A DNA stretch of 64,000 nucleotides from Carposina sasakii (taxonomy: Eukaryota > Arthropoda > Insecta > Lepidoptera > Carposinidae), in contig CP053156.1 in assembly GCA_014607495.2 (NCBI GenBank), forward strand, positions 12,772,001 to 12,836,000. Reading direction: 5' to 3'. The stretch's first letter is position 1. The number at the start of each line of letters is the position of its first letter. The translations under genes were made by a program, and so were the position numbers. The notes beneath the pieces were generated by a model. It was not told where the DNA came from and ran no database searches. It was given only the letters and a program-made list of their open reading frames with translations. Below, piece after piece: positions 1 to 64,000 of the stretch.

Positions 1-13
1 AATATATTTTTAG

Positions 14-2950
14 AGCATTTGATGTTGCCGAACCCCATCACCTGTTCGAAGCTTTGGACGCTGCTGCTGCAGAAGACAATGCATTAGCCAACTACAACGG
101 CATTACCATTGATGAGTACTTCAGAACTTGGTCCGAGAAGGGTGGCCATCCTTTGCTCACCGTGACTGTTGACCAGCGTACTGGTAGAATGGTTGTTTAT
201 CAGGTAAAATAAAATGAATACGATAGTAATGGTATTTGAGACTATTAGTAACATCAAAGACAATTGTATAATTAACTTTGGTAACATCAAGAATTATATT
301 ATTCACAGGAAGTTGACTCACTAGCGTAATTAAATGATTCATAATCTGTTTTTTTTTCGTTGTCATATTTATGTCCGTAGTTATTTTTTTCTATTTACTT
401 AGGGCTCTTGCAATATTTTAGATTCTATTATTTATGAATCATTATTCCATTGCTCGCTTAAAAAATAAGCAGTCACCTTAATTTTACTAAAGCTAACTTA
501 ACTACTTAATTTAATTTATACAAAATAAATAAGAAATTAAAATTCAGGCACGTTGGGAGCGTAATACCGGAGTTTCATCAATCCCAAGCGTTTGGCATGT
601 TCCTATTACATGGACCCGAGCTGGTGACCCCGACTTTGAGGACCTGAAGCCATCTCAGATCATCACTGCCCAGGCTACTACTGTTGACCGAGGCACAATT
701 GGCAATGAATGGGTCATTTTCAATAAACAAGAAACTGGTGAGCATATTGTATAAAATTTAGTGAACAACTATGTGTTTATGGTTTTAATACAAATAATGT
801 TGCTTGCCGCAAAAATATGATTGGTCGTTAGCTTAGTTTCCTAAAACATGAACTATTGATAAGTATTAAGATAAGTGTAAATTATAAATTTATTCTTGGA
901 CAGGTTTCTACAGAGTGAACTATGATGTAACGAACTGGGCTTTAATAACATTGGCACTAAGGAGCGAAAACAGGACGGTGATTCACGAGCTTAATCGTGC
1001 TCAAGTAAGACATTATTATTTAATTTAGATTTTGCGAGTTATTAATGATATAAAAGGTATAATCCTATTATCCCATCCTAGTATTAGCTAAACTTATCTA
1101 GTAGAATCGATTTGACTGAAATATTAATAAGTTACGATAAATTTTATGGAAAATCAGTACTCAAGTACTTCGAAATTCTATACGGTTGAATTTAAAAATA
1201 AAACCGATTATCTTAGTAATTACTAGTAATAACTTTTTTTCACCTACAGATTGTTGATGACCTATTTGCTTTAGCCAGAGCAAATGTTTTGCCATACCAG
1301 AGAATTATGAATGTTTTATCATTCCTGGAATATGAGGATGCTTACGCACCATGGATTGCAGCGATCAGCGGATTCAACTTTGTATTAAGAAGATTAGCCC
1401 ACGACGAAGATAATCTTCAAAAGCTTAAGGTAAACTTAAGATTAATGAGGACTCTGAATTCAGGAAAGTCTGTTTGTCGAACTACTAGTTTGATAATAAA
1501 ATAGAAGAGATGAAATCTAAACTACTTCTCATCTTTTAGGATGAAATTATTAGGCTGAGCGCAGCAGTGACGGCCCGACTTGGTTACGCAGAAATCGAAG
1601 ATGAGCCATACATGGACGGACTCCTCAGGCTATACGTGATGGAGTTCCTCTGTGACATTGGACATGAAGAGTGCGTCTCTGCTGGTGTCGCTAGCTTCCA
1701 GGGTTGGACAAACGGTGGATTGTAAGTAATTAAGTTCCTAGATAATTATATTATTTGTATGAAGAAATAACGTTTTTAGACTAAGCGAATTGAAAATTAT
1801 TCCTTAGCGTACCAGCCAACATGCGCCCATGGGTATACTGCGTTGGTCTCCGCAATGGTAATGCAGCAAATTTCACATACTTCTGGAACCGTTATCTCCA
1901 AGAAGACCTTGCCAACGAAGCTGTGGTAATGCTCCAAAAAGCTGGTTGTACCACTGATCAGGCTAGCTTGGAGATATTTTTGAATGCCATAACTGACGGC
2001 CAGGACACCGTTAGAGCTCAAGATGCTGCTACGGCATGGAATGCTGCTTTAGTTGGCAATGAAGAGAACACAATGAGGGTGTTCTATTGGCTGCAGAATA
2101 ATCTAGAAGCATCGATTGCTACGTAAGTATTAATTATCTGTATAGATTGCTTGGTAGTATTGCATAAGTTGATACCTTTGGAGGGTCAACCGATTGCCAA
2201 TTTATCATGCATATTCTATATCTTCTGAGTTATATTATATTTTGAACTGATATGTAAATACTTTGTTGAGTTGAATGTATCACAGTACTTAACACATTTT
2301 ATTATCAGATTTGGTGCTGCACCAGTCAACGCTCTTGCTCAACGTCTCCTTAATGAAGAACAAATTGCAGAGGTATGTCACCCTAACAAATTACACCTAT
2401 TTGACTTTTGTGTTAATCTGTCTACTCGTATCTATATATCATTCAACAACTACTGCTGAGTAAAAATATCCTCTATACTTATAGCTTATAGCAATGATAT
2501 TATCATAGTATTTTTTTATTACGTAATTGTCCTCAGTAGGGCTTACCTCACTCTCCTCTTGGCGCTCTTATTAATAAGGTTCAAGGTATTATATTATATT
2601 TAAATGATCTACCAGCAGTCAACAGTCTACTGTAAACATATAATTTATTGTTTTCTTTCTTCCAGTTCCAAGAGTGGCTTGATGCAAATCAAGAAACCCT
2701 AGGCTCAGCTTATAACACTGGTGTGAATGCCATCGCTATAGCCAGAGAAAATTTGGCATGGTCTGGCACTCGGATGCCAGAGCTCTATGCATACCTAGAA
2801 ACTGGATACGTTGAAGACGTCATTGATGACATCATCGATGTTGAAGAAGAGACCGTTCCAGAACCTGAGCCGGTACCAGATTCGGCAAATCTGGCCGCTT
2901 TAGGTTTCGTCTCACTTCTGGCTGTAGCCATTGTTAATTTTGTAGCGTAA
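14..2950 (+). CDS. Aminopeptidase N, 3' part (C-terminal ~500 aa, GPI-anchored)
   Basis: This is the 3' part of an M1-family zinc aminopeptidase, a midgut brush-border exopeptidase; the catalytic exons lie before the window. Eight exons with GT-AG borders keep one frame: 14-203, 548-737, 904-1004, 1250-1429, 1540-1721, 1808-2122, 2309-2372 and 2666-2950. They cover the end of the catalytic region, the beta-sandwich ([34 protein letters not shown]) and the ERAP1-like helical C-terminal domain. The C terminus is an acidic, Pro-rich stalk ([16 protein letters not shown]) followed by a hydrophobic tail ending at the stop, typical of a GPI-anchor signal. Exon 1808-2122 corresponds to two exons (13 and 14) in the APN-A paralogues of this window, so one intron was gained or lost between them. 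An APN identity is near certain; the subclass number cannot be assigned without a tree. Confidence 0.93.
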
Positions 2951-3164
2951 TTGAAAGCCGCAATAAGTATTAAATCAATGAAAATTGTAAATATTATAAA
3001 TGGAATATTTTTACATTTATGAATTTATTTATTTCATTTAGGACGGAAGGACTATTTATAAATGCTAAAAACTATTTATTATATTCTTGACGGAGCATAA
3101 TGGTCTTATTATAATAGTTTTAAAGAAACTTTTATATAAGGTGCTATATTTGCAGACCATTTTC

Positions 3165-3170
3165 AATAAA
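3165..3170 (+). terminator. Poly(A) signal of the first APN gene
   Basis: An AATAAA hexamer lies about 215 bp after the APN stop codon, on the same strand. It is only 27 bp from the poly(A) signal of the convergent gene on the other strand. Confidence 0.65.
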
Positions 3171-3196
3171 ACATTATTGTTTTAATAACAGAGGCT

Positions 3197-3202
3197 TTTA
3201 TT
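3197..3202 (-). terminator. Poly(A) signal of the convergent secreted-protein gene
   Basis: The + strand reads TTTATT, which is AATAAA on the minus strand, 32 bp after the stop codon of the minus-strand gene. The 3' ends of the two convergent transcripts must nearly touch or overlap. Confidence 0.65.
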
Positions 3203-3233
3203 ATTTTCCAAAGACATTAAAAACTTAAGGTAC

Positions 3234-5271
3234 TTAAGCTATTGCTGCAGAGCTCCTAGTAAAGTTTGAAAAAACTGATGAGGCAGAACAGCTTCCGATG
3301 TCCATGACTATTTTGGCAGTGCCAACACCAGCGCTAACGAGCTGTGTACCGGCACATACTTCTAAGGCAGCAGGCAAGGTTGCGATGCCCAAGTTGATAC
3401 GGGAAATCTAAAAGAAAGTATTTGATTAGTAAGTAACCATTTTTAAAACTTTAAAATTTTTCTAGAAGATAATTACGTATTGACATCTAATGCCTAATTT
3501 TTACAATGGTCGGAGTAGTTATCTGAATGAAGGATAAAATTGATGTTGTCTCTATCTCGATCATGTATTAGACTATTGAGAAAATTTACCCAAATTATCT
3601 ATTCTATTAGTATTATTAGAATTATGTTCTCTGTATAAAATATCTATATAAAAATAAATAATACTTACAGCCAAACTGCTTTGGGTCAGAAAAACAGCTC
3701 CCTTCATTTCAGTCCTTACTGCAATCGTTCCTAAGCAAGCTCCGATCTCAAGAATGTTTGAGTTTTGCTGGCTGGTGCAGTTCCTCATTTCGACTATAGC
3801 ATTGTTTGCAAATTCAATGGCATTATTTGAAAGAGTTGTAAGTCCATTAACAAGTTCGCCGATTTCTTTTACGCGGTTATCAGCACATTCCACTGTTTTG
3901 GTGAATGTTTCGTTGAAAAGGCTGTCTGCTTCACTTTTGTGTGACTGAAACATTTGAAAGAGTCAATATATAGGAAAGTATAAATAAAGCATTCAAAGGA
4001 TAAGAAAAGAAACCCAAGATACTTAACTATCTAAGGATAATCGGGTAAAATATTCTTCTTTTTCTTTATCGGTTTCTATATTATTCAAGTTTAGAACAAT
4101 TTGTATTTTTCTATCATAATTCCCTAGTGCATTTTTTATATTTTAAATTAATCAATTAATACTTACATTAACACATTCTCTAACAGCCGTGCTTGAGTTG
4201 TTGAAGCGATCGGTAATGCTCTGAATAGCTTGACCAACACGCGTTCTAAGTTTCTCTATATCTTTCAACAACTTATCTTTGCTTAGATTGAGTTGCTCTT
4301 GCACACCAGCAGTGAAGGTAGATACAGCGTCTCTAGCTTGTATTGCAGCTTTACGTAAATTGGTTGCTAATTCTTCGATTAATTTCCTAAGAACATTGAT
4401 AAACAATAATTTTCTATGTATGTATATACCTACATAGATTTCTATATCTCATCATCATCAGCAGCCTATTGCAGTCCACTGCTGGACGTAGGCCTCCCCC
4501 AGGGCACGCTATAAGACTGCTATGGGGGGTATTTGCCCATAGTCACCACGCTGGGCAGACGGGTTGGTGACCGTAGTTTGTATTTTGGACTATCTTGTCA
4601 ACACGGGAGACGCTGCTGCCCACCTCCCGGAAACCCTTAATTGCCTCGTACGATAGCCACGGGCAGACATGGGGTGGTACTAATTCTATTCTGCCGGCAC
4701 CATGCGGCCTGTTGTATATCTAATCAACTGTAAAAATAATTTAGTACTTATAAAAAAAACAATAGGTTAGGTTAAACTAAAAATTGATGTTCTCTTAATC
4801 TGATTAGGTACTATGGTTTATATTTTGCGCGTTTAATCCTAGGGTATATTTGATTGTGAGCTCTTACCTGCTATTAGAAAATACATCAATTTCACGACGC
4901 TGACGAATACTTATAGAAGACTCAGAACCTGTTGGAACAGCGTGAGCCACCCAAATCTGAAAAAACCGTAGTCACTTTAAGTGATTTTGCTTTAGGTTAG
5001 GTCTATATAATTATTTATTTATTTATTTAGCTGAGATAGGAATAGGCTACGACAACGGTGGCAGAATGATTCTGATGTTCCTGACGGGGTGATAAGAGTT
5101 GGCAAAAAGTCAAAACGAGTGGTCACAAAAGAAGGAGAGAGGCTTGTGACAAGCATTGGGATCTGGATCTTACTAGCTATATAAGTTATTGTAATTTGAT
5201 TAAAATAAAATGTAAAATGTGAAGTTACTTACTACAGCGAACAGGAACAGAGGTAGCACAAAATATTTCAT
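3234..5271 (-). CDS. Small secreted protein of unknown function, five exons, 265 aa
   Basis: Five minus-strand exons join in frame with consensus splice sites: 5271-5233, 4956-4868, 4386-4167, 3944-3669 and 3407-3234 (798 nt, 265 aa plus stop). The start MKYFVLPLFLFAV followed by IWVAHAV is a clear signal peptide, so the product is probably secreted. The mature chain begins with a Ser/Arg-rich stretch (SIRQRREID, a possible dibasic processing site). A charged, probably helical region follows, then six cysteines spread over exons 3-5 (contexts RECVN, ECADN, RNCTS, GACLG, EVCAG, GSCSA). Such spacing fits an insect-specific helical disulfide protein; a distant relation to DUF725-type proteins is possible but I cannot show it. 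It converges on the upstream APN gene and has its own TATA/initiator promoter. The gene itself lies outside the duplicated unit, but its upstream region was copied. Confidence 0.82.
4441..4720. repeat. Dispersed lepidopteran non-LTR/SINE-type fragment in an intron
   Basis: A GC-richer block in the second intron of the minus-strand gene starts with an (ATC)n run and contains the phrase CAGTCCACTGCTGGACGTAG followed by GCCTCCCCCAG. I recognise this as a very common lepidopteran dispersed repeat, probably the 3' part of a LINE or a LINE-mobilised SINE. A shorter relative (CCACCGCTGAACAAAAGCC) is seen near 6638-6660. The family assignment is from memory. Confidence 0.55.
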
Positions 5272-5310
5272 TTTAAAAATAATCCAAAGTGTGACAAAGG
5301 TCGATTAAAA

Positions 5311-5344
5311 ACTGATCATGGTCTGTAATAACTTGCCTTTTATA
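5311..5344 (-). promoter_or_regulatory. Core promoter (TATA box + TCAGT initiator) of the secreted-protein gene
   Basis: On the minus strand TATAAAAG occupies 5344-5337 and an arthropod-type initiator TCAGT occupies 5315-5311. The A of the initiator (5313) is 31 nt from the first T of the TATA box, which is the canonical spacing. The implied 5' UTR is about 42 nt, ending at the ATG at 5271. The duplication breakpoint (5331) falls between the TATA box and the initiator. Confidence 0.75.
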
Positions 5345-5529
5345 CTAAACAAATGCAAACTATTTAGTAGGTTTGGTAAAGATCAAATAAACTGTATCTT
5401 ATCTCCTGCATGGGATTCTGAGTAAATACAAATATTGAAAGATTTGAATAATTTCATAATTGTATGACTGGCCTCATTTGATATCAGACAAAGATGCTAA
5501 AAAATTGCCCTTGAAGTTTTTTTTACTAC

Positions 5530-5920
5530 GGACCGATTTTTCTCATGGTTAGATAGCATATATGATAAAGTTGATGCTGCTTTTCTCTAAAACTTGATTA
5601 ATATACAGGATGTAACAAAAAGGGTATGTTAAGCGAAAAGCTATGTGAGTAGCCCACTGCAGTGAACCTATCTACAAAATTTGAGACTCGAAATTACATG
5701 TTTATTTTTAAAGATTATATGAAAATCCTGAGATATTTAAAAATTCTCCATACTATTGGGAAAAATAAACATGTGATTTTGAGTCTCAAATTTTCAGGTT
5801 CTCTACAGTGGGCTTTTCACATAGCTTTTCGCTTAACATACCCTTTTTGTTACATCCTGTAGAGACAGCATCAACTTCATCCTTCAGATAGGCTATCTGG
5901 CCATTGAAAAAAATTGGTCC
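5530..5920. repeat. Nested palindromic MITEs
   Basis: An outer element with imperfect inverted ends (GGACCGATTTTT at the left, AAATTGGTCC at the right, and inward GATGCTG/CAGCATC) is interrupted by an inner one at 5604-5861. The inner element has TACAGGATGTAACAAAAAGG and CCTTTTTGTTACATCCTGTA ends and long arms that pair with each other. The flanking TA suggests a Tc1/mariner-type target duplication. The unit 2 copy is at 43566-43942 (inner element 43625-43883). Confidence 0.75.
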
Positions 5921-8032
5921 TATATTGATTTTAATTCATAAAAAGAGGAATAGGTATATTGGATAGTAGTGGGCTTTAGTTTTATTATATTTATTTATCT
6001 ATCCTGCGTGCTGGTAAGATGAGCAGTATCTTTTTAGATAGTCGGAATTCTATAAATGCAAAAGCCACATACTGGTCGCATTTAAAAAAAACATAAAATG
6101 TATCACATTTTTTCGTTTATTTGACTTGTCAATATGAAGCAACACATTTATTATTTGTAAGGTTTATAAACTGAGTAAATAAATAATGTCTACTAATTGA
6201 TGCAATGCTAAAGATAAAATTTGAAAATATTAGACTCAAGGCTGCTTGATAAAGGTGGTTATAATACCGAATACCGTGATAGAATATAATAGTTAAATGA
6301 TGTTTATTGCTTTAAGTGTTCTAGAAATATCTTTATTACTTTACCAAAACACCATAACTTTTTCTTCAGTAGTAGTTGCTGGTAACTGGTATCTTTAGAA
6401 ACTCACATTGCAAAAGATTTGGCATTTGTTTTACGGCCGGCCTAACGTCAACCCTCCTCTGGTATAGCTAAGAGTCAATTTTAGAAAATCATAAAATAAA
6501 TTCATAGGTGCAGGCCCGTGACTGGGATCGAACCCACGCTTTCCAACTGAAAGGTGCACGTCTTAATCATTGGGCTATCATCTGCAATAATCATTGTAAA
6601 TAACATTGTTATTTTTTTAATAGGATCTTTCATGTCCCACCGCTGAACAAAAGCCTCCCCATTTAAGCCTACACTTCTCTCGTCAATTAGTTTCTGAAGC
6701 GATGTTGTTGTTTTTTTTTGATAGTGCAGATCGAAATAATCAGCAGATTTTTTAATTTAAAATTCATATATTGTATGAAAATAATACCCGAATTTGATCT
6801 TGATCTCTAGTATGGAAATGAGCGTTTGTGTGTAAAAAGATTTACAATATTGACAAAATTTAGATCTGCTTTATAGTAGGTACTAGAAACGTAATAAATA
6901 AATATAGATGAACATATATGTATAAACTTTATGTTTCGGAATTTAAAGCTTAGGAAAAGAATAATAAGAGAAAAATTAACAGGATAACAAAATGAATAAT
7001 TAATTGAACTACTCGTAGTCTTTACGCTATCAGTCATCTCGCAGATTTTTAAACAATTATCACAAATATTCCTTCATCTATCACCAAATTACACTCCGGT
7101 TTTATGCCGAAGCCAGAAGCGCATTTAGCGAGGTCAGAGTCCAAACCAGCAATGAATTCCTAGATGGCACCTTACGTACCTGAGAAACAGATAAGAAATG
7201 ACGATAATGATTATTTGAATGAGTACTTGGCCACAAGCTCAAGGCTACGCAAGCACCATGCACTACTTTTGATGAGATGAAGTACACCCCGTAAAAGTTC
7301 AGGACGACTCTACTGTAATATTAGGAAATACTCAATACAAATATATAAATGAATTTTAGTGAATCATAGCAGAAGCAAAGAAATTAGTTTTTTTAAATTC
7401 CTATAAAAAAGTTAAAATGGTTTAATAGTGCCATTAAACTGTGGGTTTTCACTTGGCACTAATTTTACTTAATACTAACTTAAAATTTACTTACATATCT
7501 AGTCTATCTGTACGGTACAGATATATGCAGTATGTACCCTACCCAGATCATGCCATTCTATTTACAGCTTTGTTATTATTGTATCACCTTGTCTTTGACC
7601 GTCGGTGGTGAAGACCTGGAGCAATTTAAAACGCAAAGTTCAAAACAGAGGCGGATGGCGGAGATTTGTGGAGGCCCTTTGTCCCATCTAGAAGACACAG
7701 GAACATAAGTAAGTCATAATGTATACCTGAAGATATTTACAGACATTACCTATAGATATAAAAATGAACAATGATATTAGCCCGTTAAATTACCATCACT
7801 TGCAAATCTTTACCAAAGTCTATCATCATGAGTGTAAGCCTGGTGTGAAGTGGAAAAAAACTAATAACAATAATAATGAATTTGTCAGCGTCTGTAAATG
7901 ATTTCTTATTGTACTGTTGATAATGTATGCCACTAATCGAATATTCGGTAAAGATAAGTCGACGATTAGCGATAAATTGTATTTAATATAATAACTCTCT
8001 TTAGTCAGCCACTTGGTGTTGTAGGTGTCACC
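5921..8032. other. Intergenic region upstream of APN-A (unit 1)
   Basis: Apart from the SINE and short LINE-like fragments, this 2.1-kb stretch is AT-rich with no credible coding exon. It is matched by about 43943-46563 in unit 2, which carries an extra MITE and about 110 bp more of single-copy sequence. It should contain the distal promoter of APN-A. I saw no convincing TATA box close to the ATG at 8033. Confidence 0.6.
6500..6600 (-). repeat. tRNA-derived SINE (minus strand)
   Basis: On the minus strand a pol III B-box-like GGTTCGATCCC lies downstream of an A-box-like segment (GATAGCCCAATGATTAAGAC), as in tRNA-derived SINEs. No full cloverleaf can be drawn, so it is not a tRNA gene. The unit 2 copy is near 45010-45105. 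Confidence 0.6.
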
Positions 8033-11000
8033 ATGGGTAAGAAACTTAATCTTTGCTATATTATCATTTTTGCAAGCACAGATAAACTTTTGCCTTTTAA
8101 CTTTTTCGCAACTTTGTGTTAGCATGTATAGGTATAAATTTTTAAGGAGCTTCATTTCATTTATAGAATGTTCCTTATTTTTAAATAGGTGTATTGCATA
8201 ACACTAAGGTTAAGTTCAAATTTGTATTTAGTACTTATTTGTAAGTTATATTTGGTAATTTGACGTTGTTACAACTGTTAAAATTTTTGGATTATTTGGC
8301 TAAAGTGGGAAAGTGCAAATCATACTCCATTTCTCAAATATTTAGGTACTATACTATATTTTCATGTGCCTTCATCAGTCCTTTATCAATACTAATTTGA
8401 GACTTAATTGTTTATGAGTATTGTGCAATTTCCACGATTAGGATAGCGGGGTCAGAGGTAAATATTATGTTATGAACCGTCAATCAGTCGAATACGTATT
8501 GTAGGACAACCACAAACCTGACAATGGCCCTAATGCTGGTATCACATTGCCATAGATTTTGTTCGCAAGTTCTATGGAGCGTACAAAAGTTCGCAGTGAC
8601 CCCACCCACTGTGGAGTAAGCACAAACCTCTCAATTACCGTTATTATTACATAATCAAATGTCATAAATTAACCTTGCCGTTCATAGCATCATGGAGGAG
8701 CATACAAAAGTTTATGCTTACCCCCTTACACATGTGCGATTAACTTCAATATGAATAAATTACTTTTCAGGAGTCAAAACTGTGCTCCCACTATTCGCTC
8801 TCCTCATTGGAGCAGCTGTCTCATTGGCGCCTCTTGAGAGGTCGAACTTTGAACTCGAGCCTTTCAACACCAATGTGGACGAGCCAGCATACCGACTTTT
8901 AGACAACGTGCAGCCTTCATACGTGCAAGTCGACTTGGATGTCTACCTCAATGAATCCAGGTTCAATGGACTAGTCCAAATAACTGTCAGCGTAAGTTTA
9001 ATATTTATTATTAATTTTGTCATTCATCATTGTCATTAAATATTATTAATTATTAGAATATTCAATAGTGACACCTTAGTCACAACTAAATATGACATAT
9101 TAAAAAAGGGAAGTAATACTAACTATGAAATGTATAGGTATTTAAAAAAAATCTATTGCGAAAACGGATTTCAATTTGTGAATAGATCAATTTTTTAGAT
9201 ATCTTTTCACACTTATGGAATCTTATCAGATATTATGAAATTAAAGATATAATTTAGTGATAATGTACGCTATCTAGCAGATTATTAAGTCCAATGGAGC
9301 GTGACAAATTTTATACCAAATGACGTCAGCTATAAAATTAAGATTAGGTATTACTTTTAACCCAAGATATTAAGATTAGGTAAATTATTATTATTATTAT
9401 TACTAGCCCAATACAGATGTACTGTATATGTATTTTGGTATGTATTAGAATAATAAAAGCAGTAGACAGTATACAAGACATATCGAGACTGTGTCCGCGC
9501 TTACGGGTCGGTATGCATCGAATAAAAACTTTAGGGTAAGCATGAACTTTTTACGCGCCGTAACGCTAGCGCGCAAGCAAAATCTATGAGTTAGGTATGA
9601 CAGTTGGACGATAGCATTACGGACTATCTATGTTAGGTTTGTGTTTGCTCCACTGTTCTCAGTATGGATGCAATATTCCGTTCCATACATTTTATGCGTC
9701 AACGACTCACATACAAACAGTGTTTGACATTAACTACAGACTCTACAGAGAATCGCTTAAGGGCCGATTTTTCCAATATCAGATCGCATATCTGAAGGAT
9801 AAAGATGATGCTGTCTTTTTCTATAACTTGATCAAGATAGAGGCAGCATCAACTTTATCTTTCAGTGAAATAGGCTGACCGTTGGAAAAATTTGCACTAA
9901 GTCTAACATGAATAGTTTAAGAGCTAGATAAATTGTCAGACGACCTTATTATATCTTCGTCACCATCTTCAACAACAGCAGATAATAATTTATTTCTCGC
10001 TTGACACAGCATTTTTGGAAATAACTAAAAACCATTCATTTTGGTCCACAGGTAAACGAAGCGAACTTAGAACAAATCGTTCTTCACCAGAAAGTGGTGT
10101 CCATCAACACTGTAACCGTTTTGGACTCCAATAACCTTCAGGTGCCTCTTCAGTTCCCCGAACCGTTCACCACCGATGATTACTATGAAATCGTTCACAT
10201 CAACTTTGCTGACCCCATCGCTGTTGGAGAATACACCATTATTATCTCCTACAATGGTGTTATCAACGAAAATCCAGTTGACAGAGGTTTCTACAAGGGA
10301 TACTATTACTTGAATGATGTAAAGCAGTAAGTTTTTTCTCACATCTGCTCTGTGACTTTGTCTTTAAGATGCGTAAAAACTTTGTCAAATCGAGGTTTGT
10401 TTAGTTTACTCGTAGACGACCATTACACGGCTTTTATTGTATTATTTAAAAAACCACATCTAAAGTTAAAAAAAAAACACTGTTTAAATAGGAAAACTGA
10501 CAGAAAAAAAAGGTCCAGAATAACCGTCAAAATTAGACAATGCTAAGCTTTTCTATGATAAGGTCAAAAATATATCTATTTGATTATCCGCTTATATATA
10601 TATATTTTTGGAGTTGTTCCGAATGGCAAGTCTGCATTTAGTAAGCTAACGGCAGACCTCCAGTAATGGAGTGCCACTACAAGAAGAAGAAGAATACTTT
10701 TTCATATGAAGGCAGCAGACATAAAGCAATGCAAAATAGCTATTATATTCAAATATTGGGATACAACCAAAATTTTGCGTTTTATCTTACAGTGAATACG
10801 CTACAACCCAGTTCCAGCCATACCACGCAAGGAAAGCTTTCCCTTGCTTTGATGAGCCTCAGTTCAAATCGGTCTTCGTAATATCTATCACCAGGGATAG
10901 CAGCTTGAGCCCTTCATACTCCAACATGGCTATCAACGCCAATTTGACTGAACAGTACGTAATCTACATTAGTTTAATATACTCGTATACACATGATGTG

Positions 11001-14000
11001 AGTTACAGCTAGGCAAATCTACACTAATATTATAAAGAGGAAAACTTTGTTTGTTTGGTTGTAATGAATAGGCTCAAAAACTACTGGACCGATTTTAAAA
11101 ATTCTTTCACCGTTAGAATCCTTATAGGACCTGGATGAACATAGGCTATAAGAATTTCCCGATATTCCCACGGGAAGGCGACAAACGGGAATTCTATATT
11201 TTTTACGAAAACCACTATACATATGAAGCTGAAATCGGGCATATATGTTCATTGGGGAGAGCAAGGGAGGACTAAAAACGGATTTCCCGAAATTCCCACG
11301 GGAAGGGGACAAACGGGAATTCATAATTTTTACGAAAACCGCTATACATATTAAGCTGAAATTGGGCATAGATGTTCATTAGGGACTGCAAGTAAGCACT
11401 AAGGACGAATTTCCCGAAATTCCCACGGGAAGGGGGCCAACGGGAATTAATTATTTTTTATGAAAACGGTTACACATATGAATCTTAAGTTGGGCATATT
11501 TGTTTATTTGGGACCCCGAGGAAGCACTAGGAACGGATTTCTCGAAACTCCCACGGGAAGGGGACAAACGGGAATTCATTTTTTTACGACAAGCGCGATA
11601 CATATGAATTCGAAATTAGACCTGTACGTTCATTAGGGACTGCGAGGGAGCGCTAAGAACGAATTTCCCGAAATTCCCACGGGAAGGGGACTAACGGGAA
11701 TTCAATTTTTTTACAAAAACCGCTGTACATGTGAAGCTAAAATCGGAGACTGCGGGGAAGCACTAAGAATTGATTTCCCGAAATTCCCACGGGAAGGGAC
11801 TGTCTGTGCGTTTGTGCACGCTAATCTCAGGAACGGCTTAACCGATTTCGGTGCAGTTTTCAGGAATATATTGTGACAGGTCCCACTTAACATATAGGCT
11901 ACTTTTTATCCCGGGAAAATGTTTTTATCCCGGATAATTTCGACATTTTTTTTTCTGTAGTCCACGCGGACGGAGTCGCGGGCGTCCACTAGTAATTAAT
12001 AATTTTATAAATACTGATATGCTGACTTTTACCTACCTAAAATTGTATGGGGAATAAATACCTAGGTATAATGCGGAAATCCTAGAAGATACAAATATTG
12101 ACTTTACGAATAGAAGTAGGTGGAAAACAGATTTTTTTATTTTATTTTTAAAGTAGATACATAATTGTACCAAAAATCTTACAGAGTTACTACTGGTCGC
12201 ATCCGGGAAACTTTCCTACCAACGCCGATCATCTCCGCCTATCTGATCGCTTTCCACGTCAGCGACTTCGAAGAGACCACCGCCACTGGAACAGCTGAAA
12301 AGCCTTTCGGAATTGTATCTCGTCAAGGCGTTAGCAGCCAGCACGCTTATGCTGCCGAAATTGGATTGGCTATTACTGATGAGCTCAGCGAGTACCTTGA
12401 CTTCGATTACTATACCCATGGACAGGGTCAGCCAATGAAGAATGACCACATCGCCCTCCCTGATTTTCCATCAGGTGCTATGGAAAACTGGGGAATGGTC
12501 AACTATAGGTAAATGATCATTTAACTAATTTAAGAAGAATAAAACTAATTATTTATTAATATCGTAATATCTGTTTTAGAGAGGCATACCTTTTATACGA
12601 TGAAAATAACACCAACCTACTCAACAAGATCTTCATCGCTACCATCATGGCCCACGAGCTCGCTCACAAATGGTTCGGCAACCTGGTAACCTGTTTCTGG
12701 TGGAGCAACTTGTGGCTCAATGAATCTTACGCCAGTTTCTTCGAATACTTCGGTGCCCACTACGTAAGATTTTTTTCACAATTACTTTAAAAATACTTAG
12801 CGTTTGTAAATATAGTGATTAGAAATTAATTTAGATGGTTATTTAAAGTTGTATTAGCTCTAGTAACAAACTCAAACATTTTAACACGTTCAGCGTTAGT
12901 CAGGTTATGTCTGCTGTAAATCAGACAAAGTCCCTTGTAATTTCTAGGCTGACCCAAGTCTCGAGCTGGACGAGCAATTCGTGGTTGACTACGTCCACAG
13001 TGCCCTAAGCTCTGACACTGGAGCCGGAGCCAACCCCATGAACTGGACCGGCGTATCCAGCAACCCCACCATCTCCGCTCACTTCAGTGTCACAAGTTAC
13101 GCCAAAGGTGCTTCAGTTCTAAGAATGTTGGAGCATCTCGTTGGAGCTGAAATTTTCAGAAATGCTCTGAGAATTTACTTGCAAGAAAAGTAAGTACAGT
13201 ACATCTATTACAATCGCTTCATCATTACAATCATAGTTTCATTATGAGCCTAATAGCACACAAAGCAATTTTGATAATGAGGTCTTTTGTGAATAGTTCA
13301 CACATTTTAACATTCGGAAAACTTACTTATTATTGTATTAAATCATTTTCTTTTCAGTCAATATGGCCTTGGTACTCCAGTGGATATGTACAATGGCTTC
13401 AGACAAGCTGTCGCTACTGACTCTACCTTCGCCGCTACTTACCCTGGCATTGATATCGGAGAAGTGTTCGACAGTTGGGTACAGACCGCTGGCTCGCCCG
13501 TTCTAAATGTAGATGTCAACATGAACACTGGTGTTGTTACCATTGAACAGGTAAACAAAAGTTTATAACTAGGCCTATTAACAGTCCCAACATCCATTGT
13601 TACTTTGATGATGATGATAAGATAATAGAGTCTAACGCGAATCAAAATATCCTTAAAGTTAGAGCTTTTTTGATACGATTAAGTTACAGCTTGAGTAATA
13701 ACAATCAATTCTGTTCTTCCAGGCTCGTTTCCAACTCACTGGCACTCCACACACTAACCTTTGGCAAATCCCCATTACCTGGACCCGTGAGGGAGATATC
13801 GACTTCGAGGACACTAAGCCATCGTTTGTCCTGACAGAGAGAAGCACCACCATTGAGATACCGGCTGGACATGACTGGGTCATATTCAACAAAGCTCAAT
13901 CTGGTAATTTTATTTTCTGATTAATTAAAGTTTCAGTTTCCATGCCCAGTACCAGTATGTTAAATGTTCCTTCAGAGCCGCTATATGACAGCACCGCTAT

Positions 14001-17000
14001 CCTATCAACGAATCAGCAGTTTTTCAGAGTAAGCTGTGCCTACAGCGCTATTGTTGCTAGATGGTTTCGTGATTAGATATTTGCATAGTATTTGTGTATG
14101 ACATTTTTTTGGAAATATTTTCAAATGTGTTTCAGGTTTGTACCGCGTAAACTATGATGATCACAATTGGCAGCACATTGCTTCTTACCTCCGCGGAAGC
14201 AACAGGGAGAACATCCATAAACTAAACCGAGCTCAGGTATGCTGTTTATATTATTTCTGGTTATCTATACAAATAATAAAAATGTTACGGATCGCTGTCT
14301 GTACATGGAAGATATATGAGAAAAAATATTATAGGAGACCTTTATCAACGCAATAGGACCCAAAACGATGATTTTTTGAATTTTTGTCTGTTTGTCGGTT
14401 TGTCTGTGCGTTTGTGCACGCTAATCTCAGGAACGGCTGAACCGATTTCGATGCAGTTTTCAGGAATATATTGTGACAGGTCCCACTTAACATATAGGCT
14501 ACTTTTTATCCCGGGAAAATGTTTTCATCCCGGATAATTTCGATATTTTGTTTTTTATGTAGTCCACGCGGACGGAGTTGCGGGCGTCCACTAGTATGAA
14601 ATAAATTTTTATATAAAAATACTTCAAGCGTACATCAAGCACTTCAAGTCTGAGTAATATGATTTTTCGATCCAGCTGACTTTTTTTTATTAATGCTTGT
14701 CACTATACTCCTCCGAAACGGCTTGACTGAATTTTATGAAATTTGACATGCATATTCAGTAGGTCTAAAACTCGGCTACTATCTATTTTTCATACGCTTT
14801 CCACATAATAATCGACATCCATGCGAGCGAAGCCGCGGGAAACAGCTAGTGTTTTATATTTTTTTCTTGTAGATTGTCAACGACGTACTATTCTTCATCC
14901 GCTCTGGCAGTATCACCATATCTCGTGCTTTTGACGTCCTTTCCTTCTTGGAATATGAGACCGACTATTACGTGTGGGCTGGTGCCCTTGGACAGCTAGA
15001 CTGGATTCGCAGGAGGCTCGAACATGTGCCTCTGGTTTATGACGAATTCAATGTAAGTTCATTTGAAATAAATGTATGTAAGCTTTCATTTTTCGATAAC
15101 TTAATTCAAAAATTTATTAACAAATGTTATGCTTTCCAGGTCTACTTATTAGATCTGTTAGATAACGTTATCCAACACGTTGGTTATGAAGAAAATGAGA
15201 ACGACAGCACATCCGCCATCCTGAACCGCATGCAGATCCTTAACTACGCGTGCAACCTCGGCCATGCCGGTTGCATAGAAGACAGTCTACAGAAGTGGCA
15301 GGCGTATAGAACATCCAACACAGCGTAAGTAGATATACAGGGTGTAACAAAAGGGGTATGTTAAACGAAAAACTATGTAAATAGCCCATTATAGAGAACC
15401 TATTTCCAAAATTTGAGAGCGAAGTCACATGTTTATTTTTCCAGATAGTATGGAGAATTCCTAAACAGCTCAGGAATGTTCATACAATCTTGAAAAATAA
15501 AAAGTGATTTCGACTTTTACATAACTATTCGCTTAACATACCCTGTATTTTAAGTATGTTTTTAACAAGAAGCTTGCGAAGTTTTTAAGGTTTAGTCTTA
15601 TATAGGGTTATTTTAAGCAAAAAGGTATGAGAAAATAGCCATCTCATCAAAAATAGACACGGATAATTTATACAGTAACCAGCGCCATCATCCAAAGGAA
15701 CCATTCGGTGAATCGCACTCTACTATTAATATTAAAACGTGTTGTAAACCTTTCAGTGTGGGAGTGAACTACCGCCGCTACGTATACTGCATTGGTCTAA
15801 GGGAAGGAGACGCCTCAGATTATAACTTCCTGTTCAACGTGTACAATGCTTCCAGTAACACAGCTGACATGGTTGTCATCCTGCGAGCTCTGGCTTGCAC
15901 CAGGGACACCGCTTCATTGCAACAGTACGCATTATTTTATTCACATATTTTTTTAAATAACAAAGTGTACCTAGGTTAGGAGGCGTTTATTAAGTAGTGT
16001 AACGACGTAGAGTTTAAACGTAATAGGTAATGGAATAGGTACTTATTTCTAAGTATACTCTTGATAAAAGTTATATGTTTAGTAACTGGGCAATGTCTCC
16101 TCTCAATTTTATAAGAGAGGAAGGTTCCTATGGCTAGTTATTCCAACAATTCATTAAATAATTGTGTAATATTGTCATTTTCAGCTACCTCGACCAGTCC
16201 ATGTACAACGACAGGATCCGCATTCATGACAGGACAAATGCCTTCAGCTTCGCCCTCCTTGGTAACCGCGAAAACCTTGATACCGTTCTGAACTTCTTGT
16301 TTGAGAACTTTGAAGAAATTGAGTCAACGTAAGTAGTTAACAGTTTCTTTGCACTTACAGTTTTGTTTGAAGAATTGGTATTACAAGAATGCTGGTCTGA
16401 ATTGCTGTACAACGAGGCAATGCTGCCAGCATTTTGGTCATCCTTCCGATAGGACGGAAAGCTTGAAAATATATTGAATTTTGTACATAAAGTGTTAGTA
16501 AGTTTAGCGGTAGTTACTATATTTATGAATGACTAAATTTATCATTGCACCTAAATTAAATGTATCTGACTTTGCATTACAGTTACGGTGGACCAGGTCG
16601 CTTGCAAACTGCTGTCGGTGCACTTGCCACATACTTGACCGACTTCCAAGACATCTTGAGGGTAAATATAGCATTTATTGTTTTCTTTAATGATGAAAAT
16701 ATTCTAGGCGTAATACTAGGTATGGCTGTACTGGGTAAGTAATAGAGTATCATAGTCAACGTGAAAATATGAAATTTTGTGAGAATGAATGTATTGATCT
16801 TGATAGGCACTCTTAATAATTGAATGTCAATACTTTTTCCCGCAAAAACTACTGAACAGATTTTAAGTAAAGATGACTGTTATATACTTTATATATTGGA
16901 ACTTTTTGGCACTATAGCTCCCGCCGCCGGCGAAATGGCAAGCGTCTGCTTATATTATAGGTAACTTCGTCCCCAGGAGAAAAAGATTCCATTATAATTT

Positions 17001-17230
17001 CCCTAATTTTCTTTCAGTTCCAAACCTGGCTGTATGAGAACCAGGTAGCCCTTGGACCATCCTTTGGTACAGGCCAGGGCGTCGTCACCACTGCCATGAA
17101 CAACCTGGTCTGGAGTAACAACGTCGTACAGGATGTGTACGCGTACCTCAGACAGCGTAACGCTGCATCTGGAGCCACCGCCTCTGTTCTCGTCATCATG
17201 GTCGGTCTAGTTGCCCACTTGTTGAAGTAG
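8033..17230 (+). CDS. Aminopeptidase N, APN-A copy 1 (complete, 16 exons, 951 aa)
   Basis: This is a membrane-anchored M1 zinc aminopeptidase that removes N-terminal residues from peptides. Exons: 8033-8036, 8771-8991, 10052-10326, 10793-10954, 12185-12508, 12580-12763, 12948-13189, 13358-13550, 13723-13903, 14136-14236, 14873-15052, 15140-15324, 15757-15924, 16185-16328, 16583-16661 and 17018-17230. The coding total is 2856 nt, in frame throughout. The first coding exon supplies only ATGG (context TCACCATGG before GTAAGA) and then joins GTCAAAACTGTG, giving signal peptide MGVKTVLPLFALLIGAAVSLA. The exopeptidase motif GAMENWG is in exon 5. The gluzincin zinc site [10 protein letters not shown] and the third ligand Glu in LNESYAS are in exon 6. 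The beta-sandwich is in exons 8-10 and the helical C-terminal domain in exons 11-16. The tail NAASGATASVLVIMVGLV looks like a GPI-anchor signal. No break is seen. Confidence 0.94.
9760..9893. repeat. Short MITE in APN-A intron 2
   Basis: The ends GGGCCGATTTTTCC and GGAAAAATTTGC are imperfectly inverted, and inward GATGATGCTG pairs with CAGCATCAAC. It is the same family as the outer element at 5530-5920 and a block at 37216-37350. An open frame across it is a by-product of the repeat. The unit 2 copy is near 48291-48424. Confidence 0.6.
11018..11992 (+). mobile_element. Non-autonomous Helitron with internal minisatellite (unit 1 only)
   Basis: The 975-bp insert begins TCTACACTAATATTATAAAG and ends CGTCCACTAG, i.e. 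5'-TC and CTAG-3'. It sits exactly between an A and a T: unit 2 reads GGCAAATAATTAAT at the unoccupied site near 49462-49475. A GGACG/CGTCC stem lies just before CTAG. There is no transposase or helicase ORF, so it is non-autonomous. It lies in APN-A intron 4. Confidence 0.88.
11140..11800. repeat. ~127-bp minisatellite inside the Helitron
   Basis: Five to six tandem copies share ATTCCCACGGGAAGGGGAC and ACGGGAATTC, with GGGAAT landmarks near 11186, 11314, 11441, 11569 and 11695 (spacing 126-128 bp). Each unit contains the self-complementary stretch TTCCCACGGGAA. Open frames on the minus strand here come from the repeat unit. Confidence 0.85.
14270..14594 (+). mobile_element. Helitron-like element in APN-A intron 10
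   Basis: The right end GGGCGTCCACTAG followed by T, and the preceding block (GCACGCTAATCTCAGGAACG, CCCGGGAAAATGTTTT), match the 3' half of the Helitron at 11018-11992. The left end is not certain. It is also present in unit 2 (about 51768-52090), so it predates the duplication. Confidence 0.6.
15336..15547. repeat. Foldback MITE in APN-A intron 12
   Basis: The ends TACAGGGTGTAACAAAAGGG and CTTAACATACCCTGTA are inverted, with internal arms (ATTTGAGAGCGAAGTCACAT against AAGTGATTTCGACTTTTACA) forming an imperfect stem. It belongs to the family of the inner element at 5604-5861. In unit 2 the copy (52832-53462) is split by another MITE. Confidence 0.65.
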
Positions 17231-17459
17231 ACTTTTATTTTTAGAAACAAACCGTATTATAGTTTTGAAAGATTCGAAGTTACGGTTACGGAATTTAGAT
17301 CCATTTTATAGGGGTGCATACGTTAAGTAATACATTTTAAATTCTAAATTCTGTTGATATTATTGTTAACATTAGGTCTTGTTCAATTTCGTAGTTGATC
17401 ACTCTATGTTCCGTAGTTGTAACATGTCATTTCGTATAACTTAAAAGTATTTATTAAGA

Positions 17460-17465
17460 AATAAA
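17460..17465 (+). terminator. Poly(A) signal of APN-A copy 1
   Basis: AATAAA lies 230 bp after the APN-A stop. The equivalent in unit 2 is at 55392-55397. Confidence 0.6.
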
Positions 17466-19042
17466 TTAGTTGTAACTGATACTATTCTGGTTTTTTATTA
17501 ATTCAAAAGAAGAAAATGTTATAATTTGGTATAATTTATAATGGTATAATGTTACATTGTCTTTTCCCCCTGTTCTGCTCCTATACTTTAAAATATGAAT
17601 GTAAAATAACATAAGCAAGAAAGTTATTTGCTTAGAATAATGATTCGCTCCGCTTCGCTCCCGGAGCGAAGACCTATCATTAATTTATAAAATGAGTAAG
17701 TATACAGAAAAAAATTACGCGGTTTTCAAACGTAAACCCCTAGTAGGTGCGATTTATTTTTATATTTTATGAATTTAAAACGCCGGTTGTGCATCTTCAT
17801 CGCATTGCTACTTACGTAACGCATCTCAGATGGAAAGGTAAAAGTGGTCATTAAGAGGAAGCTGGAATGTTCAAAGTTTCAAAATTTTATTAAAAACTAG
17901 CTATTGCCCGCGTCTCCGCTCGTGCGGATGTTGCTTATTGCGTTGGAAGGGTATAAAAATAGTTTACGACCTATTCTTAGACCTACCGAATATATATAAA
18001 AAATCATAAAAATCGTTTCGGAGGAGTTAGGTAACAAACACCGCGACACGAGAATTTTATATATTAGAAGTTTATAATAATTCTAGCTGAACTGTACCAA
18101 ATTATTTTTAAAATCAAGAAATTTTTATTTTATTTTAATAGTAGCGACCCGCCCCGGCTTTGCACCGGGTCCAATGCTGATTCTATTCCTATAAACTTTC
18201 CTCTTCAATCACTCTATCCTATTTTAAAAAATCCGTTGCGCATTTTAATAGATAGACTTTGTTTTTTACCCGACTGCGCGACGCAAAGGAGTGGTAATGT
18301 GTTTAACAGCCTATGTATACAGACCAAACGCCTGGGCCGATTTTTATGTTTCACACGTCAATCGATTCCTCTTAATTCGGCAAGTGTCATTAAAGACATG
18401 ACGTTAGTGAAAATCCAATATGGCGACTATTGGACGCCATATTGTGAAACTGAAAAAAAGTCAATAAACTATATCAAGTGGGGTATCGTTGAGTAGGTAT
18501 TTAAAAATAATTTTTAGTTTTTTTTCAACATTTTTCGATTCGCCTGACCGTTTAGAATCTATATCGATTGACCATTCTCACATATAAGTTTTTAGACAGC
18601 AGCAAGACGAAAACTTCTTGCTGCCGAGCATGTTAAGCATGTTTCTTGAAGCGTACCTATTAGAAGCTAGGTAGGTACTCATAACTTAAAAGTATATAAA
18701 AAACATAATTTAAAAAATCCAAAAACCCGACTGCGTAGAAAAGAACTATAGCAAGCTAATATTTCCAATGGATCCTGGCTTTTCAATTGTTATGATACAT
18801 CATTAGAAAATATTTTATTGTCTTCAATAGTATTCATTCCGTAATAATATTATTCTAGATCACCGGACATCTAAGTGCTTGTATTTTTCTTTTCAGTTTT
18901 TTTTTTATTATGTTTAGTTCTTTACATAGTTTGGTTTTTTAGATAGTTTGGTTCTTTTTTACGCAGTGTAGTTTTTGGATTTTTCAAGTTATATAATATG
19001 TTATGATTATGATTATATTATGATAAACCTTATTCTGGAAAT
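17466..19042. other. Intergenic repeats between APN-A and the Polinton
   Basis: I see no credible gene. The stretch holds fragments of common lepidopteran repeats (AACTAGCTATTGCCCGCG near 17896; CGACCCGCCCCGGCTTTGCA near 18145) and a small GCTCCCGGAGC-type inverted repeat near 17645-17672. It is matched by about 55400-56914 in unit 2, where the region near 17600-17660 is deleted. Confidence 0.6.
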
Positions 19043-19048
19043 AACAAA
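19043..19048. other. Polinton target-site duplication, left (AACAAA)
   Basis: AACAAA directly precedes the element's AG start and is repeated at 36163-36168. Unit 2 has a single AACAAA at the unoccupied site (near 56915-56920, GGAAATAACAAATGGCG). A 6-bp duplication is characteristic of Polintons/Mavericks. Confidence 0.95.
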
Positions 19049-19247
19049 AGTAGTAAGTTATTGGGCACACCATCCCAATTTTTGGGTGTGCCCAATAACA
19101 GCAATTAATTTTGATTGACTTACATAGCTCCCTCGTCGAAGCGTGCCACCATTGTATCACATCACCAATGTTTACATTTCTGTAATTTTAAAACAGTAAT
19201 AGTTATTTTATGTTAAAATTCAGAACAGCTATTAAATTACAACATAA
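19049..19247 (+). repeat. Polinton left terminal inverted repeat (199 bp)
   Basis: This matches the reverse complement of 35964-36162 over its full length with a few mismatches. The first 60 bp contain their own inverted repeat, GTTATTGGGCACACC at 19056-19070 and GGTGTGCCCAATAAC at 19084-19098. Identity stops at ACAACATAA. Confidence 0.95.
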
Positions 19248-19329
19248 CATCTATTACGATATCAGCTGTGTAGAAAGAACTAGAAATTTGTATTCCAAAT
19301 TGCTCACGCCTTTCACAGTTAAATAAAAA

Positions 19330-20345
19330 AAGATCTGTGATCAGATTGACTCGAAGACATTTATTTCAACTATCAAAATTTAGATCAGATCGACTCATCA
19401 TTCTACAGAAAAATATAATCTCATCTTTAAATAATAATCTGCGACCAGATAGGCTCGAAGACACCAGAATTTCAAACTTAGATATTCTGATCAGATTGAC
19501 TCGTGTCGTTCCACAGAAAACAAATATATTTTATTATTACCATATTTCTGTGACCAGATAGGATCGAAGACACCAGAATTTCAAACTTAGATATTCTGAT
19601 CAGATTGACTCGTGTCGTTCCACAGAAAACAAATATATTTTTATTATTACCATATTTCTGTGACCAGATAGGATCGAAGACACCAGAATTTCAAACTTAG
19701 ATATTCTGATCAGATTGACTCGTGTCGTTCCACAGAAAACAAATATATTTTTATTATTTTAATGATTACCACATTTCTGCGACCAGATTGGCTCGAAGAC
19801 ACCAGATTACTTGTATCGTTCCACAGAAACCATAAATTATTTTAAAATTTCAATGCTTACTATTTTTCTGCGACCAGATTGGCTCGAAGACACCAGATTG
19901 ACTTGTGTCGTTCCACAAAAACATTAATTATTTTTAAATATAAATTATTACCACATTTCTGCGACCAGATTGGCTCGAAGACATCAGATTACCTCATGTC
20001 GTTCCACAGAAAACATATATATTTTATTATTTTAATGATTACCACATTTCTGCGACCAGATTGGCTCGAAGACACCAGATTACTTGTATCGTTCCACAGA
20101 AAACATAAATTATTTTAAAATTTCAATGCTTACTATATTTCTGCGACCAGATTGGCTCGAAGACACCAGATTGACTTGTGTCGTTCCACAAAAACATTAA
20201 TTTTTTTTAAATATAAATTATTACCACATTTCTGCGACCAGATTGGCTCGAAGACACCAGATTGTCTCGTGTCGTTCCACAGAAAATAACAATTCTGTAA
20301 CGAGATTGGCTCGAAGATATCAGAATTTCAACAATTAAAATTCAT
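19330..20345 (+). repeat. Satellite-like tandem array beside the left TIR
   Basis: About ten to twelve units carry GACCAGATTGGCTCGAAGAC, ACCAGATT and CGTTCCACAGAAA, followed by an AT-rich spacer. Landmark GACCAGAT copies lie near 19443, 19552, 19662, 19781, 19872, 19973, 20054, 20145 and 20236. Spacing varies from 81 to 119 bp, with diverged units at both ends. The GC-richer core is conserved while the spacer length changes. No counterpart is visible near the right TIR. Confidence 0.9.
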
Positions 20346-20896
20346 GTCATTCCACAGAAAACAGAAATTATATTTTAATAATGAAAGAACACCACAATTT
20401 TGAAATTATTAAATTTCTTATCAGGTTAACTTTTATCTTTCTACAAAATATAGGTACCGCATAGTGTTACATTTATAATTGAGTTCTGAACATGCTTTTA
20501 ACATAAAATAACTATTACTTACTGAAAGTAGGGATAAAATTCTGGACAGATTGTCTCAGGTTATTCCACAAATTTACGCATAAACACTAAATCAGTCACG
20601 TACACGAATAAATGTCTTCTAATGCCGTAGGAAGCGGGGTAGGTTTAATTAATAATTCTGTTACACCGTTATTTTTCAGATATGACTTTATGTTCAATCT
20701 TGTGACTTACAACTGTATTTCTAACGCGTATATGTAAAAATATATTTAAAATTATCTACTTACATACATATCATATTATCATATCGTATTAAATGAAGTC
20801 GGTGAAAAAGTCATCCCAACGACTATCCGTATTAGAACCCAGTATTCATACTTAGAAAGTACCTACCATCATCTTTGTATTATCTTCGCAATTCTA

Positions 20897-20946
20897 CAAG
20901 CTGTTTTAGTTTTATCTTCGACTGTACATAAAACTAAAACAGCTTG
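20897..20946. repeat. Perfect 19-bp hairpin in the Polinton left arm
   Basis: CAAGCTGTTTTAGTTTTAT (20897-20915) and its exact inverse (20928-20946) are separated by a 12-base loop. It stands alone in non-coding DNA between the satellite array and the first gene. Confidence 0.8.
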
Positions 20947-21124
20947 CAGAATGTAATATGAAACTCTCGCCTTTGTGAGTTGTTATGACGCGGGCAGGAT
21001 ATTGTGAAATCGTAAAACGATATCTAAGCAAGTAAACTAAATCGTATGGCTTTGCTTGTTGATGGTTACTACTTTATCGTATTATAGTATGAAACAAGAG
21101 CATCATCCTACAAATCTACCTAAG

Positions 21125-21440
21125 ATACATATAATGAAATTGTAACGGATCGATTTATGTACATGGAAAATATATTAAAAACATTATAATGGGTGGTCCT
21201 TATTCACGTAAGAGAACCTAAAACAATGTTTTTCCATTTTGTCTGTATATCTGTATGACCGCATGTCCGTATGTCTTCATATCTGTATGTATGTATGTAT
21301 GTTTGTGCGCGCTAGTCTCTTTCAATGCAGTTTTCAGGAAAATATAGTGACAGGTCCTACACATACCTACACATACAGAAAACGTAATAAAACGAATGAG
21401 CGCACGCGGACAGAGTCACGGGTGTTCACTATAATTATTA
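21125..21440 (+). repeat. Degenerate Helitron-like fragment inside the Polinton
   Basis: ACGGATCGATTTATGTACAT, CAGTTTTCAGGAAAATATAG, TGACAGGTCCTA and GCACGCGGACAGAGTCACGG parallel the element at 14270-14594, but with many changes and no CTAG end. An open frame across it is incidental. Confidence 0.5.
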
Positions 21441-22189
21441 TAAACGCGAAAGTTTGTAAGTATGGATAGATGTTTGTTACTATTTCATATAAAACCTACT
21501 GAATGGATTTTAGTGAATACATAGGTAGATAGGTACATAAAGATCATACCCATTATTCCTAAGGAGGTTGGGCAGAGGTATGCAAATTACACACCCACTT
21601 TTCATCAGTTACCCTATTAATCCCTACGTGGTAAGTGGTGAGCCTACCACCGCTTTTCGAGCACCAATATGACAATCTAGCGACCAGTAACGAATCCAAG
21701 GAAATATTTTCGTGCAAAATAGGTATTATAAGCTATTTAGCGTCAGAGCCTCGTTCGTTAAATAGCAAGTGAGGTTGACTTAGGGTCCCAAAGTATGAGT
21801 CGAAGCCACTTACAACCCTTTTTAATGAAACTTTACATTAATATAGCGTATACATCGGAATAATACATGATGAACTATGAACGCCTGCGCTAAGTTAATA
21901 GCAATTCATCTAACATCCCGATTATTGTTACTTTTTGGCTGGCGCTCTTTCTCATTTAGTTGTTTGTGCACTGTCATTGCATTATCTAAACAATAGTTAT
22001 CCTAAGGATAGCGAGAGTGATAATACATAGTTATGTATACCTTTGTTATCTATTTTTGTTAGTGGTGGCGATGCTATTAGTCTCCTCTGTTATCTAGAGC
22101 TCATAACTTGATAAACATAATGGATATTAAATAAGTATAACATTTTCTTATGGGAGATGATTCTAATGTCGTAAAGATCTATTTATCTT

Positions 22190-22375
22190 TGTGATGATGA
22201 TGATGACTAACCTCGTCTGCTTTGCAAAGGGTAGAATCATTTTGCTATTTAGATATTCAAGTTGTTTGCTCTTTGCATTCGAGACAATTTCACAAAAAGC
22301 ACTCCGGGGGAATTGAACCCATAACCTCCGGGTAGAAAGTTAAACTCTTACTACTAGACCACAGAGGCTGTAAAG
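22190..22375 (-). repeat. tRNA-derived SINE inserted in the Polinton left arm
   Basis: On the minus strand a tRNA-like head (GTGGTCTAGTAGTAAGAG, then GGGTTCAATTCCC) gives A- and B-box-like pol III promoter elements. A tail with GAT repeats follows. It is a parasite of the Polinton rather than a Polinton gene. Confidence 0.6.
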
Positions 22376-22892
22376 TATTGTATAAAATTTAGGTTTCAAA
22401 CCATTTAATTCACTTAGGTTCGATTAATATTTACTTACGGATCTCTAAAACACGTGCGCTCGCGTCAGCAATATTGGTAATGCAAAGGTTTCGATTGATA
22501 TTAAAATGAATTATGATTTGTATTATTTGTAATGACATATGACTTTTTTACCTTAAACACCAATATTACAATAAATTGGAACACTTTTTAAATTTTTCAT
22601 CATTCTTCGGATTAATTTTGAATCCTCGAGTTCACTCGTCGAAAAAGTGGTACATACTTACTTATCTGCTGAGTCTAGCAAGAATCTAAAAATGTACGTA
22701 AGTATTTTTTATTAATTATTATTATTTTATTATTATTTATATATACTTCAACATATAGGTACTAATAATATAACTTATTATGTTTTTATAAGTACTATTT
22801 TTATTCATCTTTTAATTTTCACACAGTTCACTCCCGTTATCGATCGATGTACTTATAGTAACTATCTCCTAACATGTTTTATTGTCTTATAG

Positions 22893-23613
22893 GTCTGACT
22901 CCGAGTGTGAACATGAGGTGGTAGCAGCTGTTCAGCCTAAGAAAAAGACTTCAAGCAAGCGCAAGAATTCAACGGAACCGAGTTCAAGGTAAATAACATT
23001 TTGTTATCTAAACGCGGTGTCGGTTCAATTCTTAAGACAAACCTACTATAGTGATAAATAACTATGTTTATTTCAAAGATATTTTAATTCATCCTTCATA
23101 AGTCACGATAAACCCTTGGGTTCGATTACCCGGTACGGCTATTATAGGGTTTCAAAACACAGATGTCTCTGTTTATTTTTAAGTTATAATGTTTATATTT
23201 GTAACGTACATGTTAGTAAACTTTTCTGTTTTTCTTATAGTAACTCAAAAAAGACGACAGTGCCGTCTAGAGGGAACGAGGACATCTTCGGGTTGGAGGC
23301 GGGGACGTCATTGACGACTACATCCTCGAAGGAGGAGTTGACGTGCTCGATGGTCAGCCGCGTCGCGAACGGGAAGGTGCGACGTACATCGTCGGTCACA
23401 GGAACACATTACGTGGAAATCAAGGTGTACGATACCGCTGATGCAGCCTCCCTTCGTCCGACGGATCGCTGGAAAAAAGCGTTGATCGCGCTGAAGGTGC
23501 AGCTGAACAAAGACTCTCCGCAGTGGCGTAAGCTGCAATCGTTTATGCACGTCACGCACGAACTTTTTAATGAATCGGAGCCCGTTTTTTATAGTTCTAA
23601 AATAAATTCCTAA
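22893..23613 (+). CDS. Polinton-encoded spliced protein of unknown function (5' end unresolved)
   Basis: Two exons are supported. Exon 22893-22988 follows TTATAG and ends before GTAAAT; exon 23241-23613 follows TTCTTATAG and ends at TAA. Phase is kept across the junction. The first exon encodes an acidic start (SDSECEHE) followed by a Lys-rich tract (PKKKTSSKRKN) that could act as a nuclear localisation signal. The second encodes a Ser/Thr-rich linker and a compact C-terminal region (HYVEIKVYDTAD, RPTDRWKKALIALKVQL, HELFNESEPVFY). Exon 23241-23613 is strikingly GC-rich for this AT-rich element. The start codon must lie in an upstream exon that I could not place. I do not recognise the family; being beside the polymerase it may be a replication or regulatory accessory, but that is speculation. 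Confidence 0.6.
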
Positions 23614-23724
23614 TTTTTAAATGATATACTTAGTTTACTTTTTAAAAATATATAGATAACTTTGATAAGATAATATTTGCTTTTTATAAATACTCAACCC
23701 GCACGTTAAATTTAATATTTAAAC

Positions 23725-26700
23725 ATGCCTTTCTGCACTGTATGCAATATAAGTATTGAGCGCAGTCATTGGGTTGGTCATCTACGCAGTACTGAACATA
23801 AAAATCAGAATGTTGTACCATTTTGCGAAGGAGTTGAGATCATAAACTCTGCTTTCCGCAACCGTATATCCACATATAGAATTGCCGCTACAGAGCAGTT
23901 GCAGCAATATTCTCTTACCAATTTTTTTGATAGCATTCATAAAAAAATTAAACATGTAATCGATTTATCTTTAAAAGAACATGTTTGTCTTAAAGTTAAT
24001 TTTGAATTTTTCGCTTTATTCGCATTAGTTAAAAATGATTCAAGTGAGATGAAATCTTTTAATACAAAAAACTTTATTTTGTACCGGAATTACGACTTTG
24101 ATTCAATCATGTATGAGACTAAGAACATTATTTCGAAAAAAATTGAAGAGTTTCAAGACCGTGATAGCGGTTGGACATTACTGAACAATTCTCATCTAGA
24201 AATAAATGTGAACAAGTATCAACCTTTAAGTGGTTCCAAATACATTGTATTACCAGCTCCAATCAAAAACAAAAACGCTTGTGTCAACATTTGCAACAAG
24301 GACGATTACTGTTTTTTGTGGTCGGTTACTGCAGCTCTCTATCCAGCTCAAGCTCACCCTGAGAGAGTTACGTCATATCCTGATTTTAGAGACGTGTTAA
24401 ACGTGCAAAACTTGACATTCCCACTGACTTTCTCAGCCATTGCCCAGTTTGAAGAGAATAATCCTGAAATTTCTATATTTATATACGGTTTAAAAAACAA
24501 TAAGATTGTTATAGGACCTCTGTACAAATCAAAGTATTTAAATAGGAAGGTCATTCATTTGTTGTATTTAGAAAAAGGTGACCTGTCTCATTATTGTTTA
24601 ATAAAAGATTTATCACGACTTGTTAGGAGTCAAATAACAAAACACCATAGCAAACTTTATTTATGTGATACTTGTCTATTATTTTTTAATACGCCTGAAC
24701 AAAAGAGCTCTCACAGTTGTGGAGGTATTGTTACTAGCTTACCACCAAAGGGTTCAGTTATAAAGTTTGAAAATTATATTAAAAAGCAACTTCTACCATT
24801 TGTTATATATGCCGATTTTGAAACAATGCTGGAACGATTCGATTCTTGCGAACCTGACCCAAGTAAAGCAAGCACAGTGCAGAAACAGCGTCATGTGCCC
24901 GTAGCGTTCGCGTACTATCTGGTTTGTGCATTAGATAACAGTCGTAATCATTTCGTCTCCTATCGCGGTCCGGATTGTGTTAAAAAATTTGTAAAATCTA
25001 TTTATGAAGACGCAAAAAGAGTTTATGAGATTTTAAATATTGAGACTCCAATGATATTTACAGATGATGACTTATACGATTTTAAAAATGCTGAAACATG
25101 CCACATTTGTGATCACTTTTTATTAGGTGATAGAGTCCGCGACCATTGCCATGTAACTGGTAAATATCGTGGTGCAGCTCACCAGTACTGTAATCTACAG
25201 TTCAAGCTTCCGAAATATATGGTGGTATTTTTTCATAACTTATCTGGTTATGATAGCCACCTTTTCATAAAAGAGCTGGGAGAAGCTCCTGGTGCAATTA
25301 AAATTATACCGAAAACAAAAGAAAAATATATTGCCATCACTAAATACATTCCGATTTCAAAGAAAAAAACCTTTCAAGTTCGGTTTGTAGATTCTTTTCA
25401 ATTTTTAGGTACAAGTTTAGAGAAACTAGCTAGTACATTGGAAAAGCATCAATTTATTCAATTAAAGTCACACTATCCTAGTGAAAAGCAGCATAGTCTA
25501 CTTATGAGAAAAGGCGTGTACCCATATGACTATATGTCACAATGGGATCGTTACGAAGAAACGTCACTGCCCACAAAGGAACATTTTTACAACTCCTTAT
25601 CTGATGAATTGATTACGGATGAGGATTACATGCACGCTGTATCTGTTTGGTCAGAGTTCAATATTCAAAATATGGGTGCTTATACAGATTTATATCTTAA
25701 AACAGATGTATTGCTGTTAACCGATATTTTTGAAAGTTTTAGACAAACATGCAAACGGTACTATAACCTTGATCCTGCATTTTATTTTACAGCACCGAGT
25801 CTCTCATTTGACGCTATGCTTTTGAAAACTGGTGTTCAGTTGGAATTGATAAGTGATATAGAAATTTATAGAATGATACAAAAAGGTATCAGAGGAGGAG
25901 TTTGTATGTGCGCGAAACGTTACGCTAAAGCCAATAATAAATACTTAGAGAACTATGATTCCTCTAAACCAAGCTCATTTATCGTTTATTTGGATTGTAA
26001 TAATTTATATGGATACAGTATGTGTCAATATTTGCCGCAATCAAATTTCAGATTTTGCAGCCAAAATGAATTAGATTATTTGAAATTGCATATCAATGAT
26101 ATTAGTGACTCAGCAACATTAGGCTATATTCTCGAAGTAGATTTAATTTATCCTGACAGATTACATAGTGATCACAATGATTTACCATTTTGCCCTGAAA
26201 AATTTTCACCTCCTGGAGGTAAAAATAAAAAACTTATTCCAAACTTGTACGATAAATATCATTATGTAATTCATTACGTACATTTAAAAAAATGTTTACA
26301 ACACGGCTTGGTGCTGAGAAAAATACACCGAGCCATCATTTTTAATCAAGGCTGTTTTTTGAAACAATATATCGATCTTAACACCCATTTGCGTCAACAA
26401 GCAAAGTCGACATTTGAGCAAGATTTTTTCAAGTTATTGAACAATAGCATTTTTGGCAAAACATTAGAGGATAATGAAAAACGGGTTGACGTAAAGTTAG
26501 TGAATCAATGGAGTGACATATTTAATAAAACGAAAAAGTTAACTGGTACAGAAAAATGTATATCGAGAGCTAATTTTCACAGTACTGCTGTATTCTCGGA
26601 AAATTTAGTAGCAATACAAATGACCCCCACTCACGTAATCCTTAATAAACCTATACATATTGGGTTTGCTGTTTTAGAATTGTCCAAAAGTCATATGTAC

Positions 26701-27246
26701 GATTTTCACTATTCTATTATGAAGCCATTCTATGCCGATCGTATAGAAATGTGCTATACTGATACTGACAGTTTCGTTTATGATGTTAAGACTAACGACT
26801 TTTACAAAGACCTTAAACAGAATTTTATGCAGTATTTCGACACTAGTAACTATGAATGTAGCAATGGTTATAATCTACCTATTATAAATAAAAAAGTCCC
26901 AGGTTTATTCAAGGATGAAATGGGTGGAAAAATTATTAAAGAGTTTGTTGGACTGCGTTCAAAGCTGTATTGTGTTAAAACGATAAACAAAACTATTAAA
27001 AAAGCTAAAGGTACTAAAAAGTGTGTAATAAAACAATTAAGTATTTCAGACTATAAAAGCGTTTTGCAGGATTGTAATATCATCCGCAAAAAAAATATCC
27101 TGTTTAGATCGATCAAACATGAAATATTCACACAAAGTGTAAATAAAATTGCGCTCTCTAGTAATGATGATAAAAGAGTCATATCCTCAGATAAAATAAC
27201 TACAGTTGCATGGGGAAGTGTAAATATACTTAAATGTAAAATTTGA
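23725..27246 (+). CDS. PolB: Protein-primed family B DNA polymerase (Polinton pPolB), 1173 aa
   Basis: This replicates the element from its termini by protein priming. The uninterrupted 1173-aa ORF starts MPFCTVCNISIERSHWVGHL, a C2H2-type zinc finger. A second Cys/His cluster (CDTCLLFF...HSC) lies near residue 315. Exonuclease motif I, YADFETM, is near 363. A Cys/His cluster (CHICDHFL, RDHCHVTGKYRG) is near 457-475. Exo II, HNLSGYDSH, is near 505, and an Exo III-type YTDLYLKTDVLLL is near 650. Polymerase motif A, YLDCNNLYGYSM, is near 755; motif B, LNNSIFGKT, near 902; motif C, YTDTDS, near 1011. All catalytic aspartates are present. The length fits the Polinton polymerase family. It lies on the opposite strand from most of the other core genes, 111 bp after the preceding small gene. 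Confidence 0.97.
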   Translation: MPFCTVCNISIERSHWVGHLRSTEHKNQNVVPFCEGVEIINSAFRNRISTYRIAATEQLQQYSLTNFFDSIHKKIKHVIDLSLKEHVCLKVNFEFFALFALVKNDSSEMKSFNTKNFILYRNYDFDSIMYETKNIISKKIEEFQDRDSGWTLLNNSHLEINVNKYQPLSGSKYIVLPAPIKNKNACVNICNKDDYCFLWSVTAALYPAQAHPERVTSYPDFRDVLNVQNLTFPLTFSAIAQFEENNPEISIFIYGLKNNKIVIGPLYKSKYLNRKVIHLLYLEKGDLSHYCLIKDLSRLVRSQITKHHSKLYLCDTCLLFFNTPEQKSSHSCGGIVTSLPPKGSVIKFENYIKKQLLPFVIYADFETMLERFDSCEPDPSKASTVQKQRHVPVAFAYYLVCALDNSRNHFVSYRGPDCVKKFVKSIYEDAKRVYEILNIETPMIFTDDDLYDFKNAETCHICDHFLLGDRVRDHCHVTGKYRGAAHQYCNLQFKLPKYMVVFFHNLSGYDSHLFIKELGEAPGAIKIIPKTKEKYIAITKYIPISKKKTFQVRFVDSFQFLGTSLEKLASTLEKHQFIQLKSHYPSEKQHSLLMRKGVYPYDYMSQWDRYEETSLPTKEHFYNSLSDELITDEDYMHAVSVWSEFNIQNMGAYTDLYLKTDVLLLTDIFESFRQTCKRYYNLDPAFYFTAPSLSFDAMLLKTGVQLELISDIEIYRMIQKGIRGGVCMCAKRYAKANNKYLENYDSSKPSSFIVYLDCNNLYGYSMCQYLPQSNFRFCSQNELDYLKLHINDISDSATLGYILEVDLIYPDRLHSDHNDLPFCPEKFSPPGGKNKKLIPNLYDKYHYVIHYVHLKKCLQHGLVLRKIHRAIIFNQGCFLKQYIDLNTHLRQQAKSTFEQDFFKLLNNSIFGKTLEDNEKRVDVKLVNQWSDIFNKTKKLTGTEKCISRANFHSTAVFSENLVAIQMTPTHVILNKPIHIGFAVLELSKSHMYDFHYSIMKPFYADRIEMCYTDTDSFVYDVKTNDFYKDLKQNFMQYFDTSNYECSNGYNLPIINKKVPGLFKDEMGGKIIKEFVGLRSKLYCVKTINKTIKKAKGTKKCVIKQLSISDYKSVLQDCNIIRKKNILFRSIKHEIFTQSVNKIALSSNDDKRVISSDKITTVAWGSVNILKCKI

Positions 27247-27748
27247 TGGGATGAGTATTACTTATAGTATCTAGTAATGTAGTTAGCTATAATATACTAT
27301 GTAATATAGATATAAGTGCCTACTTATAATTTGTAGTATATTTTAAGGTTTTATTTTAGTTAAATAAATTAACATAATATTATAAATTGTTTCCTTTTTA
27401 TCCCATATCAAAAATATCTTTACACCAGGTCACGTGAGGTTGTATTTCTACTTGTTTTAACATGTCTGATACCGAGCAATGACCTACGATGCATGCTGTA
27501 AGTAAACTATACCTAACAACAGCGTACAAATCTATGTATCGGAAAATGAAACCTAAAGCTAATGAATTATAATTTATGTTCAGTCAACACTTTGCTCGAA
27601 CTAAACGCTGACACCTATCGGTAAAACATAGGTACAGCAGCTATGGTGATAAATTTTTTAATATCATTACTTATTTGATTGACATCGCGTTCGCTCACGC
27701 ATACCTAAGGTAATCCTGACATCTCTTTGATATTGAAAAATAGCTAAA
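27247..27748. other. Spacer between PolB and the PPxY gene
   Basis: This AT-rich, 500-bp non-coding stretch has AATAAA-like hexamers near 27362 that could end the PolB transcript. It should hold the promoter of the next gene. I see no ORF or clear repeat. Confidence 0.45.
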
Positions 27749-28203
27749 ATGGTATGTACCTAGTAATTATGTTTTGATTAAAATTAATTTGTGTATAATA
27801 TATTTTAATATTACTCACCTACTTATTTATTATATTTTTGTTTCAGGAAAATCTTAATGGGAATTTAAGTAATACCTTTTACTGGCCTCTTACCCCACCT
27901 ACAAGTCCACAACCCCGCCGCCGACGTTCACCTACACCTCATCCCACGCTGCCGGTATTACGAGCGAAAAGGAATAAGAAGTCGGTTGAGAAAAACATCT
28001 CGTCCTATGTTATTAGCAAGCCGCCGCCGCCGTATTCGGGATTGCGACTCATTAAAGTAGAAGTGTTTGATTTATGTGAAAACAGTGATAGTGCGTCAAT
28101 TAGTGCTCAATACGTGCAATTAGACGCGGTAGATGAAATTATGGATTTAGCAGAAAATTTAGTGAAAAAAATATCTAGAAATATTTTAAACAAACATATT
28201 TGA
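27749..28203 (+). CDS. Small Polinton protein with a PPPPY late-domain motif, spliced
   Basis: The ATG at 27749-27751 is followed at once by the donor GTATGT. An acceptor TTTCAG at 27841-27846 joins it to GAAAATCTTAATGGG, giving a 119-aa protein whose first exon contributes only the Met codon. The N-terminal half is Pro/Arg-rich (PLTPPTSPQPRRRRSPTP) with several SP/TP sites. It is followed by KPPPPYSGLRLIKVEVFDL and an acidic, helical C terminus (DAVDEIMDLAENLVKKI). PPxY motifs recruit WW-domain ubiquitin ligases of the Nedd4 family, which many enveloped viruses and some non-enveloped ones (adenovirus protein VI) use. Here that role is inference. It is GC-rich at its start, like the gene at 22893-23613. 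The family is not recognised. Confidence 0.62.
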
Positions 28204-28370
28204 GATAATTATTTTTTAAATATCATATCTTTTATGTACTTAACTATTAAGTACTGTTCAAGTACCTGCCTATATTAGAGATGAAGGATTGTGAATGTGA
28301 TGCTAATCAAATAAATAATCGTTGCTTTAAAGTTTTCTTTTATTCAAAAACCCGCAATTACATAAATCTT

Positions 28371-28567
28371 CAAGCAAACATAGAACGTAATTAACGTGCG
28401 ATCGGTGTTAGCGTTTAATTCATACCGTTCATAACGCTAGGTCAGAGTGTTGCGTACTCGCTCTGTTTGATAAGACAGGTATAGCCTGGTTCAGCACAAA
28501 ACAACGCGGCTGGAACGCTTTAACGCGCTAACCTAACGTATGTTAATTACGTCTTATGTTTGCTGAG
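28371..28567. repeat. MITE-like inverted repeat between convergent Polinton genes
   Basis: AGCAAACATAGAACGTAATT at the left pairs with AATTACGTCTTATGTTTGCT at the right, with inverted similarity continuing inward to about 28 bp. It lies where the plus-strand and minus-strand gene blocks converge. It could be a MITE inserted in the element or a native structure. Confidence 0.6.
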
Positions 28568-28625
28568 GGCTTAAATCAAACACATAGGTATAACTCATTT
28601 ATATATTATATGTATTTTTCATTAC

Positions 28626-29120
28626 TTAATCTAATTCAACAACATTTTTATTTTCGATATACCATTTTTTAATACATAGTACATTTTTTAAAGCACAGTG
28701 CTTTGTGTGGAAAATACAATTAAAATTATAATCTTTACAATATTGGTTACATAATTGTAATAAATTACTACACCCCTTTTCTCCAACATCGTGTGGATTA
28801 CAATTTGGTGTCAATTCCGTCAACCACTTCATTTTTTCCCCACCTTTCATTAAAACTGTTTTATGCTGTAAGTATGGTGAGATAATACGTTTAAATTCTC
28901 TATAATCGATGTGTCCCTCACTCCAATAAATGCCACGATTTCTTTCTAACCATTTCACTTGCTTTTTTTCTTGTGCAGATAAGTAGTTAAACGAATATGG
29001 TGGTTTAATTAAAAATGTCTGTGTATAACACTGAGTAGCTATCGCCATCTCTTTGATAATAAATGTATTGCTTAAATCTTTAAATCCTTGGATATCCACT
29101 ATAATTATATCAGGATTCAT
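28626..29120 (-). CDS. Conserved Polinton protein of unknown function, 164 aa
   Basis: The ATG at 29120-29118 overlaps the TGA of the major capsid gene (ATGA). The protein opens with IIIVDIQGFKD and FIIKEMAIA, a strand-Asp-strand-Lys/Glu pattern reminiscent of the first motif of RNase H-fold (DEDD) nucleases. Several Cys and His residues follow (CNPHD, CSNLLQLC, CKDYNFNC, HTKHC). I recall similar small ORFs next to the capsid gene in insect Polintons, but no function is established to my knowledge. A nuclease or metal-binding role is a guess. It is the last gene of the minus-strand block and faces the PPxY gene. Confidence 0.7.
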   Translation of the reverse strand: MNPDIIIVDIQGFKDLSNTFIIKEMAIATQCYTQTFLIKPPYSFNYLSAQEKKQVKWLERNRGIYWSEGHIDYREFKRIISPYLQHKTVLMKGGEKMKWLTELTPNCNPHDVGEKGCSNLLQLCNQYCKDYNFNCIFHTKHCALKNVLCIKKWYIENKNVVELD

Positions 29121-30331
29121 GATATTTTCTTGACTAGACCGCTCAATGGTTTATACTCGACTATACAATCGTTAAGGATAAGACAGTAAGCTGAAGTATT
29201 ATCAGGTAAATCAGTATCACTCTCTATTTCCACTCTTACGTCCACTACAGCTCCCGTCTTCAAGTTATCTACTTGTCTAGAACAGTCGATAACAAACAAT
29301 GGTGCAATATCCTTAAATTGTTTGAGGTTAAGTAAGGGTTCCATGCGACGTCCGAAATAAGACTGTTGAAATTTAACATACTGCTCGTATAATAAACCGA
29401 TATTATCTTTAGAAAAACTTATATTAAGGTTTTCGTATGGAAAATAAGTCGAATTAAGATAAACCTTTACCTCCCGTAAATTACAATGATCAAAACGAGA
29501 CATATCTGCGCTCGCATTATTTTTCCTGTTAGTTTGCAGACCTATTATCACATATCTAGGTTTTTCGATTTGAGTTGAAGTTTTGAGAGACCATGTATGT
29601 TTACTAGTTTTTGGTAATAAAGGATATTCATATAGATCCCAATTTCTGTACACTAATTGTATCGATCTGTCTTTGTCTAAAACTTTTAACAAAGTAAGTT
29701 TTTCTCTATCAGATACTTTTACATGTGGAACACGCCAGATAATTTTGGTGATTTCGATATCGTCTAATACTTCACCTGTGTTCAGTTTCACAGCATTCAA
29801 GTTAGTATTACTTCTCAACAAGATTAATTCATGTTTACAGTTTATTATAACTTTTTGGTAATCTTCAGCGAATCCCAGAATATAAGAGAGTGGTATAGAA
29901 GCAGAAAAATAACCAGAATTTACATTTTTCGTACCATCAATATCCCAGCCCCAAGCTTTAGACATTCTCGACTCGTTTTCATTCATAGAAAGTAATGATT
30001 TCATGGTAGTAGTGATACCTGCATTTTTTATCTTATCAATTTCTATACCATTTAGCTCATATCGAATTTCTTGAAAGAAGTAGAGCAAAGGATTATTTGT
30101 AAAATGAACACTCGAAGCTGCGTCTTTGCTATCTTTTTTGTTTACGATAACTTTACCTTCCAAATATAATGTACTCGCTGATGGTAATATGTATAAATCT
30201 TGTTGATTAATCGGTATGCGAATCTCATCGTTCCTGTTGAAACTAGTTATATATGGTTTGTAAGAATGAAATTCTATGCTGTCCACTGTATTATCATAGG
30301 TCGGAGTTGACAATATGTCTAACATGTTCAT
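29117..30331 (-). CDS. MCP: Polinton major capsid protein (double jelly-roll), 404 aa
   Basis: This is predicted to be the main shell protein of an icosahedral virion. The 404-aa ORF begins MNMLDILSTPTYDNTVDSI. The conserved early stretch NDEIRIPINQQDLYILPSAS is followed by LYLEGKV, which is how I recognise the Polinton capsid family. The rest alternates beta-rich segments (YFFQEIRYELNGIEID, YPLLPKTSKHTWSLKTSTQI, YVIIGLQTNRKN) as expected for two jelly rolls. Established knowledge: Polintons carry double jelly-roll major and single jelly-roll minor capsid genes. The start ATG overlaps the stop of the 47-codon ORF, and its stop overlaps the next start. No break is seen. Confidence 0.9.
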   Translation of the reverse strand: MNMLDILSTPTYDNTVDSIEFHSYKPYITSFNRNDEIRIPINQQDLYILPSASTLYLEGKVIVNKKDSKDAASSVHFTNNPLLYFFQEIRYELNGIEIDKIKNAGITTTMKSLLSMNENESRMSKAWGWDIDGTKNVNSGYFSASIPLSYILGFAEDYQKVIINCKHELILLRSNTNLNAVKLNTGEVLDDIEITKIIWRVPHVKVSDREKLTLLKVLDKDRSIQLVYRNWDLYEYPLLPKTSKHTWSLKTSTQIEKPRYVIIGLQTNRKNNASADMSRFDHCNLREVKVYLNSTYFPYENLNISFSKDNIGLLYEQYVKFQQSYFGRRMEPLLNLKQFKDIAPLFVIDCSRQVDNLKTGAVVDVRVEIESDTDLPDNTSAYCLILNDCIVEYKPLSGLVKKIS

Positions 30332-30471
30332 TTTATCAATCCGATTTGTTTAAGAAAGTTTATATTTTCTTGAGTAAGTTTACTTTTAGGTTTAGATGTT
30401 CCTTTTGAGATAGCTTGATGTGAACTGATCTTTTTACTTTTAGAACTTACATATTTATTATAGACTATCAT
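30328..30471 (-). CDS. 47-aa basic protein between penton and major capsid genes
   Basis: This ORF of 47 codons plus stop starts at the ATG 30471-30469, overlapping the penton TGA, and ends in a TGA at 30330-30328 overlapping the capsid ATG. It encodes a Ser/Lys-rich N-terminal half (YVSSKSKKISSH) and a C terminus LTQENINFLKQIGLIK. I recall short ORFs with an LT-x-EN-x-x-FL ending near the capsid genes of other Polintons. Exact packing between two structural genes with 4-nt overlaps on both sides argues that it is real. It may be a minor virion or DNA-condensing peptide; this is inference. Confidence 0.7.
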   Translation of the reverse strand: MIVYNKYVSSKSKKISSHQAISKGTSKPKSKLTQENINFLKQIGLIK

Positions 30472-31139
30472 TTTTTCTTCAGATGTAAATAAAGTTGTAC
30501 TTCCTCACCTCTTAAATTAACCAAATTATTGTGTATATCCAGCAACCGGATATTAACACTATTAATGTTGTTCTGATTGATTGGAAAATAAATAATATTT
30601 TTTGGAACTTCTACGATTCTATATCCAGGTGGCACGTTTGGAGCGAACTCGTAAATTATATGACTAGGTTCTCCGTTAATGAATGATCCGCTTACTATAT
30701 CACATTCAACCCTCACCACTGTCGTCGATAAAATGTTGACAGGAAGATGTGACACATGTATTATATTGGCTTTGAGAGACTGCTTGTCAAAACCAAGCAA
30801 TGATCCGAGTGAATTATTTTTCTCAAAATTTACATCTTTGGTGCAAAATATAGATGTTTTTAATGTATTATTGTTACAATTTAAATGAAAAGATGCATCT
30901 TTTATATTACTTTTTATGTAATCATTAATATCTTGAAGTTCGTACACTCCTTCTGGTATTTCAATTAATTTATTTTGGTCGTAATGAAATTTATTATTTC
31001 TACTGTCAATATTTGGAATAGAATTAAACGTAGACAAGTACACTAGTGCACATTCATATTCACCATCAAGTTGAAGAGTGGGTGAATAAAACGTGGATAA
31101 GACAGATGAGTTTCCAGTTATGGATAGAGTAAAGGTCAT
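30468..31139 (-). CDS. mCP: Polinton minor capsid (penton-like) protein, 223 aa
   Basis: This is predicted to form the fivefold vertices (single jelly-roll). The 223-aa ORF begins MTFTLSITGNSSVLSTFYSP. The conserved segments YECALVYLSTFNSIPNI and IEIPEGVYELQDINDYIKS are typical of the Polinton penton family. Its ATG lies 34 nt after the protease stop, and a TATATAAG sequence at 31180-31173 overlaps that stop. Its own TGA overlaps the start of the 47-codon ORF. No break is seen. Confidence 0.88.
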   Translation of the reverse strand: MTFTLSITGNSSVLSTFYSPTLQLDGEYECALVYLSTFNSIPNIDSRNNKFHYDQNKLIEIPEGVYELQDINDYIKSNIKDASFHLNCNNNTLKTSIFCTKDVNFEKNNSLGSLLGFDKQSLKANIIHVSHLPVNILSTTVVRVECDIVSGSFINGEPSHIIYEFAPNVPPGYRIVEVPKNIIYFPINQNNINSVNIRLLDIHNNLVNLRGEEVQLYLHLKKK

Positions 31140-31172
31140 TGTGAAAATGATAAATAAAATAACGAAGATTAA

Positions 31173-31180
31173 CTTATATA
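31173..31180 (-). promoter_or_regulatory. Possible TATA element before the penton gene
   Basis: TATATAAG on the minus strand lies 41 nt before the penton ATG. If used, it would give a very short 5' UTR for the penton/47-aa/capsid/164-aa block. It also overlaps the protease stop codon, so it could be coincidence in AT-rich DNA. Confidence 0.35.
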
Positions 31181-31581
31181 GACGTTTGCTGTTTATTCCA
31201 AAATCTTTCTAGAAATTTTATACATAAATGTCCACAGTTAACTTCATTAAAGTTTTGATATCTATTATAATTATATAAAATATTTTTATTCTTGAGATAC
31301 TGAAATAATTCTGACGGTGGTTTCAAATTACCAAAACTGTCAAAATATTCACAATAATTTTTAACTTTGACGTAAGCTACCCAATGAGTATCATTATTAA
31401 CATGATTATCTAAATTGACAATTCCGCATTCAATGCGTTTTACTTTTGTTGGTAACTGATCTTTCATGAACACTCCACGAAAATATGGAATATTTTTTGC
31501 ATATTTCAGAATATCTATATTACTCAAAGCACGCTTGGGTAGCCTACTAATTAGTTTTTTGAACAATTCACAAATAATCCA
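31174..31581 (-). CDS. PRO: Adenain-like maturation cysteine protease, no AUG near its start
   Basis: This is a Ulp1/adenain-type (C5) cysteine protease expected to process virion proteins. The frame is open from 31581 (after TAG at 31584-31582) to TAA at 31176-31174. The catalytic layout is intact: His in DTHWVAYVK, Asp in YFDSFGN, Gln in RYQNFNEV and Cys in NCGHLCIKF. The family-typical start region (SNIDILKYAK, PYFRGVFM) is present. However, the first in-frame AUG is the Met of FMKDQLP, beyond that conserved region. The upstream frame overlaps the end of the PLA2 ORF, where an A-AAA-AAC heptamer (31560-31554) sits just before the PLA2-frame TAA. Translation by -1 frameshifting, by a non-AUG start or through an unseen splice are all possible. 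Confidence 0.85.
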   Translation of the reverse strand, partial: WIICELFKKLISRLPKRALSNIDILKYAKNIPYFRGVFMKDQLPTKVKRIECGIVNLDNHVNNDTHWVAYVKVKNYCEYFDSFGNLKPPSELFQYLKNKNILYNYNRYQNFNEVNCGHLCIKFLERFWNKQQTSI

Positions 31582-32260
31582 CTACCTTTTTTGTACGGTT
31601 TGATGTATAAACCTTTGCCTATTGATATAGTTTCCTTTCGTTGTGATTCAGGCCTCTGACGATTTTGTCGAATGTCGTTGATGGTACGAGCTAACGTTGC
31701 TGCTCCTCCTGCTAAACTTCCTAAAGCTGATAATCCAGCGAATATCGGTATTAGGGGAAGAATTCCTCCTGTTTTGGGTAAAGGAATGACACGTGGTACT
31801 CGGATTTTATGTTTTTTGGAAAAAGTTTTTTAGCAGCTAAATATGCATATTTAATAGCTGTGTTTGTGTTTTTAGGTTTCTTTCTTCGAATTTGAGATCG
31901 TATATTTGATACTAATCCTTTAAATGTCTTAACACCGGCTCCCATCTTTAATTTAGTTTTCATTACTTTACTCACTAACCATGATGCAAGTTTTTCTCTT
32001 TTACCTGCATCTTTCGATTTTAGACGTTGTTTAGCCATATTCAACAGTTCTAAGTCTGCTTTATGTCTCACAGGTAAATCCGAATTAATATAAGCAATGT
32101 CGTGCAACTTGCAAGCCTCATCTAACGCGTTAACTCCTTTATCACCACGCAATAAGCGCTCTTGTAATCTAGTTCCAGGTCCACAATAGTTGTATCCAGG
32201 TAAATGTGCTTCAAATGGTAGATTATTTATGATCGTGTTTACAAGTCCTCCACCACGCAT
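31551..32260 (-). CDS. PLA2-domain Polinton protein, interrupted by a -1 frame change
   Basis: The ATG at 32260-32258 opens MRGGGLVNTIINNLP. A phospholipase A2-like calcium loop (YNYCGPGTRL) and active-site helix (ALDEACKLHDIAY, His-Asp dyad) follow, resembling the membrane-breaching PLA2 domain of parvovirus VP1. A Lys/Arg-rich region comes next. The zero frame ends at 31751, but the -1 frame from 31811 stays open to TAA 31553-31551 and encodes the hydrophobic Gly/Ala-rich tail I associate with this family (PLPKTGGILPLIPIFAGLSA, GLYIKPYKKG). The switch point is an exact AAAAAAC heptamer in phase (31817-31811). Either a base was lost in the A6 run of this copy (or in the assembly), or the site is a programmed frameshift. 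The likely role is membrane penetration during entry. Confidence 0.82.
31554..31560 (-). promoter_or_regulatory. A-AAA-AAC slippery heptamer 2 (PLA2/protease junction)
   Basis: Codons read TCA AAA AAC TAA, so the heptamer is in phase and abuts the stop codon. A -1 slip enters the protease frame exactly upstream of its conserved region. That frame lacks an early AUG. Confidence 0.55.
31811..31817 (-). promoter_or_regulatory. A-AAA-AAC slippery heptamer 1 (inside the PLA2 ORF)
   Basis: Zero-frame codons read CCA AAA AAC ATA, so the heptamer is in the X-XXY-YYZ phase for -1 slippage. Slipping leads into the open frame for the conserved hydrophobic C terminus. I see no strong downstream stem by eye. 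A simple 1-nt indel is an equally good reading. Confidence 0.45.
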
Positions 32261-32299
32261 CGTCTAATAACTAATGTTATAGCATTTAACTATACGCTT

Positions 32300-32307
32300 A
32301 ATATATA
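32300..32307 (-). promoter_or_regulatory. Possible TATA element before the PLA2 gene
   Basis: GTAGGTATATATTA on the minus strand lies about 40 nt before the ATG at 32260. A similar CTAGGTATATATA stands upstream of the 312-aa gene (34703-34696). The shared TAGGTATATAT context suggests a common promoter type; confidence is low in AT-rich DNA. Confidence 0.35.
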
Positions 32308-32316
32308 CCTACTTTA

Positions 32317-33255
32317 TTAATTCACTATAGCATTTTTATCAATCCAGCTATTACTATCATTGTTTAGACCAAGCCACTTCACGAACAATTTATTACCTTT
32401 CTTTTTAATAACTTTCTCTATTAAATAAATATTATAATATTTTGTTTTTTGAAGTTCTTGTTCATAAAAAGTACCTAATATAGGTTGTTTTTGTTGGTCT
32501 TCTATTAAATAAGTTATAGGGCAGGTATTATTAACTTTTTTGATGATAAATATTTCCGTTGACCAGTTTGGTGTGTACCCCTTTTCAAAGCATTTTTTAT
32601 ATTTACTAATACGAACATAATCACCGACATGAAACTTATTTTTGTAATTATTCTTCCTGTTTTTATTTTGTGATTTTAAAATATTTTTCATTACTAATGA
32701 CTTGTTACAATTATCAACATCGGATGGTTTGAAGTTAGTGGTACTATGTTTTGTATTATTATATGTATACATTACATTAGTCAGCAGCTTACCTATCCAT
32801 TTATAACTTCCATTTAGACTAAATTTTTTAAATAAGTTATTTTTTAGTGTTTTAATTAATCGTTCAACTATAGATGCCTTTTTAGTTGAATAAGTTGAAT
32901 AATGTTTAATATTTACAGACAATAACAACCTTCTAAAAACATAATTATAGAACTCTGTTCCCATATCAGTTTGTAGATAATTAGGGTGACGATGATATTT
33001 TTGTAATATGCTTGCGAAGGCATTTGAGATTTCGGTTTTAGTTTTTGATTTTAGTGGTTTTGCCCAAGCAAATTTTGAGAAACAATCTATCACAACTAAA
33101 ATATAATTAAATCCAGAGTTAAACTTTTTTAAATTTTGGAAATCAATCAGATCAGCTTGCCATAAGTCATCAATTCCTTTCAACACAACAGACCTTCGAA
33201 TGAAATTTTTTCGCGCAGCTTTATGGATTTCATTAACAACTTGTTGTTTTATCAT
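32317..33255 (-). CDS. INT: Polinton integrase (DDE, c-integrase) with C-terminal chromodomain, 312 aa
   Basis: This is a retroviral-type integrase that inserts the linear element and makes the 6-bp target duplication. In the rve core the first Asp is in LWQADLIDFQ (near residue 34), the second in LQTDMGTEF (near 95) and the Glu in ASIVERLIKTLK (near 130). The motif FAWAKPLKSKT is typical of the group. The C terminus (YLIEKVIKKKGNKLFVKWLG, then SWIDKNAIV) is a chromodomain. The ATG at 33255 overlaps the TAA of the fibre-like ORF (TAATG). No frameshift or stop is seen. Confidence 0.95.
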   Translation of the reverse strand: MIKQQVVNEIHKAARKNFIRRSVVLKGIDDLWQADLIDFQNLKKFNSGFNYILVVIDCFSKFAWAKPLKSKTKTEISNAFASILQKYHRHPNYLQTDMGTEFYNYVFRRLLLSVNIKHYSTYSTKKASIVERLIKTLKNNLFKKFSLNGSYKWIGKLLTNVMYTYNNTKHSTTNFKPSDVDNCNKSLVMKNILKSQNKNRKNNYKNKFHVGDYVRISKYKKCFEKGYTPNWSTEIFIIKKVNNTCPITYLIEDQQKQPILGTFYEQELQKTKYYNIYLIEKVIKKKGNKLFVKWLGLNNDSNSWIDKNAIVN

Positions 33256-33626
33256 TATGAAGGTCTAACTTGGTCCAAGTTCGCGTTACTGTAAATATTC
33301 TGAATATACTGATCGATAATATGTGGTATAGTTACTTTTAAAGCTTTTATCATTGTTTCAATATTATGTAAAATATTTGTATGTGAATTGTTAAGCAATG
33401 AGTCAACTTCCTCTTTTATGTAAAATTTCGATACAATTTTATCAACATATTCTTTGTTTACAATATCATCTAATTCAGTAGGCATTCTTATACCCCTCAT
33501 TCTCGCTGTTTTTAAATTAAATTCACCATTTTCCAATTTCAGTATATTATTATTATTTTCATTTGAAATCATGTCCATAAACCGCATTCTTTTGTGAACG
33601 TGATGTCCGAATTTATCGATATTCAT
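33255..33626 (-). CDS. Fibre-like Polinton protein, 123 aa
   Basis: The segment FGHHVHKRMRF opens the chain. It is followed by GEFNLKTARMRGIRMPTEL and DIVNKEYVDKIV, a pattern seen near the start of phage and viral tail-fibre or attachment proteins ('...DAVNKxYVD'). The C-terminal half is a likely coiled coil (NNSHTNILHNIETMIKAL). It may be a short trimeric fibre or a virion-assembly factor; the role is inference from pattern. It starts 65 nt downstream of the 312-aa gene, and its stop overlaps the integrase start. Confidence 0.65.
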   Translation of the reverse strand: MNIDKFGHHVHKRMRFMDMISNENNNNILKLENGEFNLKTARMRGIRMPTELDDIVNKEYVDKIVSKFYIKEEVDSLLNNSHTNILHNIETMIKALKVTIPHIIDQYIQNIYSNANLDQVRPS

Positions 33627-33690
33627 GTTGATATCGGATAAGTTGAGAGGTTGAAAGTAAAGTGAGCTAATCTAGGTTTAACATCGACAT

Positions 33691-34629
33691 TTATTGATTG
33701 ATAATACCACCCTCACGTAATTCTTCTACAATAGATATTATTTCGTTATCTAACCCAGTGTTACCAGCATCTTTGGATGCAATCAACAGTTTTAATCTAT
33801 CTACAAGTTCGTTCGGATCATTCCAATACACAAAATCTATATTTTTCTTCCATTGCTTCCTAATAGGTAAACCTTCTCCTTTTCTTTGTGTGATGGTACT
33901 AGGAGACTCTTTACTCATACGGAATAATGGTTTAATAATTTGCAAGTACTTCTGACCCTTATTACTTTTTATAGCCTTTTCAGGATCATAGTCTCGACGA
34001 TGCGCATTAGTATCTATTAACATAGTCTTATATTTTTTAAAATCGTCACTAGTTATAATACTTAGATCAGGGTTTTTTTGGAGCAAAAGTTGTTTCAAGC
34101 CCGGTGTAGTTACATACGTATTTCCTGCTACAGCAATAGTATTATCATTAAGATCGATTGTACTCGAACCAAGCATTAATTTTCCATTTGTAATTCTTAC
34201 TCCAAAAGGTACATTATCTAGTACCTCAGAAGATAAAGACCAAGATGATGTATTTTTTCCAACATAAGAATCCATAGACTTAAAAGATTCGTTTCCGATA
34301 GAAGTGTTATCATCAGTTTCATCATTATTGATTTCCTCTTCCTCGGATGCATAATCGTCAATAGTGATGCTTGGCTTTCTTTTTAATGTTTTATTCATGA
34401 AAGACTTATTACCATCCTTCATTTTTGACGTTATTAGGTGTTCACTTGATTTCTTATTAATTTCTAAGTTTTTGTTGCGGTGAACAATTTCATTGAGAGG
34501 ATCTGTTACAGGTTTAAAGACCGATTCCAATGTTTTGTTACGATCCGTCTCGAGATCACGCATTTTACGAACTTTTCTCTTTACAGCTTCAGCAGCGTTC
34601 ACAACTTTGTGTTTTAATGATTGTTCCAT
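33691..34629 (-). CDS. Conserved Polinton protein of unknown function, 312 aa
   Basis: I take the ATG at 34629 (MEQSLKHKVV) as start, since upstream codons give only a GTG. The N-terminal part is charged and helical (EAVKRKVRKMRDLETDRN), then very acidic (YASEEEEINNDETDD). The C-terminal half has the segments I associate with Polintons: VPFGVRITNGKLMLGSSTI, TYVTTPGLKQLLL, DFVYWNDPNELVDRLKLLIA and NEIISIVEELREGGI. Its role is unknown; an internal virion or DNA-binding function is possible. A TATATATA sequence lies 67 nt upstream (34703-34696). Confidence 0.75.
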   Translation of the reverse strand: MEQSLKHKVVNAAEAVKRKVRKMRDLETDRNKTLESVFKPVTDPLNEIVHRNKNLEINKKSSEHLITSKMKDGNKSFMNKTLKRKPSITIDDYASEEEEINNDETDDNTSIGNESFKSMDSYVGKNTSSWSLSSEVLDNVPFGVRITNGKLMLGSSTIDLNDNTIAVAGNTYVTTPGLKQLLLQKNPDLSIITSDDFKKYKTMLIDTNAHRRDYDPEKAIKSNKGQKYLQIIKPLFRMSKESPSTITQRKGEGLPIRKQWKKNIDFVYWNDPNELVDRLKLLIASKDAGNTGLDNEIISIVEELREGGIINQ

Positions 34630-34726
34630 TTTTAAATTTGTTATACTATCCACTGCGTATTAATCAATAATAATGTGGTAAGAATAAAACATTCGTATAT
34701 ATACCTAGATAGTATTTATGTAACAA

Positions 34727-35413
34727 TCAATCAAAGACTACAAAAGTGTCAAATTTGTTACGATAGCATCCTTTGTTCTTGCTGCAATCTTTGTTGATTA
34801 CTAAGTAATTATATGGTTTCTCCCAAATTCTTGAACACATTTTTCGAAACTCATACCACGTCATATCAGTGTAAGCGTGTTCATCGTAGATATGTTTCAT
34901 ATTGATTTCGTCTTGCTTAAAAATAATTATTAAATTAGCATTATCCCTAATTAGTTGTTTAGGAATTTTACTGTAGGTTTGATTTAAATAGAAGGAATCA
35001 ATATTTTTATGCCTACCCATGGCAAAATAATCTCGGACATTATTTTGATTTTCACAAGCAATATCATCGAATATTATTACAGAATGAGGTTTGGCATCAT
35101 GTGTACTCAATACTTGATCATTTTCAGTAAACTTTAGAAATGAAACATCAGGCACTCTTTTCAAAACTGACTCTAGAAAAATATACTTTGGTTGATAAAG
35201 GGTTTTGGAATAAACGTAAATATTTTTGAAGTTCAGCCCATTTTCATGTAAAATTAAACCAATCATTAAATTAGTCTTCCCACAATTTGAAGGTCCACAA
35301 ATAATACAACGAATTGTATTCGGCAATAGTTTGTTATGACGGTGACTTACATTTTGTGGCTCGATGCAAATATTTTTAACGCATAATGTTTGAGGTTGTT
35401 TTATAAATTTCAT
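34727..35413 (-). CDS. ATP: Polinton packaging ATPase (FtsK/HerA, A32-like), 228 aa
   Basis: This is a predicted genome-packaging motor. I start at the ATG 35413 (MKFIKQPQTLCVKNI); the longer frame upstream begins only with TTG and lacks family similarity. Walker A is CGPSNCGKTNLM, Walker B is SVIIFDDIACENQ, and a downstream FYLNQTYSKIPKQLIRDN matches the sensor region of A32-like ATPases. The length of about 230 aa fits the Polinton family. It is divergent from the small plus-strand gene at 35590, with about 175 bp shared upstream. Confidence 0.93.
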   Translation of the reverse strand: MKFIKQPQTLCVKNICIEPQNVSHRHNKLLPNTIRCIICGPSNCGKTNLMIGLILHENGLNFKNIYVYSKTLYQPKYIFLESVLKRVPDVSFLKFTENDQVLSTHDAKPHSVIIFDDIACENQNNVRDYFAMGRHKNIDSFYLNQTYSKIPKQLIRDNANLIIIFKQDEINMKHIYDEHAYTDMTWYEFRKMCSRIWEKPYNYLVINKDCSKNKGCYRNKFDTFVVFD

Positions 35414-35589
35414 AATAATTTGTCTTCTTACCAGTATGGACGACAATGGAATGATGCTTATTATATTTTTTACATTATTATATACAAGTATATTTAAGTT
35501 TGTAATTTTCGTAAATCTTTTCACTATTGTAATATGAACACAGGCGGTTGGACGCAAAGCAGGAATAAAATATTAACACAAATACAAAC

Positions 35590-35844
35590 ATGACACTATG
35601 TAAAGAAGTTATTCAGTCGTTAGATAAATCGATTATTCTAAACCACTTTACTAATGATATCAGAAAGTGGTACATAAATGGTTTATTACCTCAAAGCTTA
35701 ATCGAAGACAAAGATATTTTCCCATACTTTACGCCTTGTGATGGACATCAAAAGAATCACAAATTAGAAGATTACGATCAACCAGACGGAGTTCTGCCGA
35801 TGATCGCTTTTTGTTTTTTATGTGGCTATAAAACTCAAAAATAG
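35590..35844 (+). CDS. Small Polinton protein with a possible zinc site, 84 aa
   Basis: An ATG ORF next to the right TIR encodes MTLCKEVIQSLDKSIILNHF and ends MIAFCFLCGYKTQK. The pairs CDGH and CFLC could bind zinc. It is divergently arranged with the ATPase and ends 119 bp before the TIR. I do not recognise it; a transcription regulator is a possibility only by analogy with small zinc proteins. Confidence 0.55.
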   Translation: MTLCKEVIQSLDKSIILNHFTNDIRKWYINGLLPQSLIEDKDIFPYFTPCDGHQKNHKLEDYDQPDGVLPMIAFCFLCGYKTQK

Positions 35845-35963
35845 AATCAATCGCGAAACAAATATGATTACTTACACGGGCACGATATGCTTGCTCTGAC
35901 ACGTTTTATGTACAGAAATATATTATCAAAATTAATATTGTTCTCCTTACAATACTCTTAGAC

Positions 35964-36162
35964 TTATGTTGTAATTTAATAGCTGTTCTGAATTTTAACA
36001 TAAAATAACTATTACTGTTTTAAGATTATAGAAATGTAAACATGAGTGATGTGATACAATGGTGGCACGCTTCGACGAGGGAGCTATGTAAGTCAATCAA
36101 AATTAATTGCTGTTATTGGGCACACCCAAAAATTGGGATGGTGTGCCCAATAACTTACTACT
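35964..36162 (-). repeat. Polinton right terminal inverted repeat (199 bp)
   Basis: This is the inverse of 19049-19247 with a few mismatches, for example around 36035-36055. It contains the same subterminal hairpin (GTTATTGGGCACACC and its inverse) and ends ...TAACTTACTACT before AACAAA. Confidence 0.95.
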
Positions 36163-36168
36163 AACAAA
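36163..36168. other. Polinton target-site duplication, right (AACAAA)
   Basis: This repeats 19043-19048. The sequence then resumes as TGGCGTACATAGC, matching unit 2 right after its single AACAAA. Confidence 0.95.
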
Positions 36169-36202
36169 TGGCGTACATAGCTCAAAACTTCAAAATTACC
36201 TA

Positions 36203-36594
36203 TACAGGGTGGAAAAAGACAACGAAGTTTTTTTTAATACCTCGTATTCTTTATAAGATTACGATCATTTTCTTCTCTGGAACCAACCCTGGGAAACGAC
36301 AAAAAATTATGAAAAATACTGTAATTTTATTGCAAGCGATGTATTTGTTTGATGCTCAAAGTACAAATGTACCTACAAAAGTAACATTATAACATCTTGA
36401 CATAAAATTTGAAAAAATGTTTGTTAACCGATTTCAGATGGATTTATGTAAAAAAAATGCTAATATTAATGTAACTTTGGACCTAAATATTTTGGAAACC
36501 CGTGGTTTCCCAGGAGTGCTTCCATAGAAAAAAATGATCGTGAAAAAAACACGAGGTATTAAAAGAACAAAGTTGTCTTTTCACACCTAGTATA
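36203..36594. repeat. TA-flanked MITE (unit 1 copy)
   Basis: TATACAGGGTGGAAAAAGAC at the left is answered by GTCTTTTCACACCTAGTATA at the right, so the ends are imperfect inverted repeats. In unit 2 the same MITE (56953-59404) is interrupted by a Copia element. An open frame across its first half is incidental. Confidence 0.75.
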
Positions 36595-37430
36595 GCCTAT
36601 ATAATTATGTATGTTTCACTATTGCGGAAGTCGATTTACTGACAATGGCTTATTCGTCGTTTGACATAAGTTTCTAAACCATTGTGCGCTTTCGATTGGA
36701 AAAGTTGTAATGTTTACTAATAAAACAAGCCATGAACTATAAATTAAGTATAGGAAAACCGTACACATGTCACGGTGCTTATCGTCACGCGTCTTAAAAA
36801 GCTTTGACGCCTAAGTTAAGCCCTTTATGGGAATATTTTCTAGAATTTATAATATTGCTTACGAAGTCATTGTAGATAATTAGCTATATAATAAGTCCAT
36901 TTAGTTCGATTACGGCTATAAAATCTAATCTGATAAAAAAAATTATCTCGGCATAATTTATTTTTTATGATAGTAAAATAAACATGTTTCAGTATTCTTA
37001 GTGGGACATTTTCGCAATCAGGTAAGGAATATTTGTTATTTTCATTAAAATAATGATAATTAAAAGAATGTATAAAACTATTGACTGACCTATTATTTCA
37101 AATGTTACCATTTTTTATTATATTTTACTTAAATAGTAACAAGAATTGATTATAGGGAGTCAATAATTAAAATAGTACTACATATATTTATATCATCTTA
37201 CTAATATTATAAAGGCCGTTTCTAAAGGACAGATTGCCTATTCAAAGGATAAAATTTATGCTGTCTCTATCTTGGTCAAGTTTTAAAGAAATACAGCATC
37301 AATTTTATCTTTCACCTACTCTAATGACAAATTAGAAAAATCGGTCGTTAAATTTTTAGATGAACCGAAACAAACACATTCAGACAAGCAGACAAAACCT
37401 GTAAATAATGTTATTTTGCTGCACTATACC
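36595..37430. other. Intergenic region upstream of APN-B copy 1
   Basis: This AT-rich region has no gene I can support. It contains a MITE of the GGCCGTTTCTAA/AGAAAAATCGGTCG family at about 37215-37350. It is matched by 59405-60227 in unit 2. Confidence 0.55.
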
Positions 37431-37665
37431 TATATAAGGTGTTTTCAAAATTAATGATTTGCTTTTGACATGGAACTAGGTTGGTAAAAAGAAAAACTTT
37501 CACTATATGACCAACTCCAAAATAGTGAAAAAAATCAGCTGTTCCATACATCTCAGTGCAGTAATTATTCAAGATTGTATGGAACAGCTGATTTTTTTTT
37601 CACTATTTCGGAGTTGGTCCCATAGTGAAAGTTGTTCCTTTTAATTTATAAAACACCTTATATAG
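37431..37665. repeat. Foldback element just upstream of APN-B copy 1
   Basis: TATATAAGGTGTTTTCAAAA and TTTATAAAACACCTTATATA bound a near-perfect palindrome. Its inner arms contain TGAAAAAAATCAGCTGTTCC and GGAACAGCTGATTTTTTTTC. It ends about 37 bp before the first APN-B exon. The unit 2 copy is 60228-60457. Confidence 0.8.
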
Positions 37666-39448
37666 GTACATAGTTCTCATAGTTGTTAATCTACTTCCCA
37701 GGAATGTCCTTTCGTATTGCAATTGCCATCAGCCTACTAGGGTTGGTCCTTGCAGACTACCCTTTGTTATGGCAAAATGAGTTCGTTGAACTTACACCAT
37801 TAGAGGAAACTAGATCAGAAGTATCCAGGAATGAGGAACAAGTATACCGCCTTCCAGAAAACGTAGTTCCATTGGAGTATGACATTTACATTGACCTATA
37901 TTTTGCGGAGAGAACGGACAGACCTTTCAGTTACGATGGTTTCGAGAACATTATCGTCCAGGTAAGTTATCCTTTTCCTTACAAAGTTTTTTTATTAGCC
38001 CTAGGGGGATACTTGTGAGTGATCAAATGTTAATTTGTTTAGTGTAGCGGTGAAATTGTGGCGTTTTTAAGATAAGAAATGAATGGCGGAACAAGGGCAT
38101 TTGCAATCGATGTTATTTAACATACGTTACACGCAGCTGTGTTACCGAAATGGGGTAGCCAGGGCTGCAAGATCATAGCAGATATCCCACAGCCACGTTT
38201 AGTATAGCGGGGACAGATGTTAGCTTATCGCCTCTGTACACAAAATGGTATTCTACAAACTGCATAATTTGAGCTGAAATGAAGCCAGTTTGTTAACGTT
38301 TGGTTCTTGTGTCGTTGCAGAGTTGCAAGAAATTAGTTTTTCTTTATTTATCATACATTGCCTATTATTAATCTATAACGTTAATTTGTAACTGAATGAT
38401 TCGCATTCTTGACTTCGCGGAATATGGAGACATTGGATTCGATTAAATATTGGATTCGATATTCTAGTGATCATTTCTTTACTGCTCATAGTTCCAACTG
38501 TGTAGGAATATGTATTGTGAATATGTAGTCCATAACCCTTAACTAATGTGTAACATAACCAAATTGTATGTAATACGGTATTACTAATACCTATTAGCTG
38601 TTAGCTTACCGGCCCGAGTTTAGTCGATGAAAATGAAAATTAAAGGAGATATTACACATGTGGGGTAAGCACGAACCTTTTTACGCGGCGTAACGCTAGC
38701 AACTCGCTAGCAAAATGTATGTGATTTGACAGTTTGACGCTTGCGTTACGGACTATCGAGAGGTTTGAGCTTACCCCTCAGAGGGGTAAGGGAGTCGCTA
38801 GCGTTACGCTCTACTGCATGTGTCTGCGATCTCCTTTGTTATCCTGCAGTTCTGGCTACCCTATTTACGGAAACAGCCATGTGTGTATGTATATTAACGA
38901 TATTATCATCCATATGCAGTACCTTGTGTAAACTATTGATTCTTGGTTTTAGGCTGTAGAAGAGAATGTTACACAAATAGTTCTACATTCAAACGTGGAT
39001 CGGATCAACAACGTCAATTTACTATCTGCTGCCGGGTCAGTCTTTCCGCTGAACCCGTTAGAGCCGTACTCTTTGGAGCCGCAGTATCACTTTCTGATAA
39101 TAAATTTGGGTCAAGCTTTAACCGTGAATGAGAACTACACGCTTTCGGTAGGCTATACCAGCACTATGAATGAAGGTCCTATGAAAAGAGGTATATGGCG
39201 GGGCTGGTATAACGATGCCGATAATGTTGAGAGGTAGGTTATTCACGTGAAGAATATTGTTTATTATGTATCTATAGCATAATGTTAATTTATTTTTATA
39301 GAAAGATCAATATTCAATTGTATTACCTATGTTGTTATGACTAGACCTATAGTAAGCATGTAATGTACAGGTGTTAGTAGTATAACTACAAAAACTGAGA
39401 TTCACATGATTATGTACCTATATTCAACGTTTTATATAAAATTCTCAT

Positions 39449-40069
39449 TTCGGTGGAACAACGCATTTAATATTTTTTTTTACCTTTGTGTCCTTTTTCT
39501 AAGGTAGAACAAAGGCACAACATGGTTATCTTAGAATAATGATTGCGAAGACCTATCATTAATCTAAGATGGTAATTTACTATGGTTGAATTTTAATGAC
39601 ATTTTTATTTATTTATTTAGAATAAATCATCAAAATCATACCTATTTGTAAAATTACAATTTCATTGTGTCCAAATGTAATAAGCCTTCAAAGTTAAGTG
39701 GGCAAGTCCATTTTTCAAATACGAAATTAATTGAAAATTACAGCATCATAATATGTCCACCTGCATCATTTACAGCAACTTTTGTTTTGTGACCATAATT
39801 ATAAACGCAACATTTAATATAGCTGTAGAACAAAAGTTCTTTTACGTGTATACAAGTTACTGAAAGAGTGGCATCATATCGTGGCAGCCGTTTATATGGA
39901 GCGTTTGTTGGCAAGTCTAAAATTGTGATTTTGAAATCGTTATATCCAGGAAAGTTTTCACGATAGCGAAGTTTTTCTTTCGCAAATGTTTCTTTTATTT
40001 TATGATCTTTCGATATAAATACAAATAAATAAACTGTAAACGACCCTACTGTGCCGTTGTTCCACCGAA
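39449..40069 (-). mobile_element. 621-bp inverted-repeat element with an antisense ORF, in APN-B intron 2
   Basis: Perfect 15-bp ends TTCGGTGGAACAACG (39449-39463) and its inverse (40055-40069) bound the block. On the minus strand a frame open from the right end to TAA at 39740-39738 covers about 110 codons (TVGSFTVYLFVFISKDH, FPGYNDFKITILDLP, YNYGHKTKVAVNDAGG). The composition looks coding, but I do not recognise the family. There is no obvious target duplication. The unit 2 copy (61744-62348) has indels that break the frame. It may be a fossil piece of a DNA transposon or a virus-derived insert. Confidence 0.5.
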
Positions 40070-41957
40070 GAACCGAATGTATTATTAGGATTAAAAATTA
40101 TTTTGTTTTACAGAATCTATGCCACAACACACTTCCAGCCTTATAATGCCAGACAAGCATTCCCTTGTTGGGATGAGCCTCTCTTCAAGTCTGTGTTTAA
40201 AATCCACCTCAGTAGACCTTCATCTTACAATAGCACGTTCTCTAATACTGGAATAGAAACTTCAGTTCCGTAAGTTAAATTCTTTTAAATTTATAACACT
40301 ACTGTCTGATGTTATTCGATGAAGATCTCTTTAACTATTCACTAATCCAACATAAAGTAATCTCAAATAATTTGCTCAATGATATCCCCTTGATCGGCAG
40401 TCAAGCTTACTATAATAAAAAATGTCACTCAATCGATATATTTTGTATGCAAATAAAAAAATTGTCGTAGCTGACTCATGTATTATTTTCTTTCAGAGCT
40501 GGAGTTAATAGAGTTCAAGACAATTTCTACGAAACTCCCAAAATGTCTTCTTACCTAGTCACATTTCTTGTGAGTGAATCTTTTGCTGTGATCGCTGAAA
40601 ACAGGACATTTACTCCACCAATCAGAATTATCGGTCGCTCGAATACGGCAGGACTTGGAGCCCACGCTTTGGAACTGACAGTGAAGATGACTGAGTACTT
40701 TGATGAGTACTTCAATATTCCGTACTCGACCCTTCATGAGAACTTGTACAATGATCACATTTCATCCCCGGATTGGGCTTCGGCAGGCACTGAGAATTGG
40801 GGCATGGTTAGTTACAGGTAAGAAAGTTACCTGTTCAATATGATACTTAAAACATTTAAGTATCATATTTCTTTGGAAGAGAGCATTTCGTCTTACTGTA
40901 GGGACATATCAAAATTATAAATTTTTCTATTGCAGAGAGCTGTACCTCATCATAGATCCCCATGAGACGATCATGTCAATAGAACACTACGCCACCACGC
41001 TAGTAGCACACGAGCTGGCTCACAAGTGGTTCGGGAACCTCATCACCTGCTTCTGGTGGAGTAATACTTGGATCAATGAGGGTTTCGCCAGCTACTTCGG
41101 TTACATTGCTGGTAACGAGGTATTAGTATAAATCAACTACATAAAATAAGGTTTGACATATTTTCGATAATTTATGCTGTACATCAAAATTCCAGATGTT
41201 CCCACAATATGAGTTACACGAACATTTTAATGGAAGATATCTTCAAGCTTCATTGGCCTTCGATTCTGGAGTAGGTACTGTTCCGATGAACCATGACGTT
41301 AATACTCCAGCGCAGGTCACAGGTCATTTCGGTACTATCAGCTATTCAAAGGGAGCTGCATTTTTAAGGATGACTGCTGATATGATCACTTTAGAAACCT
41401 TCCGAAAGGCTTGCCAGTATTTCTTGACAGATAAGTAAGTAAAACTATGAAATTTAATGAATGATAAATGGAAGTGTTAGTGATATACGTGGATTCAATT
41501 ACTACATCCATCCATCATATCAAGGATTGAAATTGTTAGGCCTCTTGTCCATGCCACGTTTTGATAACCGTACGGCGTTCTAAGCATTCAAGTTGAAAGG
41601 TAAATTGAGGCAAACTCGTTTTCAGTGAATTCGAGCCGACAGATCAATACGATCTTTATAATGCATTTGAAAGAGCTATCGAAGAGGATGGGTCTTTGGA
41701 CCAGTACCAACACTTCAACTTCACTGATTATTATCGTATATGGGTTAATGATCCAGGATACCCTGTCTTGAATGTCGATATTAACTACAATAATGGTGAA
41801 ATGGCCCTACAACAGGTAAGTTAAGAGGTTTTCGTTTTTAATACTTCCTATTAAAACTTTGACGATGCTACTAATAAACAGCGCGTAAAGTTATATCCTC
41901 GTCAAATAGAACTTTTGACAGGAAACTATATGAAATATTCGACAAGAATTATGCCTA

Positions 41958-42342
41958 TACAGGGTGATTTTTGGTCGTCAACGTTTCCGAAAACTACGGA
42001 ATCTCCTCATCATCACGATCATTTTTCTCCATGGAAGCATACCTGGGAAGTGTCTGGTTTCCAAAATATTAGGGTCCAAAGTTGAGTAAATAGACTGCGT
42101 TTTTCTGCATAAATGCACATAGACGCGCGTAGCAAGATTTTTTCACGAGAAATAATTAATATCTGTCTATAAAAAAACTAACATAAACACTAGACACTAT
42201 AAATTTCGCCAGATCAAGTAATTAAAAAAAATTTTTGAAAAAAAAAAATTTTTTTTCCCTGCATTTTTTTTGGCATAAACTTACTTTATTTGATGTATAG
42301 AGTACGTACCCTTCGTTAAAGGTGGCCACAAACACCCTGCAT
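41958..42342. repeat. TA-flanked 385-bp MITE in APN-B copy 1 intron 7
   Basis: It starts TACAGGGTGATTTTTGGTCG and ends GGCCACAAACACCCTGC. Near-identical copies lie at 44405-44785 and, inverted, at 53037-53420. Confidence 0.8.
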
Positions 42343-42459
42343 AATGCATAATTCTGGCGCTGATGCGGGGTTTCACTATAATAAATCAGCTGCATTTCCT
42401 TCCGTGCATATCGTAAGAGTCAACTAAGGAAGTCGGGAATTCAAGAAATTAACTAGCAA

Positions 42460-42930
42460 CTCGTCAGTGATCTTTATAATAATAATAGGGTATATCATAT
42501 TGTGCGGTCGGCGATGGTATCCGTCATGTGTATCCCACACCATATTAAAAGTTCTCTAAAAAGGGCCTCTACATCTTGGCCACGGCCCGATGCTCGCCTC
42601 TCAAAGGACCGGGACTCTGTAGTCCCGAGAATTTATACAGAGATACAATAATAATAATAAAGTTCATTTATTCAGACAATTAGAATCCAAAAAACATCAT
42701 AAATAAAATTAAATTAAAATCAAATTATACATAAATTACAATTACATTAAATTACATTACATTGCATTAAAATCATTAAATTATAATAGTAAATTTGGGG
42801 TACAGGAGCGTGCAGATGCAGCCAGTGTCTCATAAATGGACCGTCCATGCGATTTAACATTTAACATCTGTGAAAAACGTGCCACTGGAATCTCTTTTAT
42901 GATCCTGAAGTTCTGGAAACCTTATTTAAA
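42460..42930. repeat. Two short dispersed repeats in APN-B copy 1 intron 7
   Basis: Each has an (AAT)n-type run (near 42478-42490 and 42648-42660) and a GC-richer body (GGCCACGGCCCGATGCTCGC; ACAGGAGCGTGCAGATGCAG). They look like 5'-truncated non-LTR or SINE tails. The family is not identified. Confidence 0.45.
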
Positions 42931-43355
42931 AACCCAATCGTTTCTATAAGAAAAATATAATATCAACAATTTCATTAATTATTATTATCCCAGGAACGAT
43001 ATTTCCTGAGCGCCACAGCGACACCAACTGGTCACATCTACCCCATTCCTCTTACGTATTCTACGCAAAGTGATCCAAACTTCGAGAACGTCCGACCTGT
43101 TTATATCATGGACACAGACAGGATAGTACTGCAAAAAGACGAAGGGGAAGAATGGGTTATATTCAATAATTTACAACATGGTAAAGACGATCAAATTAAA
43201 TAGCTTATTAGCATATTCTTTTGTAACCAATTGGGTTGTAATGATTTTGTTAGCTAAATAATTGATCGATAAATGTATCGATGATCGACTATAGTATCGT
43301 TAATGTAACATTTCTTTTCTCTCTCTTGTTTATGTTCATAGCAATTATTTTTCAG

Positions 43356-43375
43356 GTCATTACTTGCCTTTTATA
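43356..43375. other. Tandem-duplication junction and orphan TATA box
   Basis: Exon 9 of APN-B begins at 43356 (GTCATT), and from 43362 the sequence is that of 5331 onward, with at most a couple of shared bases. The copied minus-strand TATA box (TATAAAAG, 43375-43368) now points into the truncated APN-B gene. The original initiator and ATG are not included. Confidence 0.9.
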
Positions 43376-43456
43376 CTAAACAAATGCAAACTGTTTAGTA
43401 GGTTTAGTAAAGATCAAATAAACTGTATCTTATCTCCTGCATGGGATTCTGAGTAA

Positions 43457-46400
43457 ATACAAATATTGAAAGATTTGAATAATTTCATAATTCTATGACT
43501 GGCCTCATTTGATATCAGCCAAAGATGCTAAAAAAATCCTCTTTTTATGAATTAAAATCAATATAGGACCGATTTTTTTCAATGGCCAGATAGCCTATCT
43601 GAATGATGAAGTTGATGCTGTCTCTACAGGGTGTAACAAAAAGTGTATGTTAAGCGAAAAGCTATGTGAGTAGCCCACTGCAGTGAACCTATCTATAAAA
43701 TTTGAGACTCGAAATCACATGTTTATTTTACAAGATTGTATGAAAATTCCTGAGATGTTTAAAAATTCTCCATACTATTGGGAAAAATAAACATGTGATT
43801 TTTAGTCTCAAATTTTCAGGTTCTCTACAGTAGGCTTTTCACATAGCTTTTTGCTTAACATACCCTTTTTGTTACACCCTGTAGAGACAGCATCAACTTC
43901 ATCCTTCAGATAGGCTATCTGGCCATTGAAAAAAATCGGTCCTATATTGATTTTAATTCATAAAAAGAGGAATAGGTATATTGGATAGTAGTGGGCTTTA
44001 GTTTTATTAAATTTTTTTATCTATCCTGCGTGCTGGTAAGATGAGCAGTATCTTTTTAGATAGTCGGAATTCTATAAACACATACTGGTCGCATATAAAA
44101 AAAACATAAAATGTATTAGATTTTTTCATTTGTTTGACTTGTCAATATGAAGCAACACATTTATTATTTGTAAGGTTTATAAACCGAGTAAATAAATAAT
44201 GTCTACTAATTGATGCAATGCTAAAGATAAAATTTGAAAATATTAAACTCAAGGCTGCTTGATAAAGGTGGTTATAATACCGAATACCGTGATAGAATAT
44301 AATAGTTAAATTATGTTTATTAATTTAAGTGTTCTAGAAATATCTTTATTACTTTACCAAAACACCATGACTTTTTCTTCAGTAGTAGTTGCTGGTAACT
44401 ATTATACAGGATGATTTTTGGTCGTCAACGTTCCCGAAAACTACGGAATCTCCTCATCATCACGATCATTTTTCTCCATGGGAGCATACCTGGGAAGTGT
44501 CTGGTTTCCAAAATATTAGGGTCCAAAGTTGAGTAAATAGACTGCGTTTTTCTGCATAAATGCACATAGACGTACGTAGCAGGATTTTTTCACGAAAAAT
44601 AATTAATATCTGTCTATAAAAAAACTAACATAAACACTAGACACTATAAATTTCGCACGATCAAGGAATTTAAAAAAAATTTTCAATTTTTTTTTTCCCA
44701 GCATTTTTTTTGGCATAAACTTACTTTATTTCATGTATAGAATACGTACCCTTCGTTAAAGGTGGCCACAAAAAAACATCCTGTATAATACTAGAGGATT
44801 ATGAATAAGCAAGAGTAGTTGATATTGTTAAAAAAGGGATCATGATCTTCCTGGCCTTGTCTCATTATTTATGGGGTCGGTGCAAAGTGGTTTCTTTAGA
44901 AACTCACATTGCAAAAGATTTGGCATTTGTTTTACGGCCGGCCTAACGTCAACCCTCCTCTGGTATAGCTACGAGTAAGTGTCAATTTTAGAAAATCATG
45001 AAATAAATTCATAGGTGCAGGCCCGTGACTGGCATCGAACCCATGCTTTCCAACTGAAAGGTGCACGTCTTAACCGTTGGGCTATTTGGGCTATCATCTG
45101 CAACAATCATTGTAAATAACATTGTTATTTTTTTAATAGGATCTTTCATGTCCCACCGCTGAACAAAAGCCTCCCCATTTAAGCCTACACTTCTCTCGTC
45201 AACTAGTTTCTGAAGCGATGTTGTTGTTTTTTTTTGATAGTGCATATTGAAATAATCAGCAGATTTTTTAATTTAAAATCCATATATTGTATGAAAATAA
45301 TACGCGAATTTGATCTTGAATTCTAGTATGGAAATTAGCGTTTGTGTGTAAAAAGATTTCCAATATTGACAAAATTTAGATCTGCTTTATAGTAGGTACT
45401 AGAAACGTAATAAATAAATATAGTTGAACATATATGTATATACTTTATGTTTCGGAATTTATTCGTTTCCTAATCCAGAATCAGCTATAAAGCTTAGGAA
45501 AAGAATAATAAGAGAAAAATTAACAGGATAACAAAATGAATAATTAATTGAACTAGTCTTTACGCTATCAGTCATCTCGCAGATTTTTAAACAATCATCA
45601 CAAATATTCCTTCATCTATCACCAAATTACACTCCGGTTTTATGCCGAAGCCAGAAGCGCATTTAGCGAGGTCAGAGTCCAAACCAGCAATGAATTCCTA
45701 GATGGCACCTTACGTACCTGAGAAACAGATAAGAAATGACGATAATGATTATTTGAATGAGTACTTGGCCACAAGCTAAAGGCTACGCACTACTTTTGAT
45801 GAGATGAAGTACACCCCGTGAAAGTTCAGGACGACTCTACTGTAATATTAGGAAATACTCAATACAAATATATAAATGAATTTTAGTGAATCATAGCAGA
45901 AGCAAAGAAATTAGTTTTTTTTTATTCCTATAAAAAAGTTACATAAATGGTTTAATAGTGCCATTAATCCTGTGGGTTTTCACTTGGCACTAATTTTACT
46001 TAATACTAACTTAAAATTTACTTACATATCTAGTCTATCTGTACGGTACAGATATATGCAGTATGTACCCTACCCAGATCATGCCATTCTATTTACAGCT
46101 TTGTTATTATTGTATCACCTTGTCTTTGACCGTCGGTGGTGAAGACCTGGAGCAATTTAAAACGCAAAGTTCAAAACAGAGGCGGATGGCGGAGATCTGT
46201 GGAGGCCCTTTGTCCCATCTAGAAGATACATGAACATAAGTAAGTCATAATGTATACCTGAAGATATTTACAGACATTACCTATAGATATAAAAATGAAC
46301 AATGATATTAGCCCGTTAAATTACCATCACTTGCAAATCTTTACCAAAGTCTATAATCATGAGTGTAAGCCTGGTGTGAAGTGGAAAAAAACTAATAACA

Positions 46401-46563
46401 ATAATAATGAATTTGTCAGCGTCTGTAAATGATTTCTTATTGTACTGTTGATAATGTATGCCACTAATCGAATATTCGGTAAAGATAAGTCGACGATTAG
46501 CGATAAATTGTATTTAATATTATATCTCTCTTTAGTCAGCCACTTGGTGTTGTAGGTGTCACC
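43457..46563. other. Intergenic region upstream of APN-A copy 2
   Basis: This is the copy of 5420-8032. It contains the nested MITEs (43566-43942), a 385-bp MITE (44405-44785) absent from unit 1, and the SINE (about 45010-45105). No gene is seen. Confidence 0.7.
44405..44785. repeat. TA-flanked MITE, unit 2 only
   Basis: Its ends TACAGGATGATTTTTGGTCG and ACATCCTGTA match the copy at 41958-42342 closely throughout. Unit 1 lacks it (near 6388), together with about 110 bp of following sequence. Confidence 0.8.
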
Positions 46564-49500
46564 ATGGGTAAGAAACTTAATCTTTGCTATATTATCATTT
46601 TTGCAAGCACAGATAAACTTTTGCCTTTTAACTTTTTCGCAACTTTGTGTTAGCATATATAGGTATAAATTTTTAAGGAGCTTCATTTCATTTATAGAAT
46701 GTTCCTTATTTTTAAATAGGTGTATTGCATAACACTAAGGTTAAGTTCAAATTTGTATTTAGTACTTACTTGTAAGTTATATTTGGTAATTTGACGTTGT
46801 TACAACTGTTAAAATTTTTGGATTATTTGGCTAAAGTGGGAAAGTGCAAATCATACTCCATTTCTCAAATATTTAGGTACTATACTATATTTTCATGTGC
46901 CTTCATCAGTCCTTTATCAATACTAATTTGAGACTTAATTGTTTATGAGTATTGTGCAATTTCCACGATTAGGATAGCGGGGTCAGAGGTAAATATTATG
47001 TTATGAACCGTCAATCAGTCGAATACGTATTGTAGGACAACCACAAACCTGACAATGGCCCTAATGCTGGTATCACATTGCCATAGATTTTGTTCGCAAG
47101 TTCTATGGAGCGTACAAAAGTTCGCGGTGACCCCACTCACTGTGGAGTAAGCACAAACCTCTCGATTACCGTTATTATTACATAATCAAATGTCATAAAT
47201 TAACCTTGCTGTTCATAGCATCATGGAGGAGCATACAAAAGTTTATGCTTACCCCCTTACACATGTGCGATTAACTTCAATATGAATAAATTACTTTTCA
47301 GGAGTTAAAACTGTGCTCCCACTATTCGCTCTCCTCATTGGAGCAGGTGTCTCATTGGCGCCTCTTGAGAGGTCGAACTTTGAGCTCGAGCCTTTTAACA
47401 CCAATGTGGACGAGCCAGCATACCGACTTTTAGACAACGTGCAGCCTTCATACGTGCAAGTCGACTTGGATGTCTACCTCAATGAATCCAGGTTCAATGG
47501 ACTAGTCCAAATAACTGTCAGCGTAAGTTTAATATTTATTATTAATTTTGTCATTCATCATTGTCATTAAATTTTATTAATTATTAGAATATTCAATAGT
47601 GACACCTTAGTCACAACTAAATATGACATATTAAAAAAGGGAAGTAATACTAACTATGAAATGTATAGGTATTAAAAAAAAATCTATTTCGAAAACTGAT
47701 TTCAATTTGTGAATAGATCAATTTTTTAGATATCTTTTCACACTTATGGAATCTTATCAGATATCATGAAATTAAAGATATAATTTAGTGATAATGTACG
47801 CTATCTAGCAGATTATTAAGTCCAATGGAGCGTGACAAATTTTATACCAAATGACGTCAGTTATAAAGTTAAGATTAGGTATTACTTTTAACCCAAGATA
47901 TTAAGATTAGGTAAATTATTATTATTATTATTACTAGCCCAATACAGATGTACTGTATATGTATTTTGGTATGTATTAGAATAATAAAAGCAGTAGACAG
48001 TATACAAGACATATCGAGACTGTGTCCGCGCTTACGGGTCGGTATGCATCGAATAAAAACTTTAGGGTAAGCATGAACTTTTTACGCGCCGTAACGCTAG
48101 CGCGCAAGCAAAATCTATGAGTTAGGTATGACAGTTGGACGATAGCATTACGGACTATCTATGTTAGGTTTGTGTTTGCTCCACTGTTCTCAGTATGGAT
48201 GCAATATTCCGTTCCATACATTTTATGCGTCAACGACTCACATACAAACAGTGTTTGACATTAACTACAGACTCTACAGAGAATCGCTTAAGGGCCGATT
48301 TTTCCAATATCAGATCGCATATCTGAAGGATAAAGATGATGCTGTCTTTTTCTATAACTTGATCAAGATAGAGGCAGCATCAACTTTATCTTTCAGTGAA
48401 ATAGGCTGACCGTTGGAAAAATTTGCACTAAGTCTAACATGAATAGTTTAAGAGCTAGATAAATTGTCAGACGACCTTATTATATCTTCGTCACCATCTT
48501 CAACAACAGCAGATAATAATTTATTTCTCGCTTGACACAGCATTTTTGGAAATAACTAAAAACCATTCATTTTGGTCCACAGGTAAACGAAGCGAACTTA
48601 GAACAAATCGTTCTTCACCAGAAAGTGGTGTCCATCAACACTGTAACCGTTTTGGACTCCAATAACCTTCAGGTGCCTCTTCAGTTCCCCGAACCGTTCA
48701 CCACCGATGATTACTATGAAATCGTTCACATCAACTTTGCTGACCCCATCGCTGTTGGAGAATACACCATTATTATCTCCTACAATGGTGTTATCAACGA
48801 AAATCCAGTTGACAGAGGTTTCTACAAGGGATACTATTACTTGAATGATGTAAAGCAGTAAGTTTTTTCTCACATCTGCTCTGTGACTTTGTCTTTAAGA
48901 TGCGTAAAAACTTTGTCAAATCGAGGTTTGTTTAGTTTACTCGTAGACGACCATTACACGGCTTTTATTGTATTATTTAAAAAACCACATCTAAAGTTTA
49001 AAAAAAACACTGTTTAAATAGGAAAACTGACAGAAAAAAAAGGTCCAGAATAACCGTCAAAATTAGACAATGCTAAGCTTTTCTATGGTAAGGTCAAAAA
49101 TATATCTATTTGATTATCCGCTTATATATATATTTTTTGAAGTTGTTCCGAATGCCAAGTCTGCATTTAGTCAGACGTAAAGCAATGCAAAATAGCTATT
49201 CTATTCAAATATTGGTATACAACCAAAATTTTTCGTTTTATCTTACAGTGAATACGCTACAACCCAGTTCCAGCCATACCACGCAAGGAAAGCTTTCCCT
49301 TGCTTTGATGAGCCTCAGTTCAAATCGGTCTTCGTAATATCTATCACCAGGGATAGCAGTTTGAGCCCTTCATACTCCAACATGGCTATCAACGCCAATT
49401 TGACTGAACAGTACGTAATCTACATTAGTTTAATGTATACACAGGATGTGAGTTACAGCTAGGCAAATAATTAATAATTTTATAAATACTGATATGCTGA

Positions 49501-52500
49501 CTTTTACCTACCTAAAATTGTATTGGGAAATAAATACCTAGGTATGATGCGGAAATCCTAGAAGATACAAATATTGACTTTACAAATAGAAGTAGGTGGA
49601 AAACAAATTTTTTATTTTATTTTTAAAGTAGATACATAATTGTACCAAAAATCTTACAGAGTTACTACTGGTCGCATCCGGGAAACTTTCCTACCAACGC
49701 CGATCATCTCCGCCTATCTGATCGCTTTCCACGTCAGCGACTTCGAAGAGACCACCGCCACTGGAACAGCTGAAAAGCCTTTTGGAATTGTATCTCGTCA
49801 AGGCGTTAGCAGCCAGCACGCTTATGCTGCCGAAATTGGATTGGCTATTACTGATGAGCTCAGCGAGTACCTTGACTTCGATTACTATACCCATGGACAG
49901 GGTCAGCCAATGAAGAATGACCACATCGCCCTCCCTGATTTTCCGTCAGGTGCTATGGAAAACTGGGGAATGGTCAACTATAGGTAAATGATCATTTAAC
50001 TAATTTAAGAAGAATAAAACTAATTATTAATTTATATTAATATCGTAATATCTGTTTTAGAGAGGCATTCCTTTTATATGATGAAAATAACACCAACCTA
50101 CCCAGCAAGATCTTCATCGCTACCATCATGGCCCACGAGCTCGCTCACAAATGGTTCGGCAACCTGGTAACCTGTTTCTGGTGGAGCAACTTGTGGCTCA
50201 ATGAATCTTACGCCAGTTTCTTCGAATACTTCGGTGCCCACTACGTAAGATTTTTTTTCACAATAACTTTAAAAATACTTAGCGTTTGTAAATATAGTGA
50301 TTAGAAATTAATTTAGATGGTTATTTAAAGTTGTATTAGCTCTAGTAACAAACTCAACCATTTTAACACGTTCAGCGTTAGTCAGGTTATGTCTGCTGTA
50401 AAGCTGACAAAGTCCCTTGTAATTTTTAGGCTGACCCAAGTCTCGAGCTGGACGAGCGATTCGTGGTTGACTACGTCCACAGTGCCCTAAGCTCTGACGC
50501 TGGAGCCGGAGCCAACCCCATGAACTGGACCGGCGTATCAAGCAACCCCACCATCTCTGCTCACTTCAGTGTCACAAGTTACGACAAAGGTGCTTCAGTT
50601 CTAAGAATGTTGGAGCATCTCGTTGGAGCTGAAATTTTCAGAAATGCTCTGAGAATTTACTTGCAAGAAAAGTAAGTACAGTTTGTAATTACATCTATTA
50701 CAATCGCTTGTATTTTATTCATAGTTTCATTATGAGCCTAATAGCACACAAAGCAAATTTGATAATGAGGTCTTTTGTGAAGAGTTCACACATTTTAACA
50801 TTTGGAAAACTTACTTATTATTGTATTAAAACATTTTCTTTTCAGTCAATATGGCCTTGGTACTCCAGTGGATATGTACAACGGCTTCAGACAAGCTGTC
50901 GCTACTGACTCTACCTTCGCCGCTACTTACCCTGGCATTGATATCGGAGAAGTGTTCGACAGTTGGGTACAGACCGCTGGCTCGCCCGTTCTAAATGTAG
51001 ATGTCAACACGAACACTGGTGTTGTTACCATTGAACAGGTAAACAAAAGTTTATAACTAGGCCTATTAACAGTCCCAACATCCATTGTTACTTTGATGAT
51101 GATGATAAGATAATAGAGTCTAACGCGAAACAAAATATCCTTAAAGTTAGAGCTTTTTTGATATGATTAAGTTACAGCTTGAGTAATAACAATCAAACTC
51201 TGTTCTTCCAGGCTCGTTTCCAACTCACTGGCACTCCACACACTAACCTTTGGCAAATCCCCATTACCTGGACCCGTGAGGGAGATATCGACTTCGAGGA
51301 CACTAAGCCATCGTTTGTCCTGACAGAGAGAAGCACCACCATTGAGATACCGGCTGGACATGACTGGGTCATATTCAACAAAGCTCAATCTGGTAATTTT
51401 ATTTTCTGATTAATTAAAGTTTCAGTTTCCATGCCTTCTTTACAGTACCAGTATGTTAAATGTTCCTTCAGAGCCGCTATATGACAGCACCGCTATCCTA
51501 TCAACGAATCAGCAGTTTTTCAGAGTAAGCTGTGCCTACAGCGCTATTGTTGCTACATGGTTTCGTGATTAGATATTTGCATAGTATTTGTGTATGACAT
51601 TTTTTTTGAAATATTTTCAAATGTGTTTCAGGTTTGTACCGTGTAAACTATGATGATCACAATTGGCAGCACATTGCTTCTTACCTCCGCGGAAGCAACA
51701 GGGAGAACATCCATAAACTAAACCGAGCTCAGGTATGCTGTTTGTATTATTTCTGGTTATCTATACATATAATAAAAATGTTACGGATCGCTGTCTGTAC
51801 ATGGAAGATATATGAGAAAAAATATTATAGGAGACCTTTATCAACGCAATAGGACCCAAAACGATGATTTTTTGAATTTTTGTCTGTTTGTCGGTTTGTC
51901 TGTGCGTTTGTGCACGCTAATCTCAGGAACGGCTGAACCGATTTCGATGCAGTTTTCAGGAATATATTGTGACAGGTCCCACTTAACATATAGGCTACTT
52001 TTTATCCCGGGAAAATGTTTTCATCTCGGATAATTTCGATATTTTGTTTTTTATGTAGTCCACGCGGACGGAGTTGCGGGCGTCCACTAGTATGAAATAA
52101 ATTTTTATATAAAAATACTTCAAGCGTACATCAAGCACTTCAAGTCTGAGTAATATGATTTTTCGATCCAGCTGACTTTTTTTTATTAATGCTCGTCACT
52201 ATACTCCTCCGAAACGGCTTGACTGAATTTTATGAAATTTGACATGCATATTCAGTAGGTCTAAAAGTCGGCTACTATCTATTTTTCATACGCTTTCCAC
52301 ATAATAATCGACATCCATGCGAGCGAAGCCGCGGGAAACAGCTAGTGTTTTATATTTTTTTCTTGTAGATTGTCAACGACGTACTATTCTTCATCCGCTC
52401 TGGCAGTATCACCATATCTCGTGCTTTTGACGTCCTTTCCTTCTTGGAATTTGAGACCGACTATTACGTGTGGGCTGGTGCCCTTGGACAGCTAGACTGG

Positions 52501-55157
52501 ATTCGCAGGAGGCTCGAACATGTGCCTCTGGTTTATGACGAATTCAATGTAAGTTCATTTGAAATAAATGTATGTAAGCTTTCATTTTTCGATAACTTAA
52601 TTCAAAAATTTATTAACAAATGTTATGCTTTCCAGGTCTACTTATTAGATCTGTTAGATAACGTTATCCAACACGTTGGTTATGAAGAAAATGAGAACGA
52701 CAGCACATCCGCCATTCTGAACCGCATGCATATCCTTAACTACGCGTGCAACCTCGGCCATGCCGGTTGCATAGAAGACAGTCTACAGAAGTGGCAGGCG
52801 TATAGAACATCCAACACAGCGTAAGTAGATATACAGGGTGTAACAAAAGGGGTATGTTAAACGAAAAACGATGTAAATAGCCGATTATAGACAACCTATT
52901 TCCAAAATTTGAGAGCGAAGTCACGTGTTTATTTTTCCAGATAGTATGGAGAATTTCTAAACAGCTCAGAAATGTTCATACAATCTTGAAAAATAAAAAA
53001 GTGACTTCGACTCTCAAATTTTGGAAATGATTACTCTACAGGGTGTTTTTTTGTGGCCACCTTTAACGAAGGGTACGTTCTCTATACATCAAATAAAGTA
53101 AGTTTATGCCAAAAAAAAATCTGGGAAAAAAAAAATTTTTGAAAAAAAAATTTAATTACTTGATCGGGTGAAATTTATAGTGTCTAGTGTTTATGTTAGT
53201 TTTTTTTATGGACAGATATTAATTATTTCTCGTGAAAAAATCTTGCTACGCGCGTCTATGTGCATTTATGCAGAAAAACGCAGTCTATTTACTCAACTTT
53301 GGACCCTAATATTTTGGAAACCTGACACTTCCCAGGTATGCTTCCATGGAGAAAAATGATCGTGATGATGAGGAGATTCCGTAGTTTTCGGGAACGTTGA
53401 CGATCAAAAATCACCCTGTATAGTGGGCTATTTACATAACTTTTCGCTTAACATACCCTGTATTTTAAGTATGTTTTTAACAAGAAGTTTGCGAAGTTTT
53501 TAATGTTTAGTCTCGCTAATATAGGGTTATTTTAAGCAAAAAGGTATGAGAAAATAGCCATCTCATCAAAAATAGACATGGATAATTTATACAGTAACCA
53601 GCGCCATCATCCAAAGGAACCATTCGGTGAATCGCACTCTACTATTAATATTAAAACGTGTTGTAAACCTTTCAGTGTGGGAGTGAACTACCGCCGCTAC
53701 GTATACTGCATTGGTCTAAGGGAAGGAGACGCCTCAGATTATAACTTCCTGTTCAACGTGTACAATGCTTCCAGTAACACAGCTGACATGGTTGTCATCC
53801 TGCGAGCTCTGGCTTGCACCAGGGACACCGCTTCATTGCAACAGTACGCATTATTTTATTCTCATATTTTTTAAAATAACAAAGTGTACCTAGGTTAGGA
53901 GGCGTTTATTAAGTAGTGTAACGACGTAGAGTTTAAACGATATAGGTAATGGAATAGGTACTTATTTCTAAGTATACTCTTGATTAAAAAGTTATATGTT
54001 TAGTAACTGGGCAATGTCTCCTCTCAAATTTTATAAGAGAAGGTTCCTATGGCTAGTTATTCCAACAATTCATTAAGTAATTGTGTAATATTGTCATTTT
54101 CAGCTACCTCAACCAGTCCATGTACAACGACAGGATCCGCATTCATGACAAGACAAATGCCTTCAGCTTCGCCCTCCTTGGTAACCGCGAAAACCTTGAT
54201 ACCGTTCTGAACTTCTTGTTTGAGAACTTTGAAGAAATTGAGTCAACGTAAGTAGTTAGTTAACACTTTCTTTGCACTTACAGTTTTGTTTGAAGAATTG
54301 GTATTACAAGAATGCTGGTCTGAATTGCTGTACAACGAGGTAATGCTGCCAGCATTTTGGTCATCCTTCCGATAGGACGGAAAGCTTGTAAATATATTGA
54401 ATTTTGTACATAAAGTGTTAGTAAGTTTAGCGGTAGTTACTATATTTATGAATGACTAAATTTATCATTGCACCTAAATTAAATGTATCTGACTTTGCAT
54501 TACAGTTACGGTGGACCAGCTCGCTTGCAAACTGCTGTCGGTGCACTTGCCACATACTTGACCGACTTCCAAGACATCTTGAGGGTAAATATAGCATTTA
54601 TTGTTTTCTTTAATTATGAAAATATTCTAGGCGTAATACTAGGTATGGCTGTACTGGGTAAGTGATAGAGTATCATAGTCAACGTGAAAATATGAAATTT
54701 TGTGAGAATGAATGTATTGATCTTGATAGGCACTCTTAATTGACATTCAATTGTCAATACTTTTTCCCGCAAAAACTACTGAACAGATTTTAAGAAAAGA
54801 TGACTGTTATATACTTTATACATTGGAACTTTTTGGCACTATAGCTCACGCCGCCGGCGAAATGGCAAGCGTCTGCTTATATTATAGGTAACTTCGACCC
54901 CAGGAGAAAAAGATTCCATTATAATTTCCCTAATTTTCTTTCAGTTCCAAACCTGGCTGTATGAGAACCAGGTAGCCCTTGGACCATCCTTTGGTACAGG
55001 CCAGGGCGTCGTCACCACTGCCATGAACAACCTGGTCTGGAGTAACAACGTCGTACAGGATGTGTACGCGTACCTCAGACAGCGTAACGCTGCATCTGGA
55101 GCCACCGCCTCTGTTCTCGTCATCATGGTCGGTCTAGTTGCCCACTTGTTGAAGTAG
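46564..55157 (+). CDS. Aminopeptidase N, APN-A copy 2 (complete, 16 exons, 951 aa)
   Basis: This is the duplicate of the gene at 8033-17230, with every exon length preserved. Exons: 46564-46567, 47302-47522, 48583-48857, 49249-49410, 49660-49983, 50061-50244, 50430-50671, 50846-51038, 51212-51392, 51632-51732, 52369-52548, 52636-52820, 53676-53843, 54104-54247, 54506-54584 and 54945-55157. It has the same ATGG first exon, [17 protein letters not shown] and LNESYAS motifs, and the same GPI tail. Amino-acid changes against copy 1 are few: GAGV for GAAV in the signal peptide, ERF for EQF, YDKG for YAKG, EFETD for EYETD, LNQS for LDQS, DKTN for DRTN and GGPARL for GGPGRL. Both copies look functional. 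Confidence 0.94.
52832..53462. repeat. Foldback MITE interrupted by a second MITE (unit 2)
   Basis: The outer element is the copy of 15336-15547. It is split by the 385-bp MITE at 53037-53420 (inverted orientation, TACAGGGTGTTTTT...TCACCCTGTA). Confidence 0.75.
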
Positions 55158-56952
55158 ACTTTTATTTTTAGAAACAAACCGTATTATAGTTTTGAAGGAT
55201 TCGAAGTTACGGTTACGGAATTTAGATCCATTTTATAGGGGTGCATACGTTAAGTATATACATTTTAAATTCTAAATTCTGTTGATATTATTGTTAACAT
55301 TAGGTCTTGTTCAAACAATTTCGTAGTTGATCACTCTATGTTCCGTAGTTGTAACATGTCATTTCGTATAATTTAAAAGTATTTATTAAGAAATAAATTA
55401 GTTGTAACTGATACTATTCTGGTTTTTTATTAATCCAAAAGAAGAAAATGTTATAATTTGGTATAATTTATAATGGTATAATGTTACATTGTCTTTTCCC
55501 CCTGTTCTGCTCCTATACTTTAAAATATTCCCGGAGCGAAGACCTATCATTAATTTATAAAATGAGTAAGTATACAGAAAAAATTACGCGGTTTTCAAAC
55601 GTAAACCCCTAGTAGGTGCGATTTATTTTTATATTTTACGAATTTAAAACGCCGGTTGCGCATCTTCATCGCATTGCTACCTACGTAACGCATCTCAGAT
55701 GGAAAGGTAAAAGTTGTCATTAAGAGGAAGCTGGAACGTTCAAAGTTTCAAAATTTTATTAAAAACTAGCTATTGCCCGCGTCTCCGCTCATGCGGATGT
55801 TGCTTATTGCGTTGGAAGGGTATAAAAATAGTTTACGACCTATTCTTAGACCTACCGAATATATATAAAAAATCATAAAAATCGTTTCGGAGGAGTTAGG
55901 TAACAAACACCGCGACACGAGAATTTTATATATTAGAAGTTTATAATAATTCTAGCTGAACTGTATCAAATTATTTTTAAAATCAAGAAATTTTTATTTT
56001 ATTTTAATACTAGCGACCCGCCCCGGCTTTGCACCGGGTCCAATGCTGATTCTATTCCTATAAACTTTCCTCTTCAATCACTCTATCCTATTTTAAAAAA
56101 TCCGTTGCGCATTTTAATAGATAGACTTTGTTTTTTACCCGACTGCGCGACGCAAAGGAGTGGTAATGTCTTTAACATCCTATGTATACAGACCAAACGC
56201 CTGGGCCGATTTTTATGTTTTACACGTCAATCGATTCCTCTTAATCCGGCAAGTGTCATTAAAGACATGACGTTAGTGAAAATCCAATATGGCGACTATT
56301 GGACGTCATATTGTGAAACTGAAAAAAAGTCAATAAACTATATCAAGTGGGGTATCGTTGAGTAGGTATTTAAAAATAATTTTTAGTTTTCTTTCAACAT
56401 TTTTCGATTCGCCTGACCGTTTAGAATCTATATCGATTGACCATTCTCACATATAAGTTTTTAGACAGCAGCAAGACGAAAACTTCTTGCTGCCGAGCAT
56501 GTTAAGCATGTTTCTTGAAGCGTACCTATTAGAAGCTAGGTAGGTACTCATAACTTAAAAGTATATAAAAAAACATAATTTAAAAAATCCAAAAACCCGA
56601 CTGCGTAGAAAAGAACTATAGCAAGCTAATATTTCCAATGGATCCTGGCTTTTCAATTGTTATGATACATCATTAGAAAATATTTTATTGTCTTCAATAG
56701 TATTCATTCCGTAATAATATTATTCTAGATCACCGGACATCTAAGTGCTTGTATTTTTCTTTTCAGTTTTTTTTTTATTATGTTTAGTTCTTTACATAGT
56801 TTGGTTTTTTAGATAGTTTGGTTCTTTTTTACGCAGTGTAGTTTTTGGATTTTTCAAGTTATATAATATGTTATGATTATGATTATATTATGACAAACCT
56901 TATTCTGGAAATAACAAATGGCGTACATAGCTCAATACTTCAAAATTACCTA
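55158..56952. other. Intergenic repeats after APN-A copy 2, with the empty Polinton site
   Basis: This matches 17231-19048 and then 36169-36202 with nothing between: GGAAATAACAAATGGCG near 56909-56925. It is the pre-insertion site of the Polinton. A poly(A) signal for APN-A copy 2 is at 55392-55397. Confidence 0.9.
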
Positions 56953-57100
56953 TACAGGGTGGAAAAAGACAACGAAGTTTTTTTTAATACCTCGTATTCT
57001 TTATAAGATTACGATCATTTTCTTCTCTGGAACCAACCCTGGGAAACGACAAAAAATTATGAAAAATACTGTAATTTTATTGCAAGCGATGTATTTGTTC

Positions 57101-59148
57101 TGTTGAAATGTGTGTAACGAAACGTATATTTTATCTATAGTATTGCTGATACTCTATGAAATATAGACTCTAGTTTAGTCTGTGCTGATGACCCAACGTG
57201 TTTCATTTTATGATAAAGATACAGTGAACAACAAGGATAAGGAAGAAAACGTAGAACAGAATAAGTCTAAGAAAATAGTTTCAGAGAAAGACCAGCAGAC
57301 TACAAGCTCAGATGATGACTATCATGATGTACCAGAGATACCAGAATCAATCGTGAGAGTGAGCAAGAGAGTGAAAAAGCCCCCAAATAGATATGGCTAT
57401 GGAAATGTGACTGCTGCTGAAGAAAATGTCTTAGAAGATTGTTTGACCTATGATGAAGCTATAAACGGATCTGAAAAAGAAAGTTGGCAAAAAGCTATCA
57501 AGGAAGAACTTCAGTGTTTCGAAGATAATGAAGCTTGGCAGTTAGTAGATCTCCCTGATAGAGGTTCTCTTGTAAAATGTAAATGGATATTTAAGAAAAA
57601 ATATGACGCGGATAAAAATGTACGTTATAGAGCTAGATTAGTGGCTAAAGGTTATTCTCAAGTTGCAGGTGTAGACTATGATGAGACCTTTTCTCCTGTC
57701 GTTAGACATTCGACCTTAAGAATGTTGTTTTCATTGTCGATTCAGTTAGGTTTAAATATAACTCACCTAGACGTAACAACTGCATTTCTCAATGGCTATT
57801 TAAACAATGAAATCTATATGGAAAAACCTAAAGGTTTAGTAGCAGATGATTGTAAAGGAAAAGTTCTATTGTTAAAAAAGGCTATATACGGTCTCAAGCA
57901 ATCGTCGCGTGCTTGGTATCAACGGGTTGATAGTTGCCTAATTGATGCAGGATACAAAAAGTCGGAATTAGAGCCATGCCTTTACATGAAAATTACAGAA
58001 AATGTCAAAGTAATTATAGCGTTATACGTTGATGATTTTTTCGTTTTTTCTGATAATGTAGTTGAAAGTAAGAATTTAATTGATGTATTAAGTTCAAAGT
58101 TTAAAATAAAAGATCTAGGTGAAGTTAAGAATTGTTTGGGAATGCAAGTATTTATTGATAAAAAGGAAAATGTAATAAAATTGAATCAAGAAGAGTATAT
58201 TGATAAACTAATATCGAAGTTCAATATGTGTGACAGTAAGAAGTCTGATACTCCAATGGAGCCAAAACTCAACTTAGAAAAGGCAGAATATTGTGATAAT
58301 GCTGTACCGTACCAAAATTTAATTGGAAGCCTGATGTATTTGGCTGTTCTTACGAGACCAGACATTGGGTATGCTGTAGGTTTTCTAAGTCAATATAATA
58401 ATTGTTTTGACCAGACTCATTGGGTACATGCCAAGAGAATTCTAAAATATTTAAAGAAGACAAAGTCTTATTGTCTGAAATATTGTTTAGATGGTGAATC
58501 CAAATTGCAATGTTACGTAGATGCTGACTGGGCAAGTAACTACCTAGATAGAAAGTCATTTACTGGATATTGTTTTATGTTGAATAGTTCTGTAATTTCT
58601 TGGCAAACTAAAAAGCAAGCTACTGTGGCCCTTTCAAGCACTGAAGCCGAGTACATGGCTACATCGGAAGCTTGCAGAGAAGCGATTTATTTAAGACAAT
58701 TATATAAGGAGTTGACTGGCATATTATGTGTTATTGATGTTTATAATGACAGTCAAAGCGCTCAAAAATTATTATTTAGTCATATGATGCATAAAAGGTC
58801 CAAGCATATAGATGTACGATATCATTTTATTAAAGATTTAATTGCTGGCGATACTATAAAAGTAAATTATTTGGAAACCCATCATATGCCAGCTGATATA
58901 TTAACAAAGAGTTTGCCACCTATAAAGCATTACTATTTCTTGGATAAGTTAGGAATAAAATTGTAGTTGTTTAGTTATTCCGCTTATAGAAAGTTGTTTA
59001 TTTTTGTTTATTTTGTTATGTTTCGTTATGGGGAAGTGTTGAAATGTGTGTAACGAAACGTATGTTTTATCTATAGTATTGCTGATACTCTATGAAATAT
59101 AGACTCTAGTTTAGTCTGTGCTGATGACCCAACGTGTTTCATTTAATA
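57101..59148 (+). mobile_element. Internally deleted Ty1/Copia LTR retrotransposon
   Basis: The left LTR starts at 57101 and the right LTR is 59037-59148 (112 bp), both beginning TGTTGAAATGTGTGTAACG. They are nearly identical, with one difference (GTATATTTT/GTATGTTTT). A purine tract ATGGGGAAG precedes the right LTR. The 5-bp duplication TGTTC (57096-57100 and 59149-59153) marks the insertion into a MITE. The left LTR runs directly into pol sequence near 57209, losing its last bases plus gag, protease and most of integrase. Confidence 0.92.
57188..58966 (+). CDS. pol: Copia pol fragment: integrase C-terminus, reverse transcriptase, RNase H
   Basis: An open 592-codon frame starts at an ATG inside the left LTR (ATGACCCAACGT) and continues through the deletion junction into pol. 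It contains the acidic linker with IPESIVRVSKRVKKPPNRYG (the end of integrase) and RT motifs (WIFKKKYDADKNV, HLDVTTAFLNGYL, LYVDDFFVF). RNase H motifs follow (CYVDADWASN, STEAEYMAT, DSQSAQKL, KRSKHIDVRYHFI). There are no stops or frameshifts. Gag and the integrase core are missing, so it cannot move alone. The intact frame fits a recent insertion. Confidence 0.93.
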   Translation: MTQRVSFYDKDTVNNKDKEENVEQNKSKKIVSEKDQQTTSSDDDYHDVPEIPESIVRVSKRVKKPPNRYGYGNVTAAEENVLEDCLTYDEAINGSEKESWQKAIKEELQCFEDNEAWQLVDLPDRGSLVKCKWIFKKKYDADKNVRYRARLVAKGYSQVAGVDYDETFSPVVRHSTLRMLFSLSIQLGLNITHLDVTTAFLNGYLNNEIYMEKPKGLVADDCKGKVLLLKKAIYGLKQSSRAWYQRVDSCLIDAGYKKSELEPCLYMKITENVKVIIALYVDDFFVFSDNVVESKNLIDVLSSKFKIKDLGEVKNCLGMQVFIDKKENVIKLNQEEYIDKLISKFNMCDSKKSDTPMEPKLNLEKAEYCDNAVPYQNLIGSLMYLAVLTRPDIGYAVGFLSQYNNCFDQTHWVHAKRILKYLKKTKSYCLKYCLDGESKLQCYVDADWASNYLDRKSFTGYCFMLNSSVISWQTKKQATVALSSTEAEYMATSEACREAIYLRQLYKELTGILCVIDVYNDSQSAQKLLFSHMMHKRSKHIDVRYHFIKDLIAGDTIKVNYLETHHMPADILTKSLPPIKHYYFLDKLGIKL

Positions 59149-59404
59149 TGTTCGATGCTCAAAGTACAAATGTACCTACAAAAGTAACATTATAACATGT
59201 TGACATAAAATTTGAAAAAATGTTTGTTAACCGATTTCAGATGGATTTATGTAAAAAAAATGCTAATAATATTAATGTAACTTTGGACCTAAATATTTTG
59301 GAAACCTGTGGTTTCCCAGGAGTGCTTCCATAAAAAAAATGATCGTGATATTACAAAGAATATGAGACATTAAAAGAACAAAGTTGTCTTTTTACACCCA
59401 GTAT

Positions 59405-60227
59405 AGCCTATTCACTATTGCGGAAGTCGATTTACTGACAATGGTTTATTCGTCGTTTGAGGTAAGTTTCTAAACCATTGTGCGCTTTCGATTGGAAAAG
59501 TTGTAATGTTTACTAATAAAACAAGCCATGAACTATAAATTAAGTATAGGAAAACCGTACACATGTCACGGTGCTTATCGCCACGCGTCTTAAACAGCTT
59601 TGACGCCTAAGTTAAGCCCTTTATAGGAATATTTTCTAGAATTTATAATATTGCTTACGAAGTCATTGTAGATAATTAGCTATATAATAAGTCCATTTAG
59701 TTCGATTACGGCTATAAAATCTAATCTGATAAAAAAAATTATCTCGGCATAATTTATTTTTTATGATAGTAAAATAAACATATTTCAGTATTCTTAGTGG
59801 GACATTTTCGCAATCAGGTAAGGAATATTTGTTATTTTCATTAAAATATTGATAATTAAAAGAATGTATAAAACTATTGACTGACCTATTATTTCAAATG
59901 TTACCATTTTTTATTATATTTTACTTAAATAGTAACAAGAATTGATTATAGGGAGTCAATAATTAAAATAGTAGTACATATATTTATATCATCTTACTAA
60001 TATTATAAGGGCCGTTTCTAAAGGACAGATTGCCTATTTAAAGGATAAAATTTATGCTGTCTCTATCTTGGTCAAGTTTTAAAGAAATACAGCATCAATT
60101 TTATCTTTCACCTACTCTAATGACAAATTAGAAAAATCGGTCGTTAAATTTTTAGATTAACCGAAACAAACACATTCAGACAAGCAGACAAAACCTGTAA
60201 ATAATGTTATTTTGCTGCACTATACCT
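59405..60227. other. Intergenic region upstream of APN-B copy 2
   Basis: This matches about 36595-37430 with small indels. No gene is seen. Confidence 0.6.
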
Positions 60228-60457
60228 ATATAAGGTGTTTTCAAAATTAGTGATTTGCTTTTGACATGGAACTAGGTTGGTAAAAAGAAAAACTTTCACT
60301 ATGAGACCAACTCCAAAATAGTGAAAAAAATCAGCTGTTCCATACATTTCAGTGCAGTAATTATTCAAGATTGTATGGAACAGCTGATTTTTTTTCACTA
60401 TTTCGGACTTGGCCCCATAATGAAAGTTGTTCCTTTTAATTTATAAAACACCTTATA
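60228..60457. repeat. Foldback element upstream of APN-B copy 2
   Basis: This is the counterpart of 37431-37665, with the same palindromic arms and a few substitutions. Confidence 0.8.
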
Positions 60458-60504
60458 CGAGTATAGGTACATAGTTCTCATAGTTGTTAATCTACTTCCC
60501 AGGA

Positions 60505-63500
60505 ATGTCCTTTCGTATTGCAATTGCCATCAGCCTACTAGGGTTGGTCCTTGCAGACTACCCTTTGTTATGGCAAAATGAGTTCGTTGAACTTACACCA
60601 TTAGAGGAAATTAGATCAGAAGTATCCAGGAATGAGGAACAAGTATACCGCCTTCCAGAAAACGTAGTTCCATTGGAGTATGACATTTACATTGACCTAT
60701 ATTTTGCGGAGAGAACGGACAGACCTTTCAGTTACGATGGTTTCGAGAACATTATCGTCCAGGTAAGTTATCCTTTTCCTTACAAAGTTTTTTTATTAGC
60801 CCTAGGGGGATACTTGTGAGTGATCAAATGTTAATTTGTTTAGTGTAGCGGTGAAATTGTGGCGTTTTTAAGATAAGACATGAATGGCGGAACAAGGGCA
60901 TTTGCAATGGATGTTATTTAACATACGTTACACACAGCTGGGTAGCCAGAGCTGCAGGATCATAGCAGATATCCCACAGCCACGTTTAGCATAGCGGGGA
61001 AAGATGTAAATGATCAGTGACAAGATGTTAGCTTATCGCCTCAGGCCTGTTAGTTTACCGCCCCGAGTTTAGTCGATGAAAATGAAAATTAAAGGAGATG
61101 ACCTCGCTATACTAAATGTGTCTGCGATCTCCTTTGCGATCCTGCCTGACTACCCTATTTAGGAAAACAGCCATGTGTGTATGTATATTAACGATATTAT
61201 GATCCATATGCAGTACCTTGTGTAAACTATTGATTCTTGGTTTTAGGCTGTAGAAGAGAATGTTACCCAAATAGTTCTACATTCAAACGTGGATCGGATC
61301 AACAACGTCAATTTACTATCTGCTGCCGGGTCAGTCTTTCCGCTGAACCCGTTAGAGCCGTACTCTTTGGAGCCGCAGTATCACTTTCTGATAATATAAT
61401 TTGGGTCAAGCTTTAACCGTGAATGAGAACTACACGCTTTCGGTAGGCTATACCAGCACTATGAATGAAGGTCCTATGAAAAGAGGTATATGGCGGGGCT
61501 GGTATAACGATGCCGATAATGTTGAGAGGTAGGTTATTCACGTGAAGAATATTGTTTATTATGTATCTATAGCATAATGTTAATTTATTTTTATAGAAAG
61601 ATCAATATTCAATTGTATTACCTATGTTGTTATGACTAGACCTATAGTAAGCATGTAATGTACAGGTGTTAGTAGTATAACTACAAAAACTGAGATTCAC
61701 ATGATTATGTACCTATATTCAACGTTTTATATAAAATTCTCATTTCGGTGGAACAACGCATTTAATAATTTTTTTACCTTTGTGTCCTTTTTCTAAGGTA
61801 GAACAAAGGCACAACATGGTAATCTTAGAATAATGATTGCGAAGACCTATCATTAATCTAAGATGGTATTTTAATGACATTTTTATTTATTTATTTAGAA
61901 TAAATCATCAAAATCATACCTATTTGTAAAATTACAATTTCATTGTGTCCAAATGTAATAAGGCTTCAAAGTTAAGTGGGCAAGTCCATTTTTCAAATAC
62001 GAAATTAATTGAAAATTACAGCATCATAATATGTCCACCTGCATCATTTACAGCAACTTTTGTTTTGTGACCATAATTATAAACGCAACATTTAATATAG
62101 CTGTAGAACAAAAGTTCTTTTACGTGTATACAAGTTACTGAAAGAGTGGCATCATATCGTGGCAGCCGTTTGTATAGGAGCGTTTGTTGGCAAGTCTAAA
62201 ATTGTGATTTTGAAATCGTTATATCCAGGAAAGTTTTCACGATAGCGAAGTTTTTCTTTCGCAAATGTTTCTTTTATTTTATGATCTTTCGATATAAATA
62301 CAAATAAATAAACTGTAAACGACCCTACTGTGCCGTTGTTCCACCGAAGAACCGAATGTATTATTTGGATTAATAATTATTATGTTTTACAGAATCTATG
62401 CCACAACACACTTTCAGCCTTATAATGCCAGACAAGCATTCCCTTGTTGGGATGAGCCTCTCTTCAAGTCTGTGTTTAAAATCCACCTCAGTAGACCTTC
62501 ATCTTACAATAGCACGTTCTCTAATACTGGAATAGAAACTTCAGTTCCGTAAGTTAAATTCTTTTAAATTTATAACACTACTGTCTGATGTTATTCGATG
62601 AAGATCTCTTTAACTATTCACTAATCCAACATAAAGTAATCTCAAATAATTTGCTCAATGATATTTGCCCCTTGATCGGCAGTCAAGCTTACTATAATAA
62701 AAAATGTCACTCAATCGATATATTTTGTATGCAAATAAAAAAATTGGCGTAGCTGACTCATGTATTATTTTCTTTCAGAGCTGGAGTTGATAGAGTTCAA
62801 GACAATTTCTACGAAACTCCCAAAATGTCTTCTTACCTAGTCACATTTCTTGTGAGTGAATCTTTTGCTGTGATCGCTGAAAACAGGACATTTACTCCAC
62901 CAATCAGAATTATCGGTCGCTCGAATACGGCAGGACTTGGATCCCACGCTTTGGAACTGACAGTGAAGATGACTGAGTACTTTGATGAGTACTTCAATAT
63001 TCCGTACTCGACCCTTCATGAGAACTTGTACAATGATCACATTTCATCCCCGGATTGGGCTTCGGCAGGCACTGAGAATTGGGGCATGGTTAGTTACAGG
63101 TAAGAAAGTTACCTGTTCAATATGATACTTAAATGTTTTAAGTATCATATTTCTTTGGAAGAGAGCATTTCTACTTACTGTAGGGACATATCAAAATTAT
63201 AAATTTTTCTATTGCAGAGAGCTGTACCTCATCATAGATCCCCATGAGACGATCATGTCAATAGAACACTACGCCACCACGCTAGTAGCACACGAGCTGG
63301 CTCACAAGTGGTTCGGGAACCTCATCACCTGCTTCTGGTGGAGTAATACTTGGATCAATGAGGGTTTCGCCAGCTACTTCGGTTACATTGCTGGTAACGA
63401 GGTATTAGTATAAATCAACTACATAAAATAAGGTTTGACATATTTTCGATAATTTATGCTGTACATCAAAATTCCAGATGTTCCCACAATATGAGTTACA

Positions 63501-64000
63501 CGAGCATTTTAATGGAAGATATCTTCAAGCTTCATTAGCCTTCGATTCTGGAGTAGGTACTGTTCCGATGAACCATGACGTTAATACTCCAGCGCAGGTC
63601 ACAGGTCATTTCGGTACCATCAGCTATTCAAAGGGAGCTGCATTTTTGAGGATGACTGCTGATATGATCACTTTAGAAACCTTCCGAAAGGCTTGCCAGT
63701 ATTTCTTGACAGATAAGTAAGTAAAACTATGAAATTTAATGAATGATAAATGGAAGTGTTAGTGATATACGTGGATTCAATTACTACATCCATCCATCAT
63801 ATCAAGGATTGAAATTGTTAGGCCTCTTGTCCATGCCACGTTTTGATAACCGTACGGCGTTCTAAGCATTCAAGTTGAAAGGTAAATTGAGGCAAACTCG
63901 TTTTCAGTGAATTCGAGCCGACAGATCAATACGATCTTTATAATGCATTTGAAAGAGCTATCGAAGAGGATGGGTCTTTGGACCAGTACCAACACTTCAA
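60505..64000 (+). pseudogene. Aminopeptidase N, APN-B copy 2, frameshifted in exon 2 (continues past window)
   Basis: Exons: 60505-60762, 61247-61528, 62393-62548, 62779-63099, 63218-63401, 63478-63716 and the start of exon 7 at 63908. Exon 2 is 282 nt against 281 in copy 1. One extra T near 61396 turns ATA ATA AAT TTG into ATA ATA TAA, an immediate stop near codon 133. The zinc site [17 protein letters not shown] and the AGTENWG variant are otherwise preserved. If the insertion is real the gene cannot make the enzyme; it could also be an assembly error in an A/T-rich stretch. Exons 7 onward, beyond the window, should be complete because this copy was not cut by the junction. Confidence 0.85.
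61744..62348 (-). mobile_element. Inverted-repeat element in APN-B copy 2 intron 2 (degenerate copy)
   Basis: This is the counterpart of 39449-40069, with the same 15-bp ends. An extra base near 62172 and a deletion near 61866 break the antisense frame seen in unit 1. Confidence 0.5.

What the first reader, a model, noticed from the sequence alone, without database searches (positions are those of the whole stretch)
19049..36162. A structurally complete, apparently young Polinton/Maverick with a full virion gene set
The 17.1-kb element has exact AG...CT ends, 199-bp TIRs, a 6-bp AACAAA duplication and uninterrupted polymerase, integrase, ATPase, major capsid and penton genes, with all expected catalytic residues visible. 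The paralogous unit 2 preserves the pre-insertion site with a single AACAAA. The insertion therefore postdates a very recent segmental duplication. Few Polintons offer such a clean empty-site control, and this one may still be capable of making particles.
Basis: partly seen in the sequence, partly recalled or inferred. Interest (0 to 1): 0.9.

Follow-up and report, generated by a model that had tools for sequence, protein, structure and literature searches.

The report
Moth Polinton with frameshifted protease gene
This is a recently inserted copy of a lately active virus-like jumping element in what looks like a moth genome; this copy has one broken virion gene, and its family appears to make its virion protease by a programmed slip of the ribosome, as retroviruses do.

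Summary
The anatomy is confirmed: 17,114 bp, 199-bp TIRs, 6-bp AACAAA duplication, clean empty site in tandem unit 2. The element belongs to Eupolintoviridae (adintovirus/Maverick; best named MCP relative Spodoptera moth adintovirus 1, 80%). Six near-identical siblings sit on five other contigs; all seven copies have different 6-bp TSDs, and two siblings differ by 2 of 11,488 compared bases.

TIR differences do not date this insertion: three of four recur in siblings. The virion gene set is not intact: the minor capsid gene (PLA2/pX-like CAP) carries a one-base frameshift absent from 6 of 6 siblings (assembly error possible).

New: the adenain-like protease has no usable ATG in any of six families. 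CAP ends exactly on A AAA AAC TA(A/G), the protease lies in the -1 frame, and 6-10 nt downstream an 8-13-bp long-range stem is predicted in 6 of 6 families. Synonymous-codon shuffles do not reproduce it (0 of 400; 0 of 5,000 without F2). Covariation is not significant, and no RNA or protein was seen. The simplest reading is a gag-pro-like -1 ribosomal frameshift. My searches found no published CAP-protease case; a preprint suggests frameshifts for other adintovirus genes.

The parts
19049..19247 (+). left terminal inverted repeat (199 bp)
35964..36162 (-). right terminal inverted repeat (199 bp)
19043..19048 (.). target site duplication AACAAA, left copy
36163..36168 (.). target site duplication AACAAA, right copy
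56913..56918 (.). single AACAAA of the empty site in tandem unit 2
23725..27246 (+). POLB, 1173 aa, with endonuclease-VII-like segment (below Pfam cut-off); family-B polymerase motifs seen by eye (motif names recalled)
28626..29120 (-). ORF8, 164 aa, start overlaps MCP stop as ATGA
29117..30331 (-). major capsid protein, double jelly roll, 404 aa
   Evidence: PF21738, 1e-110
30468..31139 (-). penton (minor capsid), 223 aa
31174..31560 (-). PRO, adenain-like cysteine protease, read in the -1 frame from the slippery site; no upstream ATG
31554..31560 (-). slippery heptamer A AAA AAC, followed by the CAP stop TAA (31551-31553)
31535..31547 (-). 5' arm of the predicted frameshift-stimulating stem (13 bp here)
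31372..31384 (-). 3' arm of the same stem, over the HWVAY catalytic-motif codons
31551..32260 (-). CAP: PLA2 domain plus pX/pVI-like hydrophobic tail; frameshifted in this copy by one base
32317..33255 (-). INT, rve integrase with chromodomain, 312 aa
33255..33626 (-). 123-aa fibre-like ORF: conserved N-terminal peptide plus possible coiled coil (role guessed)
33691..34629 (-). ORF2, 312 aa, unknown
34727..35413 (-). packaging ATPase, 228 aa (Walker A seen by eye)

Best explanation
The element is a recently integrated copy of a lately active Eupolintoviridae (adintovirus/Maverick) family. Shown: TIRs, different 6-bp TSDs in 7 of 7 copies, near-identity between chromosomes, an empty site. Inferred: a linear protein-primed genome was replicated by POLB and joined to unit 1 by the rve integrase after the tandem duplication. 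In these families the protease seems not to be translated from its own start. Ribosomes reading CAP reach A AAA AAC directly before the CAP stop, pause at a long-range stem 6-10 nt downstream, and some slip by -1 into PRO. This would make a minority CAP-PRO fusion that carries the protease into the particle on the pX/PLA2 protein. The signal and its conservation are shown; slippage, ratio and packaging are inferred. This copy's own CAP frame is shifted upstream of the slip site, so on this model it makes neither full CAP nor protease and would need help from siblings, unless the indel is an assembly error.
For: Copies and TSDs. Empty site. Heptamer at the CAP/PRO junction in 45 of 45 fetched pieces that hold the PRO N-terminal motif (36 distinct places by my count, six families, mostly F1 and F2). 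PRO has no ATG before its conserved start in six families; in F6 the PRO frame is closed by a stop immediately 5' of the heptamer. PRO-frame identity is 0.26 in the 12 codons before the slip and 0.67 in the 12 after. Stem in 6 of 6 families; real score 149 against shuffle mean 72.8 (sd 9.6), 0 of 400 in this or any other register tried; without F2, 0 of 5,000 in this register. MFE z under synonymous shuffles -5.4, -2.6, -0.7, -2.0, -3.8, -2.7, against -1.3 to +0.9 for the rest of PRO. Stem core pairing probability 0.83-1.00. A distant protease family without the heptamer (3 of 3 loci read) has its own Met, 11 codons after the slip column. The helix and strand ahead of the first Met are part of the adenain-like model.
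Against: No RNA, ribosome or protein data. The covariation control is not significant: 277 of 500 shuffles reach the observed percentage paired and 124 of 500 the covariation score, because both arms are coding and vary little. F3 structure z is only -0.7. Windows of 50-70 nt just downstream show nothing (z -1.4 to +1.6). The 10-mer AAAAAACTAR is commoner than chance in this window (9 against 2.0 expected), so only its position counts. Part of the complementarity is forced by the conserved amino acids (shuffle mean is already 72.8). An aligned Ile codon (ATT or ATA, weak near-cognate starts) stands at codon 17 from the slip in all six families. All six families come from one genome. The window indel lies in a homopolymer run, a usual place for read error.
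Confidence: 0.78

Rival explanations
1. PRO is made another way: splicing from an upstream exon, non-AUG initiation, reinitiation after CAP, or transcriptional slippage on the A run.
For: No transcripts were available; eukaryotic DNA viruses often splice (recalled); a reinitiation-like ATGA overlap exists at MCP/ORF8 in 5 of 5 families tested; F4 and F6 have 8 A in a row; an Ile codon ATT/ATA is aligned in all six families at codon 17 from the slip. On re-checking, that Ile codon made me raise this rival from 0.17 to 0.19.
Against: In F6 the PRO frame opens exactly at the heptamer and has no AG acceptor before the conserved RLP. Starting at the Ile codon would drop the conserved LP.R.L.N.D stretch. 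F1, F2, F3 and F5 have only six A. The synonymous-tuned stem at frameshift spacing is unexplained by this rival.
Confidence: 0.19
2. The one-base change in CAP is an assembly or sequencing error and the window copy is intact.
For: It is the only indel against five clean siblings in about 11.5 kb and lies in a homopolymer run; the C30 sibling shows error-like indels in all four blocks.
Against: The rest of the window copy shows no other indel that all five clean siblings lack; elements accumulate such changes.
Confidence: 0.4
3. The empty site reflects the other haplotype wrongly placed in tandem, or gene conversion or loss in unit 2, rather than a duplication older than the insertion.
For: Head-to-tail units at 1.4-1.7% divergence are within moth heterozygosity (recalled); unit 2 ends about 1.25 kb past the window and no third unit follows in the next 2.1 kb read.
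Against: Units carry different mobile insertions, one segment differs by 5.2%, and aminopeptidase genes are often tandem in moths (recalled).
Confidence: 0.2
4. The family spreads only as a transposon and makes no particles.
For: No particle evidence was available; copies are many in one genome.
Against: Of seven genes tested, F1 against F2 dN/dS is lowest for MCP 0.048, penton 0.058 and ATPase 0.067, against integrase 0.185, the opposite of decay of capsid genes.
Confidence: 0.15

Closest known systems
Sf Maverick 2 of Spodoptera frugiperda cells (PMC5803895, passages read; its figures are not held)
   Same: As described in the passages: eight small tandem ORFs listed as ATP, ORF2, INT, CAP(PLA2), PRO, ORF6, ORF7, ORF8, with POLB (endonuclease VII segment) on the opposite strand; PRO listed as 133 aa; transcribed in Sf cells
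   Different: Our element has an extra 123-aa ORF between ORF2 and INT. The passages call the PLA2 protein the capsid and report no PY-type capsid protein, while ORF7 (P0005) is the DJR MCP; the passages seen say nothing on how PRO is started
Spodoptera moth adintovirus 1 (Eupolintoviridae)
   Same: Hexon/MCP 80% identical over 99%; taxonomy
   Different: Only its hexon was compared
Adintovirus frameshift suggestions in PMC11071296 (passages read)
   Same: Suggests by KnotInFrame that penton, and Hexon-Adenain, could use -1 slippery sites
   Different: Here the partner of the protease is the PLA2/pX (minor capsid) protein, not hexon or penton, and the signal is supported by six families and shuffles
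Retroviral gag-pro -1 frameshift, e.g. MMTV and HTLV with A AAA AAC (recalled)
   Same: Same heptamer, protease downstream in -1 frame, capsid-type protein upstream
   Different: dsDNA element; adenain-type cysteine protease; long-range stem with arms about 150 nt apart instead of a compact pseudoknot

Membership tests
Eupolintoviridae / Polinton-Maverick | TIRs and 6-bp TSD | tested here: met
   7 of 7 window-family copies; ends begin AGTAGT, the motif reported as commonest in vertebrate Mavericks (passage). The one F2 copy tried gave no end with the F1 string
Eupolintoviridae / Polinton-Maverick | rve integrase with C-terminal chromodomain | tested here: met
   PF00665 5.5e-10 (above cut-off), PF00385 1.8e-4 (below its cut-off)
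Eupolintoviridae / Polinton-Maverick | protein-primed family B DNA polymerase | tested here: inconclusive
   1173-aa ORF with family B motifs by eye; no PolB family hit in Pfam at 0.01, no PDB hit at 0.1
Eupolintoviridae / Polinton-Maverick | double jelly-roll MCP | tested here: met
   PF21738 1e-110; 80% to adintovirus hexon
Eupolintoviridae / Polinton-Maverick | single jelly-roll penton | tested here: met
   Foldseek mavirus penton E 5.8e-8, TM 0.44
Eupolintoviridae / Polinton-Maverick | adenain-like protease | tested here: met
   Foldseek adenovirus proteinase E 2.3e-6; phmmer 1avp 0.0047; Pfam matches below cut-off
Eupolintoviridae / Polinton-Maverick | FtsK/HerA-type packaging ATPase | tested here: inconclusive
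   Walker A by eye; weak PF01637 only, below cut-off
Adintovirus as defined in PMC11071296 | OTU-like domain at PolB N-terminus | not tested
   no fold run on POLB
-1 programmed ribosomal frameshift | X XXY YYZ heptamer in the upstream frame | tested here: met
   A AAA AAC in six of six families; in the window copy itself the upstream frame is lost by the CAP indel
-1 programmed ribosomal frameshift | stimulatory RNA structure about 5-9 nt downstream | tested here: met
   predicted stem in 6 of 6, spacers 6, 8, 10, 9, 8, 9 nt for F1-F6; F3 spacer slightly long and its z weak; covariation itself not significant
-1 programmed ribosomal frameshift | fusion product made | not testable with these tools
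   needs reporter, profiling or peptides

The most novel reading that the evidence does not exclude
A whole clade of moth Polintons makes its virion protease only as a -1 frameshift fusion to the PLA2/pX minor capsid protein. That would be a gag-pro-like switch, evolved independently in eukaryotic dsDNA elements, which fixes the protease dose and packages it on a membrane-active core protein.
Probability: 0.75. Interest if true: 0.75.

Novelty: new variant of a known kind. Interest (0 to 1): 0.62.

Why it matters
Maverick particles had not been observed as of 2021 (abstract of PMC8097293 in the listing). A frameshift that ties protease dose to a minor capsid protein makes most sense if particles are assembled and matured, so it would be a testable, sequence-level sign of virion production. 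It would add a gag-pro-like control to eukaryotic dsDNA elements and explain a protease without a start codon. For reading young Polintons it warns that TIR-TIR differences can be inherited and need not date an insertion.

Tried and rejected
TIR divergence as a clock: rejected, since differences 118/134/139 are shared with the siblings. Relatives in viral contigs: MCP alone no match; MCP alignment gave 248 pattern matches, none confirmed. Compact downstream hairpin for the frameshift: not supported. Rarity of the 10-mer as evidence: rejected. Base-pair covariation as evidence: not significant. PDB search with POLB found nothing; PDB search with the MCP profile gave one hit at E 0.51, taken as chance. 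TIR search on the F2 copy C21 found no end with the F1 core string, so its TSD was not determined. Of 30 MCP loci fetched, two (L041, L044) do not hold the PRO motif and are not in the 45.
Full report
Observation. The window is C9:12772001-12836000 of a 399-Mb genome in 31 contigs, a moth by inference: the best named MCP relatives are Spodoptera, Helicoverpa and Chrysodeixis, and flanking frames match the ERAP1_C domain of aminopeptidases. Element 19049-36162 has 199-bp TIRs with 4 mismatches, AACAAA on both sides, and a paralogous empty site with one AACAAA at 56913-56918. Eight aligned pieces of the two units differ by 285 of 17,184 bases, 1.66%; pieces range from 0.56 to 5.22%. Unit 2 ends about 1.25 kb beyond the window and no third unit follows in the next 2.1 kb.

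Family and age. The ATPase query gave 113 matched stretches in the genome and the MCP query 104; rows are stretches, some are fragments, and the tool calls such counts lower bounds. Seven copies form one family (F1): window, C13, C30, C10 twice, C11, C27. All seven have intact ends and different 6-bp duplications. Over four blocks (about 11.5 of 17.1 kb; two blocks overlap by 71 bases) the window differs from C13 by 10 of 11,487, from C10a by 41, C11 by 44, C27 by 41 and C10b by 39; C30 differs by 48 but with about 60 indel runs and looks error-ridden. C10a and C27, on different contigs, differ by 2 of 11,488 (sums over the blocks). The window has 7 private substitutions and one private indel against the five clean siblings (C30 left out). 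At a recalled moth rate of 2.9e-9 per site per generation, window-C13 is about 150,000 generations, C10a-C27 about 30,000, and the tandem duplication about 2.5 million. If the window copy was a donor for C13 it could be older than their split; the empty site bounds it by the duplication, barring gene conversion.

TIRs. Left-right differences 118, 134 and 139 recur in five siblings in register, and in C10b shifted by one base (my reading of its positions 117, 133, 138); only 119 in the left TIR is private to the window. So TIR divergence is inherited here. Positions 29 and 31 differ between subgroups but agree at both ends in five copies (window, C13, C10a, C11, C27); C30 disagrees at 29 and C10b could not be scored. 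The outer part may be homogenised and the inner part not (inference).

Genes. MCP: PF21738 1e-110. Penton: AlphaFold model pLDDT 83.9, best fold matches mavirus penton and adenovirus penton base. Integrase with chromodomain and CAP with a parvovirus-type PLA2 domain. POLB carries an endonuclease-VII-like segment (below cut-off), as reported for Sf Maverick POLB (passages). The order matches Sf Maverick 2 as described in passages of PMC5803895, plus an extra 123-aa ORF. That ORF had only 2 relatives at E 0.001 in the protein search, which needs shared words, besides F2 and F3 copies in this genome. The three aligned proteins share an N-terminal IDKFGHHVHKR peptide and a P...DD.VNK.YVD motif; a fibre-like role is a guess. 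F1 against F2 dN/dS in the seven genes tested: MCP 0.048, penton 0.058, ATPase 0.067, integrase 0.185, ORF8 0.225, ORF2 0.233, fibre-like 0.284; POLB, CAP and PRO were not tested. Capsid and packaging genes are the most constrained of the seven.

The broken gene. CAP is 236 aa in 6 of 6 siblings and in the two F2 copies checked, but 169 aa in the window, because of a one-base indel in a homopolymer run. Intact copies exist; an assembly error cannot be excluded. POLB of the window has lost its family stop and is 2 aa longer than in five clean siblings. C10b has a stop in PRO.

The protease. The PRO frame has no ATG before its conserved part: the first Met is 39-50 codons into the open frame in F1-F5 copies (the disrupted C30 frame aside) and at codon 32 from the slip in F6. 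CAP ends on A AAA AAC TA(A/G) and PRO continues in the -1 frame in F1-F5 and F6. F1 against F3 (six of seven genes gave a value) and F1 against F5 (four of seven) have synonymous divergence of 1.6 or more, or saturated, so this is not recent descent; F4 and F6 were not tested that way. In F6 the PRO frame is closed by a stop directly before the heptamer. PRO-frame identity between families is 0.26 before and 0.67 after the slip (F1-F2 pair left out). Given Lys-Asn, the chance of the exact heptamer from codon use is 0.085-0.10 per family in the five loci counted. All 45 fetched pieces that hold the PRO N-terminal motif have the heptamer there; several pieces overlap, leaving 36 places by my count. 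A distant protease family (33% identical in alignment A5) has no such heptamer in 3 of 3 loci and starts with its own Met, 11 codons after the slip column. The AlphaFold model of PRO (pLDDT 84.6, seven sequences) places a helix at 14-20 and a strand at 27-32, ahead of or at the first Met, residue 32, and matches adenovirus proteinase; phmmer to 1avp aligns from residue 24. One weak alternative start remains: an Ile codon, ATT or ATA, at codon 17 from the slip in all six families; using it would drop the conserved stretch before it.

The stem. The longest helix between the region just after the slip and the rest of PRO lies in the same register in 6 of 6 families: 13, 11, 9, 10, 8 and 11 bp, with spacers of 6, 8, 10, 9, 8 and 9 nt after the heptamer and arms about 150 nt apart. 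F1 is the C13 copy; the window copy, used in A4, has the same 13-bp arms. Codon shuffles that keep each protein and codon use give 72.8 +- 9.6 against 149 observed, 0 of 400 in this or any register tried (5' arm within 8-40 nt); without F2, real 123, largest shuffle 109, 0 of 5,000 in this register. The helix is in the minimum-energy fold of all six. Energy z under the same shuffles is -5.4 to -0.7, F3 being weak; the remainder of PRO gives -1.3 to +0.9. Against: pair covariation does not beat its shuffle control, though sliding the helix lowers paired cells from 85.9% to 23-53%; windows of 50-70 nt show nothing; all families come from one genome; no RNA or protein data.

Literature. Searches turned up no report of a CAP/minor-capsid-protease frameshift in Polintons. 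Of 17 papers I saw frameshift passages in seven (PMC5803895, PMC8097293, PMC10120064, PMC12721341, PMC6905037, PMC11071296, PMC12567637); the other ten, and all further papers (15 of 26 listed), I saw only as listings. PMC11071296 (passages) suggests slippery sites for adintovirus penton and Hexon-Adenain. Starrett 2021 is not held and was not read. The library lacks most subscription papers.

Verdict. The element is an ordinary member of a known group by anatomy, in a genome where the group has lately been active; this copy is probably not self-sufficient. The frameshift-fused protease is the part worth following.

Noticed in passing
57100-59145: Unit 2 has its own insertion absent from unit 1: 111-bp direct terminal repeats around a 595-aa ORF with Copia-type reverse transcriptase (PF07727).
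   Followed up: partly
L072 (C14:1093300-1100600): Compact integrase/ATPase element with about 1-kb TIRs (97%) that themselves carry the adenain-like protease gene, so it occurs twice in inverted pairs about 6.3 kb apart; 46 protease matches at 35-39% identity in the genome, several in such pairs; no long PolB ORF in the piece.
   Followed up: partly
33255-33626: Fibre-like 123-aa ORF with only two relatives at E 0.001 in the protein search.
   Followed up: partly
29117-29120 and 33253-33257: MCP stop and ORF8 start overlap as ATGA in F1-F5 (5 of 5); fibre-like stop and INT start overlap as TAATG in F1 and F2, not found in F3-F5.
   Followed up: partly
19438-20286: Tandem array (91-273-bp units) inside the element near the left TIR; function unknown.
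   Followed up: no
23062-23610 and 27799-28200: Open frames of 183 and 134 aa inside the element without any Pfam match.
   Followed up: no
L003, L018, L019 (C30 copy): Sibling with many single-base indels, looks like an error-rich assembly stretch.
   Followed up: no
19049-19247 and 35964-36162: Outer part of the TIRs agrees at both ends within most copies while inner differences persist, suggesting partial homogenisation.
   Followed up: no
14873-15976: Frames of an aminopeptidase-like gene (ERAP1_C) in the duplicated unit.
   Followed up: no
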